DNA of 64,000 nucleotides from Sphingomonas daechungensis (GTDB lineage: Bacteria; Pseudomonadota; Alphaproteobacteria; Sphingomonadales; Sphingomonadaceae), in NCBI RefSeq assembly GCF_014489495.1, contig NZ_CP060780.1:558001-622000 (forward strand), in the 5' to 3' direction. The stretch's first letter is position 1. Every line of letters starts with the position of its first letter. A program made the translations under genes and the position numbers. The notes beneath the pieces were generated by a model. It was not told the DNA's origin, did no database searches, and was given only the letters and a program-made list of their open reading frames with translations. This document shows, one piece after another, positions 1 to 64,000 of the stretch.

Positions 1-1008
1 GTGACGGGTCACCGCAGTAGGCCGCAAAGAGGTTGGCGACGACGCGCTGGGCTTCGGTCCGCACCGGCACGAGAAGTGGTGCATTATAGAGGCGTTTATA
101 CAGGAAGCGCTTGAGCTCCCTCTCCTGATGGCCAAGACTTTCTGAAAAGCCGACGAGCTGCATCCCAGCCGCGCGGACGTCGTCGCAGGTCTCGACACCG
201 GTCGCGGCAATGCGCCTTTGCGTTTCCGAAATCAGGTCTCCGACCATCGTCCCGATCTGATCGCGAACGAGCGCTCGCAGCGCCTTGTCGTCGGACAGGC
301 CAATGAAGCGCCTTGCGATGGCGCCCCAATGCTTGTGCACGATAGGAACCTCGACAAGCTCGTCGAGCCTTAGCAGCCCAGCCCTCACACCATCGTCGAT
401 GTCGTGATTATCGTAGGCGATGTCGTCTGCCACAGCGGCGACCTGCGCTTCCAGCGAAGGCCAGGACCGAAGCTCCAGGTCGAACGCGTCGTTGGCCTCG
501 GCTAGCGCCCAGGTCGGGCGGCGACGGGACCGTTGTGCTTGGCGAGGCCCTCAAGCGCTTCCCAGCTCAGGTTGAGACCGTCGAAACCTGGATAAGGTGC
601 CTCGAGCCGTGTCACGAGGCGAATGCTGTGGGCGTTGTGATCGAAGCCGCCCGCGTCGGCCATCGCCGCCTGCAGGGAGTCCTCGCCGGCATGGCCGAAC
701 GGCGGATGGCCGAGGTCGTGCGCGAGGCACAGCGCTTCGGTCAGGTCCTCATTGAGGCCGAGTGCCCGCGCGATGGTCCGCCCGATCTGCGCTACCTCGA
801 TGCTGTGGGTCAGGCGAACGCGATAATGGTCGCCGTCGGGAGCGACGAAGACCTGTGTCTTGTGACGCAAGCGGCGAAACGAAACCGAGTGGATGATGCG
901 GTCGCGGTCGCGCTGGAAAATGTCGCGAGGCCCGCGCGGACCGGCGTCCACCTCCGGATGGGCCCTGCCGCGCGACGTTGAAGGCTGCGCGGCAAGTTTC
1001 GAGGTCAT
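1..1008 (-). CDS. dgt: Deoxyguanosinetriphosphate triphosphohydrolase-like protein (partial, 3' end outside window)
   Basis: HD-domain dNTP triphosphohydrolase of the Dgt family, which hydrolyses dGTP (or other dNTPs) to the nucleoside and triphosphate in the cytoplasm. The N-terminal half shows the family signature [11 protein letters not shown], then RLTHSIEV and the metal-binding [14 protein letters not shown]. The frame breaks near position 515, after KHNGPVAA. Restoring one C in a CCC run continues as [18 protein letters not shown] and stays open to the window edge, including [15 protein letters not shown], where this family carries its next HD-domain histidine and aspartate residues. 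The start at 1008 overlaps the stop of the upstream SPOR gene as ATGA, which fixes it. The family is certain; the exact substrate is not shown by the sequence. Confidence 0.9.
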
Positions 1009-2316
1009 TCGCCTTGGAGTTTCCTGATCGACTGTCCGGGCTGGTTGGTCCACGTAAAGGCGTCAATGTGAACGGACGCAAGGTCGTCCGCGAAAATACT
1101 TGCTTCGCTGTCGTTGCGGAAGGGACCGATCAGCAACCGTGCCTTGCCGGGCTCCTCGGCAATGTAGCCGCTGATACCCTCGAACAGCTCGCGATTGCGG
1201 GTCTTCAGCCGCACGAACTGGTCCGGAAGAGCGGTTGCATTGGGGCCACTTGCGAGCTGGATCCATAGCCTGCGCGTGGCGCTCGTAGTGCTCGGCGACG
1301 CGCTCGAAGGCTGGCTCACGGTCGTCGGAATCGAGGTCGAAGCGACTTGTACGGTCGATGCGGGCTCACCCGTAGTCGTCGCAGTTTCCCCGGCTGGCTT
1401 TGTCGCCTGCGACAACCACTCCTGAATGGAGGCGATGCGGTCCTCCTCCTCCGGGTCGGCTTTTCGGCGGACTGCTTCGGTGACCGACCGTAGATGATCT
1501 TCACAGGATTGGCCGGGATCGGCGGCGGCGCGGACGCCGTCTGGAGACCGCTAGCACTCGGAAAGATGCCAAGGTTCACTGCCGCGGCCTTCTGATCGGA
1601 ACGCAGAGCCGGCAACTTCTGGAAGAAGTAGGCCATATGCGAAGCCGAGCCAGGCATGGCGCTCTCAATCGCATTCTTTGCGCCTGCTGAATCCCCGGTG
1701 AGAGCCAAAACGAACGCCCGGGTCCGCGCGGCGCCGGCGTCGCCGCGTGCCATCAGCGGCGACAAGGTCGACAACGCGTCCGTCTTGTTGCCCGTAATGG
1801 CGAGGCTCAGTGCAAGGCGGCGGCGCGCTTCGTCGCCGTCGTGTCCGAACAAGGCCGCGCGGTAATCCGCCTGCGCATCGCGGTGACGGCCGAGGAGGTC
1901 GTAGGCGAGGCCGCGATCGCAGCCGATCATCGATTGCGTCGCACCCCGCTGCACCGCGCGGGAGAAATATTGGAGAGCGCCATTCCCGTCGCCCTGCTGC
2001 GCCAAAGCGGCACCGATCCCCGCTTGCGGAAGCGGGCTGGTAGACCAGGCCTCGTCCGCCCTGCCGAAGAATCCCGCAGCCGCCTGCGTGTCGCCGAGGG
2101 CTAGCGCTGCACGACCGGCGCCGATCAAGGCGTCGAAATTTCCGGGACTGGATCCGAGAACCTTCATGTTGCGGGCGAGCGCGTCCGATGGACTTTCCCC
2201 GCCGGTCCCACCGCCACCTGCGCGAGTGCAGCCGTCGGAACAGCAACCATCGCAGGCCCGATTATTGAAAGCGCCGCTGCCGCTAAACCAACGCGACCGG
2301 CCATACCTTTTGCCAT
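1005..2316 (-). CDS. Exported TPR-repeat protein with C-terminal SPOR domain
   Basis: About 437 residues after repair. The start at 2316 opens a signal peptide ([15 protein letters not shown]... ending AALA before QVAV), placing the product in the periplasm or envelope. The middle holds TPR-like helices ([60 protein letters not shown]). A proline/alanine/serine-rich linker leads to a C-terminal SPOR domain ([11 protein letters not shown] ... [21 protein letters not shown]). SPOR domains bind denuded septal glycan, so a place next to ftsZ and a division-related role are reasonable but inferred. Two single-base losses break the frame, near 2196 (separating the signal peptide) and near 1455 (separating the SPOR domain). 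The gene is translationally coupled to dgt by an ATGA overlap. Confidence 0.8.
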
Positions 2317-2377
2317 GGACCCCCATGGCAGATTGGAGCTTGCACAAAGCTTGCTCGCTAGTGGGTTATCGCCAGAC

Positions 2378-2409
2378 CGTTGCGGGCAGGCGATAAGCCG
2401 CCCGCAACG
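2378..2409 (-). terminator. GC-rich hairpin downstream of ftsZ
   Basis: A perfect 10-bp inverted repeat (CGTTGCGGGC / GCCCGCAACG) with a 12-nt loop lies just after the ftsZ stop and before the TPR-SPOR start. No T-run follows on the minus strand, so it is a weak intrinsic terminator, an attenuator or an mRNA 3'-end stabiliser rather than a textbook terminator. Confidence 0.45.
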
Positions 2410-2421
2410 TCTAACTTGCGA

Positions 2422-3821
2422 TTACTGGTTGTTCTGCCGGTTGAGGAAACGCGGGATGTCGATCGGCTCGCGGCGATAGTCGGTCGCCGAATCGTCCTCG
2501 TTCACCTGCGCCTGGGCAGCACCGCGAGCGATGTTCGACATGCGTTCGAATAAGGTGCCGGTCTCGCGAACCTTCGGCTTCTCCTCGATCGGCGCGGCCA
2601 TTTCGGGCATCTCGTCCTCGTCCATCGGCGGAGCGATCGGCGCCGACCCGACGGTCGTGAGCACGTCATCATTGTCGAGAGCGAGTTCATCACCGTCCTC
2701 GATCTCGTCGGTGAGCTCGAGCGTATCCTCGTCCGTCTCCTCCTCCGTCACCATGGTCGGCGTTGGCGTTGGGACGACGGTGGCCGGCGTGATTGTCGCC
2801 GTTGTCGCCGTGCGCGGGAAAGCGAACACCTTGCCCGGCTGCGGCTGGGCGACAGCTTCGGCTTCGATGCCGGTCGCAACCACCGAAACGCGGATACGGC
2901 CGTCGAGGTCGTTGTTGAACGCCGAACCCAGATGATGTTGGCGTCCGGATCGACCAGTTCCTTGATGTGGCTGGCAGCCTCATCGACTTCCATCAGGCGC
3001 ATGTCTTCGCCGCCGGTGATCGAGATGATCACGCCCTTGGCGCCCTTCATGCTTACACCGTCGAGCAGCGGATTCGAGATCGCCTTTTCGGCGGCTTCGA
3101 TCGCGCGATTGTCGCCCGACGCTTCTCCGGTGCCCATCATCGCCTTGCCCATCTCGCCCATCACCGAGCGGACGTCGGCGAAGTCGAGATTGATGAGGCC
3201 GGGCATGACCATCAAGTCAGTGATCCCGCGAACGCCCTGCTGGAGGACCTCGTCGGCCATCTCGAACGCTTCCTTGAAGGTCGTTTCCGAGTTGGCGAGC
3301 CGGAACAGGTTCTGGTTCGGGATCACGATCAAAGTGTCGACGTGCTGCTGCAGCTCCTCGATGCCGGAATCGGCAGAGCGGCCGCGGCGGGCGCCTTCGA
3401 ACGCGAACGGCTTGGTCACCACGCCGACCGTCAGGATGCCGCGGTCGCGAGCAGCCTTGGCAATGACCGGAGCAGCACCCGTGCCGGTACCGCCGCCCAT
3501 GCCGGCAGCGATGAAGCACATGTGAGATCCATCGAGAGCGCGCTCGATATCCTCGATCGTTTCTTCGGCAGCCGCGCGTCCGATCTCGGGCCGCGATCCG
3601 GCGCCGAGGCCCTGCGTAATCTTCAGGCCAAGCTGGATCCGCCGGTCCGCGCTCGACGCGTTAAGCGCCTGCGCATCCGTATTGGCGACGATGAAATCCA
3701 CGCCCTGTACGTCAGCGCGCATCATGTTTGCGACGGCATTACCGCCGGCACCGCCGACGCCAATGACGCTGATCCGCGGCCGAAGTTCGTCGACTTCCGG
3801 CCGGATGAAATCGATGCTCAT
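2422..3821 (-). CDS. ftsZ: Cell division protein FtsZ
   Basis: Tubulin-like GTPase that polymerises into the Z-ring at midcell. About 466 residues after repair. Residues 18-28 are the N-terminal [11 protein letters not shown] loop, the tubulin signature GGGTGTG is at about 109-115, and [17 protein letters not shown] follows the T7 region. A long acidic, proline/threonine-rich linker ends in the conserved tail [13 protein letters not shown] that binds FtsA and other partners. The frame is broken near 2929 because IIWGSAFNN has lost one G (GGGG read as GGG); no strain lives without this region. The ATG at 3821 is preceded by GAAGGGG at good spacing. Unusually, ftsA is not adjacent upstream: a transporter/sulfatase segment of about 4.3 kb intervenes, so ftsZ needs its own promoter. 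Confidence 0.97.
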
Positions 3822-3865
3822 GGGCAAACCCCTTCAAGCGCCGCTAGCGCGTTGATCCTCCACCG

Positions 3866-3954
3866 TGATTCTTCTGAATCATCCCGAGTCTCAAGCCAAG
3901 CGAAAAAGTTAACGCGACCCGAAAAAAGTGCGAACCGCGTGTCCCGAAAGACTC
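3866..3954 (-). promoter_or_regulatory. GANTC cluster upstream of ftsZ (candidate CcrM/GcrA-controlled promoter region)
   Basis: Four GANTC sites lie within 88 bp: GATTC 3867-3871, GAATC 3876-3880, GAGTC 3886-3890 and GACTC 3950-3954. The first two form the arms of a 16-bp perfect palindrome, TGATTC-TTCT-GAATCA (3866-3881). GANTC is the CcrM methylation site of alphaproteobacteria, and Caulobacter ftsZ is a known CcrM/GcrA target. Here the sites sit 45-133 bp upstream of the ftsZ ATG, where its promoter must be. No unambiguous -10/-35 pair was placed. Confidence 0.5.
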
Positions 3955-5192
3955 AGACGCGCGACGGTTGTTCCCCGTCGAGGTCAACCTGTTCGATTTT
4001 TGGGACGCCCACGGCCCACCAGATCGCACCGATCGCCGCAATGACGGCCGTCAGCACGAAGGCCGCGTTATAGCCGGAGCGCTGGACCACGATGCCGGTG
4101 ACGATCGGCCCGACAATGCCGGACAGATTGCCGATCGCGTTCTGTACGCCGACCCACGTTCCCGACGCGCGCGGTCCCGCGAACATCTGCGCGACGGCGT
4201 AAAGGTTGAGCGAGAGCGATGCCGATGCCGCCCCGCGAGGCAGAGCAGGATGGCGATGGTCACCGCGTCATGTGCGTAAGCGAGCCCAAGGATTGCCAGC
4301 GCGGCAAGCGTCTGGCTGGCGACCATCATCCAGCGCCGGCACAGCGCTTCCGACCGGCCGGAACGGGTCCACCAATCCGAGAAATGCCCGTAGCCCAAAG
4401 CGCACGCGCCCTGCACGGCATAGCCAAGCGTCGCCAACATGGTCATCTCGCCGATCGAAAAGCCGCGCGACTTGGTCAGGAAAAGCGGCAGCCAGGCGAG
4501 CAGGAAGTAGAAGCAGTAATTGCCGAGCGCGTGGACGATCGACATCGACCACAAAGGCCACTTGGACAGCAATTGCCCCAGCGGCACCCGCTGGCCTTCA
4601 TCGCGAAAACCGGTCGTCGGCAGCGCCTTGACCGTCTGCCACCACGGAAGAAGCCAGGCGAGCGTCACGATCCCGAACACGAAGAAGATCGCCTGCCAGC
4701 CCCAGCTCTGAAGGATCAGGCCGCCTGCCAGCGTCCCCACCGCCGGGCCGAGCGCAAGGCCAGTCGCAACCGCGGCATTGGCGACGCCGCGCCGCTCCGG
4801 CTCGACGTGCCGGGCGATGATCTTCGAACTCCCCGGAAAGGAGATGCTCTCGCCGACGCCGAGCATGATCCGCAGCACCAGCAGCGACGTGAAGCCGCCG
4901 GCGAAGCCCATGAGGAAGGTCGAGCCGGCCCAGAGCAGGATGCCGGCCGCCATCAGCTTGTAGACGGAGAAGCGGTCGCACAGCCAGCCGGCGAACATCT
5001 GCACCGGCGCGTAGATCCAGAAGAAGGCCGAGAAGACGACGCCATAGGCTTCCTCGGACAGGCCGAGGTCCGTCTTCATCAACGGCGACGCGATCCCGAT
5101 CGCACCGCGATCGACATAGTTGAGGAACACCGCCGCCCCGAGGAGGAAGATCAACGCCCCGTCGTCCCGCTCCGCGCGCCGCCTGCCATCAT
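3953..5192 (-). CDS. MFS transporter, anion:cation symporter (ACS) type
   Basis: About 413 residues after repair, a normal MFS length with about 12 membrane segments. The first helix carries the ACS-family signature FLNYVDRGAIGIASP, followed by the loop-2/3 motif GWLCDRFSVYK and RIMLGVGESISFPGSSKII. These transporters usually take up organic anions such as sugar acids or aromatic acids with protons. The start at 5192 follows GGGGGAGGGGCAATCC. Two single-G losses break the frame, one near 5166 just after the start and one near 4236 before the last two helices. It diverges from the arylsulfatase gene, so it may import the sulfatase's substrate or product; that pairing is inference. The substrate cannot be read from sequence. 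Confidence 0.85.
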
Positions 5193-5525
5193 GGATTGCC
5201 CCTCCCCCACGCCTCCCGCCAACCCGCGAATGGTCCCAATGTTCGCAGTGACGGGCCTGCTTTTCGCGACGCACCAGTCCTCCACGCACGCGTTGAATCC
5301 AACGCCGAACAGGGAAGCTCGAAGAGACAAGCAGAGCTTTTCCTATTCCGCCAGCGCAATCGTGTTGGGGTGTCTGTTTCAACCCAATCCATGCCCTTGG
5401 ATGTCGCTCGGGAGTATCCCGGATGTCGCCGCACTGACTGCGATCCTAAGTGACTGTCGAGCGCCCCGCGTGATCGAACGTGAGGTGTCGCTGAGGCCGT
5501 AAGAAAAGCGCGGGGAGACGGGGCG
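5193..5525. other. Divergent intergenic region between MFS transporter and sulfatase
   Basis: These 333 bp hold no coding region I can support. The only clear structure is a 13-bp perfect palindrome, CGGGA-GTA-TCCCG, at 5409-5421, about 105 bp before the sulfatase start, which could be an operator. The sulfatase ribosome-binding site GGGGAG is at about 5512-5517. No recognisable -10/-35 pair was found on either strand. Confidence 0.35.
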
Positions 5526-7879
5526 ATGACGATGAATGAATATAAGAGCGGACAGGCATTCTCTGGGGTCATCGGTCGTACTTTCGACGTTTCGAAACCC
5601 GCGTGGCCTGCTCCGAAACGAGCCAAGGAAGGCGCACCGAATGTGCTGTTCATTATTCTCGATGACGTGGGGTTCGGGCAGCTCGGCTGCTTCGGTAGTC
5701 CGATCCGCACGCCGCACATGGACGCATTGGCGGCCGACGGAGTGCGCTACAACAACATGCACACGACGGCGCTTTGCTCGCCCTCACGGGCCTGTTTCCT
5801 GACCGGTCGCAATCATCATTCGAACGCCTTGGCCTGCATTACCGAGGGTTCGACCGGCTACCCGGAAGCAATGGCTCCATGCCGTTGGAAAATGGCATGC
5901 TGTCGGAAATTCTCCTGCAGCATGGCTACAATACCTACGCCATCGGCAAGTGGCACCTCACGCCGACCGAAGCGAGCTCAGCCGCCGGACCCTATGATCG
6001 CTGGCCCTTGGGCGTGGCTTTGAGCGCTTCTACGGCTTCCTCGGTGGCGACACGCACCAATATTATCCGGAGCTCGTCCGGGACAACACGCAGGTTGAAC
6101 CGGAAAAGACGCCGGAAGAAGGTTATCACCTGACGGTCGACCTGGTTGAGAAAGCCAAGGCGATGATCGCGGATGCGAAGCAGGTCGCTCCGAACAAGCC
6201 GTTCTTCATGTACTTCTGTCCGGGCGCCATGCACGCGCCGCATCACGTTCCCCAGGAATGGGCAGACAAATACAAGGGCAAGTTCGACGGCGGCTGGGAT
6301 GTCTATCGCGAAGAGACGTTCGAACGGCAAAAGGCGATGGGGCTCGTGCCAGACAATACGCAGCTGTCTCGCCACGATCCCGACGTACAGGACTGGAACG
6401 AGTTATCAGCGGATGAGCGGCGGCTTTATGCGCGGATGATGGAGGTGTTTGCCGGCTTCCTGGAGCACACCGATCATTACATCGGCGAGCTCATCGCCTT
6501 CCTCAAGGACCTCGGAGAATATGAGAACACCATGATCATGGTGGTGTCCGACAATGGCGCGAGTTCAGAGGGCGGACCGCACGGCTCGGTGAACGAGAAC
6601 AAGTTCTTCAACAACGTGCCCGATAGCCTTGAGCAGAATCTCGCAGCCATCGACACGCTGGGAGGTCCCGAATGGTTCAACCATTATCCCTGGGGCTGGA
6701 CCCACGCCGGCAACACGCCTTTCCGTCGCTGGAAGCGGGAGACCTATCGAGGCGGAGTGTCCGACCCATTGATCGTAAGCTGGCCGAAAGGGATCAAGTC
6801 CCGAGGCGAGGTGCGCACCCAATATTGCCACGGCATCGACATGGTCCCCACTGTCCTTGACGCGATCGGGATCGAGCCGCCCACGCATATCAGGGGCATC
6901 TCCCAATCTCCGATCGAGGGGTTCAGCCTTGCCAGTTCATTCGACCGCGAGGACGCAGAAGCACTGCACGTTACCCAGTATTTCGAGATGTTCGGGCACC
7001 GGTCACTCTATCACGATGGATGGCGAGCCGTTTGCCCCTGGCCGGGAACGTCCTTCGCAGAAGCCGAAGGAAGAGTGTTCGGCACGCCAATTACTTTTGA
7101 CCAGCTGACCGAGTTGGATGCCTATGGCTGGGAGCTTTACAACATCCGCGAAGACTTCGCCGAAACCAATAATCTTGCCGACAAGGAACGCGAACGGCTG
7201 ATCGCCATGATCGGCATGTGGTACGTCGAAGCCGGCAAGTATAACGTCCTGCCAATCGACAGCCGCGGAACGATGCGCTTTCTTGAGGAAAGGCCACAAA
7301 TCGCGCCGCCACGAACACACTACGTTTATTATCCCGGCACGCAGATGGTGCCGACGAACGCAGCGCCTCGCGTCACCAACGTTCCGCATCGGGTGGCCGT
7401 GCACGTGTCAGTTCCCGATGGCGGAGCCAGTGGCGCGCTGTTCACCATGGGTGGCAACGACGGAGGGTTCGTTTTCTACGTTCAAAACGGCCGGCTGACC
7501 TATGGCTACAATTATGTATCCGACCAGCGATTCAAGATTCAATCTGACGAAACGATCCCCGCAGGAGAGCATGTCTTCGGATTCGAATTCACTCCGACGG
7601 GTGCGCCGGATTTCGCCAATGGCAAAGGAGTGCCGGCAACGATCACTTTGTTCGTCGACGGCAAGTCAGTGGGGTCCGGGATCTTCCCGTAACCATTCCC
7701 CTTTCGCTCGGACTGGGGCCGGCATCTGCGTTGGTTCGGATTCGGGTTCGCCCGTCATGACGGATTACGATCCCCCGTTCGCGTTCACGGGAACCATCAA
7801 GAAGGCTTTGGTCGATGTTAGCGGCGAGCCGATCGAGGACAGGGAAGCGCAAGTCCGAATGTACCTCGCTCGGCAGTAG
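5526..7879 (+). CDS. Arylsulfatase (sulfatase family, formylglycine-dependent)
   Basis: Sulfate-ester hydrolase of about 785 residues after repair. The N-terminal metal site NVLFIILDDVGFGQLG is followed by the formylglycine motif CSPSR (LCSPSRACFLTGRN), YAIGKWHLTP, the second-lobe metal site MVVSDNGASSEGG and a lysine/histidine-rich active-site region. After about residue 560 comes a beta-rich C-terminal domain (ALFTMGGNDGGFVFYVQNGR ... FTGTIKKALVDV) typical of the large arylsulfatases. No signal peptide is visible, so it is probably cytoplasmic, which fits import of an intact sulfated compound by the neighbouring MFS carrier (inference). Four single-base losses (near 5863, 6011, 7688 and 7728) split it. 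No sulfatase-maturing enzyme is encoded in the window; one would be needed elsewhere. Confidence 0.9.
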
Positions 7880-7923
7880 CTTGAACTGTCCGATTAGCGA
7901 GGAGCAGTTCACCCATGGCTGCG

Positions 7924-7946
7924 GCGGGCGCGAACCAGGCGCCCGC
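7924..7946 (+). terminator. GC hairpin downstream of sulfatase
   Basis: An 8-bp inverted repeat GCGGGCGC / GCGCCCGC with a 7-nt loop lies 45 bp after the sulfatase stop. It lacks a T-run, so it is only a possible terminator. The rest of 7880-8017 shows nothing else. Confidence 0.3.
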
Positions 7947-8017
7947 GGCGGGCCACGGTTCCTCACCTAACTTTGGATGAGGTTTCAGTCGGCGGTCCCG
8001 TTCGTAAGAACTAGCGT

Positions 8018-8149
8018 ATGACCATCATCAAGATTGCCGTCGCCTGGATCCTGCTCGGCAGCGTTGCCGCTGCGATCACGTTCGGACCCGCCTTGCTCAG
8101 GATCGTCGCGCTTGGGCCGATCAGCCTTGCGGGCGTTCTCGCGTCCTGA
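8018..8149 (+). CDS. Small hydrophobic protein, 43 residues (hypothetical)
   Basis: An ATG-started ORF whose product is nearly all hydrophobic: MTIIKIAVAWILLGSVAAAI, then a short polar gap and IVALGPISLAGVLAS. It would form one or two membrane segments. Its stop lies 4 bp from the convergent ftsA stop. There is no strong ribosome-binding site and no recognised family, so it may be a genuine small membrane protein or chance. Given the frameshift load of this sequence it might also be a fragment of something slightly longer. Confidence 0.35.
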   Translation: MTIIKIAVAWILLGSVAAAITFGPALLRIVALGPISLAGVLAS

Positions 8150-8153
8150 GTAG

Positions 8154-9410
8154 CTAGATCCCGCCCTTCATGGCCGCGATCAGGCGGCCGAACATGCCGT
8201 TGGCGGGCTTCTTCGGGCCGCCCTTGCTTACCGTGAGGTCGCGGATGTCGCCGCTCTGTGACGAGGCCAGGCAGGCGAGGCCGACGAGGGTCGAGAAGGC
8301 CGGGCCGCTGTGGGCATCGGGAAGGCCGGTGAGTTGCCTCGGCCGGCCGACGCGGACGGAGCGGCCGAGGACGCCCTGCATATAGTCGGCGATGTTCTTG
8401 AGCTCGGCGCCGCCGCCGGTCAGCACGACCTGGCGACCGACTGGACCCGTGAAACCGAGGCTCTTCAGCGCCTCGTCGATGCTGGCGGTCAGTTCCTCGA
8501 CGCGCTGGCGAATGACGGTCATCAGCTGCGCGCGGGTGATGCGCATCGGGTCGACGCCGTCTTCCGTGCCCATCTGCCGCGCCTCGATCATTTCGTGATT
8601 GTCGCGCGGGCTCGTCATCGCCGATCCGTAGAAGCACTTCAGCCGCTCGGCATCGCGACGCTGCACGCCGAAGGCACAGGCGATGTCGTCGGTAATATCC
8701 TTGGCCCCAAGTGGGATCGAGCGCAGGCCGAGGAGCATCCCGCCCGCATGAAGAGAGACGTTGGTCACTTCGGCACCGAGCTCGACCAGCGCAACGCCAA
8801 GGTCGCGCTCGTCCTCCGTAAGGCAGGCGAGCGCCGCCGCGACGGGCGACGCGACGATTGTCTTCACGCCGAGATGGGCGGAGCGGATCACATAGTCGAT
8901 GTTGCGCAGCGGCGCGGGGTCGGCGGCGACGACGTGGATATCGACGCCAAGCCGGTCGGCGTGAAGGCCGAGCGGGTTCTTGACGCCCTCGACGCCGTCG
9001 ATGGTGTAGAGCGCCGGGTGCGCGTGAAGAACGACCTGGCCGTTGCGGTCGATCGCTCCGCGGCCGCCCATTAGAAGCTCGTCGATGTCGGTCTGCTCGA
9101 CCTGATGGCCGCCGAGCTCGACCTCGACATTGGCAAGGTCGCTCGACAGGCCGCCGGCGCCGAAGCTGGCCCAGACGTCCTCGATGGTGAGGCCCGACAT
9201 GCGCTCGGCAAGCTCGACGGCTTCGCGGACGGCATGCTCGCTCGCTTCCATGTCGGTCACGTAGCCGCGCTTGACGCCGCGGCTCTCGCGCTGACCGGTG
9301 CCGAGCACCTGCAGGCGGCCGTCGTCGGTCAGCGTGCAGATCAGCGCCCCGACCTTCGAGGAACCGATATCCAGCGCTGCAATCAAAGGCTGATCGACGG
9401 GTGCTGCCAC
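8154..9410 (-). CDS. ftsA: Cell division protein FtsA
   Basis: Actin-like ATPase that tethers FtsZ filaments to the membrane and recruits late divisome proteins. 418 residues and unbroken. The phosphate-1 loop region ALDIGSSKVGALIC is at about 11-24, the SHS2 insert (subdomain 1C) follows, phosphate 2 is represented by LVELGAEVTNVSLHAGG, and the adenosine motif is VVLTGGGAELKNI. The C-terminus GMFGRLIAAMKGGI is the amphipathic membrane-targeting helix. The gene sits 9 bp after the repaired ftsQ stop as the last gene of the dcw run. In most relatives ftsZ comes next on the same strand; here the following gene is the unrelated sulfatase in opposite orientation. Confidence 0.96.
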   Translation of the reverse strand: MAAPVDQPLIAALDIGSSKVGALICTLTDDGRLQVLGTGQRESRGVKRGYVTDMEASEHAVREAVELAERMSGLTIEDVWASFGAGGLSSDLANVEVELGGHQVEQTDIDELLMGGRGAIDRNGQVVLHAHPALYTIDGVEGVKNPLGLHADRLGVDIHVVAADPAPLRNIDYVIRSAHLGVKTIVASPVAAALACLTEDERDLGVALVELGAEVTNVSLHAGGMLLGLRSIPLGAKDITDDIACAFGVQRRDAERLKCFYGSAMTSPRDNHEMIEARQMGTEDGVDPMRITRAQLMTVIRQRVEELTASIDEALKSLGFTGPVGRQVVLTGGGAELKNIADYMQGVLGRSVRVGRPRQLTGLPDAHSGPAFSTLVGLACLASSQSGDIRDLTVSKGGPKKPANGMFGRLIAAMKGGI

Positions 9411-9419
9411 GGCGAGCGA

Positions 9420-10314
9420 CTAACCCTCCACCGTCGGTTGCTGGGCGGATTCGGGATGATCGGTTCGCCCGGCGAACGCGGCAGGCGGACGATCATCTTG
9501 CCGGGAATGCGCAGGTCGAACCGCACCAGCCCGCGGCCAAGCAGGCCGGATGAGCGGTCGGCCTTGGCGAAGCGGGCGAGCGCGTCACGCGCTGCATCGA
9601 CGCCCTCAGGAAGCGCCACCGTCTCCCCCGACTGGAAGGCGAGGTCCCAGCGGCGTCCGCCGACCCAGGTCGCCGATGCGAGCTGCGCCTGCATGGCCGG
9701 GGAGCCCGCGAGGATGGTCTTGAGGTCGCTCGACCGCCGGTTTGCGCCGGGTCCGATGACCAGCGGCAAATCGGGCATCTTGTCGACCGGCACACGGTCG
9801 AGGACGATGCCATGGGCGTCGATCAGGGCGAGCCGCTCGCGATCCTGCCAAAGCGCAGACGGGGTTCGCTCGACGACGTCGATGACCAGCGTATCGGGCA
9901 GGCGGCGCGACACGCGGGCGTCCTGGACCCAGCCGAACTGCAGCAGCCGGTTGCGGATGGCGGCGACGTCGACAAGCGGCTGCGCCGGGTCGTTCTGGCC
10001 GGTTGCCGCCGCAGCCTTGTGGAGCTCATCCACGACCACGGCGTCGATCAGCTTATGGTTCATGTGCTTGATGCCGACGATCTGATAGCCGTTGACGCGG
10101 AAGCCTGCGTTTCCGACCGCTTCGCCCGCCTGCAGCGCGGCCTTGGCAGGGATGTCGAGAGCGATTGCGGCGGCGCCGGCCATCAGCACCAGGAAGCCGG
10201 TGAAGCCGAACGCGGCGAGCTTGTTGGCCCGCGCGCTGTTCATCTTCTGAGCGGCCGTGGGCGCGGTCTTGCGTTTCGCCTTGCCCCCGATCCGCGCCGC
10301 ATCCGCGCCGCCAT
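9420..10314 (-). CDS. ftsQ: Cell division protein FtsQ
   Basis: Bitopic divisome protein that links early and late division proteins, with a large periplasmic part. About 298 residues after repair. The start at 10314 gives a basic tail (MAARMRRGSGGKAKRK) and a single membrane span (LAAFGFTGFLVLMAGAAAIAL). The POTRA domain begins at FRVNGYQIVGIKHMNHKLI, followed by the beta domain (WVQDARVSRRLPDTLVIDVVER, GLVRFDLRIPGKMIVRL). One missing base in a five-G run near 10284 separates the basic tail from the rest. A second loss near 9447 makes the raw frame run 28 bp into ftsA; with it restored, translation ends QQPTVEG-stop at 9420, 9 bp before ftsA. Start and end therefore rest on these repairs. 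Confidence 0.88.
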
Positions 10315-10318
10315 TCGC

Positions 10319-11254
10319 CTACCCTTCTTTCTCGTGAGCGCTTCCTCGATCAGACGCTCGACCAGTTCCCCGTAACTGATGCCGCACACCTTCGCTTGCT
10401 CCGGCACCAGGGACAAGGGGTCATTCCGGGTTGAGTGTTGACTTCCAAAAGAAAAATGCCGGCTTCGCCCTGTTCGTCGTCCCAGCGGAAGTCGGACCGC
10501 GACGCGCCGCGGCAGCCGAGCAACTTGTGCGCCTTGGCGGCCATGTCCTTCATCGATTGAGCGATGTCGTCGGGGATCTGCGCGGGCAGACATGCTCTGT
10601 CAGGCCGTCGGTATATTTGCTGTCGTAGTCGTAGAAGCCGACCTTCGGCTTTAGCTCGGTCACGGCGAGCGCCTCGTCGTTGAGCACGGCGACGGTGAGT
10701 TCGTGACCCTTCACGAACGGCTCGGCGAGAAGCGTATCAAAGTGCCTCCACGGTCCCTCGACATCGCGGCCGATCGGGCTGCCATAATTGCTCTCGTCAG
10801 TGACGATGGCGACGCCGACCGACGAACCCTCGTTGACCGGCTTCAGCACGTACGGCCGCGCAATCGGGTCGCCGCTGTAGAGGCTCTCACTCTCGACGAT
10901 CGTCCCCGCCGGCATGCGCACGCCGTGCGGGACCAGCACCATCTTGGTCAGCTCCTTGTCGATCGCGATGACCGAGGCTTCGAGCCCGCTGTGGGTGTAG
11001 GCGATGCCCATCAGGTCGAGCATGCCCTGGACCGTGCCGTCCTCGCCCGGCGTACCGTGGAGCGCATTGAAGACGACGTCGGGCTTCAGCTCTTTCAGCT
11101 TGGCGGCGACGTCGCGGTCCATGTCCAGTTCGATCACGTTCGACCAGCCGCGCTCACGGATCGCATTGGCGACGCCGCGCCCGCTCGTCAGCGAAACCTC
11201 GCGCTCGGACGACCAGCCGCCCATCAACACAACGACGCGAAAATCCTTGTTCAT
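10319..11254 (-). CDS. ddl: D-alanine--D-alanine ligase
   Basis: ATP-grasp ligase that makes the D-Ala-D-Ala dipeptide added by MurF. About 312 residues after repair. It opens with [19 protein letters not shown], has [19 protein letters not shown], the ATP-grasp [16 protein letters not shown] loop, and the metal-binding end [21 protein letters not shown]. Three single-base losses (near 10588, 10421 and 10322) scatter it over three frames. The ATG at 11254 overlaps the murB stop (ATGA), and the repaired stop falls 4 bp before ftsQ. The order murB-ddl-ftsQ-ftsA is the standard dcw order. Confidence 0.94.
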
Positions 11255-12143
11255 TCCCTGCCGATCCGCTGGATTTCCCATTCAAGGGTAATGCCGGAGT
11301 TTTCCAACACGCGGCGGCGGACTTCCTCGCCCAGCGCCTCGATGTCGGCGCTGGTCGCGCTACCGAGGTTGAGCAGGAAGTTGCAATGCTTTTCCGAGAC
11401 TTGGGCGTCGCCCATCGTCAGCCCACGGCAACCGGCCGCATCGACGAGCACCCAGGCCTTGTGGCCGGGCGGATTCTTGAACGTCGAGCCGCCGGTGCGG
11501 CTACGGAGCGGCTGGGATTCCTCGCGAGCGCGGGCGATGGCATCCATTTCCGCGCCGATGGCTTCTGGCTTGCCGGGTGAGCCGCGGAAGGTGGCTTCGA
11601 CGACCACTGCTCCTTCAGGCAGTTCGCTGTGGCGGTAGGTGTAACCGAGCTTTTCGAGCGGCAGGGTTTCGATGCTGCCGTCGCGCATCGCGACGCGAGC
11701 TTCGACGAGAATGTCCTGAACCTCGCGGCCGTAAGCGCCGCCGTTCATTCGAACGAAACCGCCAACCGTGCCGGGGATTCCGCGCAGGAACTCGAGGCCG
11801 GCAATGCCTGCATCGCGCGCAGTCGAAGAGACGAGGATACCGCTCGCCCCGCCCCGCAACGAAGGGTCACGTCGTCGACCTTGTCGATCTTCGAAAATGC
11901 TTTGCCGAGGCGGACCACGACACCCGGAACGCCCGCGTCGCGGACGATCATGTTGGAGCCGAGACCGAGCGCCATCACCGGCACTTCGGGATCGAGATCG
12001 CGCAGGAACTGGACCAAATCGTCCTCGTCCTTCGGCTCGAACAACCACTGCGCTGCGCCGCCGCTCTTGAACCACACCAACGGCGCCAGCGGCGCATTTT
12101 CGGTGAGCCTGCCTTGAACCTGCGGGAGCGTGTCGACGCTCAC
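11251..12143 (-). CDS. murB: UDP-N-acetylenolpyruvoylglucosamine reductase
   Basis: FAD- and NADPH-dependent reductase that converts UDP-GlcNAc-enolpyruvate to UDP-MurNAc in the cytoplasm. About 297 residues after repair. The FAD-binding region contains [16 protein letters not shown], then [18 protein letters not shown] with the conserved RxNxGAYG-like loop. The catalytic serine lies in [13 protein letters not shown] (GSTFKNP), and [19 protein letters not shown] closes the fold. The GTG start at 12143 overlaps the murC stop as GTGA. One lost base near 11855 (a GGGG run) shifts the frame after LRCGAG. Confidence 0.95.
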
Positions 12144-13555
12144 TTGCTCGCCCTGACCTTGGTCAGGCAGTCGCCGAGCGAGGCGGCCCACTTGGTGATG
12201 TCGCCCGCGCCCATGCAGATGATGAGGTCGCCCGGCGCCGCGAGATCGCGAAGGCCGGCGCACAGGTCGTCGAGGTCGCTGACCGTGCGGACCATGCGGT
12301 GGCCGTGCGCGCGAAGACCCTCGGCCAGCGCCTCGGAATCCGTGCCCTCGATCGGCTGCTCGCCCGCCGCGTAGACGGGCGTCACGAACACGATGTCGGC
12401 GTTATTGAAGGCGTTCTGGAAGTCTTCCATCAAGTCGTGAAGACGCGAGTAGCGGTGCGGCTGCACGACCGCGATGACCCGCTGGTCGGCGCTTTCCCGG
12501 GCCGCCGACAACACCGCGCGAATCTCGACCGGATGGTGCGCGTAATCGTCGATGATCACGCAGCCATCGACTTCCCCGACCTTGCTGAAGCGCCGCTTCA
12601 CGCCATCGAAGCGGGCGAAGCCTTCGCGGATCTGGTCTTCGGAAATGCTAAGCTCCAGCGCGACCGCTACGGCGGCGAGCGCATTCTGGACGTTGTGCCG
12701 CCCGGGCATCGGCACGGCGAGGCCCTCGATCGTATGCCTCTCGCCATCCCGGCCCGAAACCACGACGTCGAACTGGCTCCCGGCCGGTCCCGCGACCTGC
12801 ATGTTATCGGCACGCAAATCCGCCAGCGCGGAGAATCCATAGGTCACGATCCGCCGGTCGCGAATGCGGCCGATGACGTTCTGCACCTCCGGATGATCCA
12901 CGCACATCACGGCGAGGCCGTAGAAGGGCACGTTCTCGATGAATTCGCAGTAGGCCTTCTTGACCTCTTCGAACCCGCCGTAATGCTCGAGATGTTCGGG
13001 ATCGATGTTGGTGACGACCGCGATTGTCCCGTCGAGGCGGAGGAAGCTGCCGTCGCTCTCGTCGGCTTCGACCACCATCCAGTCGCTCTTGCCCAGCCGG
13101 GCGTTGGATCCGTAACGATTGATGATGCCTCCGTTGATCACGGTCGGGTCGAGCCCGCCCGCATCGAGCATCGCCGCGATCATCGACGTCGTGGTCGTCT
13201 TCCCGTGCGTGCCGGCGACCGCGATGGTCTTCTGCATCCGCATCAGCTCGGCGAGCATTTCGGCGCGCTTCACGATCGGCAGGCGACGCTCGACGGCGGC
13301 TTCGACCTCAGGATTGCCGCGGCTGACCGCGGAGGAGATCACGATCACCGCCGCGTCGCCGAGGTTCTCGGCCTTCTGGCCGATCATGATCGGAATGCCG
13401 AGCTTGCGCAGCCCTTCGACAATATAACCTTCAGCGAGGTCGGAGCCCTGAACTTTGTAGCCGACCTTGTGCATTACCTCGGCGATGCCGGACATGCCGA
13501 TGCCGCCGATGCCGACGAAGTGGATGGTGCCGATGTCGGTGCCCAAAGCCTTCAC
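12140..13555 (-). CDS. murC: UDP-N-acetylmuramate--L-alanine ligase
   Basis: First Mur ligase: adds L-Ala to UDP-MurNAc with ATP. 471 residues and unbroken. The N-terminal UDP-binding Rossmann motif is [17 protein letters not shown] (residues 11-27), the ATP P-loop is GTHGKTTTT from 115, and the central domain has [12 protein letters not shown]. The C-terminal domain carries the [16 protein letters not shown] signature. A GTG start at 13555 overlaps the murG stop (GTGA), and the gene's own stop overlaps the murB GTG. It is one of the few genes in this cluster that reads through intact. Confidence 0.97.
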
Positions 13556-14708
13556 GCTGGAACCCCTCCGGCGGGGGCTTCGGCGCGTACGCGCGGGCTG
13601 AGCGTGAAGCCGACTTCCATCGGCGACAGCCCTCCACCGACGCGTTCGACGAGATCGGCGAGATTGCTCGCCGCGTGCGGTTTACCGACGGATAGCGAGC
13701 GGGCCGCCGCGTTGATCAATGACTGCGGGTCCTCGGCCATCACTTCGATCTGCCTGGCCAGCGCCTCGGGCGAAAACAGAGGTTGCTGAATCATCCGCGC
13801 GCCGCCCGCGTCGGTGATGTCGCGAGCGTTTGCGGTCTGATGATCGTCGGTCGCTTCCGGATAGGGGATGAGGATCGCCGGGCGGCCCGCTGCCGTCATC
13901 TCGGCGACCGTCGACGCGCCGGACCGTGCAATAACCAGATGCGCCTCGGCGAGCTTCGCAGGCATGTCCTCGATGTAGGTCATCAGCTCTGCAGGAATGC
14001 CGAGTTCCGAATAGCGCTTGCGTACCTGGTCGATGTCGTCCGGGCGGCACTGCTGCATGACCTGCAGGCGAAGACGCAACGACGGCGATAGCAGGCCCAG
14101 CCCTTCCGGCACGACCTTGCTGAGGACGGTCGCGCCTTGGCTTCCGCCGGTGACGAGGATCTTGAAGGGGCATATTCGTCGAACGGCGGGAACGGAACTT
14201 CGCCAAGCTTGGCGATCGCCTCGCGCACCGGATTGCCGACCAGCACCACCTTGTCATTGTAGCTCTTCTTGATTCGTTCAACCTCGTTGTACGCGGTTGC
14301 GATCGCGGTCGCCTCGCCCGCAAGAAATCGATTGGCGCGGCCGAGCACCGCATTCTGCTCGTGAAGAACAGTCGGAATCTTCATCGAAGATGCCGCAAGC
14401 AGCGCTGGCACCGCCGGATAGCCGCCGAAGCCGATAACCGCGTCGGGACGATGGTTCTTGTAAAGGTTCTTCGCCTCGCGACGGCCCGCCATCAGCGAGC
14501 GCACACCGCGGATCATTCCGAGCGGACTCTTCGTCAGCCGTCCCGCTGGCAGGATATGCACCGGCACGCCCTGGAATAGCCCGGGAAAGCGCGCGCCACG
14601 ATCGTCGGTGATCAAGAGCACGCCGTGTCCGCGCTTCCGCAGTTCCGCAGCGAGCGCATGCGCGGGACCATGTGGCCCCGGTCCCCCTGCGGCCAGAACG
14701 AAATTCAT
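13552..14708 (-). CDS. murG: UDP-N-acetylglucosamine--lipid I GlcNAc transferase (MurG)
   Basis: GT-B glycosyltransferase at the inner membrane face that converts lipid I to lipid II. About 386 residues after repair. Recognisable parts are [36 protein letters not shown], the second-domain loop [15 protein letters not shown] (frame break just before it, near 14168, CCCC short by one C), and the UDP-GlcNAc site [21 protein letters not shown]. The N-terminal acceptor loop should read AAGGTGGHMVPAHA but reads [13 protein letters not shown]. Three separate one-base losses in about 20 bp (around 14672-14692) restore the frame but spoil the motif. The ATG overlaps the ftsW stop and the stop overlaps the murC GTG. 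Confidence 0.94.
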
Positions 14709-15927
14709 GCGGTAACGCTCTCCCCGCTCCATTTCACGACATATGGCGAGCGGGTCAGATACGGATTTCGCCGCGTGAATGCGAGCAGCAAGCCCATGCC
14801 GATGGAGAGGGCGAGCATCGAACTTCCGCCGTAGCTGATGAACGGCAAGGTCATGCCCTTCGACGGTGCGAGCTGGACATTCACCATCATGTTGATGAGC
14901 GCCTGCAGCCCGAACTGGATCACCAGCCCCGCCGCGGCCAGCAGGGCGAAGCTGTTGTCCTCGTCGAGCAGCTTGATCAGAACGCGGGCGACAATGGTCA
15001 GATACAGGATGGCGATGGCGAGGCAGGCGATCAGGCCGAACTCCTCGCCGATCACCGAGAAGATGTAGTCCGTGTGGGGCTCGGGCAGGCCGAACTTGCG
15101 AGTGCCGGCGCCCGGGCCCATCCCGAACAGGCCGCCTGCGGTCAAAGTGCGCATCGCGTTCTCGACCTGAAAATTGTCGCCCTCGCCGAACAGGAAGCCG
15201 TCGATGCGCGTGGTCGCGACGGGATAGAAGAAATAGGCAAGCACCACGCCGACGACGGCGGCTGCCGCGAGGATTCCCAGGACGCGCAGGCTAACGCCTG
15301 CGAGTGCCAGCATCGCGATCCAGACGCTGGCGAAGATGATGGTTGAGCCGAAGTCCGGCTGCTTCATCAGCAGCACCGCGACCGCGCCGACCAGCACCGC
15401 GGACAGCGGGAAGATCGGCAGCGATTTGTCCTGCTCCCGCAGCGACAGCAGCCATGCCATTGCAACGACGAAGAACGGCTTGAGGAATTCGGACGGCTGA
15501 AGCTGGCCGATGCCAATGTCGATCCAGCGTGTCGCGCCGTTCACCTCCGGCCCGAGGATCGGCACGAAGATCAGCATGACGAAGAAGAAGGCCGCCCCGC
15601 GAGGGAGAAGCGCTTGGCCCGCTCGCGCGGCATCATCGAGATGGCAATCATCACCGGGACGCCGACGCCGATCCAGACGATCTGGCGGTAGAAATAGTGA
15701 AGTTCGGAAAAGCGGACGGAGCCGCCGGAATAGCGCTCGCCGGCGGCGGGCGACGCGGCGGCGACGGCGATCAGGCCGATGCCGATCAGCGTCGCGATCA
15801 GCAGCAGCAGGACCTTGTCGATCTCCCAGAACCAGCGGCCGACCGCCGATGTGTCGGAGCGGCCGTAATTGCTCGGGTCCAGCCGCGCGGCCTTCGCCTT
15901 GATCTGCCCTGAAATGCTTCCGATCAT
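14705..15927 (-). CDS. ftsW: Lipid II polymerising glycosyltransferase FtsW (SEDS family)
   Basis: SEDS-family peptidoglycan glycosyltransferase acting with FtsI in septal wall synthesis. About 407 residues after repair, with about 10 membrane segments. Visible features are the first helix VLLLLIATLIGIGLIAVAAAS, the arginine-rich loop PRERAKRFSL, VNGATRWIDIGIGQLQPSEFLK (family signature near the catalytic Asp loop), the FGMGPGAGTRKFGLPEPHTD loop and IVARVLIKLL near the end. A G lost in a GGGG run near 15601 breaks the frame after RFSLAG. The ATG at 15927 overlaps the repaired murD stop, and the stop overlaps the murG ATG. Confidence 0.95.
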
Positions 15928-17244
15928 AACGCCCCACCAGGTCCTTGAACCTGTCACCCCTCTGCTCGAAGTCCTTGAATTGGTCGAACGACGCGCAGGC
16001 TGGCGAGAGTAGAACGGTATCGCCCGCCTGTGAATCCCGCGCGGCGTGATCCAGCGCATTTTCAAGCGTTTCGCAGTTCGTCACCGGCATGTGCGGCGCG
16101 AGAAGCCTCGCGAACAATTCACCGGCCTCCCCGATCGTGTAGGCGGAGCGAACGTGACCGAAGTGCGGTGCGCATTCGTCGAGATTGTCTGTCTTCGCTT
16201 GCCCGCCGAGGATCCAGCGGATCGCCGGGAAGGCGGCAAGCGCCGGAGCGGTCGCGGTCGGGTTGGTGGCCTTGCTGTCGTTGACAAAAAGAACGCCGTC
16301 CTTTTCGCGGACGCGCTCCATGCGGTGGGGGAGACCGGGGTAGGTTCGGAGGCCTTCCTCGACTTGCTCCTCCGTCAAACCGAGCAAACGACATGCCGCA
16401 GTGGCGGCGGCGGCGTTTTCAGCGTTGTGTGGTCCTTGGAGCGCGGGCCAGCGCGATTGATCAGCAATCTCGTCAACGCCGACACCGATAACCCGGTCAT
16501 GATCTTGCGACCACCGGATCTCATACTCCTCAAAAGTCGGCTGAGTTTCGCGCGAGATGACCTGAAGATAATGACCTGCCTGCATGTCGAGCAAACGCAC
16601 CTTCGAGGCCACGTAAGCATCAAAGTCGTCGTACCGGTCGAGATGGTCGGGCGTGATGTTGAGGAGCACCGCGACGTCGCAGTCGAGGCTCCGCGTCAGG
16701 TCGATCTGGTAGCTCGACAGCTCCAGCACATAGACGCCGCCATCGGGCAGCGGGTCCTGCGCGAGGATCGGCAGGCCGATGTTACCGCCCATTTCCGTCG
16801 GCACGCCGGCGGTCTTGAGGATATGATGGGTGAGAGCAGTCGTCGTCGACTTGCCGTTGGTTCCCGTAATGCCGACGACCTTGTGCGGCGGAAGCTCGGG
16901 CCGGGCGCGGCGAAGATCTCGATGTCGCCGATGATCTCGACGCCGGCAGCGCGGGCGCGCTGGGCGATGGGGTGGCGATTGAGAGGCAGGCCGGGCGTGA
17001 CCACCAAGCTGTCGAACTGGCTGAGGTCCGCCCGATCTAGGTCTTCAACGCGAAATTCGGCAGAATCCAAATCGACAGACATTTCCATAACTTCGTCGAA
17101 GGCCCGCTCACGAGCATCGTCGTTACTGTCCCAACCAGTGACCGTCGCGCCGCTGGCGATCAGTGCTTTGACAGTCGCAAGCCCCGACCGCGCCAGACCG
17201 TAGACCGCATAATGTTTGCCGGCGAAGGCCTTGGCGGTGATCAC
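15924..17244 (-). CDS. murD: UDP-N-acetylmuramoyl-L-alanine--D-glutamate ligase
   Basis: Second Mur ligase: adds D-Glu to UDP-MurNAc-L-Ala. About 440 residues after repair. The N-terminal Rossmann region reads [18 protein letters not shown], the P-loop [16 protein letters not shown] follows the first frame break near 16912, then [27 protein letters not shown], and the C-terminal [18 protein letters not shown] and [15 protein letters not shown] second loss near 15935 hides the true stop; with one G added it ends [10 protein letters not shown] and the stop overlaps the ftsW ATG. The GTG start at 17244 overlaps the mraY stop (GTGA). Confidence 0.95.
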
Positions 17245-18311
17245 CTCAGCTTGAGGGTGGAAAGCCCGGCCAGCGCCAGGATGAAGCTGACGATCCAAAA
17301 ACGGATGACGACCGTCGGCTCGGACCAGCCGAGATGCTCGAAATGGTGGTGGATCGGGGCCATTCGGAAGACGCGCTTGCCGGTGCGCTTGTAGACCACG
17401 ACCTGGATCACGACCGACGCCGCCTCCAACACGAACAGACCGCCGATGATCACCAACACGAACTCGTGGTGCGTGGCGACCGCGACCGCTCCGAGCGCCC
17501 CGCCTAATGCCAGGCTGCCGGTGTCGCCCATGAAGACGGCGGCGGGCGGCGCGTTGAACCACAGGAAGGCGAGACCCGCGCCGACGATCGCCAGAAGCAG
17601 AACCGTCAGGTCGCCGACGCCGAGGATGTGCGGAATGCCGAGGTATTCGGCGAAACGGGCGTTGCCGACTAGATAGGCGATCAGCAGGAACGCCATCGAG
17701 GCGATGATGACCGGCATGGTCGCCAGCCCGTCGAGGCCGTCGGTCAGGTTCACCGCATTCCCGAAGGCGACGATCACGAACGCTCCGAAGGGAATGTAGA
17801 ACCAGCCGAGGTCCAGCACCGGCCCCTGCACGAACGGCAGGTAGAGATTGGTCGTGCCCGACCCGGCGATCAGCCAGGTGGCGAAGCCGGCGATCAGGAA
17901 CTCCAGCACCAAACGCGTCTTGCCGGACAGGCCGGCGTGATGCGCCTTCTTCACCTTGTCGTAGTCGTCGAGGAACCCGATCAGCCCGAAGCCGCCGGTC
18001 ACCAGCAACACCGCCCAGACGTACGGATTGCGTAGGTCCATCCATAGCAGGACGGACACCGACATCGAAATCAGGATCAGCAGGCCGCCCATTGTCGGCG
18101 TGCCGCGCTTGGCGAGATGGCTCTGCGGCCCGTCGGCACGGATGGGCTGGCCCTTCCCCTGCCGGACGCGGAGTTGCGAGATCAGCCACGGACCGAGGAC
18201 CAGGCCGATCAGCAGCGCGGTCGCGCTTGCCGCGCCGGCGCGAAAGCTGATGTAGCGGATGAGGTTGAGGATGCCCGGAAATCCGAGCTGTTCGGCGATC
18301 AGATAGAGCAT
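17241..18311 (-). CDS. mraY: Phospho-N-acetylmuramoyl-pentapeptide transferase (lipid I synthase)
   Basis: Integral membrane enzyme that transfers phospho-MurNAc-pentapeptide to undecaprenyl phosphate. 356 residues, unbroken, with about ten membrane helices. Family markers are the N-terminal [16 protein letters not shown], the aspartate-rich [22 protein letters not shown], the catalytic [13 protein letters not shown], the [12 protein letters not shown] loop, and the C-terminal [21 protein letters not shown]. It overlaps the end of murF by 13 bp and shares GTGA with the murD start. Confidence 0.98.
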
Positions 18312-19705
18312 GTCGCGCCCTCCTTCACGCGCTCGACCAGCTTCGCAAGCCCGACTGAGTTGGATGCTTTCACCAGCACGGCGTCCCCAGGACGGAGCAT
18401 GGACAAGAGGGCTTCGGTCGCTTCGTCGACGTCCCTCGACATGTCGACACCGACCTTTCCGACGATGATCTCAGCTAGCGGCCGCATCTCGTCGCCGATC
18501 AGGATGACGCGGTCGACGTGCGCGTCGAGAACGGAAGGCGCGAGACTGGCGTGAAGCTCGGCGCTATGCTCGCCAAGCTCGCGCATCGGTCCGAGGACGG
18601 CGATGCGCCGCTCGATCTCCTGTTCCGCGCCAAGGCTCTTCAGCGTCGCTGCCATGGAGGCGGGATTGGCGTTGTAGCTTTCATCGATCAGCAGGAACTC
18701 GCCGCCATCGACGCGGACGTGGTGACGCTCGCCGCGCCCCTTGAGTCCGCCGAGATCCGCAAGCGCCAGGCCGGCCACGCCGACGTCGAGACCCAGGGCC
18801 TCGATGGTCGCAAGCACGGCGAGCGCGTTCGACACCCAATGCTCGCCGCGCTGAGAAATTGTAAAGGTAACTTCACTTTCTAGAAGCGCTGCGGTGATCA
18901 GGCTTCCGCCCTCCGACGAACGGACCGCGTGAAGGGCGTGAACGTCGGCGTCGCCCGAACCGAACGTGACGATCCGGTCGGCGTAACGGCGCGCTGCCCG
19001 GACGAGCCGGTCACGATGTGGCGTGTCGTTCGGGATGATCGCGATTCCGTCGGTTTCGAGGCCCTCGAACACTTCGCCCTTCGCATCGGCAATCGCTTCT
19101 TCCGAACCGAGGTTTTCGATGTGGGCCGGCGCGATGGCGGTGATGAGCGCAAGATGCGGGCGGACCATACGCGTAAGCGCGGCGATCTCGCCGGGATGAT
19201 TCATGCCCATCTCGAGCACCGCAAAGTCCACGTCGCGCGGCATCCGGGCGAGGCTCAGCGGAACGCCGGTATGGTTGTTGTAGCTCTTGACGGAGCGATG
19301 GGCCTTGCCGCCGCTGATGCGGTCGAGCACGGCGTACAGCGCTTCCTTGGTGCTGGTCTTTCCGACGGAGCCGGTGACACCGACGATCAGCGCGTTCGAA
19401 CGTTCGCGTGACGCACGGCCGAGGTCTTCGAGCGCCCGCGCTGTGTCCTCGACCAGGACATGCGGGCCAATGACCGGTTGCGAGACAATTGCTGCCGCCG
19501 CTCCCGTTGCGAAGGCGCGTTCGACGAACTTGTGGCCATCGTAGACGGTGCCCGGCATGGCGATGAACAGGTCGCCCGGCTGAACTTCGCGACTGTCGAA
19601 CGTCACTCCAGTGACTTCGAAGGGCTCGCTTGCACGGCCGCCGGTTGCAGCTTCGATTTCGGCCGAGGCCCAGAGCACGCCCATGCCTTCGCCCAAGCCC
19701 CTCAT
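18299..19705 (-). CDS. murF: UDP-N-acetylmuramoyl-tripeptide--D-alanyl-D-alanine ligase
   Basis: Last Mur ligase: adds the D-Ala-D-Ala made by Ddl. 468 residues and unbroken. The N-terminal domain contains [20 protein letters not shown], the P-loop is [17 protein letters not shown], the central domain has [16 protein letters not shown], and the C-terminal domain has [18 protein letters not shown] and [19 protein letters not shown]. The ATG at 19705 overlaps the murE stop (ATGA). Because of the frameshifts, the raw reading frame of murE runs straight into murF and looks like a single 942-residue fusion; the overlap shows they are two genes. Confidence 0.96.
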
Positions 19706-21127
19706 GCCGCGCACTCCCGCGCGACGAGTGAGTCGTCGAACGGCAGGATTTTTTGGTTCGCGCCCGCGCCGATGATCTGACCGGTCTCGTGCCCCTTGCC
19801 GGCGAGCAGGATGATGTCCCCTCCACTGCCATGCGAATGGCTTCAGCGATTGCTTCGCGGCGGCCGCCGATCTCGATCGCGCCGGGGGCTCCGGCGAGCA
19901 CCTCCGCGCGGATCTTCGCGGCATCCTCGCCGCGAGGATTGTCGTCGGTGACGATGACGACGTCCGAAAGCCGGGCCGCGACCGCACCCATCTCCGGCCG
20001 CTTGCCCTGGTCGCGGTCGCCACCTGCCCGAACACCGTGATCAAGCGGTTGCTGACATGCGGACGGAGAGCGGCGATCGCCGCCTCCAGAGCATCGGCGG
20101 TATGCGCATAATCCACGTAAACCGGCGCGCCCGCGCGACTGATGACCGCACGCTCAAGTCGCCCGCGCACGGGCGCGAGCCGCTGAATTGCGGAAAAGAC
20201 GGTCTCGAAGCTACTGCCTGTCGCCATGGCTAGGCCTGCCGCGACCAACACGTTGGCCGCCTGGTATGCACCGATCAAAGGCAGAGCGAGACGATACGTT
20301 CCCTCGCCATGCTTGATCACCAGTTTTTGCCCGAGCGCGGTCGGCTGTTGCTCGACCAGTTGGATGAATTCGCCCGCGCGGCCAGCGGTCAACGGCTCGA
20401 TCCCGCGCTTGCGAACCCGTTCGATCACCTCCGCCGACTTGGGATCGTCGGTCCAGACCACCGCGGCGCCATCCGCCGGGAGCAGCTCGTCAAACAGCCG
20501 CATCTTGGCTTCGAAGTAGGCGTCCATCGAGGGGTGATAATCGAGGTGGTCGCGGCTGAAATTGGTGAAGGCGACGGCCTTCAGCGGCACGCCCTCGGCG
20601 CGATGCTGGTCGAGCCCGTGTGACGAGGCTTCGTAAGCGACGTGGCTGATGCCCAAGCGCTTGAGGCCGGCCATGTTGTTGAGGAACGTGACGATGTCGG
20701 GCGTGGTCAGGCCGGTCTTCACTTGATCGTCGGAGGTCGTGACTCCCAGGGTTCCGATCGACGCCGACCGATGTCCCGCCATTCGCCAGATCTGGCGCGT
20801 CATCTCGACGGTCGAAGTCTTTCCGTTCGTTCCGGTGACCGCCACGACAGTCTCCGGATACGGTCCGTAAAAGCGTGAAGCGAGTTGCGCGAACAGCAGC
20901 CGCGGCTCGCCATCAGACAGATGCGGCACCGATGGAACGGTCGCCTCGGCCCGCGCGACGACCGCGACAGCGCCGCGCTCAACCGCCTCGCCGATGAAGT
21001 CTTCACCGTTGAAGACTGCACCCCTGAACGCGCCGAAGACGCTGCCCTTCGCCACCTTCCGGTGGTCGATCGCAAAGCCGGTCACTTCTGAATCGCTATC
21101 GACGCCCGCGAGGTCCCTCAGCTTCAC
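19702..21127 (-). CDS. murE: UDP-N-acetylmuramoyl-tripeptide synthetase (meso-diaminopimelate-adding)
   Basis: Third Mur ligase: adds the third stem residue. About 475 residues after repair. The N-terminus has [20 protein letters not shown], the P-loop is [20 protein letters not shown], then the carbamylated-lysine region and [19 protein letters not shown]. The C-terminal [16 protein letters not shown] carries DNPR, the marker for meso-diaminopimelate specificity, as expected for a Gram-negative wall. Two one-base losses near 20024 (after LITVFG) and near 19817 (after RMAVEG) break the frame; both are short G runs. It starts 5 bp after the ftsI stop and its stop overlaps murF. Confidence 0.95.
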
Positions 21128-21132
21128 TGTCT

Positions 21133-22833
21133 CTAGTGCTTTGCGTCTTCGTGAACGTAGGGGAGTACAAGCGACATGTCGGGTTCGCGATTCTTGTCCG
21201 GGCGAACGCCAAGCATGGGCGCGATGCGGCTGACCGCCTGTCCGAAGGCCGGGCCGACGTTCCAGGCGGCAGTGCGGAAGCCATAGGTTTCCGGCAGCGC
21301 CTGGGGTTCGTCGAGCATCATAACCATCACATAGCGCGGCTCATCCATCGGGAACACACCCGCGAAGCTGGTCACCAGCTTGGACCGGTTCTCATATTTC
21401 TCGGCCGATCCGGTCTTGCCGCCGACCCGATAGCCGGGCGCGTCGGCCTTCTTGCCCGTCCCCTCTGTCACAACCAGACGCAGGAGCGAGCGCATCTTGT
21501 AGCTCGTGTCCTCGGTGAAGACGCGATGACCCTTGCCAGTCGCGTGGCTGCGGTCGACCTTGAGCAACGTCGGCGGCCGGTAGACGCCGCCGTTGAACAA
21601 CGTCGCATAGCCGCTGGCGAGATGCAGCGGGCTGACCGCAAGGCTGTGGCCGAAGCCGATCATCATCGTGTCCAGCGAAGTCCAATCGCGCGGCCGAAGA
21701 GGTTTCGTCTTCTCCAGCAGCTCGATGTCGCTCTTCCGCAGGAAGCCCAATTTATCGAGGAACGCCTTTTGACGAGCTGCACCAACCTCCGCGGCTATTT
21801 GAGCCGAACCGATGTTGGAGCTTTCCTTCATGATTTCGGCGACGGAGCAGGCGCGGCCGTAGGGGTGAGTGTCGTGAATGACCCGGCCGTAAGCCGGATA
21901 TTCGCGCGGACAGGGATACATCTTGCCGAAATTCTTGATGATCCCGCTGTCCATCGCCATCGCGACGGTGAACGGCTTGAAGGTCGAGCCCAGCTCCCAG
22001 ACGCCAAGCGTGGCGCGGTTGAAGCGGGCTTCCATCGATCCCTGTCCCGCAGCGTTGGGGTTGAGCTGCGGCAACGACGTGAGCGCCAGGACTTCGCCCG
22101 TGTGAATGTCCATGACGACACCGGCCGCGCCCTTGGCCGAGAACTTGGTCATGGCGAACAGCAGTTCGTGCTCGAGAGCCTGCTGGATCCGGCTGGAAAT
22201 CGCCAGCTGCAGCGGCTCCCCGCGGGAGGCGGAGTCGGACAGCTTCTTGTCGAACGCCCGCTCCATGCCGGCCACGCCATGCCCGTCGATATCGGTGTAG
22301 CCGATGACGTGAGCAGCGAGACTGGTCTGCGGGTAGAGCCGGTCGGGCTCCCGCTCCAGCGCGATGCCTGGCTCGCCAAGCGCGTTGACCGCCTCGACCA
22401 CGCCAGGTGCTGCGCGGCGGCGAAGGTAGAAGAAGTTCTTCCCCGATCGCAGCATTGCGAAATACGCTGCCTCGTCCCGTTCGGGCATCAGCCGCGCCAG
22501 ACTGCGCGCAAGCTCCAGCTTGTCGCCGATCACCTTGTTCGGCCACAAACCGATGGTCCACGCGTCCATCGTCCGCGCCAGCGGCACGCCGTCGCGATCG
22601 ACGATGTCGCCGCGTTCCGGGATGAGTGCGGTCAGGCCGCGCTTGGCCCCGGCATGATCGCCAAAGGCTGCAAGATACAGGATGCGCAGCGCGATCAGCG
22701 CGATGATGCCGGCATAGACCAACAGGCCGAACATCAGCCGCTGGTGCATCATCGTCAGAATCTGACGCCGCTGACCGACAAGTCGGAGCCGCTCGGGCCG
22801 GGAAGCGACGAGAGCGGGAGTCGGTGCGTTCAT
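21133..22833 (-). CDS. ftsI: Septal peptidoglycan transpeptidase FtsI (PBP3)
   Basis: Class B penicillin-binding protein that crosslinks septal peptidoglycan with FtsW. 566 residues and unbroken. A short cytoplasmic tail leads to a membrane span (MFGLLVYAGIIALIALRILY, about 34-53), then the dimerisation domain. The transpeptidase domain has all three motifs: STFK at 283-286 (catalytic Ser283), SSN at 338-340 and KTGS at 473-476. The ATG overlaps the ftsL stop as ATGA. Only 5 bp separate it from murE. Confidence 0.97.
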   Translation of the reverse strand: MNAPTPALVASRPERLRLVGQRRQILTMMHQRLMFGLLVYAGIIALIALRILYLAAFGDHAGAKRGLTALIPERGDIVDRDGVPLARTMDAWTIGLWPNKVIGDKLELARSLARLMPERDEAAYFAMLRSGKNFFYLRRRAAPGVVEAVNALGEPGIALEREPDRLYPQTSLAAHVIGYTDIDGHGVAGMERAFDKKLSDSASRGEPLQLAISSRIQQALEHELLFAMTKFSAKGAAGVVMDIHTGEVLALTSLPQLNPNAAGQGSMEARFNRATLGVWELGSTFKPFTVAMAMDSGIIKNFGKMYPCPREYPAYGRVIHDTHPYGRACSVAEIMKESSNIGSAQIAAEVGAARQKAFLDKLGFLRKSDIELLEKTKPLRPRDWTSLDTMMIGFGHSLAVSPLHLASGYATLFNGGVYRPPTLLKVDRSHATGKGHRVFTEDTSYKMRSLLRLVVTEGTGKKADAPGYRVGGKTGSAEKYENRSKLVTSFAGVFPMDEPRYVMVMMLDEPQALPETYGFRTAAWNVGPAFGQAVSRIAPMLGVRPDKNREPDMSLVLPYVHEDAKH

Positions 22834-23576
22834 CGGGCCGAGCCGGAATCCTTGGCTGTTTTCTTCGAATTTGCCTTGGCCGGAAGCGGCGCCAGCGGAT
22901 CGACCTTGGCCAGACGCACCGGCTTTGTCACCGGCTTGGCGGCGGCTTCGAGCTTCTTATCCCCAGCTTTCTTTTCGTTCATCGCCGGCTTGGTCTGCGG
23001 CGTCTTAACGCGCACGTCCGAAACACTTTTCACCGACTTGGCTTCGATCTTTTGCGCAGACTGGACGACCTTCTTCGGCTGGGGCGCGACGGCCTGCTGC
23101 TCCACCGCCTCGCGAACCGGAATCTTGAGACTCGCTTCACGCATCAGCCGGGCAGCGGGAGCGGACGAGGAGGCGCCCGCGCCATCCACTCCAGCGTCGC
23201 CCTCCTCGAGCGGAGCAGATTGGAGAGGCGGCGCGGGCACCGAGGCCATCACCACGGGAGCTTCGACATTATGCGCCGGCTCGGGCTGCGCGAGGCGGGC
23301 AAGCTGGAAGCCGCCCTCCAGAAACTGGTCCGCCGACGGAGCCGACAAAGCGAGGACCTTGACGTTCCACCGCTCCAGCTGTGCCAGGCGGCCGCGAGTG
23401 CCGATCTCGGTCTGAAGCATGCGGATGTCGCGCTGCGTCATGACGATCCGGTTCTCGACGTCTTCCAAAGACGCGCGCTCCGAAGCGACGTTGAGCGAGA
23501 CCAGGTAGCAACCAAGCGCGGCGCCCGCACAGCTCGCCACCATGAACACCGAGCGGAAGCTCCGGGCCGCGCTCAT
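22830..23576 (-). CDS. ftsL: FtsL-like bitopic division protein with long Lys/Ala/Pro-rich tail
   Basis: Position between rsmH and ftsI, a single N-terminal membrane span ([19 protein letters not shown], about 10-28) and a following coiled coil ([20 protein letters not shown]) identify it as the FtsL-type protein that bridges FtsQ/FtsB to FtsW-FtsI. It is 248 residues, about twice the usual FtsL length. The extra C-terminal part of some 150 residues is low-complexity, rich in Lys, Ala, Pro and Val, and should be periplasmic. Both ends are ATGA overlaps (rsmH stop, ftsI start), so the length is not a frameshift artefact. The symbol is assigned by position and topology. Confidence 0.8.
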
Positions 23577-24536
23577 TTCCTGTCTCCTGATTTGGCCTGC
23601 CATGCCGGCGTGGATGTCCGGACCGCGCTGCGCAGCCGTGCCGAACGCGACCGCGGATTGCGTGCGATCTCGGCCTCGGACGGGCTGACCGGCTTGGCGA
23701 CCCGCTCAAATGTTGGTGCGGGGCCCTGGACTGCTACTGGGCGATGACGAGACCCCGCTGGCGTCGCGCCGCTACGTTCACGGAAGAACCGCTTCACGAT
23801 GCGGTCCTCGAGACTGTGGAAAGTGACGATGGCAAGCCGGCCGCCGGGCTTGAGCGAGCGCTCGGCAGCAGCGAGACCGCCTTCGAGCTCATCGAGCTCG
23901 GCGTTGAGATGAATGCGGATCGCCTGAAAGGTCCGGGTCGCCGGATCGCTCTTCTGGCCCTGGCGGTAGCCGGTTGCGCGGCGGACGATGGCGGCAAGCT
24001 CGCCCGTCCGTTCGATCGGGCGATTGTTGACGATGGCGCGGGCGATGGCGCGGGCGCGAGGCTCCTCGCCGTATTCGCGAAGGACACGCGCGATCTCGGC
24101 CTCGTCGGCCTCGTTGAGGAAGTCGGCGGCGGTCGGGCCGGCCTTTTCCATGCGCATGTCGAGCGGACCGTCGGCCGAGAAGGAAAAGCCGCGGTCCGCT
24201 CTGTCCAGTTGCATCGAAGAGACGCCGATATCGAGCGTGATGGCATCGACGAGGCCGATGCCGCGCTCCGTCAACACCCGGTCCATCTGGCTGAACCGAT
24301 CTTCGACGAGCATCAGATTGGGTCCGGGACGAGCGACCTGCCGGCTTCGATCGCCTCGGGGTCGCGATCGAAAGCGATCACTCGTCCCGCCCCACCTGGA
24401 GCATGGCACGCGTGTAGCCGCCGGCTCCGAACGTTCCATCGACAGCCGTCTCGCCCGGCTGGATGGCCATTGCGCCGATCACCTCGTCGAGGAGCACCGG
24501 GACATGCGGCGCTGCGGTGGTGCCGCGGCCGGTCAT
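23573..24536 (-). CDS. rsmH: 16S rRNA (cytosine1402-N4)-methyltransferase (MraW)
   Basis: SAM-dependent methyltransferase that modifies C1402 in the ribosomal P site. About 321 residues after repair. The start reads [20 protein letters not shown], then the SAM loop [17 protein letters not shown]. After the breaks come [20 protein letters not shown] and [20 protein letters not shown] (family signatures), [15 protein letters not shown] and [20 protein letters not shown]. Two lost bases near 24393 and 24330 break the SAM-binding half. The start overlaps the mraZ stop and the stop overlaps ftsL, both as ATGA. Confidence 0.95.
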
Positions 24537-25022
24537 GCCTTCAGGCCCTTCTCTTCGAGGCGGAAGCGCGTGACGTCTTTGAGGTCCTCGGGATGCGCGG
24601 ATCTTTGAGGAGCAGCTTGGGATTCCAGATCTGGAAGGTTTCGCCGGTACCCAGGAACAGTGCGATGTCCTGAAGCTCGCCTTTGCGGCGCATCATCGGC
24701 GGGAGGACGATCCGGCCCGACGGGTCGTAAGGAACCTCTTCGGTGGCGGCGAACGCCATCAGGTTGCGTTGCTGATATTCCAGCTGCGCATCGGGGCTCG
24801 TCTCTTCTTTTTCGAGCAGGCGCTCCAGCTTGGCGTGCTTCAGCGCAGCGTATGCGGGTCGTAGGCGCTGAGGCAGGCGAAGGTGTCATGCTTGGCGAGG
24901 ACGATCGTGCGGGAGTCGCCTCTGCGTTCAATGACGGATCGCAGGAAGGAGGGCACGGAAACGCGACCCTTCGCGTCCACCGCGTTCAGCGCACTGCCCT
25001 GAAACAGATGCTCTAGCGCCAC
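24533..25022 (-). CDS. mraZ: Transcriptional regulator / division protein MraZ
   Basis: First gene of the dcw cluster. MraZ is an AbrB-fold, two-domain DNA-binding protein that in other bacteria represses its own promoter. About 163 residues after repair. The first SpoVT/AbrB repeat is [20 protein letters not shown], the second is [21 protein letters not shown] with [11 protein letters not shown]. Two single-C losses near 24848 and 24598 break it. A GTG start at 25022 is chosen because GGGGAG lies 6 bp upstream and no ATG fits. The ATGA overlap with rsmH fixes the end. Confidence 0.93.
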
Positions 25023-25160
25023 AAACCACTCCCCGTTCGCAGCGCACGGCTCTCCCGACCACGGACGCACGGCATCGCCGCGCTTCCGCGCCCAAAACAC
25101 AGGCAATGGGTTAGCCCCGCACTACGGAGAGTGTTGGTAACTCACCTTATTTGGGACACA

Positions 25161-25220
25161 ATGGATTTTGATGCCATTTCGTGGGTTTTCATGCCCACTG
25201 GCGGATTTCTGCGGCTTTTT
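25161..25220 (-). promoter_or_regulatory. 20-bp-phased direct repeats upstream of mraZ
   Basis: On the plus strand the stretches at 25161-25176 and 25181-25196 match at 12 of 16 positions with a 20-bp period (TGGATTTTGATGCC and TGGGTTTTCATGCC). A third, weaker copy begins at 25201 (CGGATTTC) and a half-step element at 25211 (CGGCTTTTT). Each full copy is also roughly palindromic (TGG...CCA; GTGGG...CCCAC at 25181-25198). They lie about 140-200 bp upstream of mraZ and could be an operator for MraZ or another regulator. Assignment to MraZ is inference. Confidence 0.4.
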
Positions 25221-25268
25221 TACCTCAGTTTCGCGGGATGTTCCTAACCTGTTCTTTGCATATCAACC

Positions 25269-25305
25269 TGTGGATAACCCTGTGCGCAGACCGAATCGGA
25301 GAATC
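25269..25305 (-). promoter_or_regulatory. Consensus DnaA box and two GANTC sites upstream of the dcw cluster
   Basis: TGTGGATAA at 25269-25277 is the exact complement of the consensus DnaA box TTATCCACA. GAATC occurs at 25293-25297 and again at 25301-25305, both GANTC (CcrM) sites. They lie 250-285 bp upstream of mraZ, in the 304-bp gap before DUF4350. The rest of the gap (25023-25326) shows only the phased repeats. Confidence 0.45.
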
Positions 25306-25326
25306 AGCGGCTAAGTCACTGCCTAC

Positions 25327-26043
25327 TCAGCGTTCCAGCCGGTCGAGTTCGCGAAGCAGCAGTTGGAGGTCACCGGATCGGTCATCGACATTCAGCCAAT
25401 CCGCGTCGGCGATGATCGTCGCTTTGCCGCGTCCGATCGCGCAGCGGGCGATTAAGCCCTTCCCCTCAACATCGCAGCCGGCTTTCTCGGCGAGGATCCC
25501 GCCGGCGAGGAAAAAGTCGTTGGGCTGGGTCCGATGTCCCCAGCAACTGGCCCGTCCGCCGCGCTCTTCACGAGCTTCAAGCCCCAGTGAGCAAGCAGTC
25601 CCGTATCAGCGAACGATGGCGGCGGGCGAAGTTTGTCGCCCAGCGGCCGCTTGCTCGGCCAGTCGAGCTTGGGATCTGCCAGTAGAAGCAGCCGCCCCCA
25701 TCCCGTACCCAGCGATCGAGATCGACCAGCGCCTCGGCGGTCTGCGGCAATGCATGAGCCATCAGCAGCAATCGGCCCTGCGCGAGGGACGCCCGGTCGG
25801 CAGCCCCAATCGGGACGACGCGGTAGCGGGTCTCCAGCACCGTCAGCGCCTTCGATCCACTGCTTTCCAGGGTGAACTCTTCGGGAAGATCAGTGGCAGG
25901 GTCGTAAGCAGCATCAGCCGCGGCTTCCGGTCGCGCGGACCGAGATTCGAGGCCGACCCGCCACGACCCAGCGCGACAGCCGCGCCGATGGCGAGCAATG
26001 CGATCAAGCCAAGCGCCAGGACCAGCGCCGGAATGCGGCGCAT
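25327..26043 (-). CDS. DUF4350 domain-containing protein
   Basis: About 239 residues after repair. An N-terminal membrane span (PALVLALGLIALLAIGAAVAL) is followed by a soluble domain with RKPRLMLLTTLPLIF, then after breaks EEFTLESSGSKALTVLETRY, LLMAHALPQTAEALVDLDRW and ATIIADADWLNVDDRSGDLQ. This pattern resembles DUF4350 proteins, which often accompany MoxR/DUF58 systems, though no such genes are here. Three single-base losses (near 25878, 25690 and 25535) scatter it over three frames. It starts 8 bp after the stop of the small membrane protein upstream, so the two are an operon. Function unknown. Confidence 0.65.
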
Positions 26044-26051
26044 ATGGCGAC

Positions 26052-26279
26052 CTACTCTGCGCTGGCGTTATTGAGGGAAGCGTCGCCTCCGGGAGCAACG
26101 CCCAGTTGCGCCAGCGGCTCATCGGATTCCGATGTGTTCAACTGCTGCGCATTGTCGATTTCCGGATCCTCGCGGGACCGAGTGATGACCGAGCCGAGCA
26201 GCACCAGCAGGAAGGCGAACGCAAGGCCCGTGAGCCCGATCCGAATGCGTTGAGCGCTGGTGCTCGCGGGATTGGCCAT
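26052..26279 (-). CDS. Small single-span membrane protein, 75 residues (unknown function)
   Basis: Short protein with a polar N-terminus, one clear membrane helix (IGLTGLAFAFLLVLLGSVI, about 14-32) and an acidic soluble tail (DPEIDNAQQLNTSESDEP). It is unbroken and forms a two-gene unit with the DUF4350 gene 8 bp downstream. I do not recognise the family. The pairing suggests the two membrane proteins act together. Confidence 0.6.
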   Translation of the reverse strand: MANPASTSAQRIRIGLTGLAFAFLLVLLGSVITRSREDPEIDNAQQLNTSESDEPLAQLGVAPGGDASLNNASAE

Positions 26280-26288
26280 TGCGGTTGG

Positions 26289-26317
26289 AAGCTATGGCCC
26301 GACACGGTACAATGCAA
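26289..26317 (-). promoter_or_regulatory. Candidate sigma-70-type promoter for the small membrane protein/DUF4350 pair
   Basis: On the minus strand TTGCAT (26317-26312) and TAGCTT (26294-26289) are separated by exactly 17 bp. The -10 lies only 9 bp from the ATG at 26279, so the leader would be very short. The match is partial. Confidence 0.3.
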
Positions 26318-26364
26318 GGTGATGCCTTGACGCTTGCACTGCCGTTGTGAAAGGCGCTGGAATC

Positions 26365-26711
26365 ATGACTCGCCCCTAACGATCCTGACGCTCGTTGCGG
26401 CCGCCGCGCTAGCCGGCTGCAACAGCGAAGACCACACCATCGTTTCCGACCCCGCCGGGCCGGACCCCATGGCCAACGCCGTTGCCAACGCCGGATCGGT
26501 GACGCTTCCGCCGTCGATCCAGGCCAGCAAGGCCTATCGCTGCAAGGACAACAGCCTGATCTACGTTGACTGGTATTCGGACGGCTCCGCGCGCGTGAAG
26601 AAGTCGCGTGACGAGGTAGGCGCTCCTCTGCTCGCCGCTGGCGACAAGGCACTGACCGGCGATGCCAAGGCCGCGTCGATCACCTTCAACGGCCAGAGCT
26701 GCAAGGCTTAA
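26365..26711 (+). CDS. Putative lipoprotein (unknown function)
   Basis: About 115 residues. With one C restored near 26376, the ATG at 26365 opens MTRPLTILTLVAAAALAGC, a lipoprotein signal with lipobox LAGC; the frame as printed lacks this start. The mature part has a linker with repeated Asn/Ala (PMANAVANAGSV) and a small domain beginning AYRCKDNSLIYVDWYSDG, reminiscent of membrane-bound lysozyme-inhibitor (MliC-like) folds. That likeness is weak and the function is uncertain. A strong intrinsic terminator follows 22 bp after the stop. Confidence 0.65.
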
Positions 26712-26733
26712 GCCAGCACCATTGTTTCAATCC

Positions 26734-26764
26734 ACGGCGCCGGAGAAATCCGGCGCCGTTTTCA
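26734..26764 (+). terminator. Intrinsic terminator after the lipoprotein gene
   Basis: A perfect 11-bp stem (ACGGCGCCGGA / TCCGGCGCCGT) closed by a GAAA tetraloop is followed directly by TTTTC. It reads plus and ends the lipoprotein transcript just before the convergent VOC gene. Confidence 0.85.
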
Positions 26765-26771
26765 TTTGGCC

Positions 26772-27248
26772 TTAGGCTGGTTCCGCCTGCTTCTGGGAAG
26801 AGCCCATTTGCTCCATCCGCCGCTGCATCTCGTCCGGCGGAACATCCTCGACGTGCATCGCGAGGCTCCACTGGTGGCCGAACGGGTCGCTCAAGGTGCC
26901 CATACGGTCGCCCCAGAACTGGTCTTCGAGTGGACGATCCTGATGGGCGCCGGCGTTGATCGCCTTGTTGAACGCCGTGTCGACGTCATCGACGTAAAGC
27001 AGAATGCTCGACGTCGGCCCGCCCCGGCTCCGAGGGCCAAGGTGGCCTTGATCCGGAAATTCATCAGCCAGCATCACCACGCTGTCGCCGATCTCCAGCT
27101 CGGCATGGCCGACACGGCCGCCCATCGGCAGTCGGAACTTCTCATTCGCGCCAAACGCGCGCTCGTAGAATTTGATTGCGGCGTTGGCGTCGTCGACGAC
27201 CAGATACGGGGTGACGCTGTGATAGCCTTCGGGAATGGGCTTCGGCAT
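26772..27248 (-). CDS. VOC family (glyoxalase/PhnB-like) protein
   Basis: 158 residues and unbroken. The vicinal-oxygen-chelate fold is shown by two beta-alpha-beta halves: SVTPYLVVDDANAAIKFYERAFG near the start and ILLYVDDVDTAFNKAINAGA in the second, ending in GTLSDPFGHQWSLAMHVEDV. The PhnB-like subgroup contains many uncharacterised small-molecule-binding proteins, so no reaction can be assigned. It stands alone, divergent from purL and convergent with the lipoprotein gene. Confidence 0.85.
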   Translation of the reverse strand: MPKPIPEGYHSVTPYLVVDDANAAIKFYERAFGANEKFRLPMGGRVGHAELEIGDSVVMLADEFPDQGHLGPRSRGGPTSSILLYVDDVDTAFNKAINAGAHQDRPLEDQFWGDRMGTLSDPFGHQWSLAMHVEDVPPDEMQRRMEQMGSSQKQAEPA

Positions 27249-27361
27249 CTGAGGTCTCCTGACCCTTCCACCCGCCGCGAGCCTACTCCTTTTGCCTGAG
27301 TCGCTCCAAAGCCGTTCGTCGCAAGCTAGCGACCATTCGCAGACGCGGCTAAGGGCCGCGC

Positions 27362-29617
27362 ATGACCGTTCTCGAAGCCTCCCGCATCAGTCCCGAAACC
27401 GTCGCCGAGCATGGCCTTTCGCCTGAGGAGTACGACCGTCTCCTCCACGCGCTCGGACGCGAGCCGAACCTCGTGGAACTCGGCATCTTCTCGGTGATGT
27501 GGTCGGAGCATTGCTCCTACAAATCGTCGCGCTTCCACCTGAAGAAGCTGCCGACCGAGGCGCCGTGGGTGATCTGCGGTCCCGGAGAGAATGCCGGCAT
27601 CATCGACATCGGCGACGGCGACGCGGCCATCTTCAAGATGGAGAGCCACAACCACCCGTCCTACATCGAGCCCTATCAGGGCGCGGCGACGGGCGTCGGC
27701 GGCATCCTGCGCGACGTCTTCACCATGGGCGCACGCCCGATCGCGAACATGAACGCGCTGCGCTTCGGCCGGCCCGATCATCCCAAGATGCGCCACCTGA
27801 TCGCGGGCGTGGTCCACGGCATCGGCGGCTACGGCAATTGCGTCGGCGTCCCGACCGTCGGCGGCGAGGTCAATTTCGACACCGCCTATGACGGCAACAT
27901 CCTCGTCAACGCGATGACCGTCGGCGTCGCGAAGACGGACAAGATCTTCTACTCGGCCGCGACGGGCATCGGAAACCCGATCGTCTATGTCGGCTCGAAA
28001 ACCGGCCGTGACGGCATCCACGGCGCGACCATGGCCAGCGCGGACTTCGACGAGAACAGCGACGAGAAGCGCCCGACCGTGCAGGTCGGCGACCCCTTCA
28101 CCGAGAAATTGCTGATCGAGGCCTGCCTGGAGTTGATGGCCACCGACGCGATCGTCGCCATCCAGGACATGGGCGCCGCGGGCCTCACCTCCTCCTCGGT
28201 CGAAATGGCGAGCAAGGGCGGCGCGGGCATCCGGCTCGACATGAACAAGGTGCCGTGCCGCGAAGAGGGCATGACGCCCTACGAAATGATGCTCTCCGAG
28301 AGCCAGGAGCGCATGCTGATGGTGCTGAAGCCCGGCCGCGAGCCGGAGGCCGAAGCCATCTTCCGCAAGTGGGAGCTCGACTTCGCGGTCATCGGCGAGG
28401 TCACCGACACCGGCCACATGGTGCTGGAGTTCGACGGGGAGGTCGTCTGCGACATCCCGCTCGGTCCGCTCGCCGACGAGGCGCCCTGCTACGAGCGCCC
28501 GTACATCAGCCAGGACGAGTACAAGGCGTGGGCCGGCATCAAGCCGCTGGAGAACGTGCCGGAGAGCACGGACATCGCGGCGGACCTGCTGAAGCTGATG
28601 GCCTCACCCAACCTCGCCAGCCGCCGCTGGATCTGGGAGCAGTACGACAGCCAGGTGGGGGCCGACACCGTCCAGCGGCCGGGCGGAGACGCAGCGGTCG
28701 TGCGCGTGCACGGGACGAAGAAGGCGCTGGCCATCACCACCGATTGCACGCCGCGCTACGTCTATGCCGATCCGGTCGAGGGCGGGAAGCAGGCGGTCGC
28801 GGAGACCTACCGCAACCTCTGCGCGGTCGGCGCGAAGCCGCTGGCGATCACCAACTGCCTCAACTTCGGCAACCCGCAGCGGCCGGAGATCATGGCGCAG
28901 CTCGTCGGTGCCTTGCAGGGCATGGGCGAAGCTTGCCGCGCGCTCGACTACCCGATCGTGAGCGGCAACGTGTCGCTCTACAATGAGAGCAAGGCGACGG
29001 GCGGCGGCTCAGCGATTTTGCCGACGCCTGCAATTGGCGGCGTCGGGTTGCTGGAGGATTGGGAGAAGTCGGCGACGATCGCTTTCAAGGCTGAGGGTGA
29101 GCACATCATCCTGATCGGCCACAGCGACAGTCATTCGGGCCAGTCACTCTGGCTTGACGTGTGTCACGGCCGACGTGAGGGCTCTCCGCCACCAGTCGAT
29201 CTTGATGCCGAGCGGCGTGCGGGCGAATGCATCCGTGGATTGATCGCGGACGGGCTCGTCACTGCTGTTCACGATTGCGCCGACGGTGGAGCAGGTGTCG
29301 CGATTGCTGAAATGGCACTTGCCGGAAACATCGGAATGTCCATGACGGTCGTGCCGCAAATCCCCAACCCAGGCGCGATCCTGTTCGGCGAGGATCAGGG
29401 TCGTTACGTCGTCACGACGTCCGATCCAGATCGGGTCCGGGCGCTAGCGAATGATGCGAACCTTTTCGCCGTTCCGATTGGAACGACGGGCGGAGATGCA
29501 TTGACGTTCGATTTGATGGATCGCGGCGGCCCTCAGAGCGTGACGCTAAGTCAGTTGCGGGTCGCGCATGAAGGCACCTTCCCTAAGCTGATGGGCGCCG
29601 ACGCCGCGCTTGCATAA
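27362..29617 (+). CDS. purL: Phosphoribosylformylglycinamidine synthase subunit PurL
   Basis: Large subunit of FGAM synthase, the fourth step of purine synthesis, using ammonia supplied by PurQ/PurS. 751 residues, the length of the small-type PurL found in alphaproteobacteria and Gram-positives. Signatures are [75 protein letters not shown] and [13 protein letters not shown]. It reads through unbroken. purS and purQ are not in the window. Confidence 0.98.
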
Positions 29618-29621
29618 CGCT

Positions 29622-29695
29622 CGTCATTGCGAGGTGCCGAAGGGACGCGGCAATCCAGTGCGCGGCTGGATTGCTTCGCTGCGCTCGCAATGACG
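29622..29695. repeat. Interspersed palindromic repeat (CGTCATTGCGAG family)
   Basis: The arms CGTCATTGCGAG (29622-29633) and CTCGCAATGACG (29684-29695) are perfect inverted 12-mers. A second nested inverted pair, GCAATCCAG (29650-29658) and CTGGATTGC (29666-29674), sits inside. This 74-bp element resembles the REP-like 'CGTCATTGCGAG...' repeats common between genes in alphaproteobacteria. It follows purL by 4 bp and may fold into a long hairpin in the mRNA. The remaining bases up to 29733 contain only the next gene's ribosome-binding site. Confidence 0.8.
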
Positions 29696-29733
29696 GAGAG
29701 AGGTAGCTAGCGTCCCTGGAAAGGGGAGGCTCA

Positions 29734-30183
29734 ATGCTCAAGCCGATCGCCATCGCGACGGCCGTTTCCGGCACGCTCGACATCCTGTTCGCGATGATCC
29801 TGACGGTTTTCTTCGGCCGCGAGATCGGGAACATGCTGCGCTACGTCGCCTCGGGCCCCTTCCCTGCTGCCGTGGACATGGGCGCCGCGGGCGCGATCCT
29901 CGGCCTGCTCGTCCACTTTTCTCTGATGGCGATTATGGCGGTCTCCCTGATGCTGTTCCTGCGATCGCGGCCGCCGATTCTCGCTACGCCTTACCGAACC
30001 GGAATCGCTTTTGGCGTCATCACCTATTTCATCATGAACTGGCTGGTCGTTCCGCTCCGCTTCGGCACGCCGCTTCCGCCGAAAGCGCTGTCGATCGCGA
30101 CTCAGCTGTTCGCGCACGTGGTGCTGGTCGGCATCCCCATGTCGCTCGTCGCCGCGCGCGCTCTGAAGCCGCGATCCGAATGA
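29734..30183 (+). CDS. Four-helix integral membrane protein (unknown function)
   Basis: 149 residues with about four membrane segments: TAVSGTLDILFAMILTVFF, AAGAILGLLVHFSLMAIMAV, IAFGVITYFIMNWLVVPL and FAHVVLVGIPMSLVAARAL. It resembles a small family of uncharacterised proteobacterial membrane proteins. GGAAAGGGGAGG lies just upstream of the ATG. Its stop overlaps the start of the DUF3052 gene, so the two are co-translated. No catalytic residues stand out. Confidence 0.75.
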   Translation: MLKPIAIATAVSGTLDILFAMILTVFFGREIGNMLRYVASGPFPAAVDMGAAGAILGLLVHFSLMAIMAVSLMLFLRSRPPILATPYRTGIAFGVITYFIMNWLVVPLRFGTPLPPKALSIATQLFAHVVLVGIPMSLVAARALKPRSE

Positions 30184-30581
30184 CCGCCGGCTACTCCGGC
30201 ACGCCGCTCGGCAAGAAGCTCGGGTATCGCCAAGGCATGCGGGTGTTCGTGGGCGACATGCCCGATCCCATTCGTCACGAGATCGAACAGAGCATCGGCG
30301 AGAAGCCCGAATGGCAGTTCATTCCCGAAAGCGAGCTCGAGGCAGCGCACGTCTTCGTTACCCAGCGCACTGCGCTGGAGGACAAGGCCCGGGCACTGCT
30401 GCCCCTGCTGGGCAAGGGCGGGTTCCTCTGGGTGAGCTGGCCGAAGAAGGCCGCGAAAGTCGCAACCGACATCACGGAGGACACGATCCGCGAGGTTTGC
30501 CTGCCGATGGGTCTGGTCGACGTGAAGGTCTGCGCGATCGACGCGACCTGGTCGGGCCTGAAGCTGATGCGGCGACGGTAA
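30180..30581 (+). CDS. DUF3052 family protein
   Basis: 133 residues, unbroken. The opening GYSGTPLGKKLGYRQGMRVFV and the later GGFLWVSWPKKAAKVATDIT and GLVDVKVCAIDATWSGLKLM fit DUF3052, a small soluble family of unknown function. It overlaps the preceding membrane-protein gene by ATGA, so they form a two-gene unit. The CPBP gene follows 38 bp downstream beyond an operator-like palindrome, so it may be transcribed separately. Confidence 0.8.
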   Translation: MTAGYSGTPLGKKLGYRQGMRVFVGDMPDPIRHEIEQSIGEKPEWQFIPESELEAAHVFVTQRTALEDKARALLPLLGKGGFLWVSWPKKAAKVATDITEDTIREVCLPMGLVDVKVCAIDATWSGLKLMRRR

Positions 30582-30595
30582 GGCTTCGCGCTCTC

Positions 30596-30611
30596 GTTAC
30601 ACACGTGTAAC
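30596..30611 (+). promoter_or_regulatory. 16-bp operator-like palindrome upstream of the CPBP gene
   Basis: GTTACAC-AC-GTGTAAC: perfect 7-bp arms with a 2-bp spacer, ending 8 bp before the ATG at 30620. Size and symmetry fit a TetR-type operator. No regulator gene is adjacent, so the binding protein is unknown. Confidence 0.45.
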
Positions 30612-30619
30612 GTGGGCGC

Positions 30620-31282
30620 ATGACCCAGACATCCACGCGCGGCTGGACCTATGCGGGCCTGGCAATCTCGCTCCTCGGCATTCCAGCGATCGTCACGGCT
30701 CAGCGTCTGCTCGCCCCCGATCCGACAGCGGCGAGCAGCATCGTCATCCGGGAGATTGCAATCCTTGCCGTCACCGCATTCGTCCTGTGGATCGTCGTCG
30801 CTCGCGAGCGCCTGCCATTGTCTTCGATCGGCCTTCGCTTCGATCGTGTCGGCCGCTCCGTGGCCTGGGGATTCGGGCTGGCCGTCGCCGCTTTCGTAAT
30901 CCTGCTCGCGTGCCTCGCTGGCTTCTCGGACCTTGGCATTCACTATGGAGAAGGAAGCGGAATATCGCGCGCGCTTCCGGTCACATTCCTCGCAGTCATG
31001 CGCGCAGGCATTTCGGAAGAGGTGCTCTACCGAGGATTTGCCTTGGAGCGCCTGCAGTCGCTGACCGGAAGCAAGTGGATTGCCGCGGGCGTCACCCTAG
31101 TCCTCTTCGCCGCATTCCATTTTCGGCAAGGCATGGCCGGTGTGTTCCTGGCGTTCGTGCTCGGCGGACTGTTCACCGCTTACTACTTGTGGAAGCGCGA
31201 CCTGTTGGCGACGATCACTGGCCACTTCCTGGTCGACTTCGTGCCCAATGTCCTGCTGCCGCTGCTAGGGGCCGGCGACTGA
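30620..31282 (+). CDS. CPBP family intramembrane glutamic endopeptidase
   Basis: 220 residues, unbroken, with seven or eight membrane helices. The three CPBP (ABI) motifs are present: GISEEVLYRGFALERLQ (catalytic EE..R), FAAFHFRQGMAG (FxxxH) and TITGHFLVDFVPN (final histidine motif). Family members process prenylated or other membrane substrates or serve immunity functions; the substrate here is unknown. The start lies 8 bp beyond a perfect palindrome that could repress it. Confidence 0.88.
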   Translation: MTQTSTRGWTYAGLAISLLGIPAIVTAQRLLAPDPTAASSIVIREIAILAVTAFVLWIVVARERLPLSSIGLRFDRVGRSVAWGFGLAVAAFVILLACLAGFSDLGIHYGEGSGISRALPVTFLAVMRAGISEEVLYRGFALERLQSLTGSKWIAAGVTLVLFAAFHFRQGMAGVFLAFVLGGLFTAYYLWKRDLLATITGHFLVDFVPNVLLPLLGAGD

Positions 31283-31285
31283 TAC

Positions 31286-31314
31286 TTGCGAATGGTTCGC
31301 ATTATCGATATATA
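31286..31314 (+). promoter_or_regulatory. Fur-box-type palindrome overlapping the bfd promoter
   Basis: TGCGAATGGTTCGCA (31287-31301) is a perfect palindrome around a TGG centre and matches the GCGAATG-TTCGC type of Fur box. It overlaps a -35 TTGCGA (31286-31291) that is 17 bp from a -10 TATATA (31309-31314). The -10 ends only 7 bp before the bfd ATG (31322), so transcription should start at or next to the ATG. Confidence 0.65.
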
Positions 31315-31321
31315 CGTCTGC

Positions 31322-31525
31322 ATGATCGTCTGCATCTGCAACCGCATCACCGAGAGCGAGGTCCGCAAGGCCGCTCGCTGCGGCGCGGCGTCTCCGGAGG
31401 CCGCGTACGCCTGCCAGGGCTGCAACGTGCAGTGCGGATGCTGCCTCGACTTTGCCCAGGACGTGATCGACGAAGAGCTTGGCAAGGCGAAGCACCTTCG
31501 GCTCGTGACTGCCCGCGCCGCCTGA
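31322..31525 (+). CDS. bfd: Bacterioferritin-associated ferredoxin
   Basis: Small [2Fe-2S] protein that reduces the bacterioferritin core to release stored iron. 67 residues. The cluster cysteines are Cys4, Cys6, Cys38 and Cys41 (MIVCICN ... CNVQCGCC), the same positions as in E. coli Bfd. The ATG at 31322 is preferred over upstream starts because it gives the family N-terminus. There is no ribosome-binding site, and the promoter lies so close that the message is probably leaderless. The partner bfr follows 110 bp downstream. Confidence 0.88.
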   Translation: MIVCICNRITESEVRKAARCGAASPEAAYACQGCNVQCGCCLDFAQDVIDEELGKAKHLRLVTARAA

Positions 31526-31530
31526 CTTTC

Positions 31531-31557
31531 TGCGACTGACTCTCAGTCGCATGTTTT
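31531..31557 (+). terminator. Palindrome/T-run between bfd and bfr (attenuator or operator)
   Basis: Perfect 9-bp arms TGCGACTGA / TCAGTCGCA with a CTC centre (31531-31551) are followed at once by TGTTTTT. This can be an intrinsic terminator that lets bfd be expressed above bfr. The TGCGA...TCGCA symmetry also resembles an iron-type operator. 31558-31635 holds no other visible element apart from the bfr ribosome-binding site. Confidence 0.55.
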
Positions 31558-31635
31558 TCCCGGTTTTCCGCCAGTTTTTCGACTTCCTTCCGCGCGCGTG
31601 GGGAGTACATCCGTGCTGTCGGCAGGAGTCACTGA

Positions 31636-32115
31636 ATGAAGGGCGATCCCAAGGTCATCGAGCTTCTCAATGAGGCGCTGAAGAATGAGCTGACCGCCAC
31701 CAACCAGTACTGGCTGCACTACCGGCTGCTCGACAATTGGGGCGTCCACAAGCTCGCCGCGTTCGAGCGTCACGAATCGATCGACGAGATGAAGCATGCG
31801 GACCGGCTGGCGGAACGCATCCTGTTTCTCGACGGCTTGCCCAATTTCCAGCTGCTTGGGCGCCTGCACATCGGCGAGAACGTTGAAGAGGTGCTGAAGG
31901 CCGATCTCGAGCTGGAGATGGAAGCGCTGACCCAGCTGCGCGGAGCCATCGCGCACTGCGAGACGGTGAAGGATTACGTCAGTCGCGATCTCTTCTCGGA
32001 AATCCTCGAAAATGAGGAGAGCCACGTCGACACGCTTGAGCAGCAGTTGGAGATGATCGCGCGGATGGGCCTGCAGAATTACATTCAGCTTCAGTCGAAG
32101 CCCGCCGAAAGCTAA
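31636..32115 (+). CDS. bfr: Bacterioferritin
   Basis: Haem-containing ferritin that oxidises and stores iron in a 24-subunit shell. 159 residues, unbroken. Ferroxidase residues Glu18, Glu51 and His54 and the haem ligand Met52 are in the expected places ([33 protein letters not shown]), with a further ferroxidase glutamate in [20 protein letters not shown] lies 8 bp before the ATG. It is paired with bfd upstream under what looks like Fur control. Confidence 0.95.
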
Positions 32116-32135
32116 GGTTCCCGCAGGGGACAGGA

Positions 32136-33400
32136 ATGGCGACACTTCCATCGACCGGAGAGTCGGGGCGAATCATCACGCTCGACATCATTCGCGGCGT
32201 CGCGGTGATGGGCATATTCTCGGTCAACGTCATCGCCTTCGCGATGATCGAGGCCGCCTATTTCAACCCCGCCGTGTACGGTGGAAGTACCGGCCCGAAC
32301 TTTGCGGTCTGGGCGACCAACATGGTCCTGATCGACGGCAAGATGCGGTCGTTGTTCTCGATGCTATTCGGTGCCTCGATGCTGTTGGTGATCGAGCGCG
32401 CCGAAGCTTCCGGCCGGCCGGCCTGGCTCGTTCACGCACGGCGGATGCTCGTCCTGCTCGGCTTCGGGTTGATCCACTATTACTTCATCTGGTTCGGCGA
32501 CATCCTGACGCTCTATGCGGTTTGCGGACTGGTGGTCTTCCTGTTCCGCAACCTGTCGATCGAAAGGCAAGTGGCGCTCGGGGCCGCCTTCATGGTCGGG
32601 CACATGCTGTTGTTCACCGGCTTCCTGATCGATGGCTATCACACCGATGTCGCCGCCCATGCACCGAACGCTCCGCAGGCCGCCATCGACTCCTGGAATG
32701 CCGGTTTCGGAAGCTTTGCCCCGGATGCGCAGACGATTGCCGACGATCGGGCCATCCACCTGGGGACCTATCTCGATTACGTCCGCTATCGCCTGTCCGA
32801 ATGGACGGATATCTTCCCGACGACGATCGCCTTCATTCCGGACACTATCGGGCTGATGCTGCTGGGCATGGCCGGATACCGGTCCGGTTTCCTGACCGGT
32901 GAATGGAGCAACAAGGCTTACCGCCGGGTTGCCGTCATCTCGCTTTCGATCGGTTTCGTCGGCGGCGCGGGGGTTGTCGGTTACGATGTTTGGTCCGGCT
33001 TCAGCGTCCTAGGTTCGATCGCCGCGTTCGTTGTCGTTGCGACGCCCTTCATCACGGTCATGGCATTCGGCTATGCGGCCAAGATCATCCTGCTAACGCG
33101 CCGCTTCGGCCCGCTTGCGCAGCGCATTGCTGCCACGGGACGGTGTGCCTTCTCCAACTATCTTGGCACATCGATCGTGGCGTCGCTGATCTTCTACGGC
33201 TGGGGCTTGGCTACTACGGGTCTCTGTCGCGCTGGCAGGCGTGGTGCCTCGTGCCGCTGGTGTGGGTGGGGATGCTCTTATGGTCCAAGCCATGGCTCGA
33301 GCGCTTCCACTACGGCCCGCTGGAATGGGCATGGCGCAGCCTTGCGCGTGGCAAGATGCAGCCGATGCGGAAGACGCGAGCGACGCCCGCGACGGCCTAG
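32136..33400 (+). CDS. DUF418 domain-containing membrane protein
   Basis: About 421 residues after repair, with eight or nine membrane segments. The N-terminus RIITLDIIRGVAVMGIFSVNV is the typical opening of the DUF418/DUF1624 acyltransferase-like membrane family. The C-terminal DUF418 part has TGRCAFSNYLGTSIVASLIF and, after the break, GPLEWAWRSLARGK. One G lost near 33209 shifts the frame after FYGWGL. Its stop overlaps the convergent Hpt gene stop by 4 bp. Function unknown; some relatives are thought to move or modify envelope lipids or sugars. Confidence 0.82.
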
Positions 33401-33831
33401 ATCCGGCCGAAATCCTGGTTCGAGGCCTTGCGGCCGAAACCTGCCTGCGGAGCGCGGGTCAGAAGCGGATTGGTTGCCTTGTCGAACAGGTCGACCGTTC
33501 GCGAGAAGAGCTTGCGAAGCTCGACGACTTCCGGAACGAGCTCGTCAGGGAAGCGGCGCGACTCGACGCAAAGCCTCGCGGTGCTTTCAATCAGTTCGGC
33601 AACATCGGCGAGCGGACCGGCCCCGAACTGACGAGCCTCACCCTTGATGGTGTGGGCCGGAATAACGAGCGCGGCCGTGTTCTGGTCGTGCATCGCCTCT
33701 TCGATCTGCGCGACCGATTTGGCTCCGTCTTCGCGGAAGTAACTGAGAATCCGAATGAAACCGGCACCGAGCTCGGCGCGGCTCCGTTCGAAGTGAACCC
33801 AGTCGACGATCTTGAAGTCGTCGTCGCTCAT
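33397..33831 (-). CDS. Histidine phosphotransfer (Hpt) domain protein
   Basis: 144 residues, unbroken. A four-helix Hpt domain with the phosphorylated histidine at about residue 60 in PAHTIKGEARQFGA (HTxKGxAxxxG). It would relay phosphate between a hybrid sensor kinase and a response regulator. No kinase or regulator is adjacent, so it is an orphan relay protein. In alphaproteobacteria such a protein can be the general phosphotransferase of the cell-cycle or stress relay (ChpT-like proteins differ, being dimeric and larger). The start at 33831 is chosen over 33849 by the usual N-terminus. Confidence 0.82.
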   Translation of the reverse strand: MSDDDFKIVDWVHFERSRAELGAGFIRILSYFREDGAKSVAQIEEAMHDQNTAALVIPAHTIKGEARQFGAGPLADVAELIESTARLCVESRRFPDELVPEVVELRKLFSRTVDLFDKATNPLLTRAPQAGFGRKASNQDFGRI

Positions 33832-33884
33832 TGCATTCCCCGTGACCACGGGACTCGCTTACGCCGCAAAGGGTAAAATTAGGC

Positions 33885-35241
33885 TTAGCGCCCCTTGTCG
33901 TACGGGTTTTTCGGCGCGCGAAAGGAAAGCCGCATCGGCACCGGGCAAGCTTCAGGTCGCGCCGCATCGAGTTGAGCAAGTAGCGGCGATAGCTGTCCGG
34001 CAGTTGGTCGACGCGGGTGCCGAAGACGACGAAGGTCGGCGGTCGGGTCTTCACCTGCGTGATGTAGCGAAGCTTGATCCGGCGACCGCTCGGAGCCGGC
34101 GGCGGATTGGCGTCGACGGCCTGCTCGAACCAACGGTTGAGCTCGCCCGTCGAAATCCGGCGCGACCAGGACTCGCGAAGCTCGAACGCGACTTTGAGAA
34201 CGTCGTCCACGGCTTTCCCGGTCTTCGCCGAGATCGCCAGCACCGGAACGTTCTTGAGCTGCGAGAGCCCCTCTTCAAGCGCCGCCTTCACTCCGTTGAA
34301 CAATGAGGAGGCATGTTCAGCGACGTCCCACTTGTTGAGCGCGATGATGAGCGCCCTGCCCTCCTCGACGACGAGGTCAGCAATACGCAGATCCTGTGCC
34401 TCCAGGCCCCGAGTGGCATCCAGGAGGAGGACGACCACCTCGGCATGTTCGATCGAGCGCCGCGTGTCCGCACCCGACAGCTTCTCGAGCTTGTCCTCGA
34501 TTTTCGCCCGCTTCCGAAGGCCCGCCGTATCGACGAGCCGCACGGGCCGTCCCTGCCATTCCCAGTCGAGGGTGATGGAGTCCCGCGTGATCCCCGCTTC
34601 GGGACCGGTGATCATTCGCTCCTCGCCGAGCATCTTGTTGACCAGCGTCGACTTGCCGGCATTGGGCCGCCCGACGATGGCGAGCTTCAGCGGCCGAGCC
34701 GGGTCTTCCTCGTCAAGCTCCTCTTCGACCTCGTCGTCGTCGCGCTCAACAAAGGGTCGGAGGCTTTCGAACAGGTCGACGACGCCCTCGCCATGCTCGG
34801 CGCTGATGGCGATCGGTTCGCCGAGGCCGAGCGAGAAGGCCTCGAGACGCCCGCTCTCGCCGGCGTTCCCCTCCGCCTTGTTGGCGGCGACGATGACCGG
34901 TGTTTCCCCCGCGCGCAGCCACCGAGCGATCTCTTCGTCGAGCGGGTCAGCCCCTCGCGCCCATCGATCAGGAACAAGGCCACGTCCGCCTCGCGCACCG
35001 CGGCTTCGGTCTGCTGGCGCATGCGACCCGGAAGCGTGTGCGGGTCTTCGTCCTCGTAACCGGCCGTGTCCATCACCCGGAACTCGAGCCCGAGCAGCTT
35101 CGCCTCGCCCTCGCGGCGGTCGCGGGTGACGCCGGGGCGATCGTCCACCAGCGCGATCTTCTTGCCGACGAGGCGATTGAAGAGCGTCGACTTTCCCACA
35201 TTGGGACGGCCGACGATCGCTACGGTGGGGAGACGGGGCAT
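33885..35241 (-). CDS. der: Ribosome biogenesis GTPase Der (EngA)
   Basis: Double-GTPase needed for 50S subunit assembly. About 452 residues after repair. The first G domain starts [19 protein letters not shown] with DTAGYEDE, the second starts [20 protein letters not shown] with [12 protein letters not shown] and NKWD. The KH-like C-terminal domain has [19 protein letters not shown] and ends [11 protein letters not shown]. Single-base losses near 34950 (after EGLTP) and near 33945 (before the last 18 residues) break it. It is divergent from ku. Confidence 0.96.
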
Positions 35242-35370
35242 CCGCGGCGGTTAGCCGATGAATCCGCTTCTGCGAAGGACCGTGATACAACACCGATTCG
35301 TGTGCGCAACGGAACGAGTTAGCGGCGAGCGTATTGAATCGCCCGTTCCAAGTTCGGGAGCATGAGAAGA
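35242..35370. other. Divergent der/ku intergenic region
   Basis: This 129-bp gap must hold promoters for both genes, but I could not place convincing -10/-35 elements. The ku ribosome-binding site GGGAG is at 35356-35360. Confidence 0.3.
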
Positions 35371-36252
35371 ATGCCGTCGCGACCCGCATGGAGGGGACAG
35401 ATCAGACTCGCCTTGGTCTCGATCCCCGTGGAGATTTATCCCGCCACCAAAAGTGGCGCTCAGATCCAGTTCCATCAGGTGCACGAGCCCTCGGGCAAGC
35501 GCATCAAGTATGAGAAGGTCGTACCCGGCATCGGGCCGGTCGACCCCGACGAAATCGTCAAGGGCTTTGAGGTGTCGAAAGGCCACTACGTCCTTCTAGA
35601 TCCGGAAGAGATCGAGGCGGTAAAGCTCGAAAGCCGCAAGACGCTCGACCTCGTCCAGTTTGTCGACGAGGACAATATCGAGGCGATGTTCTTCGAGAAG
35701 CCATATTACGTGGTTCCCGCCGACGACCTCGCCGAGGAAGCCTATGTCGTGCTTCGCGATGCGCTGAAGGACGCCAAGAAGATCGGCGTCGGCCAGATGG
35801 CGATGCGCGGCCAGGAATATGTCGTCGCGATCAAGCCAGCCGGCCGCGGTATCCTGATGGAGACGCTCCGCTACGCGGACGAGGTCCACAAGTCCTCGGG
35901 CTTCTTCCGCGATATCGGTGACACCAAGCCCGACCCGGACCTGCTCGACATGGCTTCGATGCTGATCGAGCGGAAGGCGGGCGAGTTCAATCCCAGCGAA
36001 TTCCACAACCGCTATGTCGATGCCCTGAAGGACCTGATCGCCGAGAAGCAGAAGAAGAAGGGCGAGAAGGTGATCCAGGATCCGGATGCGGACAAGGCTC
36101 CGCCGAAGGGCTCCAATGTCATCGACTTGATGGCGGCGCTCAAGAAGAGCCTCGGCGACGAGAAGAAGTCGGCGCCGAAGAAAGCTGCGGCGAAGAAGGC
36201 GCCCGAGAAAAAGCCGGCGAAAAAAGTCGCGGCGGGCGGTCGAGGACGGTGA
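35371..36252 (+). CDS. ku: Non-homologous end-joining DNA-binding protein Ku
   Basis: Homodimeric ring protein that binds double-strand break ends and recruits LigD. 293 residues from this start and unbroken. The N-terminus PSRPAWRGQIRLALVSIPVEIY, IQFHQVHEPSGKRIKYEKVV and the central RYADEVHKSSGFF are typical of bacterial Ku. The C-terminal 50 residues are an Ala/Lys-rich tail (KKAAAKKAPEKKPAKKV), thought to help DNA threading and LigD binding. ATG 35371 is preferred because GGGAG is about 10 bp upstream; ATG 35362 would leave only 1 bp. ligD follows after a repeat element. Confidence 0.94.
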   Translation: MPSRPAWRGQIRLALVSIPVEIYPATKSGAQIQFHQVHEPSGKRIKYEKVVPGIGPVDPDEIVKGFEVSKGHYVLLDPEEIEAVKLESRKTLDLVQFVDEDNIEAMFFEKPYYVVPADDLAEEAYVVLRDALKDAKKIGVGQMAMRGQEYVVAIKPAGRGILMETLRYADEVHKSSGFFRDIGDTKPDPDLLDMASMLIERKAGEFNPSEFHNRYVDALKDLIAEKQKKKGEKVIQDPDADKAPPKGSNVIDLMAALKKSLGDEKKSAPKKAAAKKAPEKKPAKKVAAGGRGR

Positions 36253-36256
36253 GTTG

Positions 36257-36341
36257 CGCCCCTGCGAAGGCAGGGGCCCAGTTCGCTGCCGGAAGGCAGC
36301 GCCTGCGGCGCTGGACTAGGCTCCTGCCTTCGCGGGAGCGC
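36257..36341. repeat. Interspersed palindromic repeat (CTGCGAAGGCAGG family) between ku and ligD
   Basis: The left arm CCCCTGCGAAGGCAGGGGCC and the right arm GGCTCCTGCCTTCGCGGGAG are imperfect inverted repeats. They enclose a perfect hairpin CGCTGCC-GGAA-GGCAGCG (36284-36301). It resembles the 'CCCGCGAAGGCGGG' intergenic repeats widespread in sphingomonads. It fills nearly the whole ku-ligD gap and could act as a transcript-stabilising or attenuating structure. Confidence 0.7.
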
Positions 36342-36346
36342 GGATA

Positions 36347-38852
36347 ATGGCCCGCAAGCTCGACATCGAGACCTACAACCAAAAGCGCGACTTCACGAAG
36401 ACGAAGGAGCCGAAGGGCCGCAAGCTCAAGGGCAAGGGCGACAGCTTCGTCGTCCAGAAGCATGAGGCGTCGCGCCTCCACTGGGATTTCCGGCTGGAGC
36501 TCGACGGTGTCTTGAAAAGCTGGGCGGTGCCCAAGGGCCCAGTCTCGACCCGGGCGACAACCGTCTCGCCATGCGCACAGAGGATCATCCGCTCGATTAC
36601 GGAAGCTTCGAAGGGACGATCCCGGCGGGCGAATATGGCGGCGGCACGGTGATGCTGTGGGACCATGGCCGCTGGATTCCGCACCCCGACAAGGACCCAC
36701 GCAAGACACTGGAAGAAGGTCACCTCCACTTCACCCTCGAAGGCGAGCGCATGCGCGGGGAGTGGGTGATGTTCCGCCTGAAGCCCAAGCCCGGCGAAAA
36801 GGCCGAGCCGTGGATGCTGAAGAAGGTCACCGACGAGTTTGCCAATCCCGACAATGGGGAGGAGCTGGTCGACGAGTTCACCACCAGCGTGACCACCGAC
36901 CGCACGATGGCGGAAATCGCATCCGGGAGCGAAGTCTGGCGCTCCAACCGCGGCGGTCAGAAAGGCGGGCGCGCGAAGAAAAAGGCATCGGAAGCTCCGC
37001 CGCCGTTCCAGTCGCCGCAGCTCGCGACGTTGGTAGACGAGGTTCCGCCGGGTTCGAACTGGCTCTTCGAATACAAGTACGACGGCTACCGTCTGCTGAT
37101 CGCCACGGGCAGCGGTGCGGCCACCGCCTGGACCCGCAACGGCAAGGACTGGAGCGACAAGTTCCGAGCATTGGTGAAAGCCGCGGCGCATCTTCCCCCG
37201 GCTGCCTGATCGACGGCGAAGCGGTTGCGCTCGATGAGACCGGGAAACCCGACTTCCAGTTGCTCCAATCAACGCTGAAGGACAGCCGCGGCAGGAACCT
37301 CGCCTTCTACGCCTTCGACCTGCTGGTCGACCGCGGCGAGGACATAACCCGGCTTCCGAATATCGAGCGCAAGGACCGCCTGAAATCTCTGCTTGCCGGG
37401 ATGGCCGAACCGATCCTGTTCGGCGATCACGTCATCGGCCGCGGTGACGAGCTGTTCCGCGAGATCTGCAAGGCGGGCGGCGAAGGCCTGATCGCAAAAG
37501 TCGCCAATGCCCCCTACCGCGGCGAACGCACGCGCAATTGGCTGAAGGTCAAATGCATCCGGCGCCAGGAATTCGTCATCGTCGGCTGGTCCGAAAGCGA
37601 CAAGCGCCGCGGGTTCCGATCATTGCTGGTCGGCACGCGCGATGGCCGTAAACTGACTTACGCCGGCAAGGTCGGCACGGGCTTCAGCGGCGCGCTGATC
37701 GAAGACCTGATGGAGCGGATGGAGCCGCTCGCGACGGACAAGGCGGCGGTCGAAGTCCCCCGCGCGGAGCGCAAGGGCGCGCACTGGATCGAGCCGAAGC
37801 TCGTAGCCGAAATCGCCTTTACGGAGTTTACGTCGGATGGCGTTCTTCGACATCCAAGCTTCATCGCCTTGCGTGAGGACAAACCTGCGAGCCAGGTCGT
37901 CCGCGAGGTGCCCAGGCATCTCAGGGAAACGAACGTGACGGCGAAGCCGAAGACCGCGCCGCGGAAGGTCAAGCTGAAGTCCGCCGAGGACTTCGGAATC
38001 GAGATCTCGAGCCCGGACCGCGTCATCTATCCCGAGCTTGGCCTGACCAAGAAAGACCTCGCCGACTATTACGCGACCATCGAGCCGCTGATCATGAAGG
38101 ATTGCGCCGACCGGCCAATGACTTTGATCCGCTGCCCGGGCGGACGAACCGGCGAATGCTTCTTCCAGAAGCACGATAAAGGCACCTTCGGGCCGAACGT
38201 GAAGCAAATCCCGATCGAGGAAAAGGATGGCGAAACGGAGGACTACCTCTACTTCGACGACATCCGCGGCCTGCTCGCCTGCGTGCAGATGGGCACGATG
38301 GAGTTTCACGGCTGGGGCAGCAAAATCGGCGCGGTCGAATGCCCCGACCGCCTGGTGTTCGACCTCGACCCCGATGAAGGGCTCGACTTCGGCAAGGTCA
38401 CGGAAGCCGCAGTTTACGTGCGCGACCTCGTCGCACAGCTCGGCCTCAAGAGCTTTCCGCTGCTCACCGGAGGGAAAGGCATCCACGTTGTTATCCCGCT
38501 CGACGCGACCGCCGATTGGCCGAAGGTGAAGAGCTTCGCCGACCGCTTCTCGCGCGCCGTTTCGGAAGCGGAGCCGGAGCGGTTCACCGCCAACATCCGC
38601 AAGGCGCAGCGCACTGGCCGCATTTTCATCGACTGGCTCCGCAACCAGCGAGGAGCGACCGCGGTCATGCCTTACTCCGCCCGCGCCCGCGAGGGCGCTC
38701 CGGTCGCGGCTCCGGTGACGTGGGACGAACTTGACGACTTCGACAGCGGCCACGCCTTTTCGATCCGCGATGCGGGCGAACTGCTGAAGCGGGCCAAGTC
38801 GAAGTCGCTTGCGGGCTGGGGAAAAGCGTCGCAATCCCTTCCGGATGCGTAA
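36347..38852 (+). CDS. ligD: ATP-dependent DNA ligase D (3'-phosphoesterase, ligase and polymerase domains)
   Basis: Multifunctional NHEJ enzyme working with Ku. About 835 residues after repair, in the order phosphoesterase-ligase-polymerase. The PE domain has [19 protein letters not shown] and [19 protein letters not shown]. The ligase adenylation motif is EYKYDGYR (Lys nucleophile), followed by [29 protein letters not shown] and WLKVKC. The primase-polymerase domain begins near [20 protein letters not shown] with [12 protein letters not shown] and [15 protein letters not shown]. Losses near 36540 and 37202 break the frame. The stop overlaps the start of the acylase gene. Confidence 0.95.
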
Positions 38853-41003
38853 CAGCCTCCGTCTAACGCTCCTCCCACTCCTCTTCGTCCTGATCGCCGC
38901 ATCGCCGCCCGAACTCCAGCAATGGCGCGGACAGGCTGCGCGCGTCACGATCGCTCGCGACGATTGGGGCATCGCCCATGTGCGCGGAAAGACGGACGCC
39001 GACGCGGTGTTCGGCATGATCTACGCGCAGGCCGAGGACGACTTTCCGCGGATCGAGGCAAACTATCTCACCAATCTCGGCCGCACCGCCGAAGCCGAGG
39101 GCGAGAAGGCGATCTGGCAGGACTTGCGTGCGCGCCTCTACGTCAGCGAGCCGGAGTTACGGGCGAACTACGCCGCGAGCCCGCCGTGGCTGAAGCGGTT
39201 GATGGATAGTTGGGCGGCAGGCCTCAATTACTACCTGGCGACTCATCCGAACGTGCGCCCGCGCGTCCTCACCCGCTTCGAGCCGTGGATGGCGCTGAGC
39301 TTCACCGAAGGGAGCATCGGCGGCGACATCGAGCGGATCGATCTCGGCGAATTGCAGAAGTTCTACGCGGGCAAGCGTACCCTCGCCGCCAGCTTGAAGG
39401 ACGTTGAACCGCGCGGTTCGAACGGGATCGCGATTGCACCGACGATCACAGCGCCCGGCACCGGATCGCTGCTGCTGATCAATCCGCACACCAGCTTCTT
39501 CTTCCGCTCCGAGCTGCAGGTCAGCAGCGACGAAGGTCTCAATGCCTACGGCGCCTCAACGTGGGGCCAGTTCTTCATCTACCAGGGCTTCAACGAGCGC
39601 GTCGGCTGGATGCACACGTCGAGCGGCGTCGATAATGTCGATGAGTTCGCGGAGAAGGTCGAGCGCAAGGGCAAGGGCTTTTGCTACCGCTTCGGCAAGG
39701 ACTGCCGCTCGCTCGTCGAACGCAACGTCACGATCAATTACCGCGCCGCAAACGGCAAGCTGGTCCAGCGGACTTTCACCACCTGGCGCACGCATCACGG
39801 GCCTATCGTCCGCGAGGCGAACGGCCGCTGGGTTTCCTTCGCGATGATGGACAAGCCGGTTGCCGCTCTTCAGCAGAGCTTCCTTCGCACCAAGACGCGT
39901 GACCTGAAGGACTTCCTCAAGGTCGCCGACCTCAAGGCGAACAGCTCCAACAACACGGTCTTTGCGGACAGCAAGGGCGAGATCGCGATGCTGATGCCGC
40001 AGTTCATGCCGCGGCGCGACAACCGGTTCGATTATTCGAAGCCCGTCGACGGCAGCGATCCGGCGACGGACTGGGGTCCGCTCCACCCAATCACCGAACT
40101 GCCAAGCACAGTCACGCCGCCGAATGGCTGGGTGCAGAACACCAACAACTGGCCCTACTCCGCGGCCGGTCCGAACAGCCCGAAGCCAAAGCCCTTCCCC
40201 GCCTACATGGATACGTTCGGCGAGAATTATCGCGGAATTCACGCGCTCCAATTGCTGATGGCAAGCAGAAGTTGGACGAGAGAGAAGCTGCAATCCGCGG
40301 CTTTCGATAACGACCAGCCAGGGTTCGGCTTACTACTTCCCGGCCTCGTTCAAGCCTATGACGCGCTTCCGGTCAGAAGTCCGCAGCGCGCGCAACTGGG
40401 CGGCGCGATCGGTGTGCTGCGAACATGGGACAATCGCTGGAGCGCGGGATCGATCGCGAACACTATCGCAAACTATTGGGGCGACGAGATCTGGAAGCTC
40501 TCGACCAACACTGAATGGGATGACGGCCTTCCAGTTTTCCAGCGTTTGCTTCGTCTCAGCGGCAAGCAAAAGCTCGATGCCCTAAGGGCAGCGATGGCGC
40601 GGCTTCGCCGCGACTTCGGCTGGTGGCAAGTGCCGTGGGGCGACGTGAACCGCTTCCAGCGCATTTCACCCGCAATCGATCATCCTTTCACGGATGCGGG
40701 CCCGAGCATTCCCGTCCCCTTCAGCTCCGCCCGCTGGGGTCGCTCGCGTCGTTCGGCGCGTCGCAGAAGCCCGGCACGAAGAGATGGTACGGAACAAGTG
40801 GCAACAGCTTCGTCGCCGTCGTCGAATTCGGGCGCCGGGTCCGCGCGCGCGCGGTCACGGCCGGAGGCCAAAGCGGCAATCCCGCCTCAAAGCATTTCAA
40901 CGATCAGGCGGAGCGTTATGCCTCCGGCAACCTGCGCGAGGTCTATTTCTATCCCGACCAGCTGAAGGGTCACACGGAACGGACCTACAGGCCCGGCGAC
41001 TAA
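38845..41003 (+). CDS. Penicillin acylase family (Ntn-hydrolase) protein, exported
   Basis: About 719 residues after repair. A signal peptide ([20 protein letters not shown]) exports it. The alpha part contains ARDDWGIAHVRGKTDADAVF; the self-cleavage site is RGSNGIAIAP, where the Ser after Gly should be the N-terminal nucleophile of the beta chain, followed by LLINPHTSFFF and WVQNTNNWPYSA. These enzymes hydrolyse amides such as acyl-homoserine lactones, beta-lactams or lipopeptides; the substrate here is unknown. One G lost near 40737 moves the last 90 residues to another frame. The start overlaps the ligD stop, an unlikely functional partner. Confidence 0.88.
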
Positions 41004-41032
41004 GGGCAGAACCCGGCGGCCCTGCCCTTAGT
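40999..41032. terminator. Bidirectional hairpin between convergent acylase and TonB-receptor genes
   Basis: Perfect 11-bp arms ACTAAGGGCAG (40999-41009) and CTGCCCTTAGT (41022-41032) overlap the acylase stop codon and end 4 bp from the receptor stop. No T-run follows on either strand, but the position between convergent genes suggests a shared terminator. Confidence 0.55.
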
Positions 41033-41036
41033 CGGA

Positions 41037-43345
41037 TCAGAACTTCACGCCGAACTCGACACCCCAGATGCGCGGCTCGTTGACCATCGCAGTCAAGTTA
41101 TTGAAGTCGATGCCGGAAACGGCGCTTTCGTCGTTGGTGATGTTCCGGACGAACCCGGCAACGTCGAACTTGTCCCACTTGTAGCCGATCCTCACGCCGC
41201 CCTCGAGAAGGCTGTCGTCGCTGAACTCGACCGAGCGGTAGAGGAAGAACTGGATCTTCGAACGGTGGTACCAGTCGGTGTAGAAGTAGATGCTGCCCGG
41301 GCCGACCGGATGCTCGTATCCGGCGGTGAAGTTAATCGTCCACTTCGGCGCCTGCGGAAGCTGGTTGCCGTCGATGTAGACGATCGACGGCTGGAACGGC
41401 GCTGCCGGAACCGCAACCGGATCGAGCACGGTGCAGGGCGCGCCGCAGGTCTCGACGACAAGGCCGCTGTCGCGGATCTTCGCGATGTTCAAGCTGACGC
41501 CGCCGGTGAAGGTCAGGCCGGTGACCGGGCGGGCTTCGAATTCCGCTTCGAGGCCGTGGCCCTTCACCGCGTCCGCATTCAGCAGCAGGTTGGCGTTGGT
41601 GCCGCCACCGACCGCGGATAGCTGCAGGTCCTTGGTCTTGAAGAAGTACGCGTCGAAGTTGAAGCGCAGCTTGCGGTCGAACAGCACGGTCTTGATGCCC
41701 GCCTCATAAGACATCGTCCTCTCACTGTTCGCCGTCGAAACCTGACGGTCGAACAGGATACGGCCCTGGATCGCGGGAGCGCGATAACCCTTGGCGACAC
41801 GGGCATAGACGTTGACGTCCGGACTGACCTCCTGGAGCGCGCTGACGTCCCAGGTCAGCTGGCTGTCCTTGACCCTGGTGGTCGTCTCCGGAACCGGGCC
41901 ACCGCCCACGAAAAGCGGCCGAATGTCGAACAGGCGTTCGGCGTCGAGCGTCTTCTTGTCGTGGTTCCAGCGCGCGCCGGCCTGAAGCGTCAGGCCGCTG
42001 TCGGTCGCGTAATTGACCGAGCCGAAGATTCCGAGCGCCTTCGAATCCTGCTTCTGGTTGACGATCGCCGCCGGTGACGTGTCAGTCGGGTTCGAGAAGT
42101 CGAAGCTCTCGATGTCGAGATTCTCGTCGAAGTAGAAGACGCCGGCCTGGTATCCGAAGCCGCCCTTGTTGTTCGACGCAATCCGGATTTCCTGCGTGAA
42201 TTGGTCGAGGCTCGGGACATTGTCCTGGCTCTGCGCAGGGAACGGGATGAAGCCGGGCCCGATCCTGGCAGGCCGCAGCAGCCGAAGCCGCCGTCGATGT
42301 CGCCGCGGCTTTCGACCTTGCCGTGCCAGTAGCTGGTCACGGAATAGAGCGTCGCGGCGCCGAAATCATACTCGATCGTGCCGGCCACGTTCTGCGTCCG
42401 CAGCTTCTGGAAATTCAGGCCGTCGGTGCGAACCTGGTCGCGCTTGAACTCGCCGCCAGTGACGCCGACCAAATTGTTCGTGCCCTGCTCGATCGCGTTG
42501 GCGCGGAACAGGCGAGCGCTACCGTTCAAATGCCGGAACTGGCCGACCAGCAGGATCTTGAGCTCCTCCGTCGGCTTGAACTGGACCTGCGCGCGAAGGG
42601 CGTAGTCGTCATAGCCTTCGAGGTCGTGCTTGCCAGGGTCGTCGAGGTTGTCGACCCAGTCATTGCGGTGCTGCCAGATCCCCGACACGCGCGCCGAAAC
42701 CTGGTCGCTGAGATTGCCGCCAGTCGCGCCCTCGGCGTTGATCGTCGAATAGGTGCCGTAGCTGATCCGCGCATAATTATCGCCACGGCCCGGACGGGTG
42801 GTGTCGAACTTGACGATGCCGGCAGGGGTATTGCGGCCGAACAATGTGCCTTGCGGGCCGCGCAGGACTTCGATGCGATCGAGGTCGAAGGCTGGGAAGC
42901 CCTTCAGGATCGGGTTTTCGAGGACCACATCCTGGTAGACCACGCTGACCGGCTGCGACGCGTTGAGGTCGAAGTCGGTATTGCCGAGACCGCGAATGTA
43001 GAAACGCGGAAATGTGCGTCCGAACGAGCTTTCGATATTCAGGCTAGGTACCCGCCCCGCGAGCGCACGGACGTCGGCGCCCGCCGCGTTGATCGCCGTC
43101 AGCTGATCCTCGTTGATGGTGCCGACGGAGACGGGAACGTCCTGCAGGTTTTCCGAACGACGCTGGGCGGTAACGATAATCTCGCCGAGGCCCGTGTCTT
43201 CGCGTTCGACCGGAACCTGGGCTGCGTCGGTGGGAGTGGCCGCAGGCGCGTCGGGAGCTGGCGCATCCTGAGCCGCAGCTGGCGTGGCGAAGGTGCCGGC
43301 AGTGGCAATTGCCAACGCCGAGATCGACGAAAGATAGGTGCGCAT
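41037..43345 (-). CDS. TonB-dependent outer-membrane receptor
   Basis: About 769 residues after repair. Signal peptide MRTYLSSISALAIATAGTFA ending AAAQ, a proline/alanine linker, then the plug domain: EIIVTAQRRSENLQDVPVSV, RFYIRGLGNTDFDLNASQPV and IEVLRGPQGTLFGRNTPAG. The barrel ends in the hydrophobic-aromatic signature EPRIWGVEFGVKF with terminal Phe. The ligand is unknown; the GH1 glucosidase gene upstream on the same strand hints at a glycoside, but receptors of this type also import siderophores. One base lost near 42268 breaks the barrel. No Fur box was seen in the 141-bp gap 43346-43486, where I found no other element. Confidence 0.9.
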
Positions 43346-43486
43346 CTCATCCCCCGGATATCTGGAAGGCGCGGGCATGAAGCGGCGCCCGGAGTCGTTC
43401 CGAGCCCCCTATGCGCGATTCAAGCTACAAAGCTACGCAAAAGAGTCACCTTGGCGAATCCAGCGCGTCACCGTTGCCCGAAGGCC

Positions 43487-44920
43487 TCAGACGATGCGGT
43501 TGTTCCGGATCACTTCCTTGTACCAGGCGGCGCTCAGCTTCGGGATACGCTGCTGGGTCTTGAAGTCGACGTAGTGAATCCCGAACCGCTTGCTGTAGCC
43601 GTCGGCCCACTCGAAATTGTCCAGCAGGCTCCACAGGAAATATCCCTTGAGCGGATAGCCCTCGGCGACCGCGCGGTGAAACTGGCCGACGTAATTCCGG
43701 AGATACATCACGCGGTCGGCGTCATCGACGCGGCCGTTGGTCAGCGGATCGTCCGCTGACGCTCCGTTCTCGGAGATATACATCACGTTCGGCTTCCACA
43801 GCTCGCTGACCTGGCGCACGCCCCAGTATCCGACCTCCGGGCCGACAATCAGCCATGGCGAGGCCATTCGCGGCGACGAGGGAATATGCGGGATGACCGC
43901 GAAGCCGCGCGGCGAGTCGTCGGCTCGCACCCATTCCGGCGCGTAGATATTGAGGGCGACGAAATCGAGCGGGCTGCCGATCGCTTCCATGTCACCCGCC
44001 TGCACCTTGGGCGCATTCGCGCCTTCCTGAGTCAGATATTCGTCGATGTAGCGGCCTTCCATGATCGCGGTCAGGAACATGGCGTTGTTCACGCGAGTCG
44101 CCTTCTGGGCCGCGGCGACATGCTCCGGAGTCTCCATCACCGGCACATGGATGACCGTATTGTCCGCAATTCCGACTTTCGTCCCAGGCTTGGCATGGGC
44201 ACGGATCGCCTGGACGCTGAGGCCATGGGCAAGCACGCCGTTGTGCCGAACCTGGTTCGCCTCGGCATCGGGCAGCTTCATGCCCGGAGCGTGGATTCCG
44301 ACTTTGTAGCTAAGGTCGGTGAAGCAGCGCAGCTCATTGACCGTCATGATATTCTTCACACGGTCAGTGATCTGGCCGGCCATGTAGCCCGCATATTCGG
44401 CAAAGGCCTTCGAGGTGTCGCGATTCTGCCAGCCGCCAGGAAGCGCCGCCGGATAGTCCCAGTGAAACATGGTGACATACGGCTCGATGCCGTTCTCGAG
44501 CAGATTGTCGAGGACCCGGTTGTAGTGATCGACGCCCTTCTGGTTGGGCTTGCCGCGACCGGTCGGGAAGATGCGCGACCAGGCCAGCGACAGGCGATAG
44601 CTGCTGACTCCGAGGTTCTTCAGAAGCTGCGTGTCTTCGGCGTAGCGATGGTAGCTGTCCGTCGCGACGTCGCCATTGTCGTTCCCGAACACCTTTCCCG
44701 GCGTGTGCGAGAAGACATCCCAGTTGGTCGGGCCGCGCCCGTCCTCGTTGACCGCGCCTTCGATCTGGTAGGCCGCTGTCGCACAGCCCCAGCGGAAGTC
44801 CTTCGGAAACGACAGGTCGGTGGGTGCGGCCTTCGCCAGTCCGGCCGGACCGCCAACAATCGCGGCCGTCGAAGCGGAACCGAGTATCTTGCCAATATCG
44901 CGACGCGAGAATTCGGTCAT
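43487..44920 (-). CDS. Glycoside hydrolase family 1 beta-glucosidase, Tat-exported
   Basis: 477 residues, unbroken. The N-terminus MTEFSRRDIGKILGSASTAA has a twin-arginine signal (SRRDIGK), so the enzyme is exported folded to the periplasm. GH1 markers are DFRWGCATAAYQIEGA, the acid/base in MTVNELRCF (NE; the usual NEP Pro is Leu) and the nucleophile in MYISENGASADD (ENG), plus LDNFEWADGYSKRFGI. It hydrolyses beta-linked glucosides or related sugars. A LacI-type operator lies 64-77 bp upstream of its start. It is followed by the TonB receptor, so the pair may be a small carbohydrate-utilisation locus. Confidence 0.92.
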   Translation of the reverse strand: MTEFSRRDIGKILGSASTAAIVGGPAGLAKAAPTDLSFPKDFRWGCATAAYQIEGAVNEDGRGPTNWDVFSHTPGKVFGNDNGDVATDSYHRYAEDTQLLKNLGVSSYRLSLAWSRIFPTGRGKPNQKGVDHYNRVLDNLLENGIEPYVTMFHWDYPAALPGGWQNRDTSKAFAEYAGYMAGQITDRVKNIMTVNELRCFTDLSYKVGIHAPGMKLPDAEANQVRHNGVLAHGLSVQAIRAHAKPGTKVGIADNTVIHVPVMETPEHVAAAQKATRVNNAMFLTAIMEGRYIDEYLTQEGANAPKVQAGDMEAIGSPLDFVALNIYAPEWVRADDSPRGFAVIPHIPSSPRMASPWLIVGPEVGYWGVRQVSELWKPNVMYISENGASADDPLTNGRVDDADRVMYLRNYVGQFHRAVAEGYPLKGYFLWSLLDNFEWADGYSKRFGIHYVDFKTQQRIPKLSAAWYKEVIRNNRIV

Positions 44921-44983
44921 GCTTCGCCTCTCCCAAAACGAAGCTGCGTGCATAGCATGGCTACTGCGGTTGGCGAGCCGGAA

Positions 44984-44997
44984 TGTTAGCGCTCACA
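44984..44997 (-). promoter_or_regulatory. LacI-family-type operator upstream of the GH1 gene
   Basis: TGTTAGCGCTCACA on the plus strand is a near-perfect palindrome (the two halves differ only at T/C in position 4) with the GCGC core typical of LacI-family operators. It lies in the 87-bp gap between pip and the GH1 gene, upstream of the latter. No LacI regulator is encoded in the window. Confidence 0.5.
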
Positions 44998-45007
44998 ACA
45001 GGCGCGT

Positions 45008-45979
45008 TCAGGCGTCGCCGAACCTGTCCGTCGCGCGCACCAGGCCGTCGAGAATGCCCGGCTCGTTGAAGAGGTGCCCGGCGTCGGGAATGATCTGTAG
45101 GTCGACCTCCGGCCAAGCCTTCTTCAGTGCCCAGGCCGCGCGCGGCGGTGTGCACGTGTCATGGCGGCCCTGGACGATCACGCCCGGAATGCCGCGGAGC
45201 TTCTCGACTCCCTTCAGCAACTGACCTTCCTCGAACCAGCCATTGTTGGCCATGTAGTGGTTCTCAATGCGGGCCACCGCGACCGCAACGTCGGGGCTGG
45301 TGAAATGCTCGACGGTGGCCGGACTCGGCAGGAGGGTGACGATGTCACCTTCCCACTTGCTCCAGGCCTTGGCGGCAGTCAGTTGCACGTCCTTGTCGTC
45401 GCCGGTCAGGCGCTTGCGATAGGCTTCAACCATGTCGCCGCGCTCGGCCTCGGGAATCGGCGCTTCGAACTCGTCCCACTTGTCGGGATAGACCGATGAT
45501 GCGCCGCCGTAGGCATACATCCAGTCGATTTCGTATTGGTCGAACAGGAAGATGCCGCGAAGGATAACCTCGGTAACGCGCTCGGGGTAGGTCTGCGCGT
45601 AAGCCAACGACAGCGTCGAGCCCCAGCTGCCGCCGAACACCTGCCATTTGTCGACCTTCGAAACCTGCGTCCGCAGCTTCTCGATGTCGTCGACCAGGTC
45701 CCAGGTCGTGTTGTTCTCTAGGCTCGCGTAGGGAGTCGACTTCCCGCAGCCGCGCTGGTCGAACACGAGGATCTTGTACTTGTCGGGGTTCCACTGGCGC
45801 CGATGGTCAGGGCTCGACCCGCCGCCCGGGCCGCCGTGCAGCATCACCGCCGGCTTGCCGTTCGGATTGCCGCTGAGTTCCCAATAGAGGCTGTGGCCGT
45901 CGCCGACGTCGAGCATGCCCGTCTCGTAAGGCTGGATTTCCGGATAGAGGGTCCGGCGCTGTGGGGCGTGTATGTCCAT
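45008..45979 (-). CDS. pip: Proline iminopeptidase
   Basis: Alpha/beta-hydrolase that removes N-terminal proline from peptides. 323 residues from this start and unbroken. Motifs are MLHGGPGGGSSPDHRRQW (oxyanion hole), VFDQRGCGKSTPY, the nucleophile elbow GGSWGSTLSLAYA (Ser) and the catalytic His in IPDAGHLFNEPGI. The ATG shares one base with the gshA stop (TGATG), so it is translationally coupled to gshA. That may link it to glutathione or peptide turnover, although the family is normally a peptidase. Confidence 0.95.
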   Translation of the reverse strand: MDIHAPQRRTLYPEIQPYETGMLDVGDGHSLYWELSGNPNGKPAVMLHGGPGGGSSPDHRRQWNPDKYKILVFDQRGCGKSTPYASLENNTTWDLVDDIEKLRTQVSKVDKWQVFGGSWGSTLSLAYAQTYPERVTEVILRGIFLFDQYEIDWMYAYGGASSVYPDKWDEFEAPIPEAERGDMVEAYRKRLTGDDKDVQLTAAKAWSKWEGDIVTLLPSPATVEHFTSPDVAVAVARIENHYMANNGWFEEGQLLKGVEKLRGIPGVIVQGRHDTCTPPRAAWALKKAWPEVDLQIIPDAGHLFNEPGILDGLVRATDRFGDA

Positions 45980-47355
45980 CAGAAGCTGAACTCCTCGTAG
46001 ATGCGCGAAACGTCGCCATTCCACTCGTTCTCATATTTGTCGAGCAGGCGGTCGGCAGGCGTCACGCCAGTTGCGACGACTTCGTGGAGGGGATCAAGGA
46101 ATCCGCTCTCGTTGTCGCCGGCGGAATTGAGTCGCGCGCGTCGGCTGAGGCCATCGGATGCGATGTCGAGCACCTGGCGGGCGAGATCGTGCACGGTACC
46201 GCCGCCGGGGACTGACGTCTTAAGCGCCAGTTTCGGAACGTCGTGCCGAACCTGCGACCGCTCCTCGATGGTCCAGTCCTTGACGAGGTCCCAGGCGGCA
46301 TCGAGAGCCTGGCTGTCGTAGAGTAGCCCGACCCACAGCGCCGGAAGTGCGCAAATCTTGCCCCAGCGACCGCCGTCGGCGCCACGCATCTCGAGAAAGC
46401 TCTTGAGGCGAACCTCCGGGAAGATGGTCGACAAATGATCGACGAAGTCCGACCGCCTCGGCTTTTCTCCGGGCAGTTGCGGGAGCTTTCCGTCGAGGAA
46501 GGCATGGAAGCTCTCGCCCGCGACGTCGATGTACTTTCCGTCGCGGTAGACGAAGTACATCGGTACGTTCAGCGCATAGTCGAGGTAGCGCTCGTAACCG
46601 AACCCATCCTCGAACACGAACGGCAGCATTCCGGTTCGGTCGGCGTCGGTGTCCTCCCAGATGTGGCTGCGGAAGCTGCGATAGCCGTTGGGCTTGCCCT
46701 CGGTCAGCGGCGAGTTCGCGAACAGAGCCGTTGCAACGGGCTGGAGAGCAAGGCCGACCCGAAACTTCTTAGCCATATCGGCTTCTGAACTGTAGTCCAG
46801 ATTCACCTGAATGGTACATGTGCGCAACATCATATCGAGGCCGAGCGAGCCGACCTTCGGCATGTAGTTGAGCATGATCGCGTACCGGCCCTTGGGCATG
46901 ATCGGCAGCTCGCCGCGCGTCTTGTCGGGCCACATGCCGACACCGAGAAAGCCGATGCCGAGCTTCTCACCCACCGCCTTGCACTGGTTGAGGTGGCGCC
47001 CGGCCTCGGCGCAAGTCTGGTGTAAATTCTCCAGCGCAGCGCCGGAAAGCTCGAACTGGCCGGCCGGCTCCAGGCTGATTGTTCCATCCGGGCCGGACAA
47101 AGCGATCGCATTGCCGTTCTCGAGCACAGGCTCCCAGCCATATTCGGTGAGGCCATTCAGAAGATCGCGGATACCGCCGGCCTCGTCATAACTGGGTGCT
47201 CGGTGGTCAGCGACGCGATAGACGAACTTCTCGTGCTCGGTTCCGATGCGCCAGCGCTCTTGCGGCTTTTCACCCTTGGCGAAGACCGCAAGCAAATCGT
47301 CGCGGCTCTCGATCATGCGGTGCGTCTCGGGCGTATCGTCGGTGCGTTGCGTCAT
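45979..47355 (-). CDS. gshA: Glutamate--cysteine ligase
   Basis: First enzyme of glutathione synthesis, joining glutamate and cysteine with ATP. 458 residues, unbroken, of the plant/alphaproteobacterial type (class 3). Motifs include [59 protein letters not shown] and [14 protein letters not shown]. It is the first gene of a pair with pip. The rsmE gene upstream on the same strand is 72 bp away; that gap shows nothing notable. Confidence 0.96.
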
Positions 47356-47427
47356 TGGGAGCGCGACTTAGCTCCGGGCGGGAATCCGCGCCAGCACTTC
47401 CGCTTTATGGCCTCATAAGCCCGGCTT

Positions 47428-48162
47428 TCAGCGCCAATCGCCGGCGACCGCCATGTACGCGGCAAGCGCTGCGAGCGCCGCCGTCTCCGCACGCAGGATA
47501 CGCGGCCCGAGCGAGATTGGCGTGGCCGAGGGCAAATCGCGGATCGCGGCGCGCTCTTCGTCGGTGAATCCACCTTCGGGGCCGGTCAGGATAGTCGCAG
47601 AACCTGGCCTGAATGCGTTGGCGGCCGGCTCACCGCCGGTCTCGTCGGCAAAGTAGAGAGGGCGGTGGATTTCTCGCAGGAGCTGTTGAAGGCTGACTGG
47701 CTCCGCGATCGCCGGCAGCACCGTGCGGCCGCATTGCTCCGCTGCCTCGATCGCGATCGATTGCAGCCGCTCCAGCTTCACGCGCTCCGCAATGGTGCGG
47801 TGAGTCATGACCGGCTGCAGAGCCGCCACGCCGAGCTCGGTTGCCTTTTCGACCAGCCAGTCTGTCTGCGTGCGCTTTACCGGCGCGAACGCCAGGCAGA
47901 CGTCGGGCATGACCTCCGCGTCCCGCGTCTTCCGCTCGACCGTGAGCGTCATCCGCTTGCGGCCTGCCTCGGAAACCCGCGCGAGCCATTCGCCGGACTC
48001 GCCGTCGAAGACGAGCAATTCGGCTCCCTCGCCGAGGCGCATGACGTTGCCGAGATAGTTCGCCTGACCTGCGTCGAGCTCGACACCAGTCCCCTCTGCA
48101 AGCGGCGTTCTCACGAACAAGCGAGGCAGGCTCTTCGGCGGCCAGGCGGGCGTTGCAGGCAT
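47428..48162 (-). CDS. rsmE: 16S rRNA (uracil1498-N3)-methyltransferase
   Basis: SPOUT-class methyltransferase for U1498 of 16S rRNA. 244 residues, unbroken. It has the N-terminal PUA-like domain (PRLFVRTPLAEGTGVELD), KRTQTDWLVEKATELGVAAL, TILTGPEGGFTDEE and SLGPRILRAETAALAALAA, the knotted SAM-binding region. It may be co-transcribed with gshA and pip downstream. Confidence 0.96.
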   Translation of the reverse strand: MPATPAWPPKSLPRLFVRTPLAEGTGVELDAGQANYLGNVMRLGEGAELLVFDGESGEWLARVSEAGRKRMTLTVERKTRDAEVMPDVCLAFAPVKRTQTDWLVEKATELGVAALQPVMTHRTIAERVKLERLQSIAIEAAEQCGRTVLPAIAEPVSLQQLLREIHRPLYFADETGGEPAANAFRPGSATILTGPEGGFTDEERAAIRDLPSATPISLGPRILRAETAALAALAAYMAVAGDWR

Positions 48163-48205
48163 CAGAGCGGCTTAGCGCCTTGCGCGTGGCCCGACTACGG
48201 CAGGG

Positions 48206-48339
48206 CTACTTGCCCTTGCGAGACTGCGAAATGAACACCGGAATGAGCGCAACGAAAACGGCGAGAAGAGCGATCCAGACAGCCGTTTCGGGAACGTAAT
48301 CGATCTCCGGCCAACTGGCGAGACATCATTGGCAGACAT
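48206..48339 (-). CDS. Small single-span membrane protein, about 44 residues (frameshifted)
   Basis: The C-terminal part reads EIDYVPETAVWIALLAVFVA then IPVFISQSRKGK-stop, a membrane helix with a basic tail. An ATG at 48339 (MSANDVSP) is in a frame one base off. Adding a base around 48315 joins them to about 44 codons. Given the density of one-base losses here, a real small membrane protein is plausible; I do not recognise it. Confidence 0.4.
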
Positions 48340-48368
48340 ACCGTGCAACCCGCGCTAACGCTCGCGCG

Positions 48369-49282
48369 GTGACCGCCGCTTCCGATATCGTGCCCGACAG
48401 CGAACGCCGTGGGTTGATCGGCGCTCTCCCCGCTCGCCTGAGACCGCTGGCGTCCCTGATGCGGATCGATCGGCCGATTGGGACGTGGCTGCTCTACTGG
48501 CCATGCGCGTGGAGCGTGGCGCTGGCGGGCGTCGACAGGCACTGGAGCCTGCTGTTGTGGTTCTTCCTCGGCGCCTTTGCGATGCGGAGCGCCGGCTGCG
48601 TCTACAACGACATTGTCGACAGGAACCTCGACAAGTCGGTCGAGCGCACGCGCCTTCGTCCCCTCGCAAGCGGGCGGACCTCGGTCGGCGCCGCGTGGGC
48701 GCTGATCGCAACGCTTTGTCTGCTGGGACTGGTTGTGGTGGCCCAGTTGAATGTCACCGCGGGTATCATTGCATTCGTTAGCATTGCGCCTGTCGCGGCC
48801 TATCCTTTCATGAAACGCATCACTTGGTGGCCGCAGGCGTGGCTCGGCCTCGTCTTCTCCTGGGCGCTCTGGTCGGGTGGCCGGCCGTGCGCGGGACGCT
48901 CGATCTTCCCGCGCTGCTGCTGTGGTTGGGAAGCATCGCCTGGGTCGTCGGCTACGACACGCTCTATGCCATCCAGGATATCGAGGATGACGCGCTGGTT
49001 GGCGTGAAGTCGTCGGCACGGCGGCTCGGCCACAAGGCAGCGCAGGGCGTCGCGGTTTTCTATGCAATCGCGGTGCTATTCTGGGGCGCCGCGATTTGGT
49101 CGGTCCGCGCGGACTGGCTCGCGCTCGTCGCATTGGCTCCCGCCGCGATCCACCTCGCCAGCCAGGCGCGCCGGGCCGATTCCAAGGACGGGGACTTGGC
49201 GCTCAAGCTGTTCCGGTCCAATCGGACCGCAGGCTTCCTTGTTTTCCTCGGGCTGCTGGTCGTCGGCCTTTCCAGCCGCTAG
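48369..49282 (+). CDS. ubiA: 4-hydroxybenzoate polyprenyltransferase
   Basis: Membrane prenyltransferase that attaches the polyprenyl chain to 4-hydroxybenzoate in ubiquinone synthesis. About 304 residues after repair with eight or nine helices. The first Asp-rich motif is YNDIVDRNLDKSVERTRLRP (NDxxD...RTRxRP), preceded by LMRIDRPIGTWLLYWPC. The second is YAIQDIEDDALVGVKSSARR, after the break. One G lost near 48869 shifts the frame after LVFSWG. GTG is the start at 48369. Confidence 0.95.
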
Positions 49283-49291
49283 GCGCCGCCA

Positions 49292-50636
49292 ATGCTTTCC
49301 GTGGAACAGGCGCGCGATTCCGCGCAATCGCTCGTCGAGCAGGCGCGCCGTGCCGGTGCCGATGCCGCAGACGCCGTTTACATCGGGTCGAAGTCCCAGG
49401 GCGTGCAGGTCCGCCTTGGCGAGCTGGAGCATGTGGATTTTTCGGAAGGTGAAGACGTCGGCCTGAGGGTCTTCGTCGGGCAGCAGTCCGCCAGCGTGTC
49501 CACGTCCGACTTCTCGAACGAGGCGCTCTCAGCCCTCGTCGAACGCGCAGTCGCCATGGCTCGCGAAGCACCTGAGGATCCTTACGCGGGGCTTGCACCC
49601 GCTCAGCTGATTGCCCGAGGACCGTTCCCTGACATCGACGCCGAAGATCGAAGCGCCCCGGGCCCGCAGGAATTACGCGAGAGCGCACTCGCAGCCGAGA
49701 GAGCAGCGCGCGCGGTCGAAGGCGTCACCAATTCTTCTGGAGGCTCGGCGGGCCGCTCTGCGAGCACCATGGCGCTCGCCACATCCTCCGGCTTTAGCGG
49801 AGCTTCGCGTTCCACGGGGCACAGCATTTCCGTCAGCGTGATTGCCGGAGAAGGGCCGACAATGCAGCGCGACGGCGCATGGCACGGTGCGCGACATCTG
49901 TCGGACGTGGACGCACCGGAAATCGTTGGCCGACTTGCTGGCGATCGGGCGATCGCCAAGCTCAACCCCGGCAAGCCCCAGCCGGGACGCTATCCGATCC
50001 TGTTCGATCCTCGCGTCGCCGGGTCGCTGGTGACTCATTTCGCCGCGTCTATCTCCGGCGGATCGATTGCGCGAAAGGCCAGCTTCCTGCTCAGCAAGCT
50101 CGGCGAGCGCATTTTTGCAGACGGTGTGCGGATCGTCGACGATCCACTCCGCCCGCGCGGACTTCGCTCCCGCGCCTTTGACGGCGAAGGTCTCCCGGTT
50201 GCTCGCATGGACTTCGTATCCGATGGAATTCTTCGAACTTGGACAGCCGAGAGCGCGTCCGCTCGCCAACTTGGCATCCAGCCGACGGGCCACGCCGTGC
50301 GCGGTGCTGGCGGAGCGCCGGGGCCGGACCGAGCAACCTGTTCATCGAGGCGGGGAACCGCACTCGGGAGGAGCTTCTCGCCAGCTATCCGGAAGCGATC
50401 CTGGTCACCGAACTCATCGGACAGGGGATCAACTACGTGACCGGCGACTACAGCCGGGGAGCTGCCGGCTTCATGGTCCGCAACGGCGAGATCGCGGAGC
50501 CGGTCGCCGAAATCACAATCGCCTCCAACCTGCTCGAAATGTTTGCAACTTTAGAGCCGGGCAGCGATCTGGAGTTCCGGCGCGGGATCGATTCCCGACC
50601 CTGCTATTGCCGGAAATGACAGTCGCCGCCGCCTAG
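49292..50636 (+). CDS. pmbA: TldD/PmbA family metalloprotease subunit (TldE/PmbA)
   Basis: About 448 residues after repair. The TldE/PmbA subunit partners TldD in a heterodimeric protease that processes small peptides, for example microcins, and antitoxins. The N-terminal EHVDFSEGEDVGLRVFVGQQ, the middle PVLFDPRVAG-like PILFDPRVAGSLVTHFAASI and the C-terminal NLFIEAGNRTREELLASYPE with LVTELIGQGINYVTGDYSRG fit PmbA. The HExxxH metal motif of TldD is absent, which points to the TldE/PmbA side. Losses near 50322 and 50596 break it; the repaired end is PTLLLPEMTVAAA at 50636. ubiA is 9 bp upstream. Confidence 0.92.
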
Positions 50637-51070
50637 TCCGCCGCCTCGATGGCCGGAACGCCAAGCCGCATGATCTCGATCTTGGTGCAGCGATCCATCA
50701 CCACTTTGAGGCCGGCAGCCTCGGCGCGGGCCGCCGCATCCTCGTTGACGATTCCGAGCTGCATCCAGACTGCCTTGGCGCCTGCGGCAATCGCCTGGTC
50801 GACGGCCTCGCCTGCCGCGATCGGGCGGCGGAAAATATCGACGATGTCGATCGGGACGCCGATCTGGCCAAGGTCGCGCCAGACGAACTCGTTGTGAACG
50901 CGCTCGCCGGTGATCTGCGGGTTGACCGGCAGCATCCGGTAGCCGTGGCGCTGCAAGAAGGCCGACACGCCGTAGGACGGGCGATCCGGCCGGTCCGAGC
51001 AGCCGAACACGGCAATCGTCCGTGCCTCTGTCAGCAACTGCCGGATGTCTTCGTCGGTGGTCAGCGGCAT
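50633..51070 (-). CDS. CoA-binding domain protein (YccU-like)
   Basis: 145 residues, unbroken. A Rossmann-type CoA-binding domain: ARTIAVFGCSDRPDRPSYGV near the start, YRMLPVNPQITGERV, and VWMQLGIVNEDAAARAEAAG near the end. These small proteins bind CoA, but their role is not known. Its stop overlaps the convergent pmbA stop by 4 bp. mrp/apbC lies 26 bp upstream on the same strand and is probably in the same transcript. Confidence 0.9.
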   Translation of the reverse strand: MPLTTDEDIRQLLTEARTIAVFGCSDRPDRPSYGVSAFLQRHGYRMLPVNPQITGERVHNEFVWRDLGQIGVPIDIVDIFRRPIAAGEAVDQAIAAGAKAVWMQLGIVNEDAAARAEAAGLKVVMDRCTKIEIMRLGVPAIEAAD

Positions 51071-51096
51071 CAGTCGTCTCCCGAGCGTTCAATGCT

Positions 51097-52062
51097 TCAG
51101 CGGCGAACTTTCTCCAGTTCGGCCAACACCGCGGCGGCGAGTCTGGTGAAAGCGTCCGCGTCCTGCGGAGCGCCCGCGGCTGGCGGCATTCCGGCATCGG
51201 ATGCCGAGCGAATTGCAGGCGACAAAGGCAGCCGCCCCAGGAAGGGCACGCCGATCGTCTCCGCGGCAGCTTCCGCGCCGCCGCTGCCGAACGGATCGGA
51301 GCCTTCGCCGCAATGCGGGCAAATGTAGCCCGCCATGTTCTCGACGATCCCGAGAACCGGCACGTCCATCTTGCGGAACAGGTCGATCGCGCGGGTCGCG
51401 TCGATCAAGGACAAGTCCTGCGGTGTCGAGACGATCACGGCCCCATCCGGCCGCGATTTCTGGATCAGTGACAATTGGACGTCACCGGTGCCCGGCGGCA
51501 AATCGACGACGAGGACCTCGGCATCGCCCCAGTCCGCCTCGATCAGCTTGGCCAGCGCACCCGTCGCCATCGGCCCGCGCCAGGCCAGTGCATGGCCCGG
51601 CGACACCAGCTGGCCGAGCGAAAGAAACTTGAGGCCATGCGCTTCGACCGGGATCAGGCGGTCGTCCTCGGCTTCGGGCTTGGCATTGGTCCCTAGCAGG
51701 GTCGGCTGCGACGGTCCGTAGACGTCGGCGTCGACAAGACCGACTTTCTTTCCTGTCCGCGATATGGCGATGGCCAGGTTAGTCGCGACAGTCGATTTGC
51801 CGACCCCGCCCTTGCCGGCCCCGACGGCGATCAGGGTACGCGCCGGCTGCGAGGCGGTCATGGCAATGCGTGCCTCGCTTACGCCTTCAATCGCCAGCGC
51901 GGCGTCGCGGAAATTTTCCTCGACGGCCGCGCGATCCGCGGTTCCAAGACCGGTCGCATCGACGATCAACGTCGCTACGCCATCCTTCAGCTTTCGCGAG
52001 CGCAGGCGCGCGGCTTCCGGGTGCGCATCGAGCGTCGCGAGCGGGTCATTCTCTGCTGCCAT
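51097..52062 (-). CDS. apbC: Iron-sulfur cluster carrier protein Mrp/ApbC
   Basis: P-loop ATPase that carries [4Fe-4S] clusters to target proteins. 321 residues from the ATG at 52062, unbroken. An N-terminal DUF59-like domain is followed by the deviant Walker A IAVGAGKGGVGKSTVATNLA, Walker B-like VLVVDLPPGTGDVQLSL, and the cluster-binding CPHCGEG near the end. A longer frame extends upstream to 52449, but it only shadows hflK on the other strand. It is divergent from hflK with 72 bp between, where no promoter was clear. Confidence 0.95.
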   Translation of the reverse strand: MAAENDPLATLDAHPEAARLRSRKLKDGVATLIVDATGLGTADRAAVEENFRDAALAIEGVSEARIAMTASQPARTLIAVGAGKGGVGKSTVATNLAIAISRTGKKVGLVDADVYGPSQPTLLGTNAKPEAEDDRLIPVEAHGLKFLSLGQLVSPGHALAWRGPMATGALAKLIEADWGDAEVLVVDLPPGTGDVQLSLIQKSRPDGAVIVSTPQDLSLIDATRAIDLFRKMDVPVLGIVENMAGYICPHCGEGSDPFGSGGAEAAAETIGVPFLGRLPLSPAIRSASDAGMPPAAGAPQDADAFTRLAAAVLAELEKVRR

Positions 52063-52134
52063 CGCCGCGCGACATAGGAAGTCGTCGCTCGGTTGCCACT
52101 GTTTTTCGCCCGGACTGCTTCCTATAGTGGTCCC

Positions 52135-53215
52135 ATGACCATCTTTTCGGGGCTCGTCCCCAGGGCGCGCGCCCTCTTCAGCGACAATAAAGGTCCATGG
52201 GGTCCGTCGAGCGGCGGAGAGCCGGAGGACGAACCGTCTCCGAAAGGCCCGTGGGGCGAGACTCCCTCCAAGGGCAAGCGCGCGACGGGATCGTCGCGAC
52301 AAACCGCCTCCCTCGACGAATTCCTTCGCCGGGGACGCGAACGCTTCGGCGGCGGCGGCGGCGGCTATTCTGGCCGGCCGATCGGCTCCCTCATCTTCTG
52401 GGCGATCGGCGCTTTGGTGCTCGTCTGGTTGCTGTTCACCTCGACCCACGTGATCTCGCCAAGCCAGCGCGGCGTCGTTTCCCGGTTCGGGCGCTACACC
52501 ACTACCCTCGGCCAGGTGTGGGCTTCACCCTCCCCTCGCCAATCGACCGCGTGAAGAAGATCGACGTCGAGAACATCCGCTCGTTCGACCTGGGTTCGAC
52601 CGGCGATAACGACCTGATGCTGACCGGCGACCAGAACTTGCTGGATATCGCTTATTCGGTCCGTTGGAACATCCGGACGCCGGAGCTCTATTTGTTCCAG
52701 CTTGCGGATCCCGACGAAACGACCAAGCAGGTGGCGGAAAGCGCAATGCGCGCGGTCGTCAGCCGGGTCAGCCTGAACGACGCCATGGGTGACAAGAGGG
52801 CAGAGATCGAAACCCAGGTCACCGAGCTGATGCAGCGTATCCTCGACAGCTATCGCTCGGGCATCCAGGTGCAGGGCATCGCAATCAAGCAGGCCGATCC
52901 GCCCGACGCCGTCAACGACGCCTTCAAGGAAGTCACGGCGGCCCAGCAGGACGCCCAGTCCTACGTCAACCAGGCCGGGCCTATGCCCTTCAGCTCACTG
53001 CCAAGGCGCAGGGCGAGGCGACGGCGTTCGACAAGGTCTACGAGCAGTACAAGCTCGCGCCCGAAGTCACCCGCCGCCGCATGTATTACGAAACGATGGA
53101 GCAGGTGCTATCCAAGGTCGACAAGACGATCATCGAGGCGCCCGGAGTGACGCCGTATCTTCCACTGCCGGAGCTTAAGAAGTCGCAGCCGCAGCAGCAG
53201 GAGACGCAGCGATGA
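52135..53215 (+). CDS. hflK: FtsH protease activity modulator HflK
   Basis: SPFH-family membrane protein that with HflC cages and modulates FtsH. About 360 residues after repair. A Gly/Pro-rich N-terminus (RERFGGGGGGYSGRP) precedes the membrane span LIFWAIGALVLVWLLF, then the SPFH domain (VVSRFGRYTTTL, DRVKKIDVENIRSFDLGS, LDIAYSVRWNIRTPELYLF). The C-terminal helix has AYALQLTAKAQGEA. Two losses near 52513 (after TTTLG) and near 52979 (after VNQA) break it. The stop overlaps the hflC ATG as ATGA. Confidence 0.95.
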
Positions 53216-54075
53216 TGGACTTCATCCGCCAGCGTCCGATCGTTACCGCGGTCGTCGCACTCGCGCTGTTGCTCGTGCTCGTGAGCAGCTTCCCCGTCGT
53301 TCCGGAAACCAAGCAGGCCGTCGTAGTCCGCTTCGGCAAGCCGGCCCGGATTCTCAACCGCTACGAACCAGGCCGCCCGATCGGCAGCGCAGGCGCGGGA
53401 ATCAGCTGGCGCATTCCGTTCGCGGAAGACATCGTCTGGATCGACAAGCGCGTGCAGGACGTGGACATGCAGCGCCAGCAGGTGCTGTCGACCGACCAGC
53501 GCCGGCTCGAGGTCGATGCATTCGCCCGCTACCGCATCGTGGATCCTCTGAAAATGTACATCCGTGCACGAAACGAGGACCAGCTTCGCGACCAGCTACG
53601 CCCGATCCTGGGCTCGGAAGTTCGCAATGAGCTCGGCCGGATCGAGTTCGCGGCGCTCCTGACCCCGGAGCGGCAGGGAATCATGGAAAGCGTCAAGAAG
53701 TCGCTCAACATGATCGCCAGCCAGTACGGCGCGGAAATCATCGATGTGCGGATCAAGAAGACCGACCTTCCCGACGGCACGCCGCTTCAGTCCGCCTACG
53801 ATCGGATGCGGACGGCGCGCCAGCAGGAGGCTCGCTCAATCCGTGCCCAGGGTGCCAAGCAGGCGCAGATCATCCGTGCGGAAGCAGACGCTGACGCGGC
53901 GAAGACCTATGCCGCAAGCTTTGGCAAGGATGCGGACTTCTATGACTTCTACCGCGCCATGCAGAGTTACCAGACGACCTTCGTCGGCGACGGCCAGGAT
54001 AAAACTGCTCCCACGAGCATCGTTTTGTCGCCTGACAATGCCTATTTGAAGGAATTCGCTGGGAGAGGACGCTGA
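53212..54075 (+). CDS. hflC: Protease modulator HflC
   Basis: Partner of HflK in the periplasm-facing FtsH-HflKC complex. 287 residues, unbroken. An N-terminal membrane span (IVTAVVALALLLVLVSSF) is followed by the SPFH domain (TKQAVVVRFGKPARIL, IVWIDKRVQDVDMQRQ, VDAFARYRIVDPLKMY) and a long helix rich in Ala/Gln/Arg (ARSIRAQGAKQAQIIRAEAD). It is translationally coupled to hflK by an ATGA overlap. Confidence 0.96.
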   Translation: MMDFIRQRPIVTAVVALALLLVLVSSFPVVPETKQAVVVRFGKPARILNRYEPGRPIGSAGAGISWRIPFAEDIVWIDKRVQDVDMQRQQVLSTDQRRLEVDAFARYRIVDPLKMYIRARNEDQLRDQLRPILGSEVRNELGRIEFAALLTPERQGIMESVKKSLNMIASQYGAEIIDVRIKKTDLPDGTPLQSAYDRMRTARQQEARSIRAQGAKQAQIIRAEADADAAKTYAASFGKDADFYDFYRAMQSYQTTFVGDGQDKTAPTSIVLSPDNAYLKEFAGRGR

Positions 54076-54149
54076 GTCCGTTCAATTCGCGTTCAGGCGT
54101 TGTGGCTAGCGCCAGCGTAAGTGCTAAACGTGCAATTCATGGAGTATCG

Positions 54150-55703
54150 ATGAGATCGAAGGAGTCCGGGACGGTGCGCTACGCCTATGGAGTTGCAACG
54201 GCGCTGCTGTTGGGTGGAACCGCCTTTTCGCTGACAACCGGGTCGGCGGGTGCGCAGGTTGCGCAAAATTCTCCCGCGGCGATGGCGCCGGGTGGAGCCC
54301 CCATGTCCTTTGCGGACCTGGCGGCAAAGCTTCAGCCAGCAGTGGTCAACATTTCAACGAAGCAGCGCGTACCGGTCAGGACCCAGTCCGACCCGCTGGA
54401 AGAGTTCTTCAAACGCTTCGGATTTCCCGACAGCCAGACCCCCAACGGCCAGGGCGGTGGCGGGCCGCGCACCCGTGAAACCGGCTCCCTCGGCTCCGGC
54501 TTCATCATTTCGCCGGACGGCTACATCGTCACCAACAACCACCTGATCCAGAGCGCGACCGGCAACGGAACGGTCGATCAGGTCACCGTGACGCTGACCA
54601 ACCGCAAGGAATATCCGGCGCGAATCATCGGCCGCGACACGGCTTCCGATCTCGCCCTGCTCAAGATCGAGGGGCAGAACCTGCCGTTCGTTAACTGGGG
54701 CGACAGCACCAAGGCCCGCGTGGGCGACTGGGTGCTGGCGATCGGCAATCCCTACGGCCTTGGCGGAACCGTTACTGCGGGCATCATCTCGGCCCTGCAT
54801 CGCGGTATCACCGGTGCCGGCGCCTATGACCGCTACATCCAGACCGATGCGTCCATCAACATGGGTAATTCGGGCGGCCCGATGTTCGATCTCAACGGCA
54901 ACGTGATCGGCATCAACTCGGCGCTGATCTCGCCGACCGGTGCTTCGGTCGGCATCGGCCTCGCCATTCCGGCCGAGCTTGCCCAGCCGGTCATCGATTC
55001 GCTGCGCCGCGGGCAGCGTCCGTCGCGCGGCTATCTCGGTGTCGGCCTCCAGCCGCTCGACGAAAACATCGCCGGATCGCTCGGCCTTCCGAAGGATCGC
55101 GGCGAGATCGTCCGCTCCGTGCAGCCGAACGAGCCCGCCGCTCGCGCCGGGATTCAGCAGGGCGACGTCATCCTCCGTGTCGGCGGCCGCGACGTGAACC
55201 CCGACCAGACCGTCTCGTACATCGTTGCGAACACGCCGGTCGGTTCGAAGGTCCCGGTCGAGCTCATCCGTGGCGGCAAGCGGCAGACGGTGACCGTCAC
55301 TGTCGGCCAGCGTCCGACCGAGGAAGAGCTCGCGAAGCAGCTGGGCGGAAACGACAACCAGCCGCTTAACCCGGAGAACACGCCCGCCACTCCAGGCAGC
55401 GCGGTGCTGGGCCTGCAGCTTCAGCCGCTGAACGCTGACATTGCTCGCGCGCTCAGTCTTCCGGCCGGCGCTCGCGGTGTCGTGGTGACCTCGGTCGACC
55501 CGAACAGCGACGCCAGCGAGAAGGGCCTGCAGCGGGGCGACCTGATCATGTCGGTCAACCAGCAGCCGGTGACGACACCCGCTCAGGTGGCGGCTGCGGT
55601 CGCCGCGGCCAAGGCTGGCGGACGGACGAGCGTCCTGCTGCTGGTCAGGCGCGGCACCGGGCCGGAAGCCTTTGTCGGCGTGGACATCGCTCCGCAGCAG
55701 TAG
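54150..55703 (+). CDS. degP: Do/DegP-type periplasmic serine endoprotease
   Basis: HtrA-family protease/chaperone of the envelope stress response. 517 residues, unbroken. A signal peptide (YAYGVATALLLGGTAFSL, cut near AGAQVAQ) exports it. The catalytic triad is His in IVTNNHLIQSA, Asp in DTASDLALLKIEG and Ser in MGNSGGPMFDLNG. Two PDZ domains follow (GYLGVGLQPLDENIAGSLGL; VLGLQLQPLNADIARALSLP), each with a GDVI/GDLI loop. The ATG at 54150 has GGAG 5 bp upstream. Placement directly after hflKC groups envelope quality-control genes together. Confidence 0.96.
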   Translation: MRSKESGTVRYAYGVATALLLGGTAFSLTTGSAGAQVAQNSPAAMAPGGAPMSFADLAAKLQPAVVNISTKQRVPVRTQSDPLEEFFKRFGFPDSQTPNGQGGGGPRTRETGSLGSGFIISPDGYIVTNNHLIQSATGNGTVDQVTVTLTNRKEYPARIIGRDTASDLALLKIEGQNLPFVNWGDSTKARVGDWVLAIGNPYGLGGTVTAGIISALHRGITGAGAYDRYIQTDASINMGNSGGPMFDLNGNVIGINSALISPTGASVGIGLAIPAELAQPVIDSLRRGQRPSRGYLGVGLQPLDENIAGSLGLPKDRGEIVRSVQPNEPAARAGIQQGDVILRVGGRDVNPDQTVSYIVANTPVGSKVPVELIRGGKRQTVTVTVGQRPTEEELAKQLGGNDNQPLNPENTPATPGSAVLGLQLQPLNADIARALSLPAGARGVVVTSVDPNSDASEKGLQRGDLIMSVNQQPVTTPAQVAAAVAAAKAGGRTSVLLLVRRGTGPEAFVGVDIAPQQ

Positions 55704-55763
55704 GAGTCGCCACGGCGTTTTGCCGAGGCTAGGTTGCGCCCGCGAATCTTCGAGGGAGTGCGC

Positions 55764-57404
55764 ATGGCCGGCGAACCGACGAGCGGTATCTTCATTGGTT
55801 GCGAGGCGGGTGGTGCAAATCCGCAGCAGCTCGAGCTCAAGCGGGCGAACCGGCACGGACTGATCGCCGGCGCCACCGGCACCGGCAAAACGGTCACGCT
55901 GCAGGGCATCGTCGAAGGACTCTCGGTCGCAGGCGTCCCCTGCTTTGTCGCCGACGTGAAAGGCGATTTGTCAGGCCTCGCAATGGCCGGATCGCCCACG
56001 TCGAAGATCCACTCGATCTTTCAGCAGCGGGCGGCCGACATCGGCATGACCGACTGGACGTACCACGACGTGCCCGTTCAGTTCTGGGACCTGTTCGGTG
56101 AGCAAGGCCATCCGATCCGCACGACGGTCAGCGAGATGGGCCCGCTGTTGCTCAGCCGGCTGATGAACCTCAACGAGGTTCAGGAAGGCGTGCTCAACAT
56201 CGCCTTCAATGTCGCGGACAAGGAAGGCCTGCTCCTCCTCGACCTCGACGATTTGCAATCGATGCTGGTCCATTGCGGCGAGGAAGCGGATCAGCTGACG
56301 CTGCAGTACGGCAACGTCACGAAGCAATCGATCGGGTCGATCCAGCGCTCGTTGCTTCAGTTGAGAAGCCAGGGCGGCGATCACTTCTTCGGCGAGCCGG
56401 CGCTCGAACTCCACGACTTCATTGGCTTCGACGACCAGGGGCGGGGCTTCGTCAACGTGCTGGCGGCGGATCGCCTGATGGCGTCTCCGCGGCTGTATGC
56501 GACCTTCCTCCTCTGGCTGCTGAGCGAGCTGTTCGAAGAGCTTCCGGAGATTGGCGATCCCGACAAGCCCGTGCTCTGCTTCTTCTTCGACGAGGCTCAC
56601 CTTCTTTTCGACGACGCGCCTCCGGGACTGCTCGAAAAGGTGGAGCAGGTGGTCCGCCTGATCCGTTCGAAGGGTGTCGGCGTCTATTTTATCACGCAGA
56701 ACCCGATCGATATTCCGGACAAGGTCGCGGCTCAGCTCAACAACCGCATCCAGCACAAGCTCAACGCCTTCACGCCGCGCGACCAGCAGGCGGTAAAAGC
56801 GGCGGCCGACACGTTCCGCATCAATCCCGCGATCGACGTCGCGACCGCCATCACCGAGCTGAAGATCGGTGAGGCCCTGGTGTCGCTGCTGCAGCCCGAC
56901 GGATCGCCGTCGCCGGTCCAGCGCGTCTTGATCAAGCCGACTTCGACCCGCGTCGGCCCGCTGACGCCGGAGGAGCGCAACATCATCATCACGACCGATG
57001 CGGTCGGCGTGAAGTACGACACCTTGCTGGATCGCGAATCCGCCGAGGAGATCCTCAAGGCCAAGGGCGACGAAGCGGCAGCCGCAGCCGCCGAGCTCAA
57101 GGCTAAGACAGATTCCGAGAAGGCGGCCGCGCAGCAGGCGAAGCTCGATGCCGTCGCCGCCAAGGAAGCGGCGCGGGCGCAGGCGGCTCAGGCTCGGCTC
57201 GAGGCGCAACAGCAGCGCGAAGCCGAACGCCAGCGTGCTGCCGAGGAGCGCGAAGCGGCCCGGCAGGCGCGCGAGGCCGCCAAGCCGACCATGGCCGACA
57301 AGATGATCCAGTCGGCGGGCCGCTCCATCGCCAGCTCCGTCGGACGGCAGCTAGGCAACCAGCTTCTCCGGGGAATCTTCGGCGGATTATTGCGTGGCAG
57401 ATAA
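55764..57404 (+). CDS. HerA-like ATPase (DUF853 family)
   Basis: 546 residues, unbroken. A HerA/FtsK-fold P-loop ATPase: Walker A HGLIAGATGTGKTVTLQGIV, Walker B with FFFDEAHLLFDDAP, and YFITQNPIDIPDKVAAQLNN after it. The C-terminal 120 residues are a long Ala/Glu/Gln-rich coiled-coil helix (AAAELKAKTDSEKAAAQQ and on) ending in a glycine-rich tail (QLLRGIFGGLLRGR). HerA proteins work with NurA in DNA end processing, or as defence components. No nuclease gene is adjacent here, and the DUF853 group is conserved in proteobacteria as a housekeeping gene of unknown role. Confidence 0.9.
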   Translation: MAGEPTSGIFIGCEAGGANPQQLELKRANRHGLIAGATGTGKTVTLQGIVEGLSVAGVPCFVADVKGDLSGLAMAGSPTSKIHSIFQQRAADIGMTDWTYHDVPVQFWDLFGEQGHPIRTTVSEMGPLLLSRLMNLNEVQEGVLNIAFNVADKEGLLLLDLDDLQSMLVHCGEEADQLTLQYGNVTKQSIGSIQRSLLQLRSQGGDHFFGEPALELHDFIGFDDQGRGFVNVLAADRLMASPRLYATFLLWLLSELFEELPEIGDPDKPVLCFFFDEAHLLFDDAPPGLLEKVEQVVRLIRSKGVGVYFITQNPIDIPDKVAAQLNNRIQHKLNAFTPRDQQAVKAAADTFRINPAIDVATAITELKIGEALVSLLQPDGSPSPVQRVLIKPTSTRVGPLTPEERNIIITTDAVGVKYDTLLDRESAEEILKAKGDEAAAAAAELKAKTDSEKAAAQQAKLDAVAAKEAARAQAAQARLEAQQQREAERQRAAEEREAARQAREAAKPTMADKMIQSAGRSIASSVGRQLGNQLLRGIFGGLLRGR

Positions 57405-57794
57405 GCGCGACCAGATTCAGGCGCTCGAGTGCGCTTGGCGCGACGCGTTGTGCGCCAAGGACGTGGACAGGCTCGAAAGCCTGATCCATCCGAGCTTCGT
57501 CCTGATCGGCACGCGCTCGACTGGTCCATTCATTCTCACTCGCGATGAATGGATCGACGCGATCCAGAAGCGCGAGCTCATCTCCATCGATCTCGACATC
57601 CGTGATGCCGTCGTTCTCGACCAGGTGATGGTCGGGACGATTTGGGCACGCTGGCGCGTCAAATACCTTGGCGGCGAGATCGAAGATTGCGTCCTGCTCA
57701 CCGACGTTTGGGTCCAGGACGATGGTCAGTGGAAAGTGGTTCGAAGGCATTCCAGCCCGGCACCCCGGGCCAGTACGGGACGGAGGGACGTTAG
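57394..57794 (+). CDS. NTF2-like (DUF4440) family protein
   Basis: About 133 residues. The start GTG at 57394 overlaps the end of the HerA-like gene. The fold is shown by ALECAWRDALCAKDVDRLES, LIHPSFVLIGTRSTGPFILT and VWVQDDGQWKVVRRH, a cone-shaped small-molecule pocket. The uninterrupted frame would run to 57915, 120 bp into the next gene. With one base restored after RRH it stops at 57794, sharing bases with the GTG of the transporter (TAGTG). I take the shorter version, with moderate confidence in the exact end. Confidence 0.72.
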
Positions 57795-59810
57795 TGGCAA
57801 CAGTGTCGGGAAAGAGTGGCATTCAGGCCGTGAAGGAGCTCACGCTCCGAGGGATCATCCTGGGTGCGATCATTACCTTGGTGTTCACTGCGGCGAACGT
57901 TTACCTTGGCCTTAAGATCGGACTTACCTTCGCCACCTCGATCCCGGCCGCCGTCATCTCGATGGCCGTGCTTCGGTTCTTCTCGGATTCCACGATCCAG
58001 GAAAACAATATCGTCCAGACGATCGCTTCGGCGGCGGGCACGCTGTCGGCGATCATCTTCGTGCTGCCCGGACTGATCATGGTCGGCTGGTGGACCGGCT
58101 TCCCTTATTGGCTGTCGGTCGCCGTCATCGCCATCGGCGGCATCCTCGGCGTCATGTATTCCGTGCCGTTGAGACGCGCACTCGTCACTGGCACTGACCT
58201 CCCCTACCCGAAGGTGTCGCCGCGGCGGAAGTGCTGAAGGTCGGCGCAGGCGTCGGCGGCGCCGAAGAGAACAAGCGCGGCCTGCGCATGATCGTGTGGA
58301 GCTCGATTGCAGCAGCCGGCTATGCGGCTCTCGCCCAGACCAAGCTCCTCGCCGCCGACGCGGCCAAGGCCTTCAAATTCGGAAGCGGCGCCACCGCCGT
58401 TTCGACCAGCCTGTCGATGGCGTTGATTGGCGTTGGACACCTCGTCGGCCTCGCCGTCGGCATCGCCATGTTCGTCGGGCTGCTGATCAGCTGGGTCTAT
58501 CTCGTCCCGCACTACACCGCGATTTCGGCTGCAGCGCCTGGGGTGGAGATCGGCGACTTCGTCAACGATGTGTTCCGCAACAAGGTTCGATTCATCGGTG
58601 CAGGCACGATTGGCGTCGCAGCGATCTGGACGCTGTTGCGGATCATCGGCCCAATCGTTTCCGGCATCCGTGCCGCCCTCGTCGCCAACAGCGCTCGCAA
58701 GGCCGGCCGCGGCGACGAGCTTCCGCTGACCGAGCGCGACCTGCCGATCGGCATCGTCGGCGGCACGATCCTGCTATCGATGATCCCGATCGCATTCCTG
58801 CTCTATGCTTTTGCCAACACCCCGCCGATCTCATCGGAGCCGGCCCTGACCCTCAGCATCAGCATCGTCTACATCCTGGTCATCGGCGTCATCATCGCGG
58901 CGGTCACCGGCTACATGGCCGGCCTGATCGGTGCTTCGAACAGCCCGGTCTCCGGCGTCGGCATCCTTGCGGTGCTCGGTATTTCCGTGATCCTCGCCTT
59001 GCTGTTCCCGGGCGTAACTGGCGACCTCACCAAGTCGCTCGTCGCCTTCGCACTCTTCGTGACGGCATTGATCTTCGGCATAGCAACGATCGCCAACAAC
59101 AACTTGCAGGACCTGAAGACCGGCCAGCTCGTCGACGCGACGCCATGGCGGCAGCAGGTCGCACTGGTTCTCGGCGTGATCTTCGGAGCTTTGGTAATCC
59201 CGCCGATTCTCGACCTGCTCAATTCGGCGTTCGGGTTCCAGGGCGCGCCCGGCGCGAAGGACACGTCGCTGGCCGCACCGCAGGCCGCGCTGATCTCGGC
59301 CATCGCGCAAGGCGTGCTCGGCGGCGACCTCGACTGGGGCCTGATCGGATGGGGCGCGGTGATCGGGGCCATCTGCGTCGCGGTCGACGAGATTCTTCGA
59401 GCGACCAAGAAGGGTTCGCTGCCGCCGCTGGCGGTCGGCATGGGCATCTACCTGCCGATGGCTTTGACCCTGCTGATCCCGATTGGAGCCCTGCTGGGCC
59501 ACCTCTATGAAAAGTGGGCAGCGCGGAGCCAGAACCCGAGTTCGCGCAGCGGCTTGGTGTACTGATGGCCACCGGCTTGATCGTCGGGGAAAGCCTGTTC
59601 GGAGTGCTCTTCGCCGGAATCGTCGCCGCCACCAACAGCGACGCACCGATGGCCCTCGTCAGCGAGAATGCATGGGCGGTGCCGATTGGCATCCTCGTCT
59701 TCGCGGCGGCGATCGCTTGGCTTTATTCCAAGACGGTCTCGGACGCCCGCTCCGCACCGGCGGTGCCGGAAGACCATGTGATTCCGCCTCACGAGATCAC
59801 GCCGCGATAG
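57794..59810 (+). CDS. OPT family oligopeptide/metal transporter
   Basis: About 672 residues after repair with some 15 membrane helices. OPT motifs include LRGIILGAIITLVFTAANVY, IPAAVISMAVLRFFSDSTIQ, IVQTIASAAGTLSAIIFVLP, GTDLPYPEGVAAAEVLKVG and AGLIGASNSPVSGVGI. Members import oligopeptides or metal chelates such as iron-siderophore or nicotianamine complexes. Losses near 58208 and near 59521 break it. The GTG start at 57794 overlaps the NTF2-like stop, so the two genes are co-translated. Confidence 0.9.
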
Positions 59811-59811
59811 G

Positions 59812-60446
59812 ATGAGGCGGGGGTACTCGGCCTGGCCTTGCTGACCGTCGCCACGGCGGCATGGGCCGAACCGCCAGCCAAGCTCGCCGGCCTTTACGAG
59901 ATCCGCCAGATGGAGATGGGCGGTGGCCTCGAGCTTCGACCCGACGGCCGCTTCCGCTACGCGCTCGAATATGGCGCAGCTTCCGAAGAGGGCGAAGGCG
60001 ATTGGACGGTCGAAGGCAGCACCGTCCTCCTCACCAGCAACCCGAAGCCCCAGACGCCGAATTTCGTACTCGTAAAGGACGAACCGGCACCCGACGGCCA
60101 GCTATCGGTGACGCTGGAGCCACCGGGTTTCGGATGGACGGGTCGCATGGATCTTGTGGCCACAGTCGCGGGGCAGGACCGGCCGGTGGGGCTGGAAGCG
60201 AGCAGCGACGGGGACGTCGATACAGGCGGCGCGACCGTCACCTCGATCCGGCCCGTGGTTCCAATCTACGGCTTCCTTGGTGATCCGATCCCGCTGAAGC
60301 CGGGCGGTCACAGGCTCGTCCTGCGCTTCACCCCGAACGATCTCGGCAAGGCAGTGTTCGACAGGGAGCCGCTGGCAATCGAGGACGGAAAACTGCTGAT
60401 GCGGCGTTACGAAACGGTGATCACCTTCCGCCGTGTCGAGCCATAG
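59812..60446 (+). CDS. Exported protein of unknown function
   Basis: About 211 residues after repair. The ATG at 59812, 1 bp after the OPT stop, opens MRRG and, with one G restored in a five-G run near 59822, continues VLGLALLTVATAAWA, a signal peptide. The mature protein is beta-rich with LAGLYEIRQMEMGGGLELRP, YALEYGAASEEGEGDWTVEG and FLGDPIPLKPGGHRLVLRFT. The ARFRY-type repeats suggest a small beta barrel or sandwich, but I do not recognise a family. Its stop abuts the convergent panE stop. Confidence 0.7.
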
Positions 60447-61452
60447 CTAGCGCCCGAGCACTTCTCGGCGAAGCTCTGCAGGGCCAAGCGCTGGAGCGCC
60501 TTGCTCCGCCTTCCGGATCAGCTCGACAACCTTGCGATTGATCGGCGCATCCATCCCGAGCCGCTCAGCGAGCGCAACCAGCTCGCCGTTGATGTAGTCG
60601 ACCTCAGTCTTACGGCCGCCGACGATATCGTCGTTCATCGACGACCGTGCTTTCTCATCAATCTTCCATTTGCGCAGGAAGACGTTTTTGAAGAGCCAGT
60701 TCGGTGATCCGATCACGTAGGGCAGGACCGCTGGCGAAACCGCGGCAATTTTCGCCGGCTGGATCCCGGCTCGCTTAAGCAGGGCCAGCCCTTCATGCTG
60801 CGAAGCCGCAACCACTCGCCGATAGTCGCGCTCGCCAAATTCGCCGAGCAGTGTCCGGCCGGACAGCGCGTTGACCGCATTGTTGAGGTTGATGAGCAGC
60901 TTCCCCCAGGCGACACCCGTCATGTCATCGGACAGCTTCAGCGGCGCTGGTCCATCGGCGACAATCGCAGCCAGTTCGCGAATCTCCGGGCGGTCCTCTG
61001 CGAACAAGGCCCCTGCAACCGCCTTGTGGAAGCGGCCCTCCCGAGATGGACGACATTGTACTGAATGATCCCGCGAGCGATCTTGAAACGCCCGCCGAGC
61101 TCGCGCCGGAGCACGTCCAGATTGCTGATCCCGTTCTGGAAGCTGACGACGAGCGTGCCGTCCCGGGCATGATCCGCGATCTGCTGGGCCGCTTCTGCAG
61201 TTGCGCCGCTCTTCACCGTCAGTGCGATGATGTCGGCATCCGCGAGAACCGATGCGTCGGTGCGGTAGTCGACGTCGGAGAGATGGGCCTTCCACCCTGC
61301 GAAATCGCTCAGCGACAGGCCGTGTTCGGCAATCTCTGCGCCAAAGCTCTTTCGGCCGAGGAAGCTGACGGGAACGCCGGCCGCTTGCCAGCATCCCCGA
61401 TGAAGCAGCCGACCGAGCCGGCGCCGTGGACGACGACCCTAGCCGCGGCCAC
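60447..61452 (-). CDS. panE: 2-dehydropantoate 2-reductase family protein
   Basis: NADPH-dependent reductase of the ketopantoate reductase family (pantothenate synthesis). About 335 residues after repair. It begins [14 protein letters not shown] (Rossmann GAGxxG), then [20 protein letters not shown] and [20 protein letters not shown]. The C-terminal domain has [18 protein letters not shown] (catalytic Lys and Asn) and [14 protein letters not shown]. Two losses near 61396 and near 61043 break it. The GTG start at 61452 lies inside the end of queF, 13 bp before its stop. Paralogues with other substrates exist, so pantothenate assignment is probable, not certain. Confidence 0.86.
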
Positions 61453-61887
61453 GATAGGGCTGAACCCCTGGTCCGGCAGCCACAATCCCTCGGGTGGCGG
61501 GCCGCTCTGCCAGAAGACATCGATCGGCATGCCGCCGCGCGGATACCAGTAGCCGCCGATGCGCAGCCACTGCGGCTTCATCTCGTCCACCAGGCGCTGG
61601 CCGATGCCGACCGTCACGTCCTCGTGAAAGCCGCAATGATTGCGGAAGGACCCGAGGAACAACTTCAGGCTCTTGCTCTCGACGATCGTCTTAGCGGGCG
61701 CATAGTCGATGACCAGATGCGCGAAGTCGGGCTGTCCGGTTACCGGGCAGAGAGACGTGAATTCCGGCGCTGCGAACCGCACCAGGTAGAGCGTGCCCGA
61801 CCGTGGGTTGGGCACGTAATCGAGTTGCGCCTCTTCCGGCGACGAAGGCAGCGGCGCGGCTTTGCCGAGATGCGTCGTTTCGACCAT
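61439..61887 (-). CDS. queF: NADPH-dependent 7-cyano-7-deazaguanine reductase (preQ0 reductase)
   Basis: Reduces preQ0 to preQ1 for queuosine in tRNA. About 149 residues after repair, the short unimodular type. The catalytic Cys is at 47 in [16 protein letters not shown], with Asp54. Substrate binding is at [20 protein letters not shown] (the E(S/L)K(S/A)xK-like helix). One G lost near 61464 hides the end [12 protein letters not shown]-stop at 61439. It overlaps panE by 13 bp. Confidence 0.94.
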
Positions 61888-61950
61888 GGCGCGGCCACCT
61901 AGCAGGCCTCGGTCTTCCCGCCTATCCTACCCGCTTCATCAGGGGGTAGC

Positions 61951-63650
61951 ATGCTGAGAACCGTGATCCTGTCCGGGCTGCTGGTCGTGGCGACCGCAGC
62001 AGGGGCAGAACCGCCGCCTTTACTCAAAACCTCGGATGCGGAGGCCATCGCCAGCCAAGTGTCCGGAGGCGCAGCGAAGCGGACGGTAGAGGCGCTCTCC
62101 CTCAACCACCGCATGCGCGGATCTCAGGGCTATCGACGCGCTGCTGAACTGATCCGCAGTCGGCTCGAGAACTATGGTTTGGCCGAAGCGAGCATCATGG
62201 CTTTGCCCGCCGACGGGAAAATCTTCTACGGGACCCAGCGCTCGCGACCCGCCTGGAACGCGACCTTTGCCGAGCTCTGGGAGCAGAAGCAGGACGGCGG
62301 GCGCTGGATCGATGCGGAACGCATTGCATCGTGGAAGGACCAGCCCATCACGCTTGCGCAGGACAGCGTCAGCGGGACGGCCCACGCTCCGTTGGTCGAT
62401 GTCGGCGTGGGGACGGCCGACAGCGATTATGCCGGCAAGGACGTCCGCGGGAAATTGGTGCTGACTTCCTCGCAACCGGAGGCGGTCGCGAAGCTGGCCG
62501 TCACGAAATATGGCGCCGCAGGCATCGTCTCCTGGGCGCAGAACCAGAAATCCGCGTGGTGGGGCGAGGACGAGAGCCTGATCCGGTGGGGCCATCTCGA
62601 CACGTGGAAGGACCCACATTCGCCTTCATGATCTCCCCTGCCCGAGCACACGCCTGGCAGGAACGTTTGCAGAAGGGCGAGGTCGTCCAGCTGCGGGCGG
62701 CGGTGCAGGCGGGACGATCACCCGGAGAATATCTGATCCCGACAGCAGTGATCCCGGGCCGCGACCGCGCGAAGGAAATTCTCTACTCCTGCCACCTCGA
62801 CCACCCTTCGCCCGGCGCGAACGACAATGCCAGCGGATGCGCCGGCATTCTCGAGGTTGCACGCACCCTCAATCGGCTTGTGAAGGAAGGCCGCCTGCCC
62901 CAGCCGGAGCGGACCCTGCGCTTCATCTGGCCGTGCGAAGTCGAGTGCACGATCTCGCTCCTCAACGCGCGTCCGGAGTTCGCTGAGAGGACGCTGGCGG
63001 CCATTCATCTCGACATGATCGGCGGCCGGACCGAAACGACCAAAGGCGTCCTGCGCGTCGAAGGCTCGCCTCCCAGTTCGCCGAGCTTGGTCGACGATGT
63101 CGCGTTCGCGCTGACCCGCTGGGTCAATCGGCAGACCTTTGCGTTCGCCGATAGCGGCTCGGGCGATTGGCCGCTGATCGACCCGGAGGGCACCAGGGAC
63201 GCGCTGCAGGCGAAGGTCGGCGGCTTCTCCGAAGGCAGCGACCATCAGGTCTGGGCAGAAGGAAGCTGGCGGACCCCGATCATCTATGTGTCGGATTGGC
63301 CGGACCGCTACATCCACACCAACCGCGACGTCCCCGAGAACCTCGACGCGACGAAAATGAAGCGGGCGATCTTCATTGCTGCTGCGTCCGGCTGGTATCT
63401 CGCGAACGTCGGGCAGGACGAGGTCCCGGTTCTAGCGGCTGCCATGGAAAATGAAGCGCTGGAGCGGAAAGCCGCCGCCCGTCGTTCGCCCAATCCGAAT
63501 GCAGTGCAATTCGCACAGGCAGCGGAAACCGAAGAGGCGGCGTCGCTCGCCCGTTTCGGCCTGGTAGGGCCGCAGAGTACAGCCGACGCGCCCCCTGCGC
63601 ACATCGAAGGCGTCGTCTATCGCCGCAAGCCAAACCCCAAGGGCCGATGA
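61951..63650 (+). CDS. Exported M28-type zinc aminopeptidase with PA domain
   Basis: About 566 residues after repair. Signal peptide MLRTVILSGLLVVATAAGA. A PA-like insert (VDVGVGTADSDYAGKDVRGK, AAGIVSWAQNQ) precedes the M28 metal centre: HLDHPSPGANDNASGCAGIL (His and bridging Asp), PCEVECTIS (Glu), LDMIGGRTET (Asp) and FSEGSDHQVW (final His). One base lost near 62614 breaks it between the PA and peptidase parts. The product should cleave N-terminal residues of peptides in the periplasm. It overlaps the next small gene as ATGA. Confidence 0.85.
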
Positions 63651-63901
63651 CCGGCTTCGGCTATTCCTGGCTCGACGATCAGCTTGAGAAGGCCAAGCTT
63701 CCCCGCCCGAAGCTGCTCGATCGAGAGGCCCCTCGCGACGGGCCGAGCTTCGCCTACGAGGCACTTAATCTCGTCGACGGTAACCGAAGCGTTCAGGACA
63801 TTGGCAACCAACTGACCGCTACCGTCGGGCCGGTGCCGATCGCCGAAGTTGCGGACTTCCTCGCGACCCTGCAGCGCGTCGGCCTGCTGGAGGCTCGCTG
63901 A
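63647..63901 (+). CDS. Small winged-helix-like protein, 84 residues (companion of the M28 peptidase)
   Basis: Starts in an ATGA overlap with the peptidase stop and ends overlapping the next ATG (TGATG). The second half, YEALNLVDGNRSVQDIGNQL with PVPIAEVADFLATLQRVGLL, looks like a small winged helix of the kind found at the C-terminus of some M28-like peptidases (DUF4910 type) and in PqqD-type carriers. It may be a separated domain of the upstream enzyme. No catalytic residues. Function unknown. Confidence 0.6.
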   Translation: MTGFGYSWLDDQLEKAKLPRPKLLDREAPRDGPSFAYEALNLVDGNRSVQDIGNQLTATVGPVPIAEVADFLATLQRVGLLEAR

Positions 63902-64000
63902 TGGACGATCTGGTCTCGACCGAATGGCTGGCCCAGAACCTGGGCAAGGCGGACGTCGCTGTCGTCGATTCCACCTGGCATATGCCCGCGACGAAGCGCA
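63901..64000 (+). CDS. sseA: Rhodanese-type sulfurtransferase, probable 3-mercaptopyruvate sulfurtransferase (partial)
   Basis: Only the first 33 codons are in the window: MDDLVSTEWLAQNLGKADVA followed by VVDSTWHMPATKR. This matches the N-terminus of SseA-type two-domain rhodaneses, which transfer sulfur from 3-mercaptopyruvate. The catalytic Cys lies beyond the window. The start overlaps the previous stop by one base. Confidence 0.75.
   Translation, partial: MDDLVSTEWLAQNLGKADVAVVDSTWHMPATKR

Follow-up and report, generated by a model that had tools for sequence, protein, structure and literature searches.

The broken genes in the stretch of the Sphingomonas daechungensis genome analysed here (64,000 nucleotides, hereafter the window) are almost certainly not real and, as judged from comparison of the sequence with its relatives, are best explained by G/C homopolymers having been under-called in the assembled sequence, with the underlying genes likely to be ordinary and intact. 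This explanation, which had been put forward in an earlier note on the same DNA, accounts for nearly everything tested, and the note's argument from the load in essential genes agrees with it. The result is a quality warning and not a discovery, namely a sequencing error of an ordinary kind, to be removed by polishing; until then gene calls, pseudogene counts, fusions and apparent losses of essential genes from this genome are unreliable.

Single-base losses in the window

Losses were called by aligning the proteins of congeners to the window in a frame-aware manner and counted only if at least two relatives agreed. Over the 51.7 kb for which two or more relatives gave coverage, 37 agreed single-base losses were found in 23 of 50 gene rows, against one agreed gain (position 51071, at the start of a gene and supported by two relatives), in keeping with the proposal that frames are restored by adding a base and never by removing one. 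The sulfatase gene, which lies outside the coverage of those congeners, adds four losses (two firm, two likely), for a window total of 41 in 24 genes. The breaks first described are thereby confirmed, at a count somewhat below the approximately 50 losses in some 30 genes that had been claimed. The affected genes are as follows, with approximate positions of the losses and the number of supporting alignments in brackets.

5..1329, minus strand: HD-domain phosphohydrolase gene; 518 (6); Pfam HD and HD_assoc on the G068 orthologue
1008..2316, minus strand: gene without Pfam match; 1464 (4), 2207 (3)
2425..3821, minus strand: ftsZ; 2926 (7); Pfam Tubulin and FtsZ_C
3959..5192, minus strand: MFS transporter; 4235 (3); Pfam MFS_1
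5553..7876, plus strand: sulfatase; 5862 and 6008 (firm), 7681 and 7716 (likely); Pfam Sulfatase on the printed middle frame
10324..11281, minus strand: ddl; 10414 (6), 10581 (7); Pfam Dala_Dala_lig
11254..12191, minus strand: murB; 11854 (5); Pfam MurB_C
13555..14732, minus strand: murG; 14164 (6); Pfam Glyco_transf_28 on the G010 orthologue
14720..15927, minus strand: ftsW; 15599 (6); Pfam FTSW_RODA_SPOVE
15932..17298, minus strand: murD; 16910 (6), 15934 (2, murD/ftsW boundary); Pfam MurD-like_N and Mur_ligase
19705..21127, minus strand: presumably murE, a name taken from the cluster order; 19825 (9), 20025 (8); Pfam Mur_ligase_M and _C
23576..24536, minus strand: rsmH (mraW); 24320 and 24397 (7 each); Pfam Methyltransf_5
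24536..25022, minus strand: mraZ; 24593 and 24853 (7 each); Pfam MraZ
25330..26043, minus strand: gene named DUF4350 in the earlier note; 25498, 25692 and 25883 (5 each); Pfam ABC_transp_aux on the G007 orthologue
32151..33382, plus strand: DUF418 gene; 33207 (6)
33888..35241, minus strand: der (EngA GTPase); 33945 and 34946 (6 each); Pfam MMR_HSR1 twice and KH_dom-like of EngA
36359..38849, plus strand: ligD; 36542 and 37198 (5 each)
38809..40997, plus strand: penicillin-amidase-family gene; 40735 (5)
48369..49279, plus strand: UbiA-family prenyltransferase gene; 48864 (6)
49292..50633, plus strand: PmbA/TldD metallopeptidase gene; 50324 and 50593 (6 each)
52087..53209, plus strand: Band 7 protein gene; 52510 and 52977 (7 each)
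57827..59789, plus strand: OPT transporter gene; 58211 and 59539 (5 each)
60450..61452, minus strand: ApbA/PanE reductase gene; 61038 and 61397 (3 each)
61442..61887, minus strand: QueF-like gene; 61463 (6)

Seven positions that the earlier note had given as examples were all recovered, each at most 10 bases off: 2929 in ftsZ (found at 2926, where the alignment shows a G run of three bases as printed and of four in five relatives), 16912 and 15935 in murD (16910 and 15934, the latter backed by two alignments only), 20024 and 19817 in murE (20025 and 19825), and 24393 and 24330 in rsmH (24397 and 24320). All three sites proposed in the DUF4350-labelled gene were confirmed; of three in ddl, two were found and the third was not. 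The raw-frame fusions described for murE and murF (ORF 18299-21127, in which the murE frame continues into murF) and for murD and ftsW (14705-16804) are present in the list of open reading frames.

The sulfatase was tested with homologues from other genera of the family, 7 of the 11 loci tried being usable (L202, L203, L211 and L212 gave no usable alignment). Of its four proposed sites, those near 5862 and 6008 are lost according to 7/7 usable homologues (41-46% identity), whereas those near 7681 and 7716 are likely only, two losses being indicated by 4/7; the other three show one two-base loss, one single gain and one alignment that ends there. A single gain shifts the frame exactly as two losses would.

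Events seen in one relative only were left uncounted (e.g. the losses at 5164, in the MFS transporter, 42258 and 62617). In the window they amount to 26 of +1, 9 of −1 and 4 of two bases, and they are regarded as the background of the method because the control congener G068 shows similar values (34, 5 and 9, respectively). Clusters mixing event types were excluded; the window had 3 of them, G068 1, G029 2 and G048 6.

As targets, eight of the ten congeners were used (all except G037 and G052). The identical method found no agreed loss in 63.8 kb of G068 or in 49.8 kb of G029, and one in 163 kb of five further congeners, so that none of the clean congeners carries agreed losses at a rate like that of the window. 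Comparison of 37 losses in 51.7 kb with 1 in 113.7 kb yields a Fisher P of approximately 5e-18, the control entry of 1 being cautious, as G068 and G029 actually had none.

Frame-aware alignment also reveals 32 losses in the congener G048 itself, to which the same caution applies. Of these loss sites, 22 can be placed on the window, and 1 of 36 placeable window sites coincides with a G048 loss; inheritance of the breaks in common with G048 was rejected on this basis. G068 is as distant from the window as G048 is, yet shows no agreed loss.

Run length, non-coding sequence and other loci

A protein-free DNA comparison of the window with G068 gives 43 one-base gaps in the window and 7 in G068, and at G/C runs of at least three bases 29 and 0, respectively; pairs of clean congeners show 0 to 13 one-base gaps per row. 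The gaps reproduce most of the loss sites of the protein alignments, and some lie outside aligned genes (e.g. 27356 and 35343). Between 6 and 9 of the 43 are not at a G/C run of at least two bases and to that extent speak against the explanation.

Arranged by inferred true G/C run length, 17/229 runs of four and 14/38 runs of five have lost a base, rates that are slightly low since the denominators comprise all runs of the window and losses are visible solely within the 53.3 kb that could be aligned with G068. The lost runs are of G and of C in the ratio 22:20. On this reading the consensus often prints G/C homopolymers one base short, with a chance of loss that climbs steeply with true run length (approximately 7% at four, approximately 37% at five), and each loss within a gene shifts the frame, leading gene callers to split or fuse genes.

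Per 100 kb, runs of five G/C number 39 for the window, 49 elsewhere in the genome (14 stretches of 20 kb, 280 kb) and 54-116 in the ten congeners. Runs of at least six number 0 in the window, 13 in the same 280 kb and 120 in 720 kb of nine congeners (G048 excluded); G048, with a similar loss load, does not share this shortage (11 in 80 kb), a point against the explanation. A/T runs show no depletion. Mean ORF length, a weak measure that mixes gene length and breakage, is 447 aa in the window, 365 in the 14 other stretches of the genome and 372-561 in the ten congeners.

The strongest test of an assembly error is provided by the 23S rRNA gene, a gene without a reading frame, in which 9 bases are missing with respect to G010, G012 and G006 and none is extra. 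The run-length model, which uses two assumed rates (0.5% at three bases and 90% at six or more), gives 4.2 to 4.5 expected losses; because the observed number exceeds this expectation and 4/9 sites lie in or beside stretches variable among relatives, the model is incomplete. The 23S comparison is a quick test for this fault that is independent of reading frames. For 16S rRNA, an Rfam search of the genome returned no match, and the sequence there reads N. Against the explanation, no agreed loss was found in the 8.5 kb of rpoB and rpoC, although these have few long G/C runs (1.7 to 2.9 losses expected). Four agreed losses were found in the rpoB region L138, outside the window. Losses thus extend beyond one locus, to the rRNA and rpoB regions and, as judged from the fewer G/C runs of at least five, to the 14 sampled stretches, and affect both coding and non-coding sequence, as in the 23S gene and the gaps outside aligned genes.

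Probable origin of the errors

The assembly (3.0 Mb, 2 contigs) has a completeness of 86.6, a low value that may partly be an effect of the broken genes; most of the congeners whose assemblies comprise few contigs reach 99-100. Losses greatly outnumber gains (37 to 1 among agreed events, 9 to 0 in 23S). The cause is inferred to be long reads, probably nanopore, with thin coverage or no polishing. According to PMC9262707, PMC8011154 and PMC12007338, nanopore consensus sequences retain homopolymer indels that break genes and, in the first two, short-read or homologous polishing removes them. The present assembly resembles the unpolished ones of PMC9262707 and PMC8011154 in that single-base homopolymer deletions break frames throughout, but differs in that its losses fall almost exclusively at G/C runs, with no depletion of A/T runs. 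As in the one nanopore assembly of PMC12007338, false deletions dominate, most after runs of four to five, and pseudogene counts are inflated; there, however, deletions were about twice as frequent at A/T as at G/C runs. The fit to this published profile is therefore imperfect: the affected run lengths of four to five agree with it and the G/C preference does not. Furthermore, because R10.4 data at approximately 40-fold coverage resolve such short runs (PMC9262707), the nanopore reading would need thin coverage or older chemistry.

The G/C preference could also stem from base modification of native DNA making G/C runs read short, in which case the pattern of errors would be informative about the organism's biology, but this is distinctly improbable. 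Flanking bases of lost and kept runs revealed no motif in a small sample (17 and 14 lost runs). A preceding C, present at 12/17 lost four-base runs compared with 96/212 kept ones, was dropped as a modification motif, the lean not being repeated in five-base runs (5/14 lost, 12/24 kept).

Alternative readings of the broken genes

Real decay, that is a load of frame-shifting slippage such as a mismatch-repair mutator would cause, with the genes being pseudogenes, is highly improbable. Slippage at G/C runs is among the kinds of mutation that a mutator would raise, and dependence on run length would be consistent with it. The open frame in which a MutS_V domain was found has 565 aa, the usual MutS being longer, so that an intact MutS is not demonstrated, but this frame may itself be broken by the same errors. 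Against decay, ftsZ, murB, murD, murE, murG, ftsW and 23S rRNA are all affected at once, the alignments of the 23 broken gene rows with relatives run through the break sites at 60-97% identity, and G048 lost other sites. No in-frame stop is present in 44/50 rows, and the 14 stops in 19,401 codons are confined to six, apparently cases in which the ORF of a relative was extended too far beyond the end of the gene, or a shadow ORF. A mutator should yield gains too, contrary to the single one observed. The genes thus do not display the pattern of in-frame stops and indels of both signs by which pseudogenes are recognized, and under-called homopolymers account for them better.

Programmed or tolerated frameshifting, with ribosomes or RNA polymerase restoring the frame at the runs, would explain why the correction has the same direction in 37/38 agreed breaks, but is extremely improbable: the untranslated 23S rRNA carries losses, G068 and G029 have no break at these sites, only one of the 36 placeable on G048 is common to it, and run counts alone predict a load of comparable size, so that the sites are neither conserved nor limited to translated genes. 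The probability that the alignments themselves produced the breaks, by chance or through poor homologues or over-extended ORFs, is practically negligible, for although most events backed by a single relative are noise (those of +1 number 26 in the window and 34 in G068), the excess of agreed losses over G068 and G029 was obtained by an identical method, and the protein-free DNA comparison reproduces this excess together with most of the sites.

Single-base losses in the genes of the window

The window (contig 1, bases 558001-622000, of a 3.0 Mb genome in two contigs, completeness 86.6) holds about 50 gene rows, including the mraZ-to-ftsZ cluster of division and cell wall genes; the names come from Pfam and, for some genes, from their order in the cluster. 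Proteins from open reading frames of congeners were aligned to the window DNA with our own protein-to-DNA aligner, in which one base too few costs as much as one too many, and events backed by a single relative, of both signs, were left out of the counts. With five congeners as the source, 24 agreed clusters (at least two relatives) were obtained, every one a loss, corresponding to 23 places as 33942 and 33945 count as one; with ten congeners there were 37 agreed losses versus a sole agreed gain (51071, at a gene start) where two or more relatives gave coverage (51.7 kb). Two base losses fall within the ligD gene of the following pair.

Window 35371-38849: a Ku gene beside a LigD gene (domains of both in Pfam), a bacterial end-joining pair.

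The sulfatase was outside the coverage of the ten congeners; tested instead with homologues belonging to other genera in the family, it showed two firm and two likely losses. The total is thus 41 losses in 24 genes (23 of the 50 gene rows and the sulfatase). The earlier note had claimed about 50 losses in some 30 genes: its observation is borne out, with slightly lower supported numbers, and all seven of its coordinates were recovered by protein-to-DNA alignment, each within 10 bases.

The sulfatase (within window 5193-8156) is flanked by an MFS transporter gene and ftsA, a region covered by none of the ten congeners' syntenic stretches. Among 199 genomes of the family, at least three congeners included, 84 gave a match, none of them a congener, and the best homologues (74-76%) belong to other genera; the gene may have been acquired.

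The 23S rRNA gene, run lengths and the origin of the losses

L121 3635-6418: the genome's own 23S rRNA gene.

Compared with three relatives, which have them, nine bases are missing from this gene and none is extra. Five of the losses are plain C or G run shortenings with the relatives in agreement, and the remaining four also touch a G or C run, though at positions within or next to variable stretches; the nine are about twice the 4.2-4.5 expected from run-length rates. Translation-based explanations fail to cover these losses.

In a plain DNA alignment of the window with congener G068, the window shows 43 isolated one-base gaps against 7 for G068; counting only gaps at G/C runs of at least three bases leaves 29 against 0. 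With the other relatives the excess was numerically smaller, the direction being the same (14 to 1 for G029, 10 to 5 for G037, 12 to 2 for G052), and against the faulty G048 it was 40 versus 24. Sorted by inferred true length, shortening affected 17 of the 229 four-base runs and 14 of the 38 five-base runs. G/C runs of at least six bases number 0 in the 64-kb window, 13 in 280 kb drawn from other parts of the genome and 120 in 720 kb of nine congeners (G048 excluded); a depletion of A/T runs was looked for and none was found. Multiplying the run counts of G068 by the loss rates gives an expectation of about 47 losses per 64 kb, near the earlier estimate; this serves only as a consistency check, since the rates derive from these very data and two were assumed.

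Among 14 sampled stretches of the genome, L134 (G000:C1:1600001-1620000) leads in four-base (107) and five-base (23) G/C runs and has the shortest open reading frames (mean 168 aa); low means were also found in L141 (187 aa) and L140 (235 aa).

The 23S losses, the DNA-only gaps and the run-length dependence support the proposal, made in the earlier note, of G/C under-calling in the assembly, which we judge to be right. The window breaks are a known kind of sequencing error, and we infer the platform behind them. PMC9262707 and PMC8011154 describe gene-breaking homopolymer indels retained in nanopore consensus, and PMC12007338 reports false deletions that fragment genes, most often where a run of four to five bases precedes; the one nanopore assembly for which PMC12007338 reports a preference favours A/T runs, whereas the window's losses prefer G/C, a mismatch.

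Against the proposal, no agreed losses were found in rpoB and rpoC (8.5 kb of the same genome), although no more than 1.7-2.9 would be expected in them, and the same 20 kb contains four, in other genes. A mutator lineage with real slippage losses is very improbable. The open frame around the only MutS_V domain found (G000:C1:1314930-1315451, L213) is 565 aa long, which is short for MutS, and because this falls short of an intact gene we rate the mutator marginally higher than we otherwise would; another frame break is probably the cause.

Control genomes and a second faulty assembly

Eight of the ten congeners were used as targets of the same method, G037 and G052 being left out. Five of them (163 kb) yielded a single agreed event, which was a loss and lay in the ftsZ of G007 itself; G007's 80 kb is otherwise free of agreed losses. 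That loss (L093, about 4806) is at another place than the window's ftsZ loss. G068 gave 0 losses and one gain (63.8 kb), and G029 0 events (49.8 kb); the breaks are therefore not made by the alignment method, and their creation by alignment can practically be dismissed. G048 gave 32 losses, nearly all of them away from the window's sites, and one gain (60.4 kb), and is therefore a second assembly of the genus with the same fault.

G048:C1:1880001-1960000 (L178-L181) and L200: second faulty assembly, completeness 90.

The window, G048 and G068 are roughly equidistant (80-81% nucleotide identity), and of the 36 window sites placeable on G048 one falls on a G048 loss. The rpoB region of G048 holds 7 further agreed losses. 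Despite a similar loss load, and unlike the window, G048 still has 11 G/C runs of at least six bases in 80 kb.
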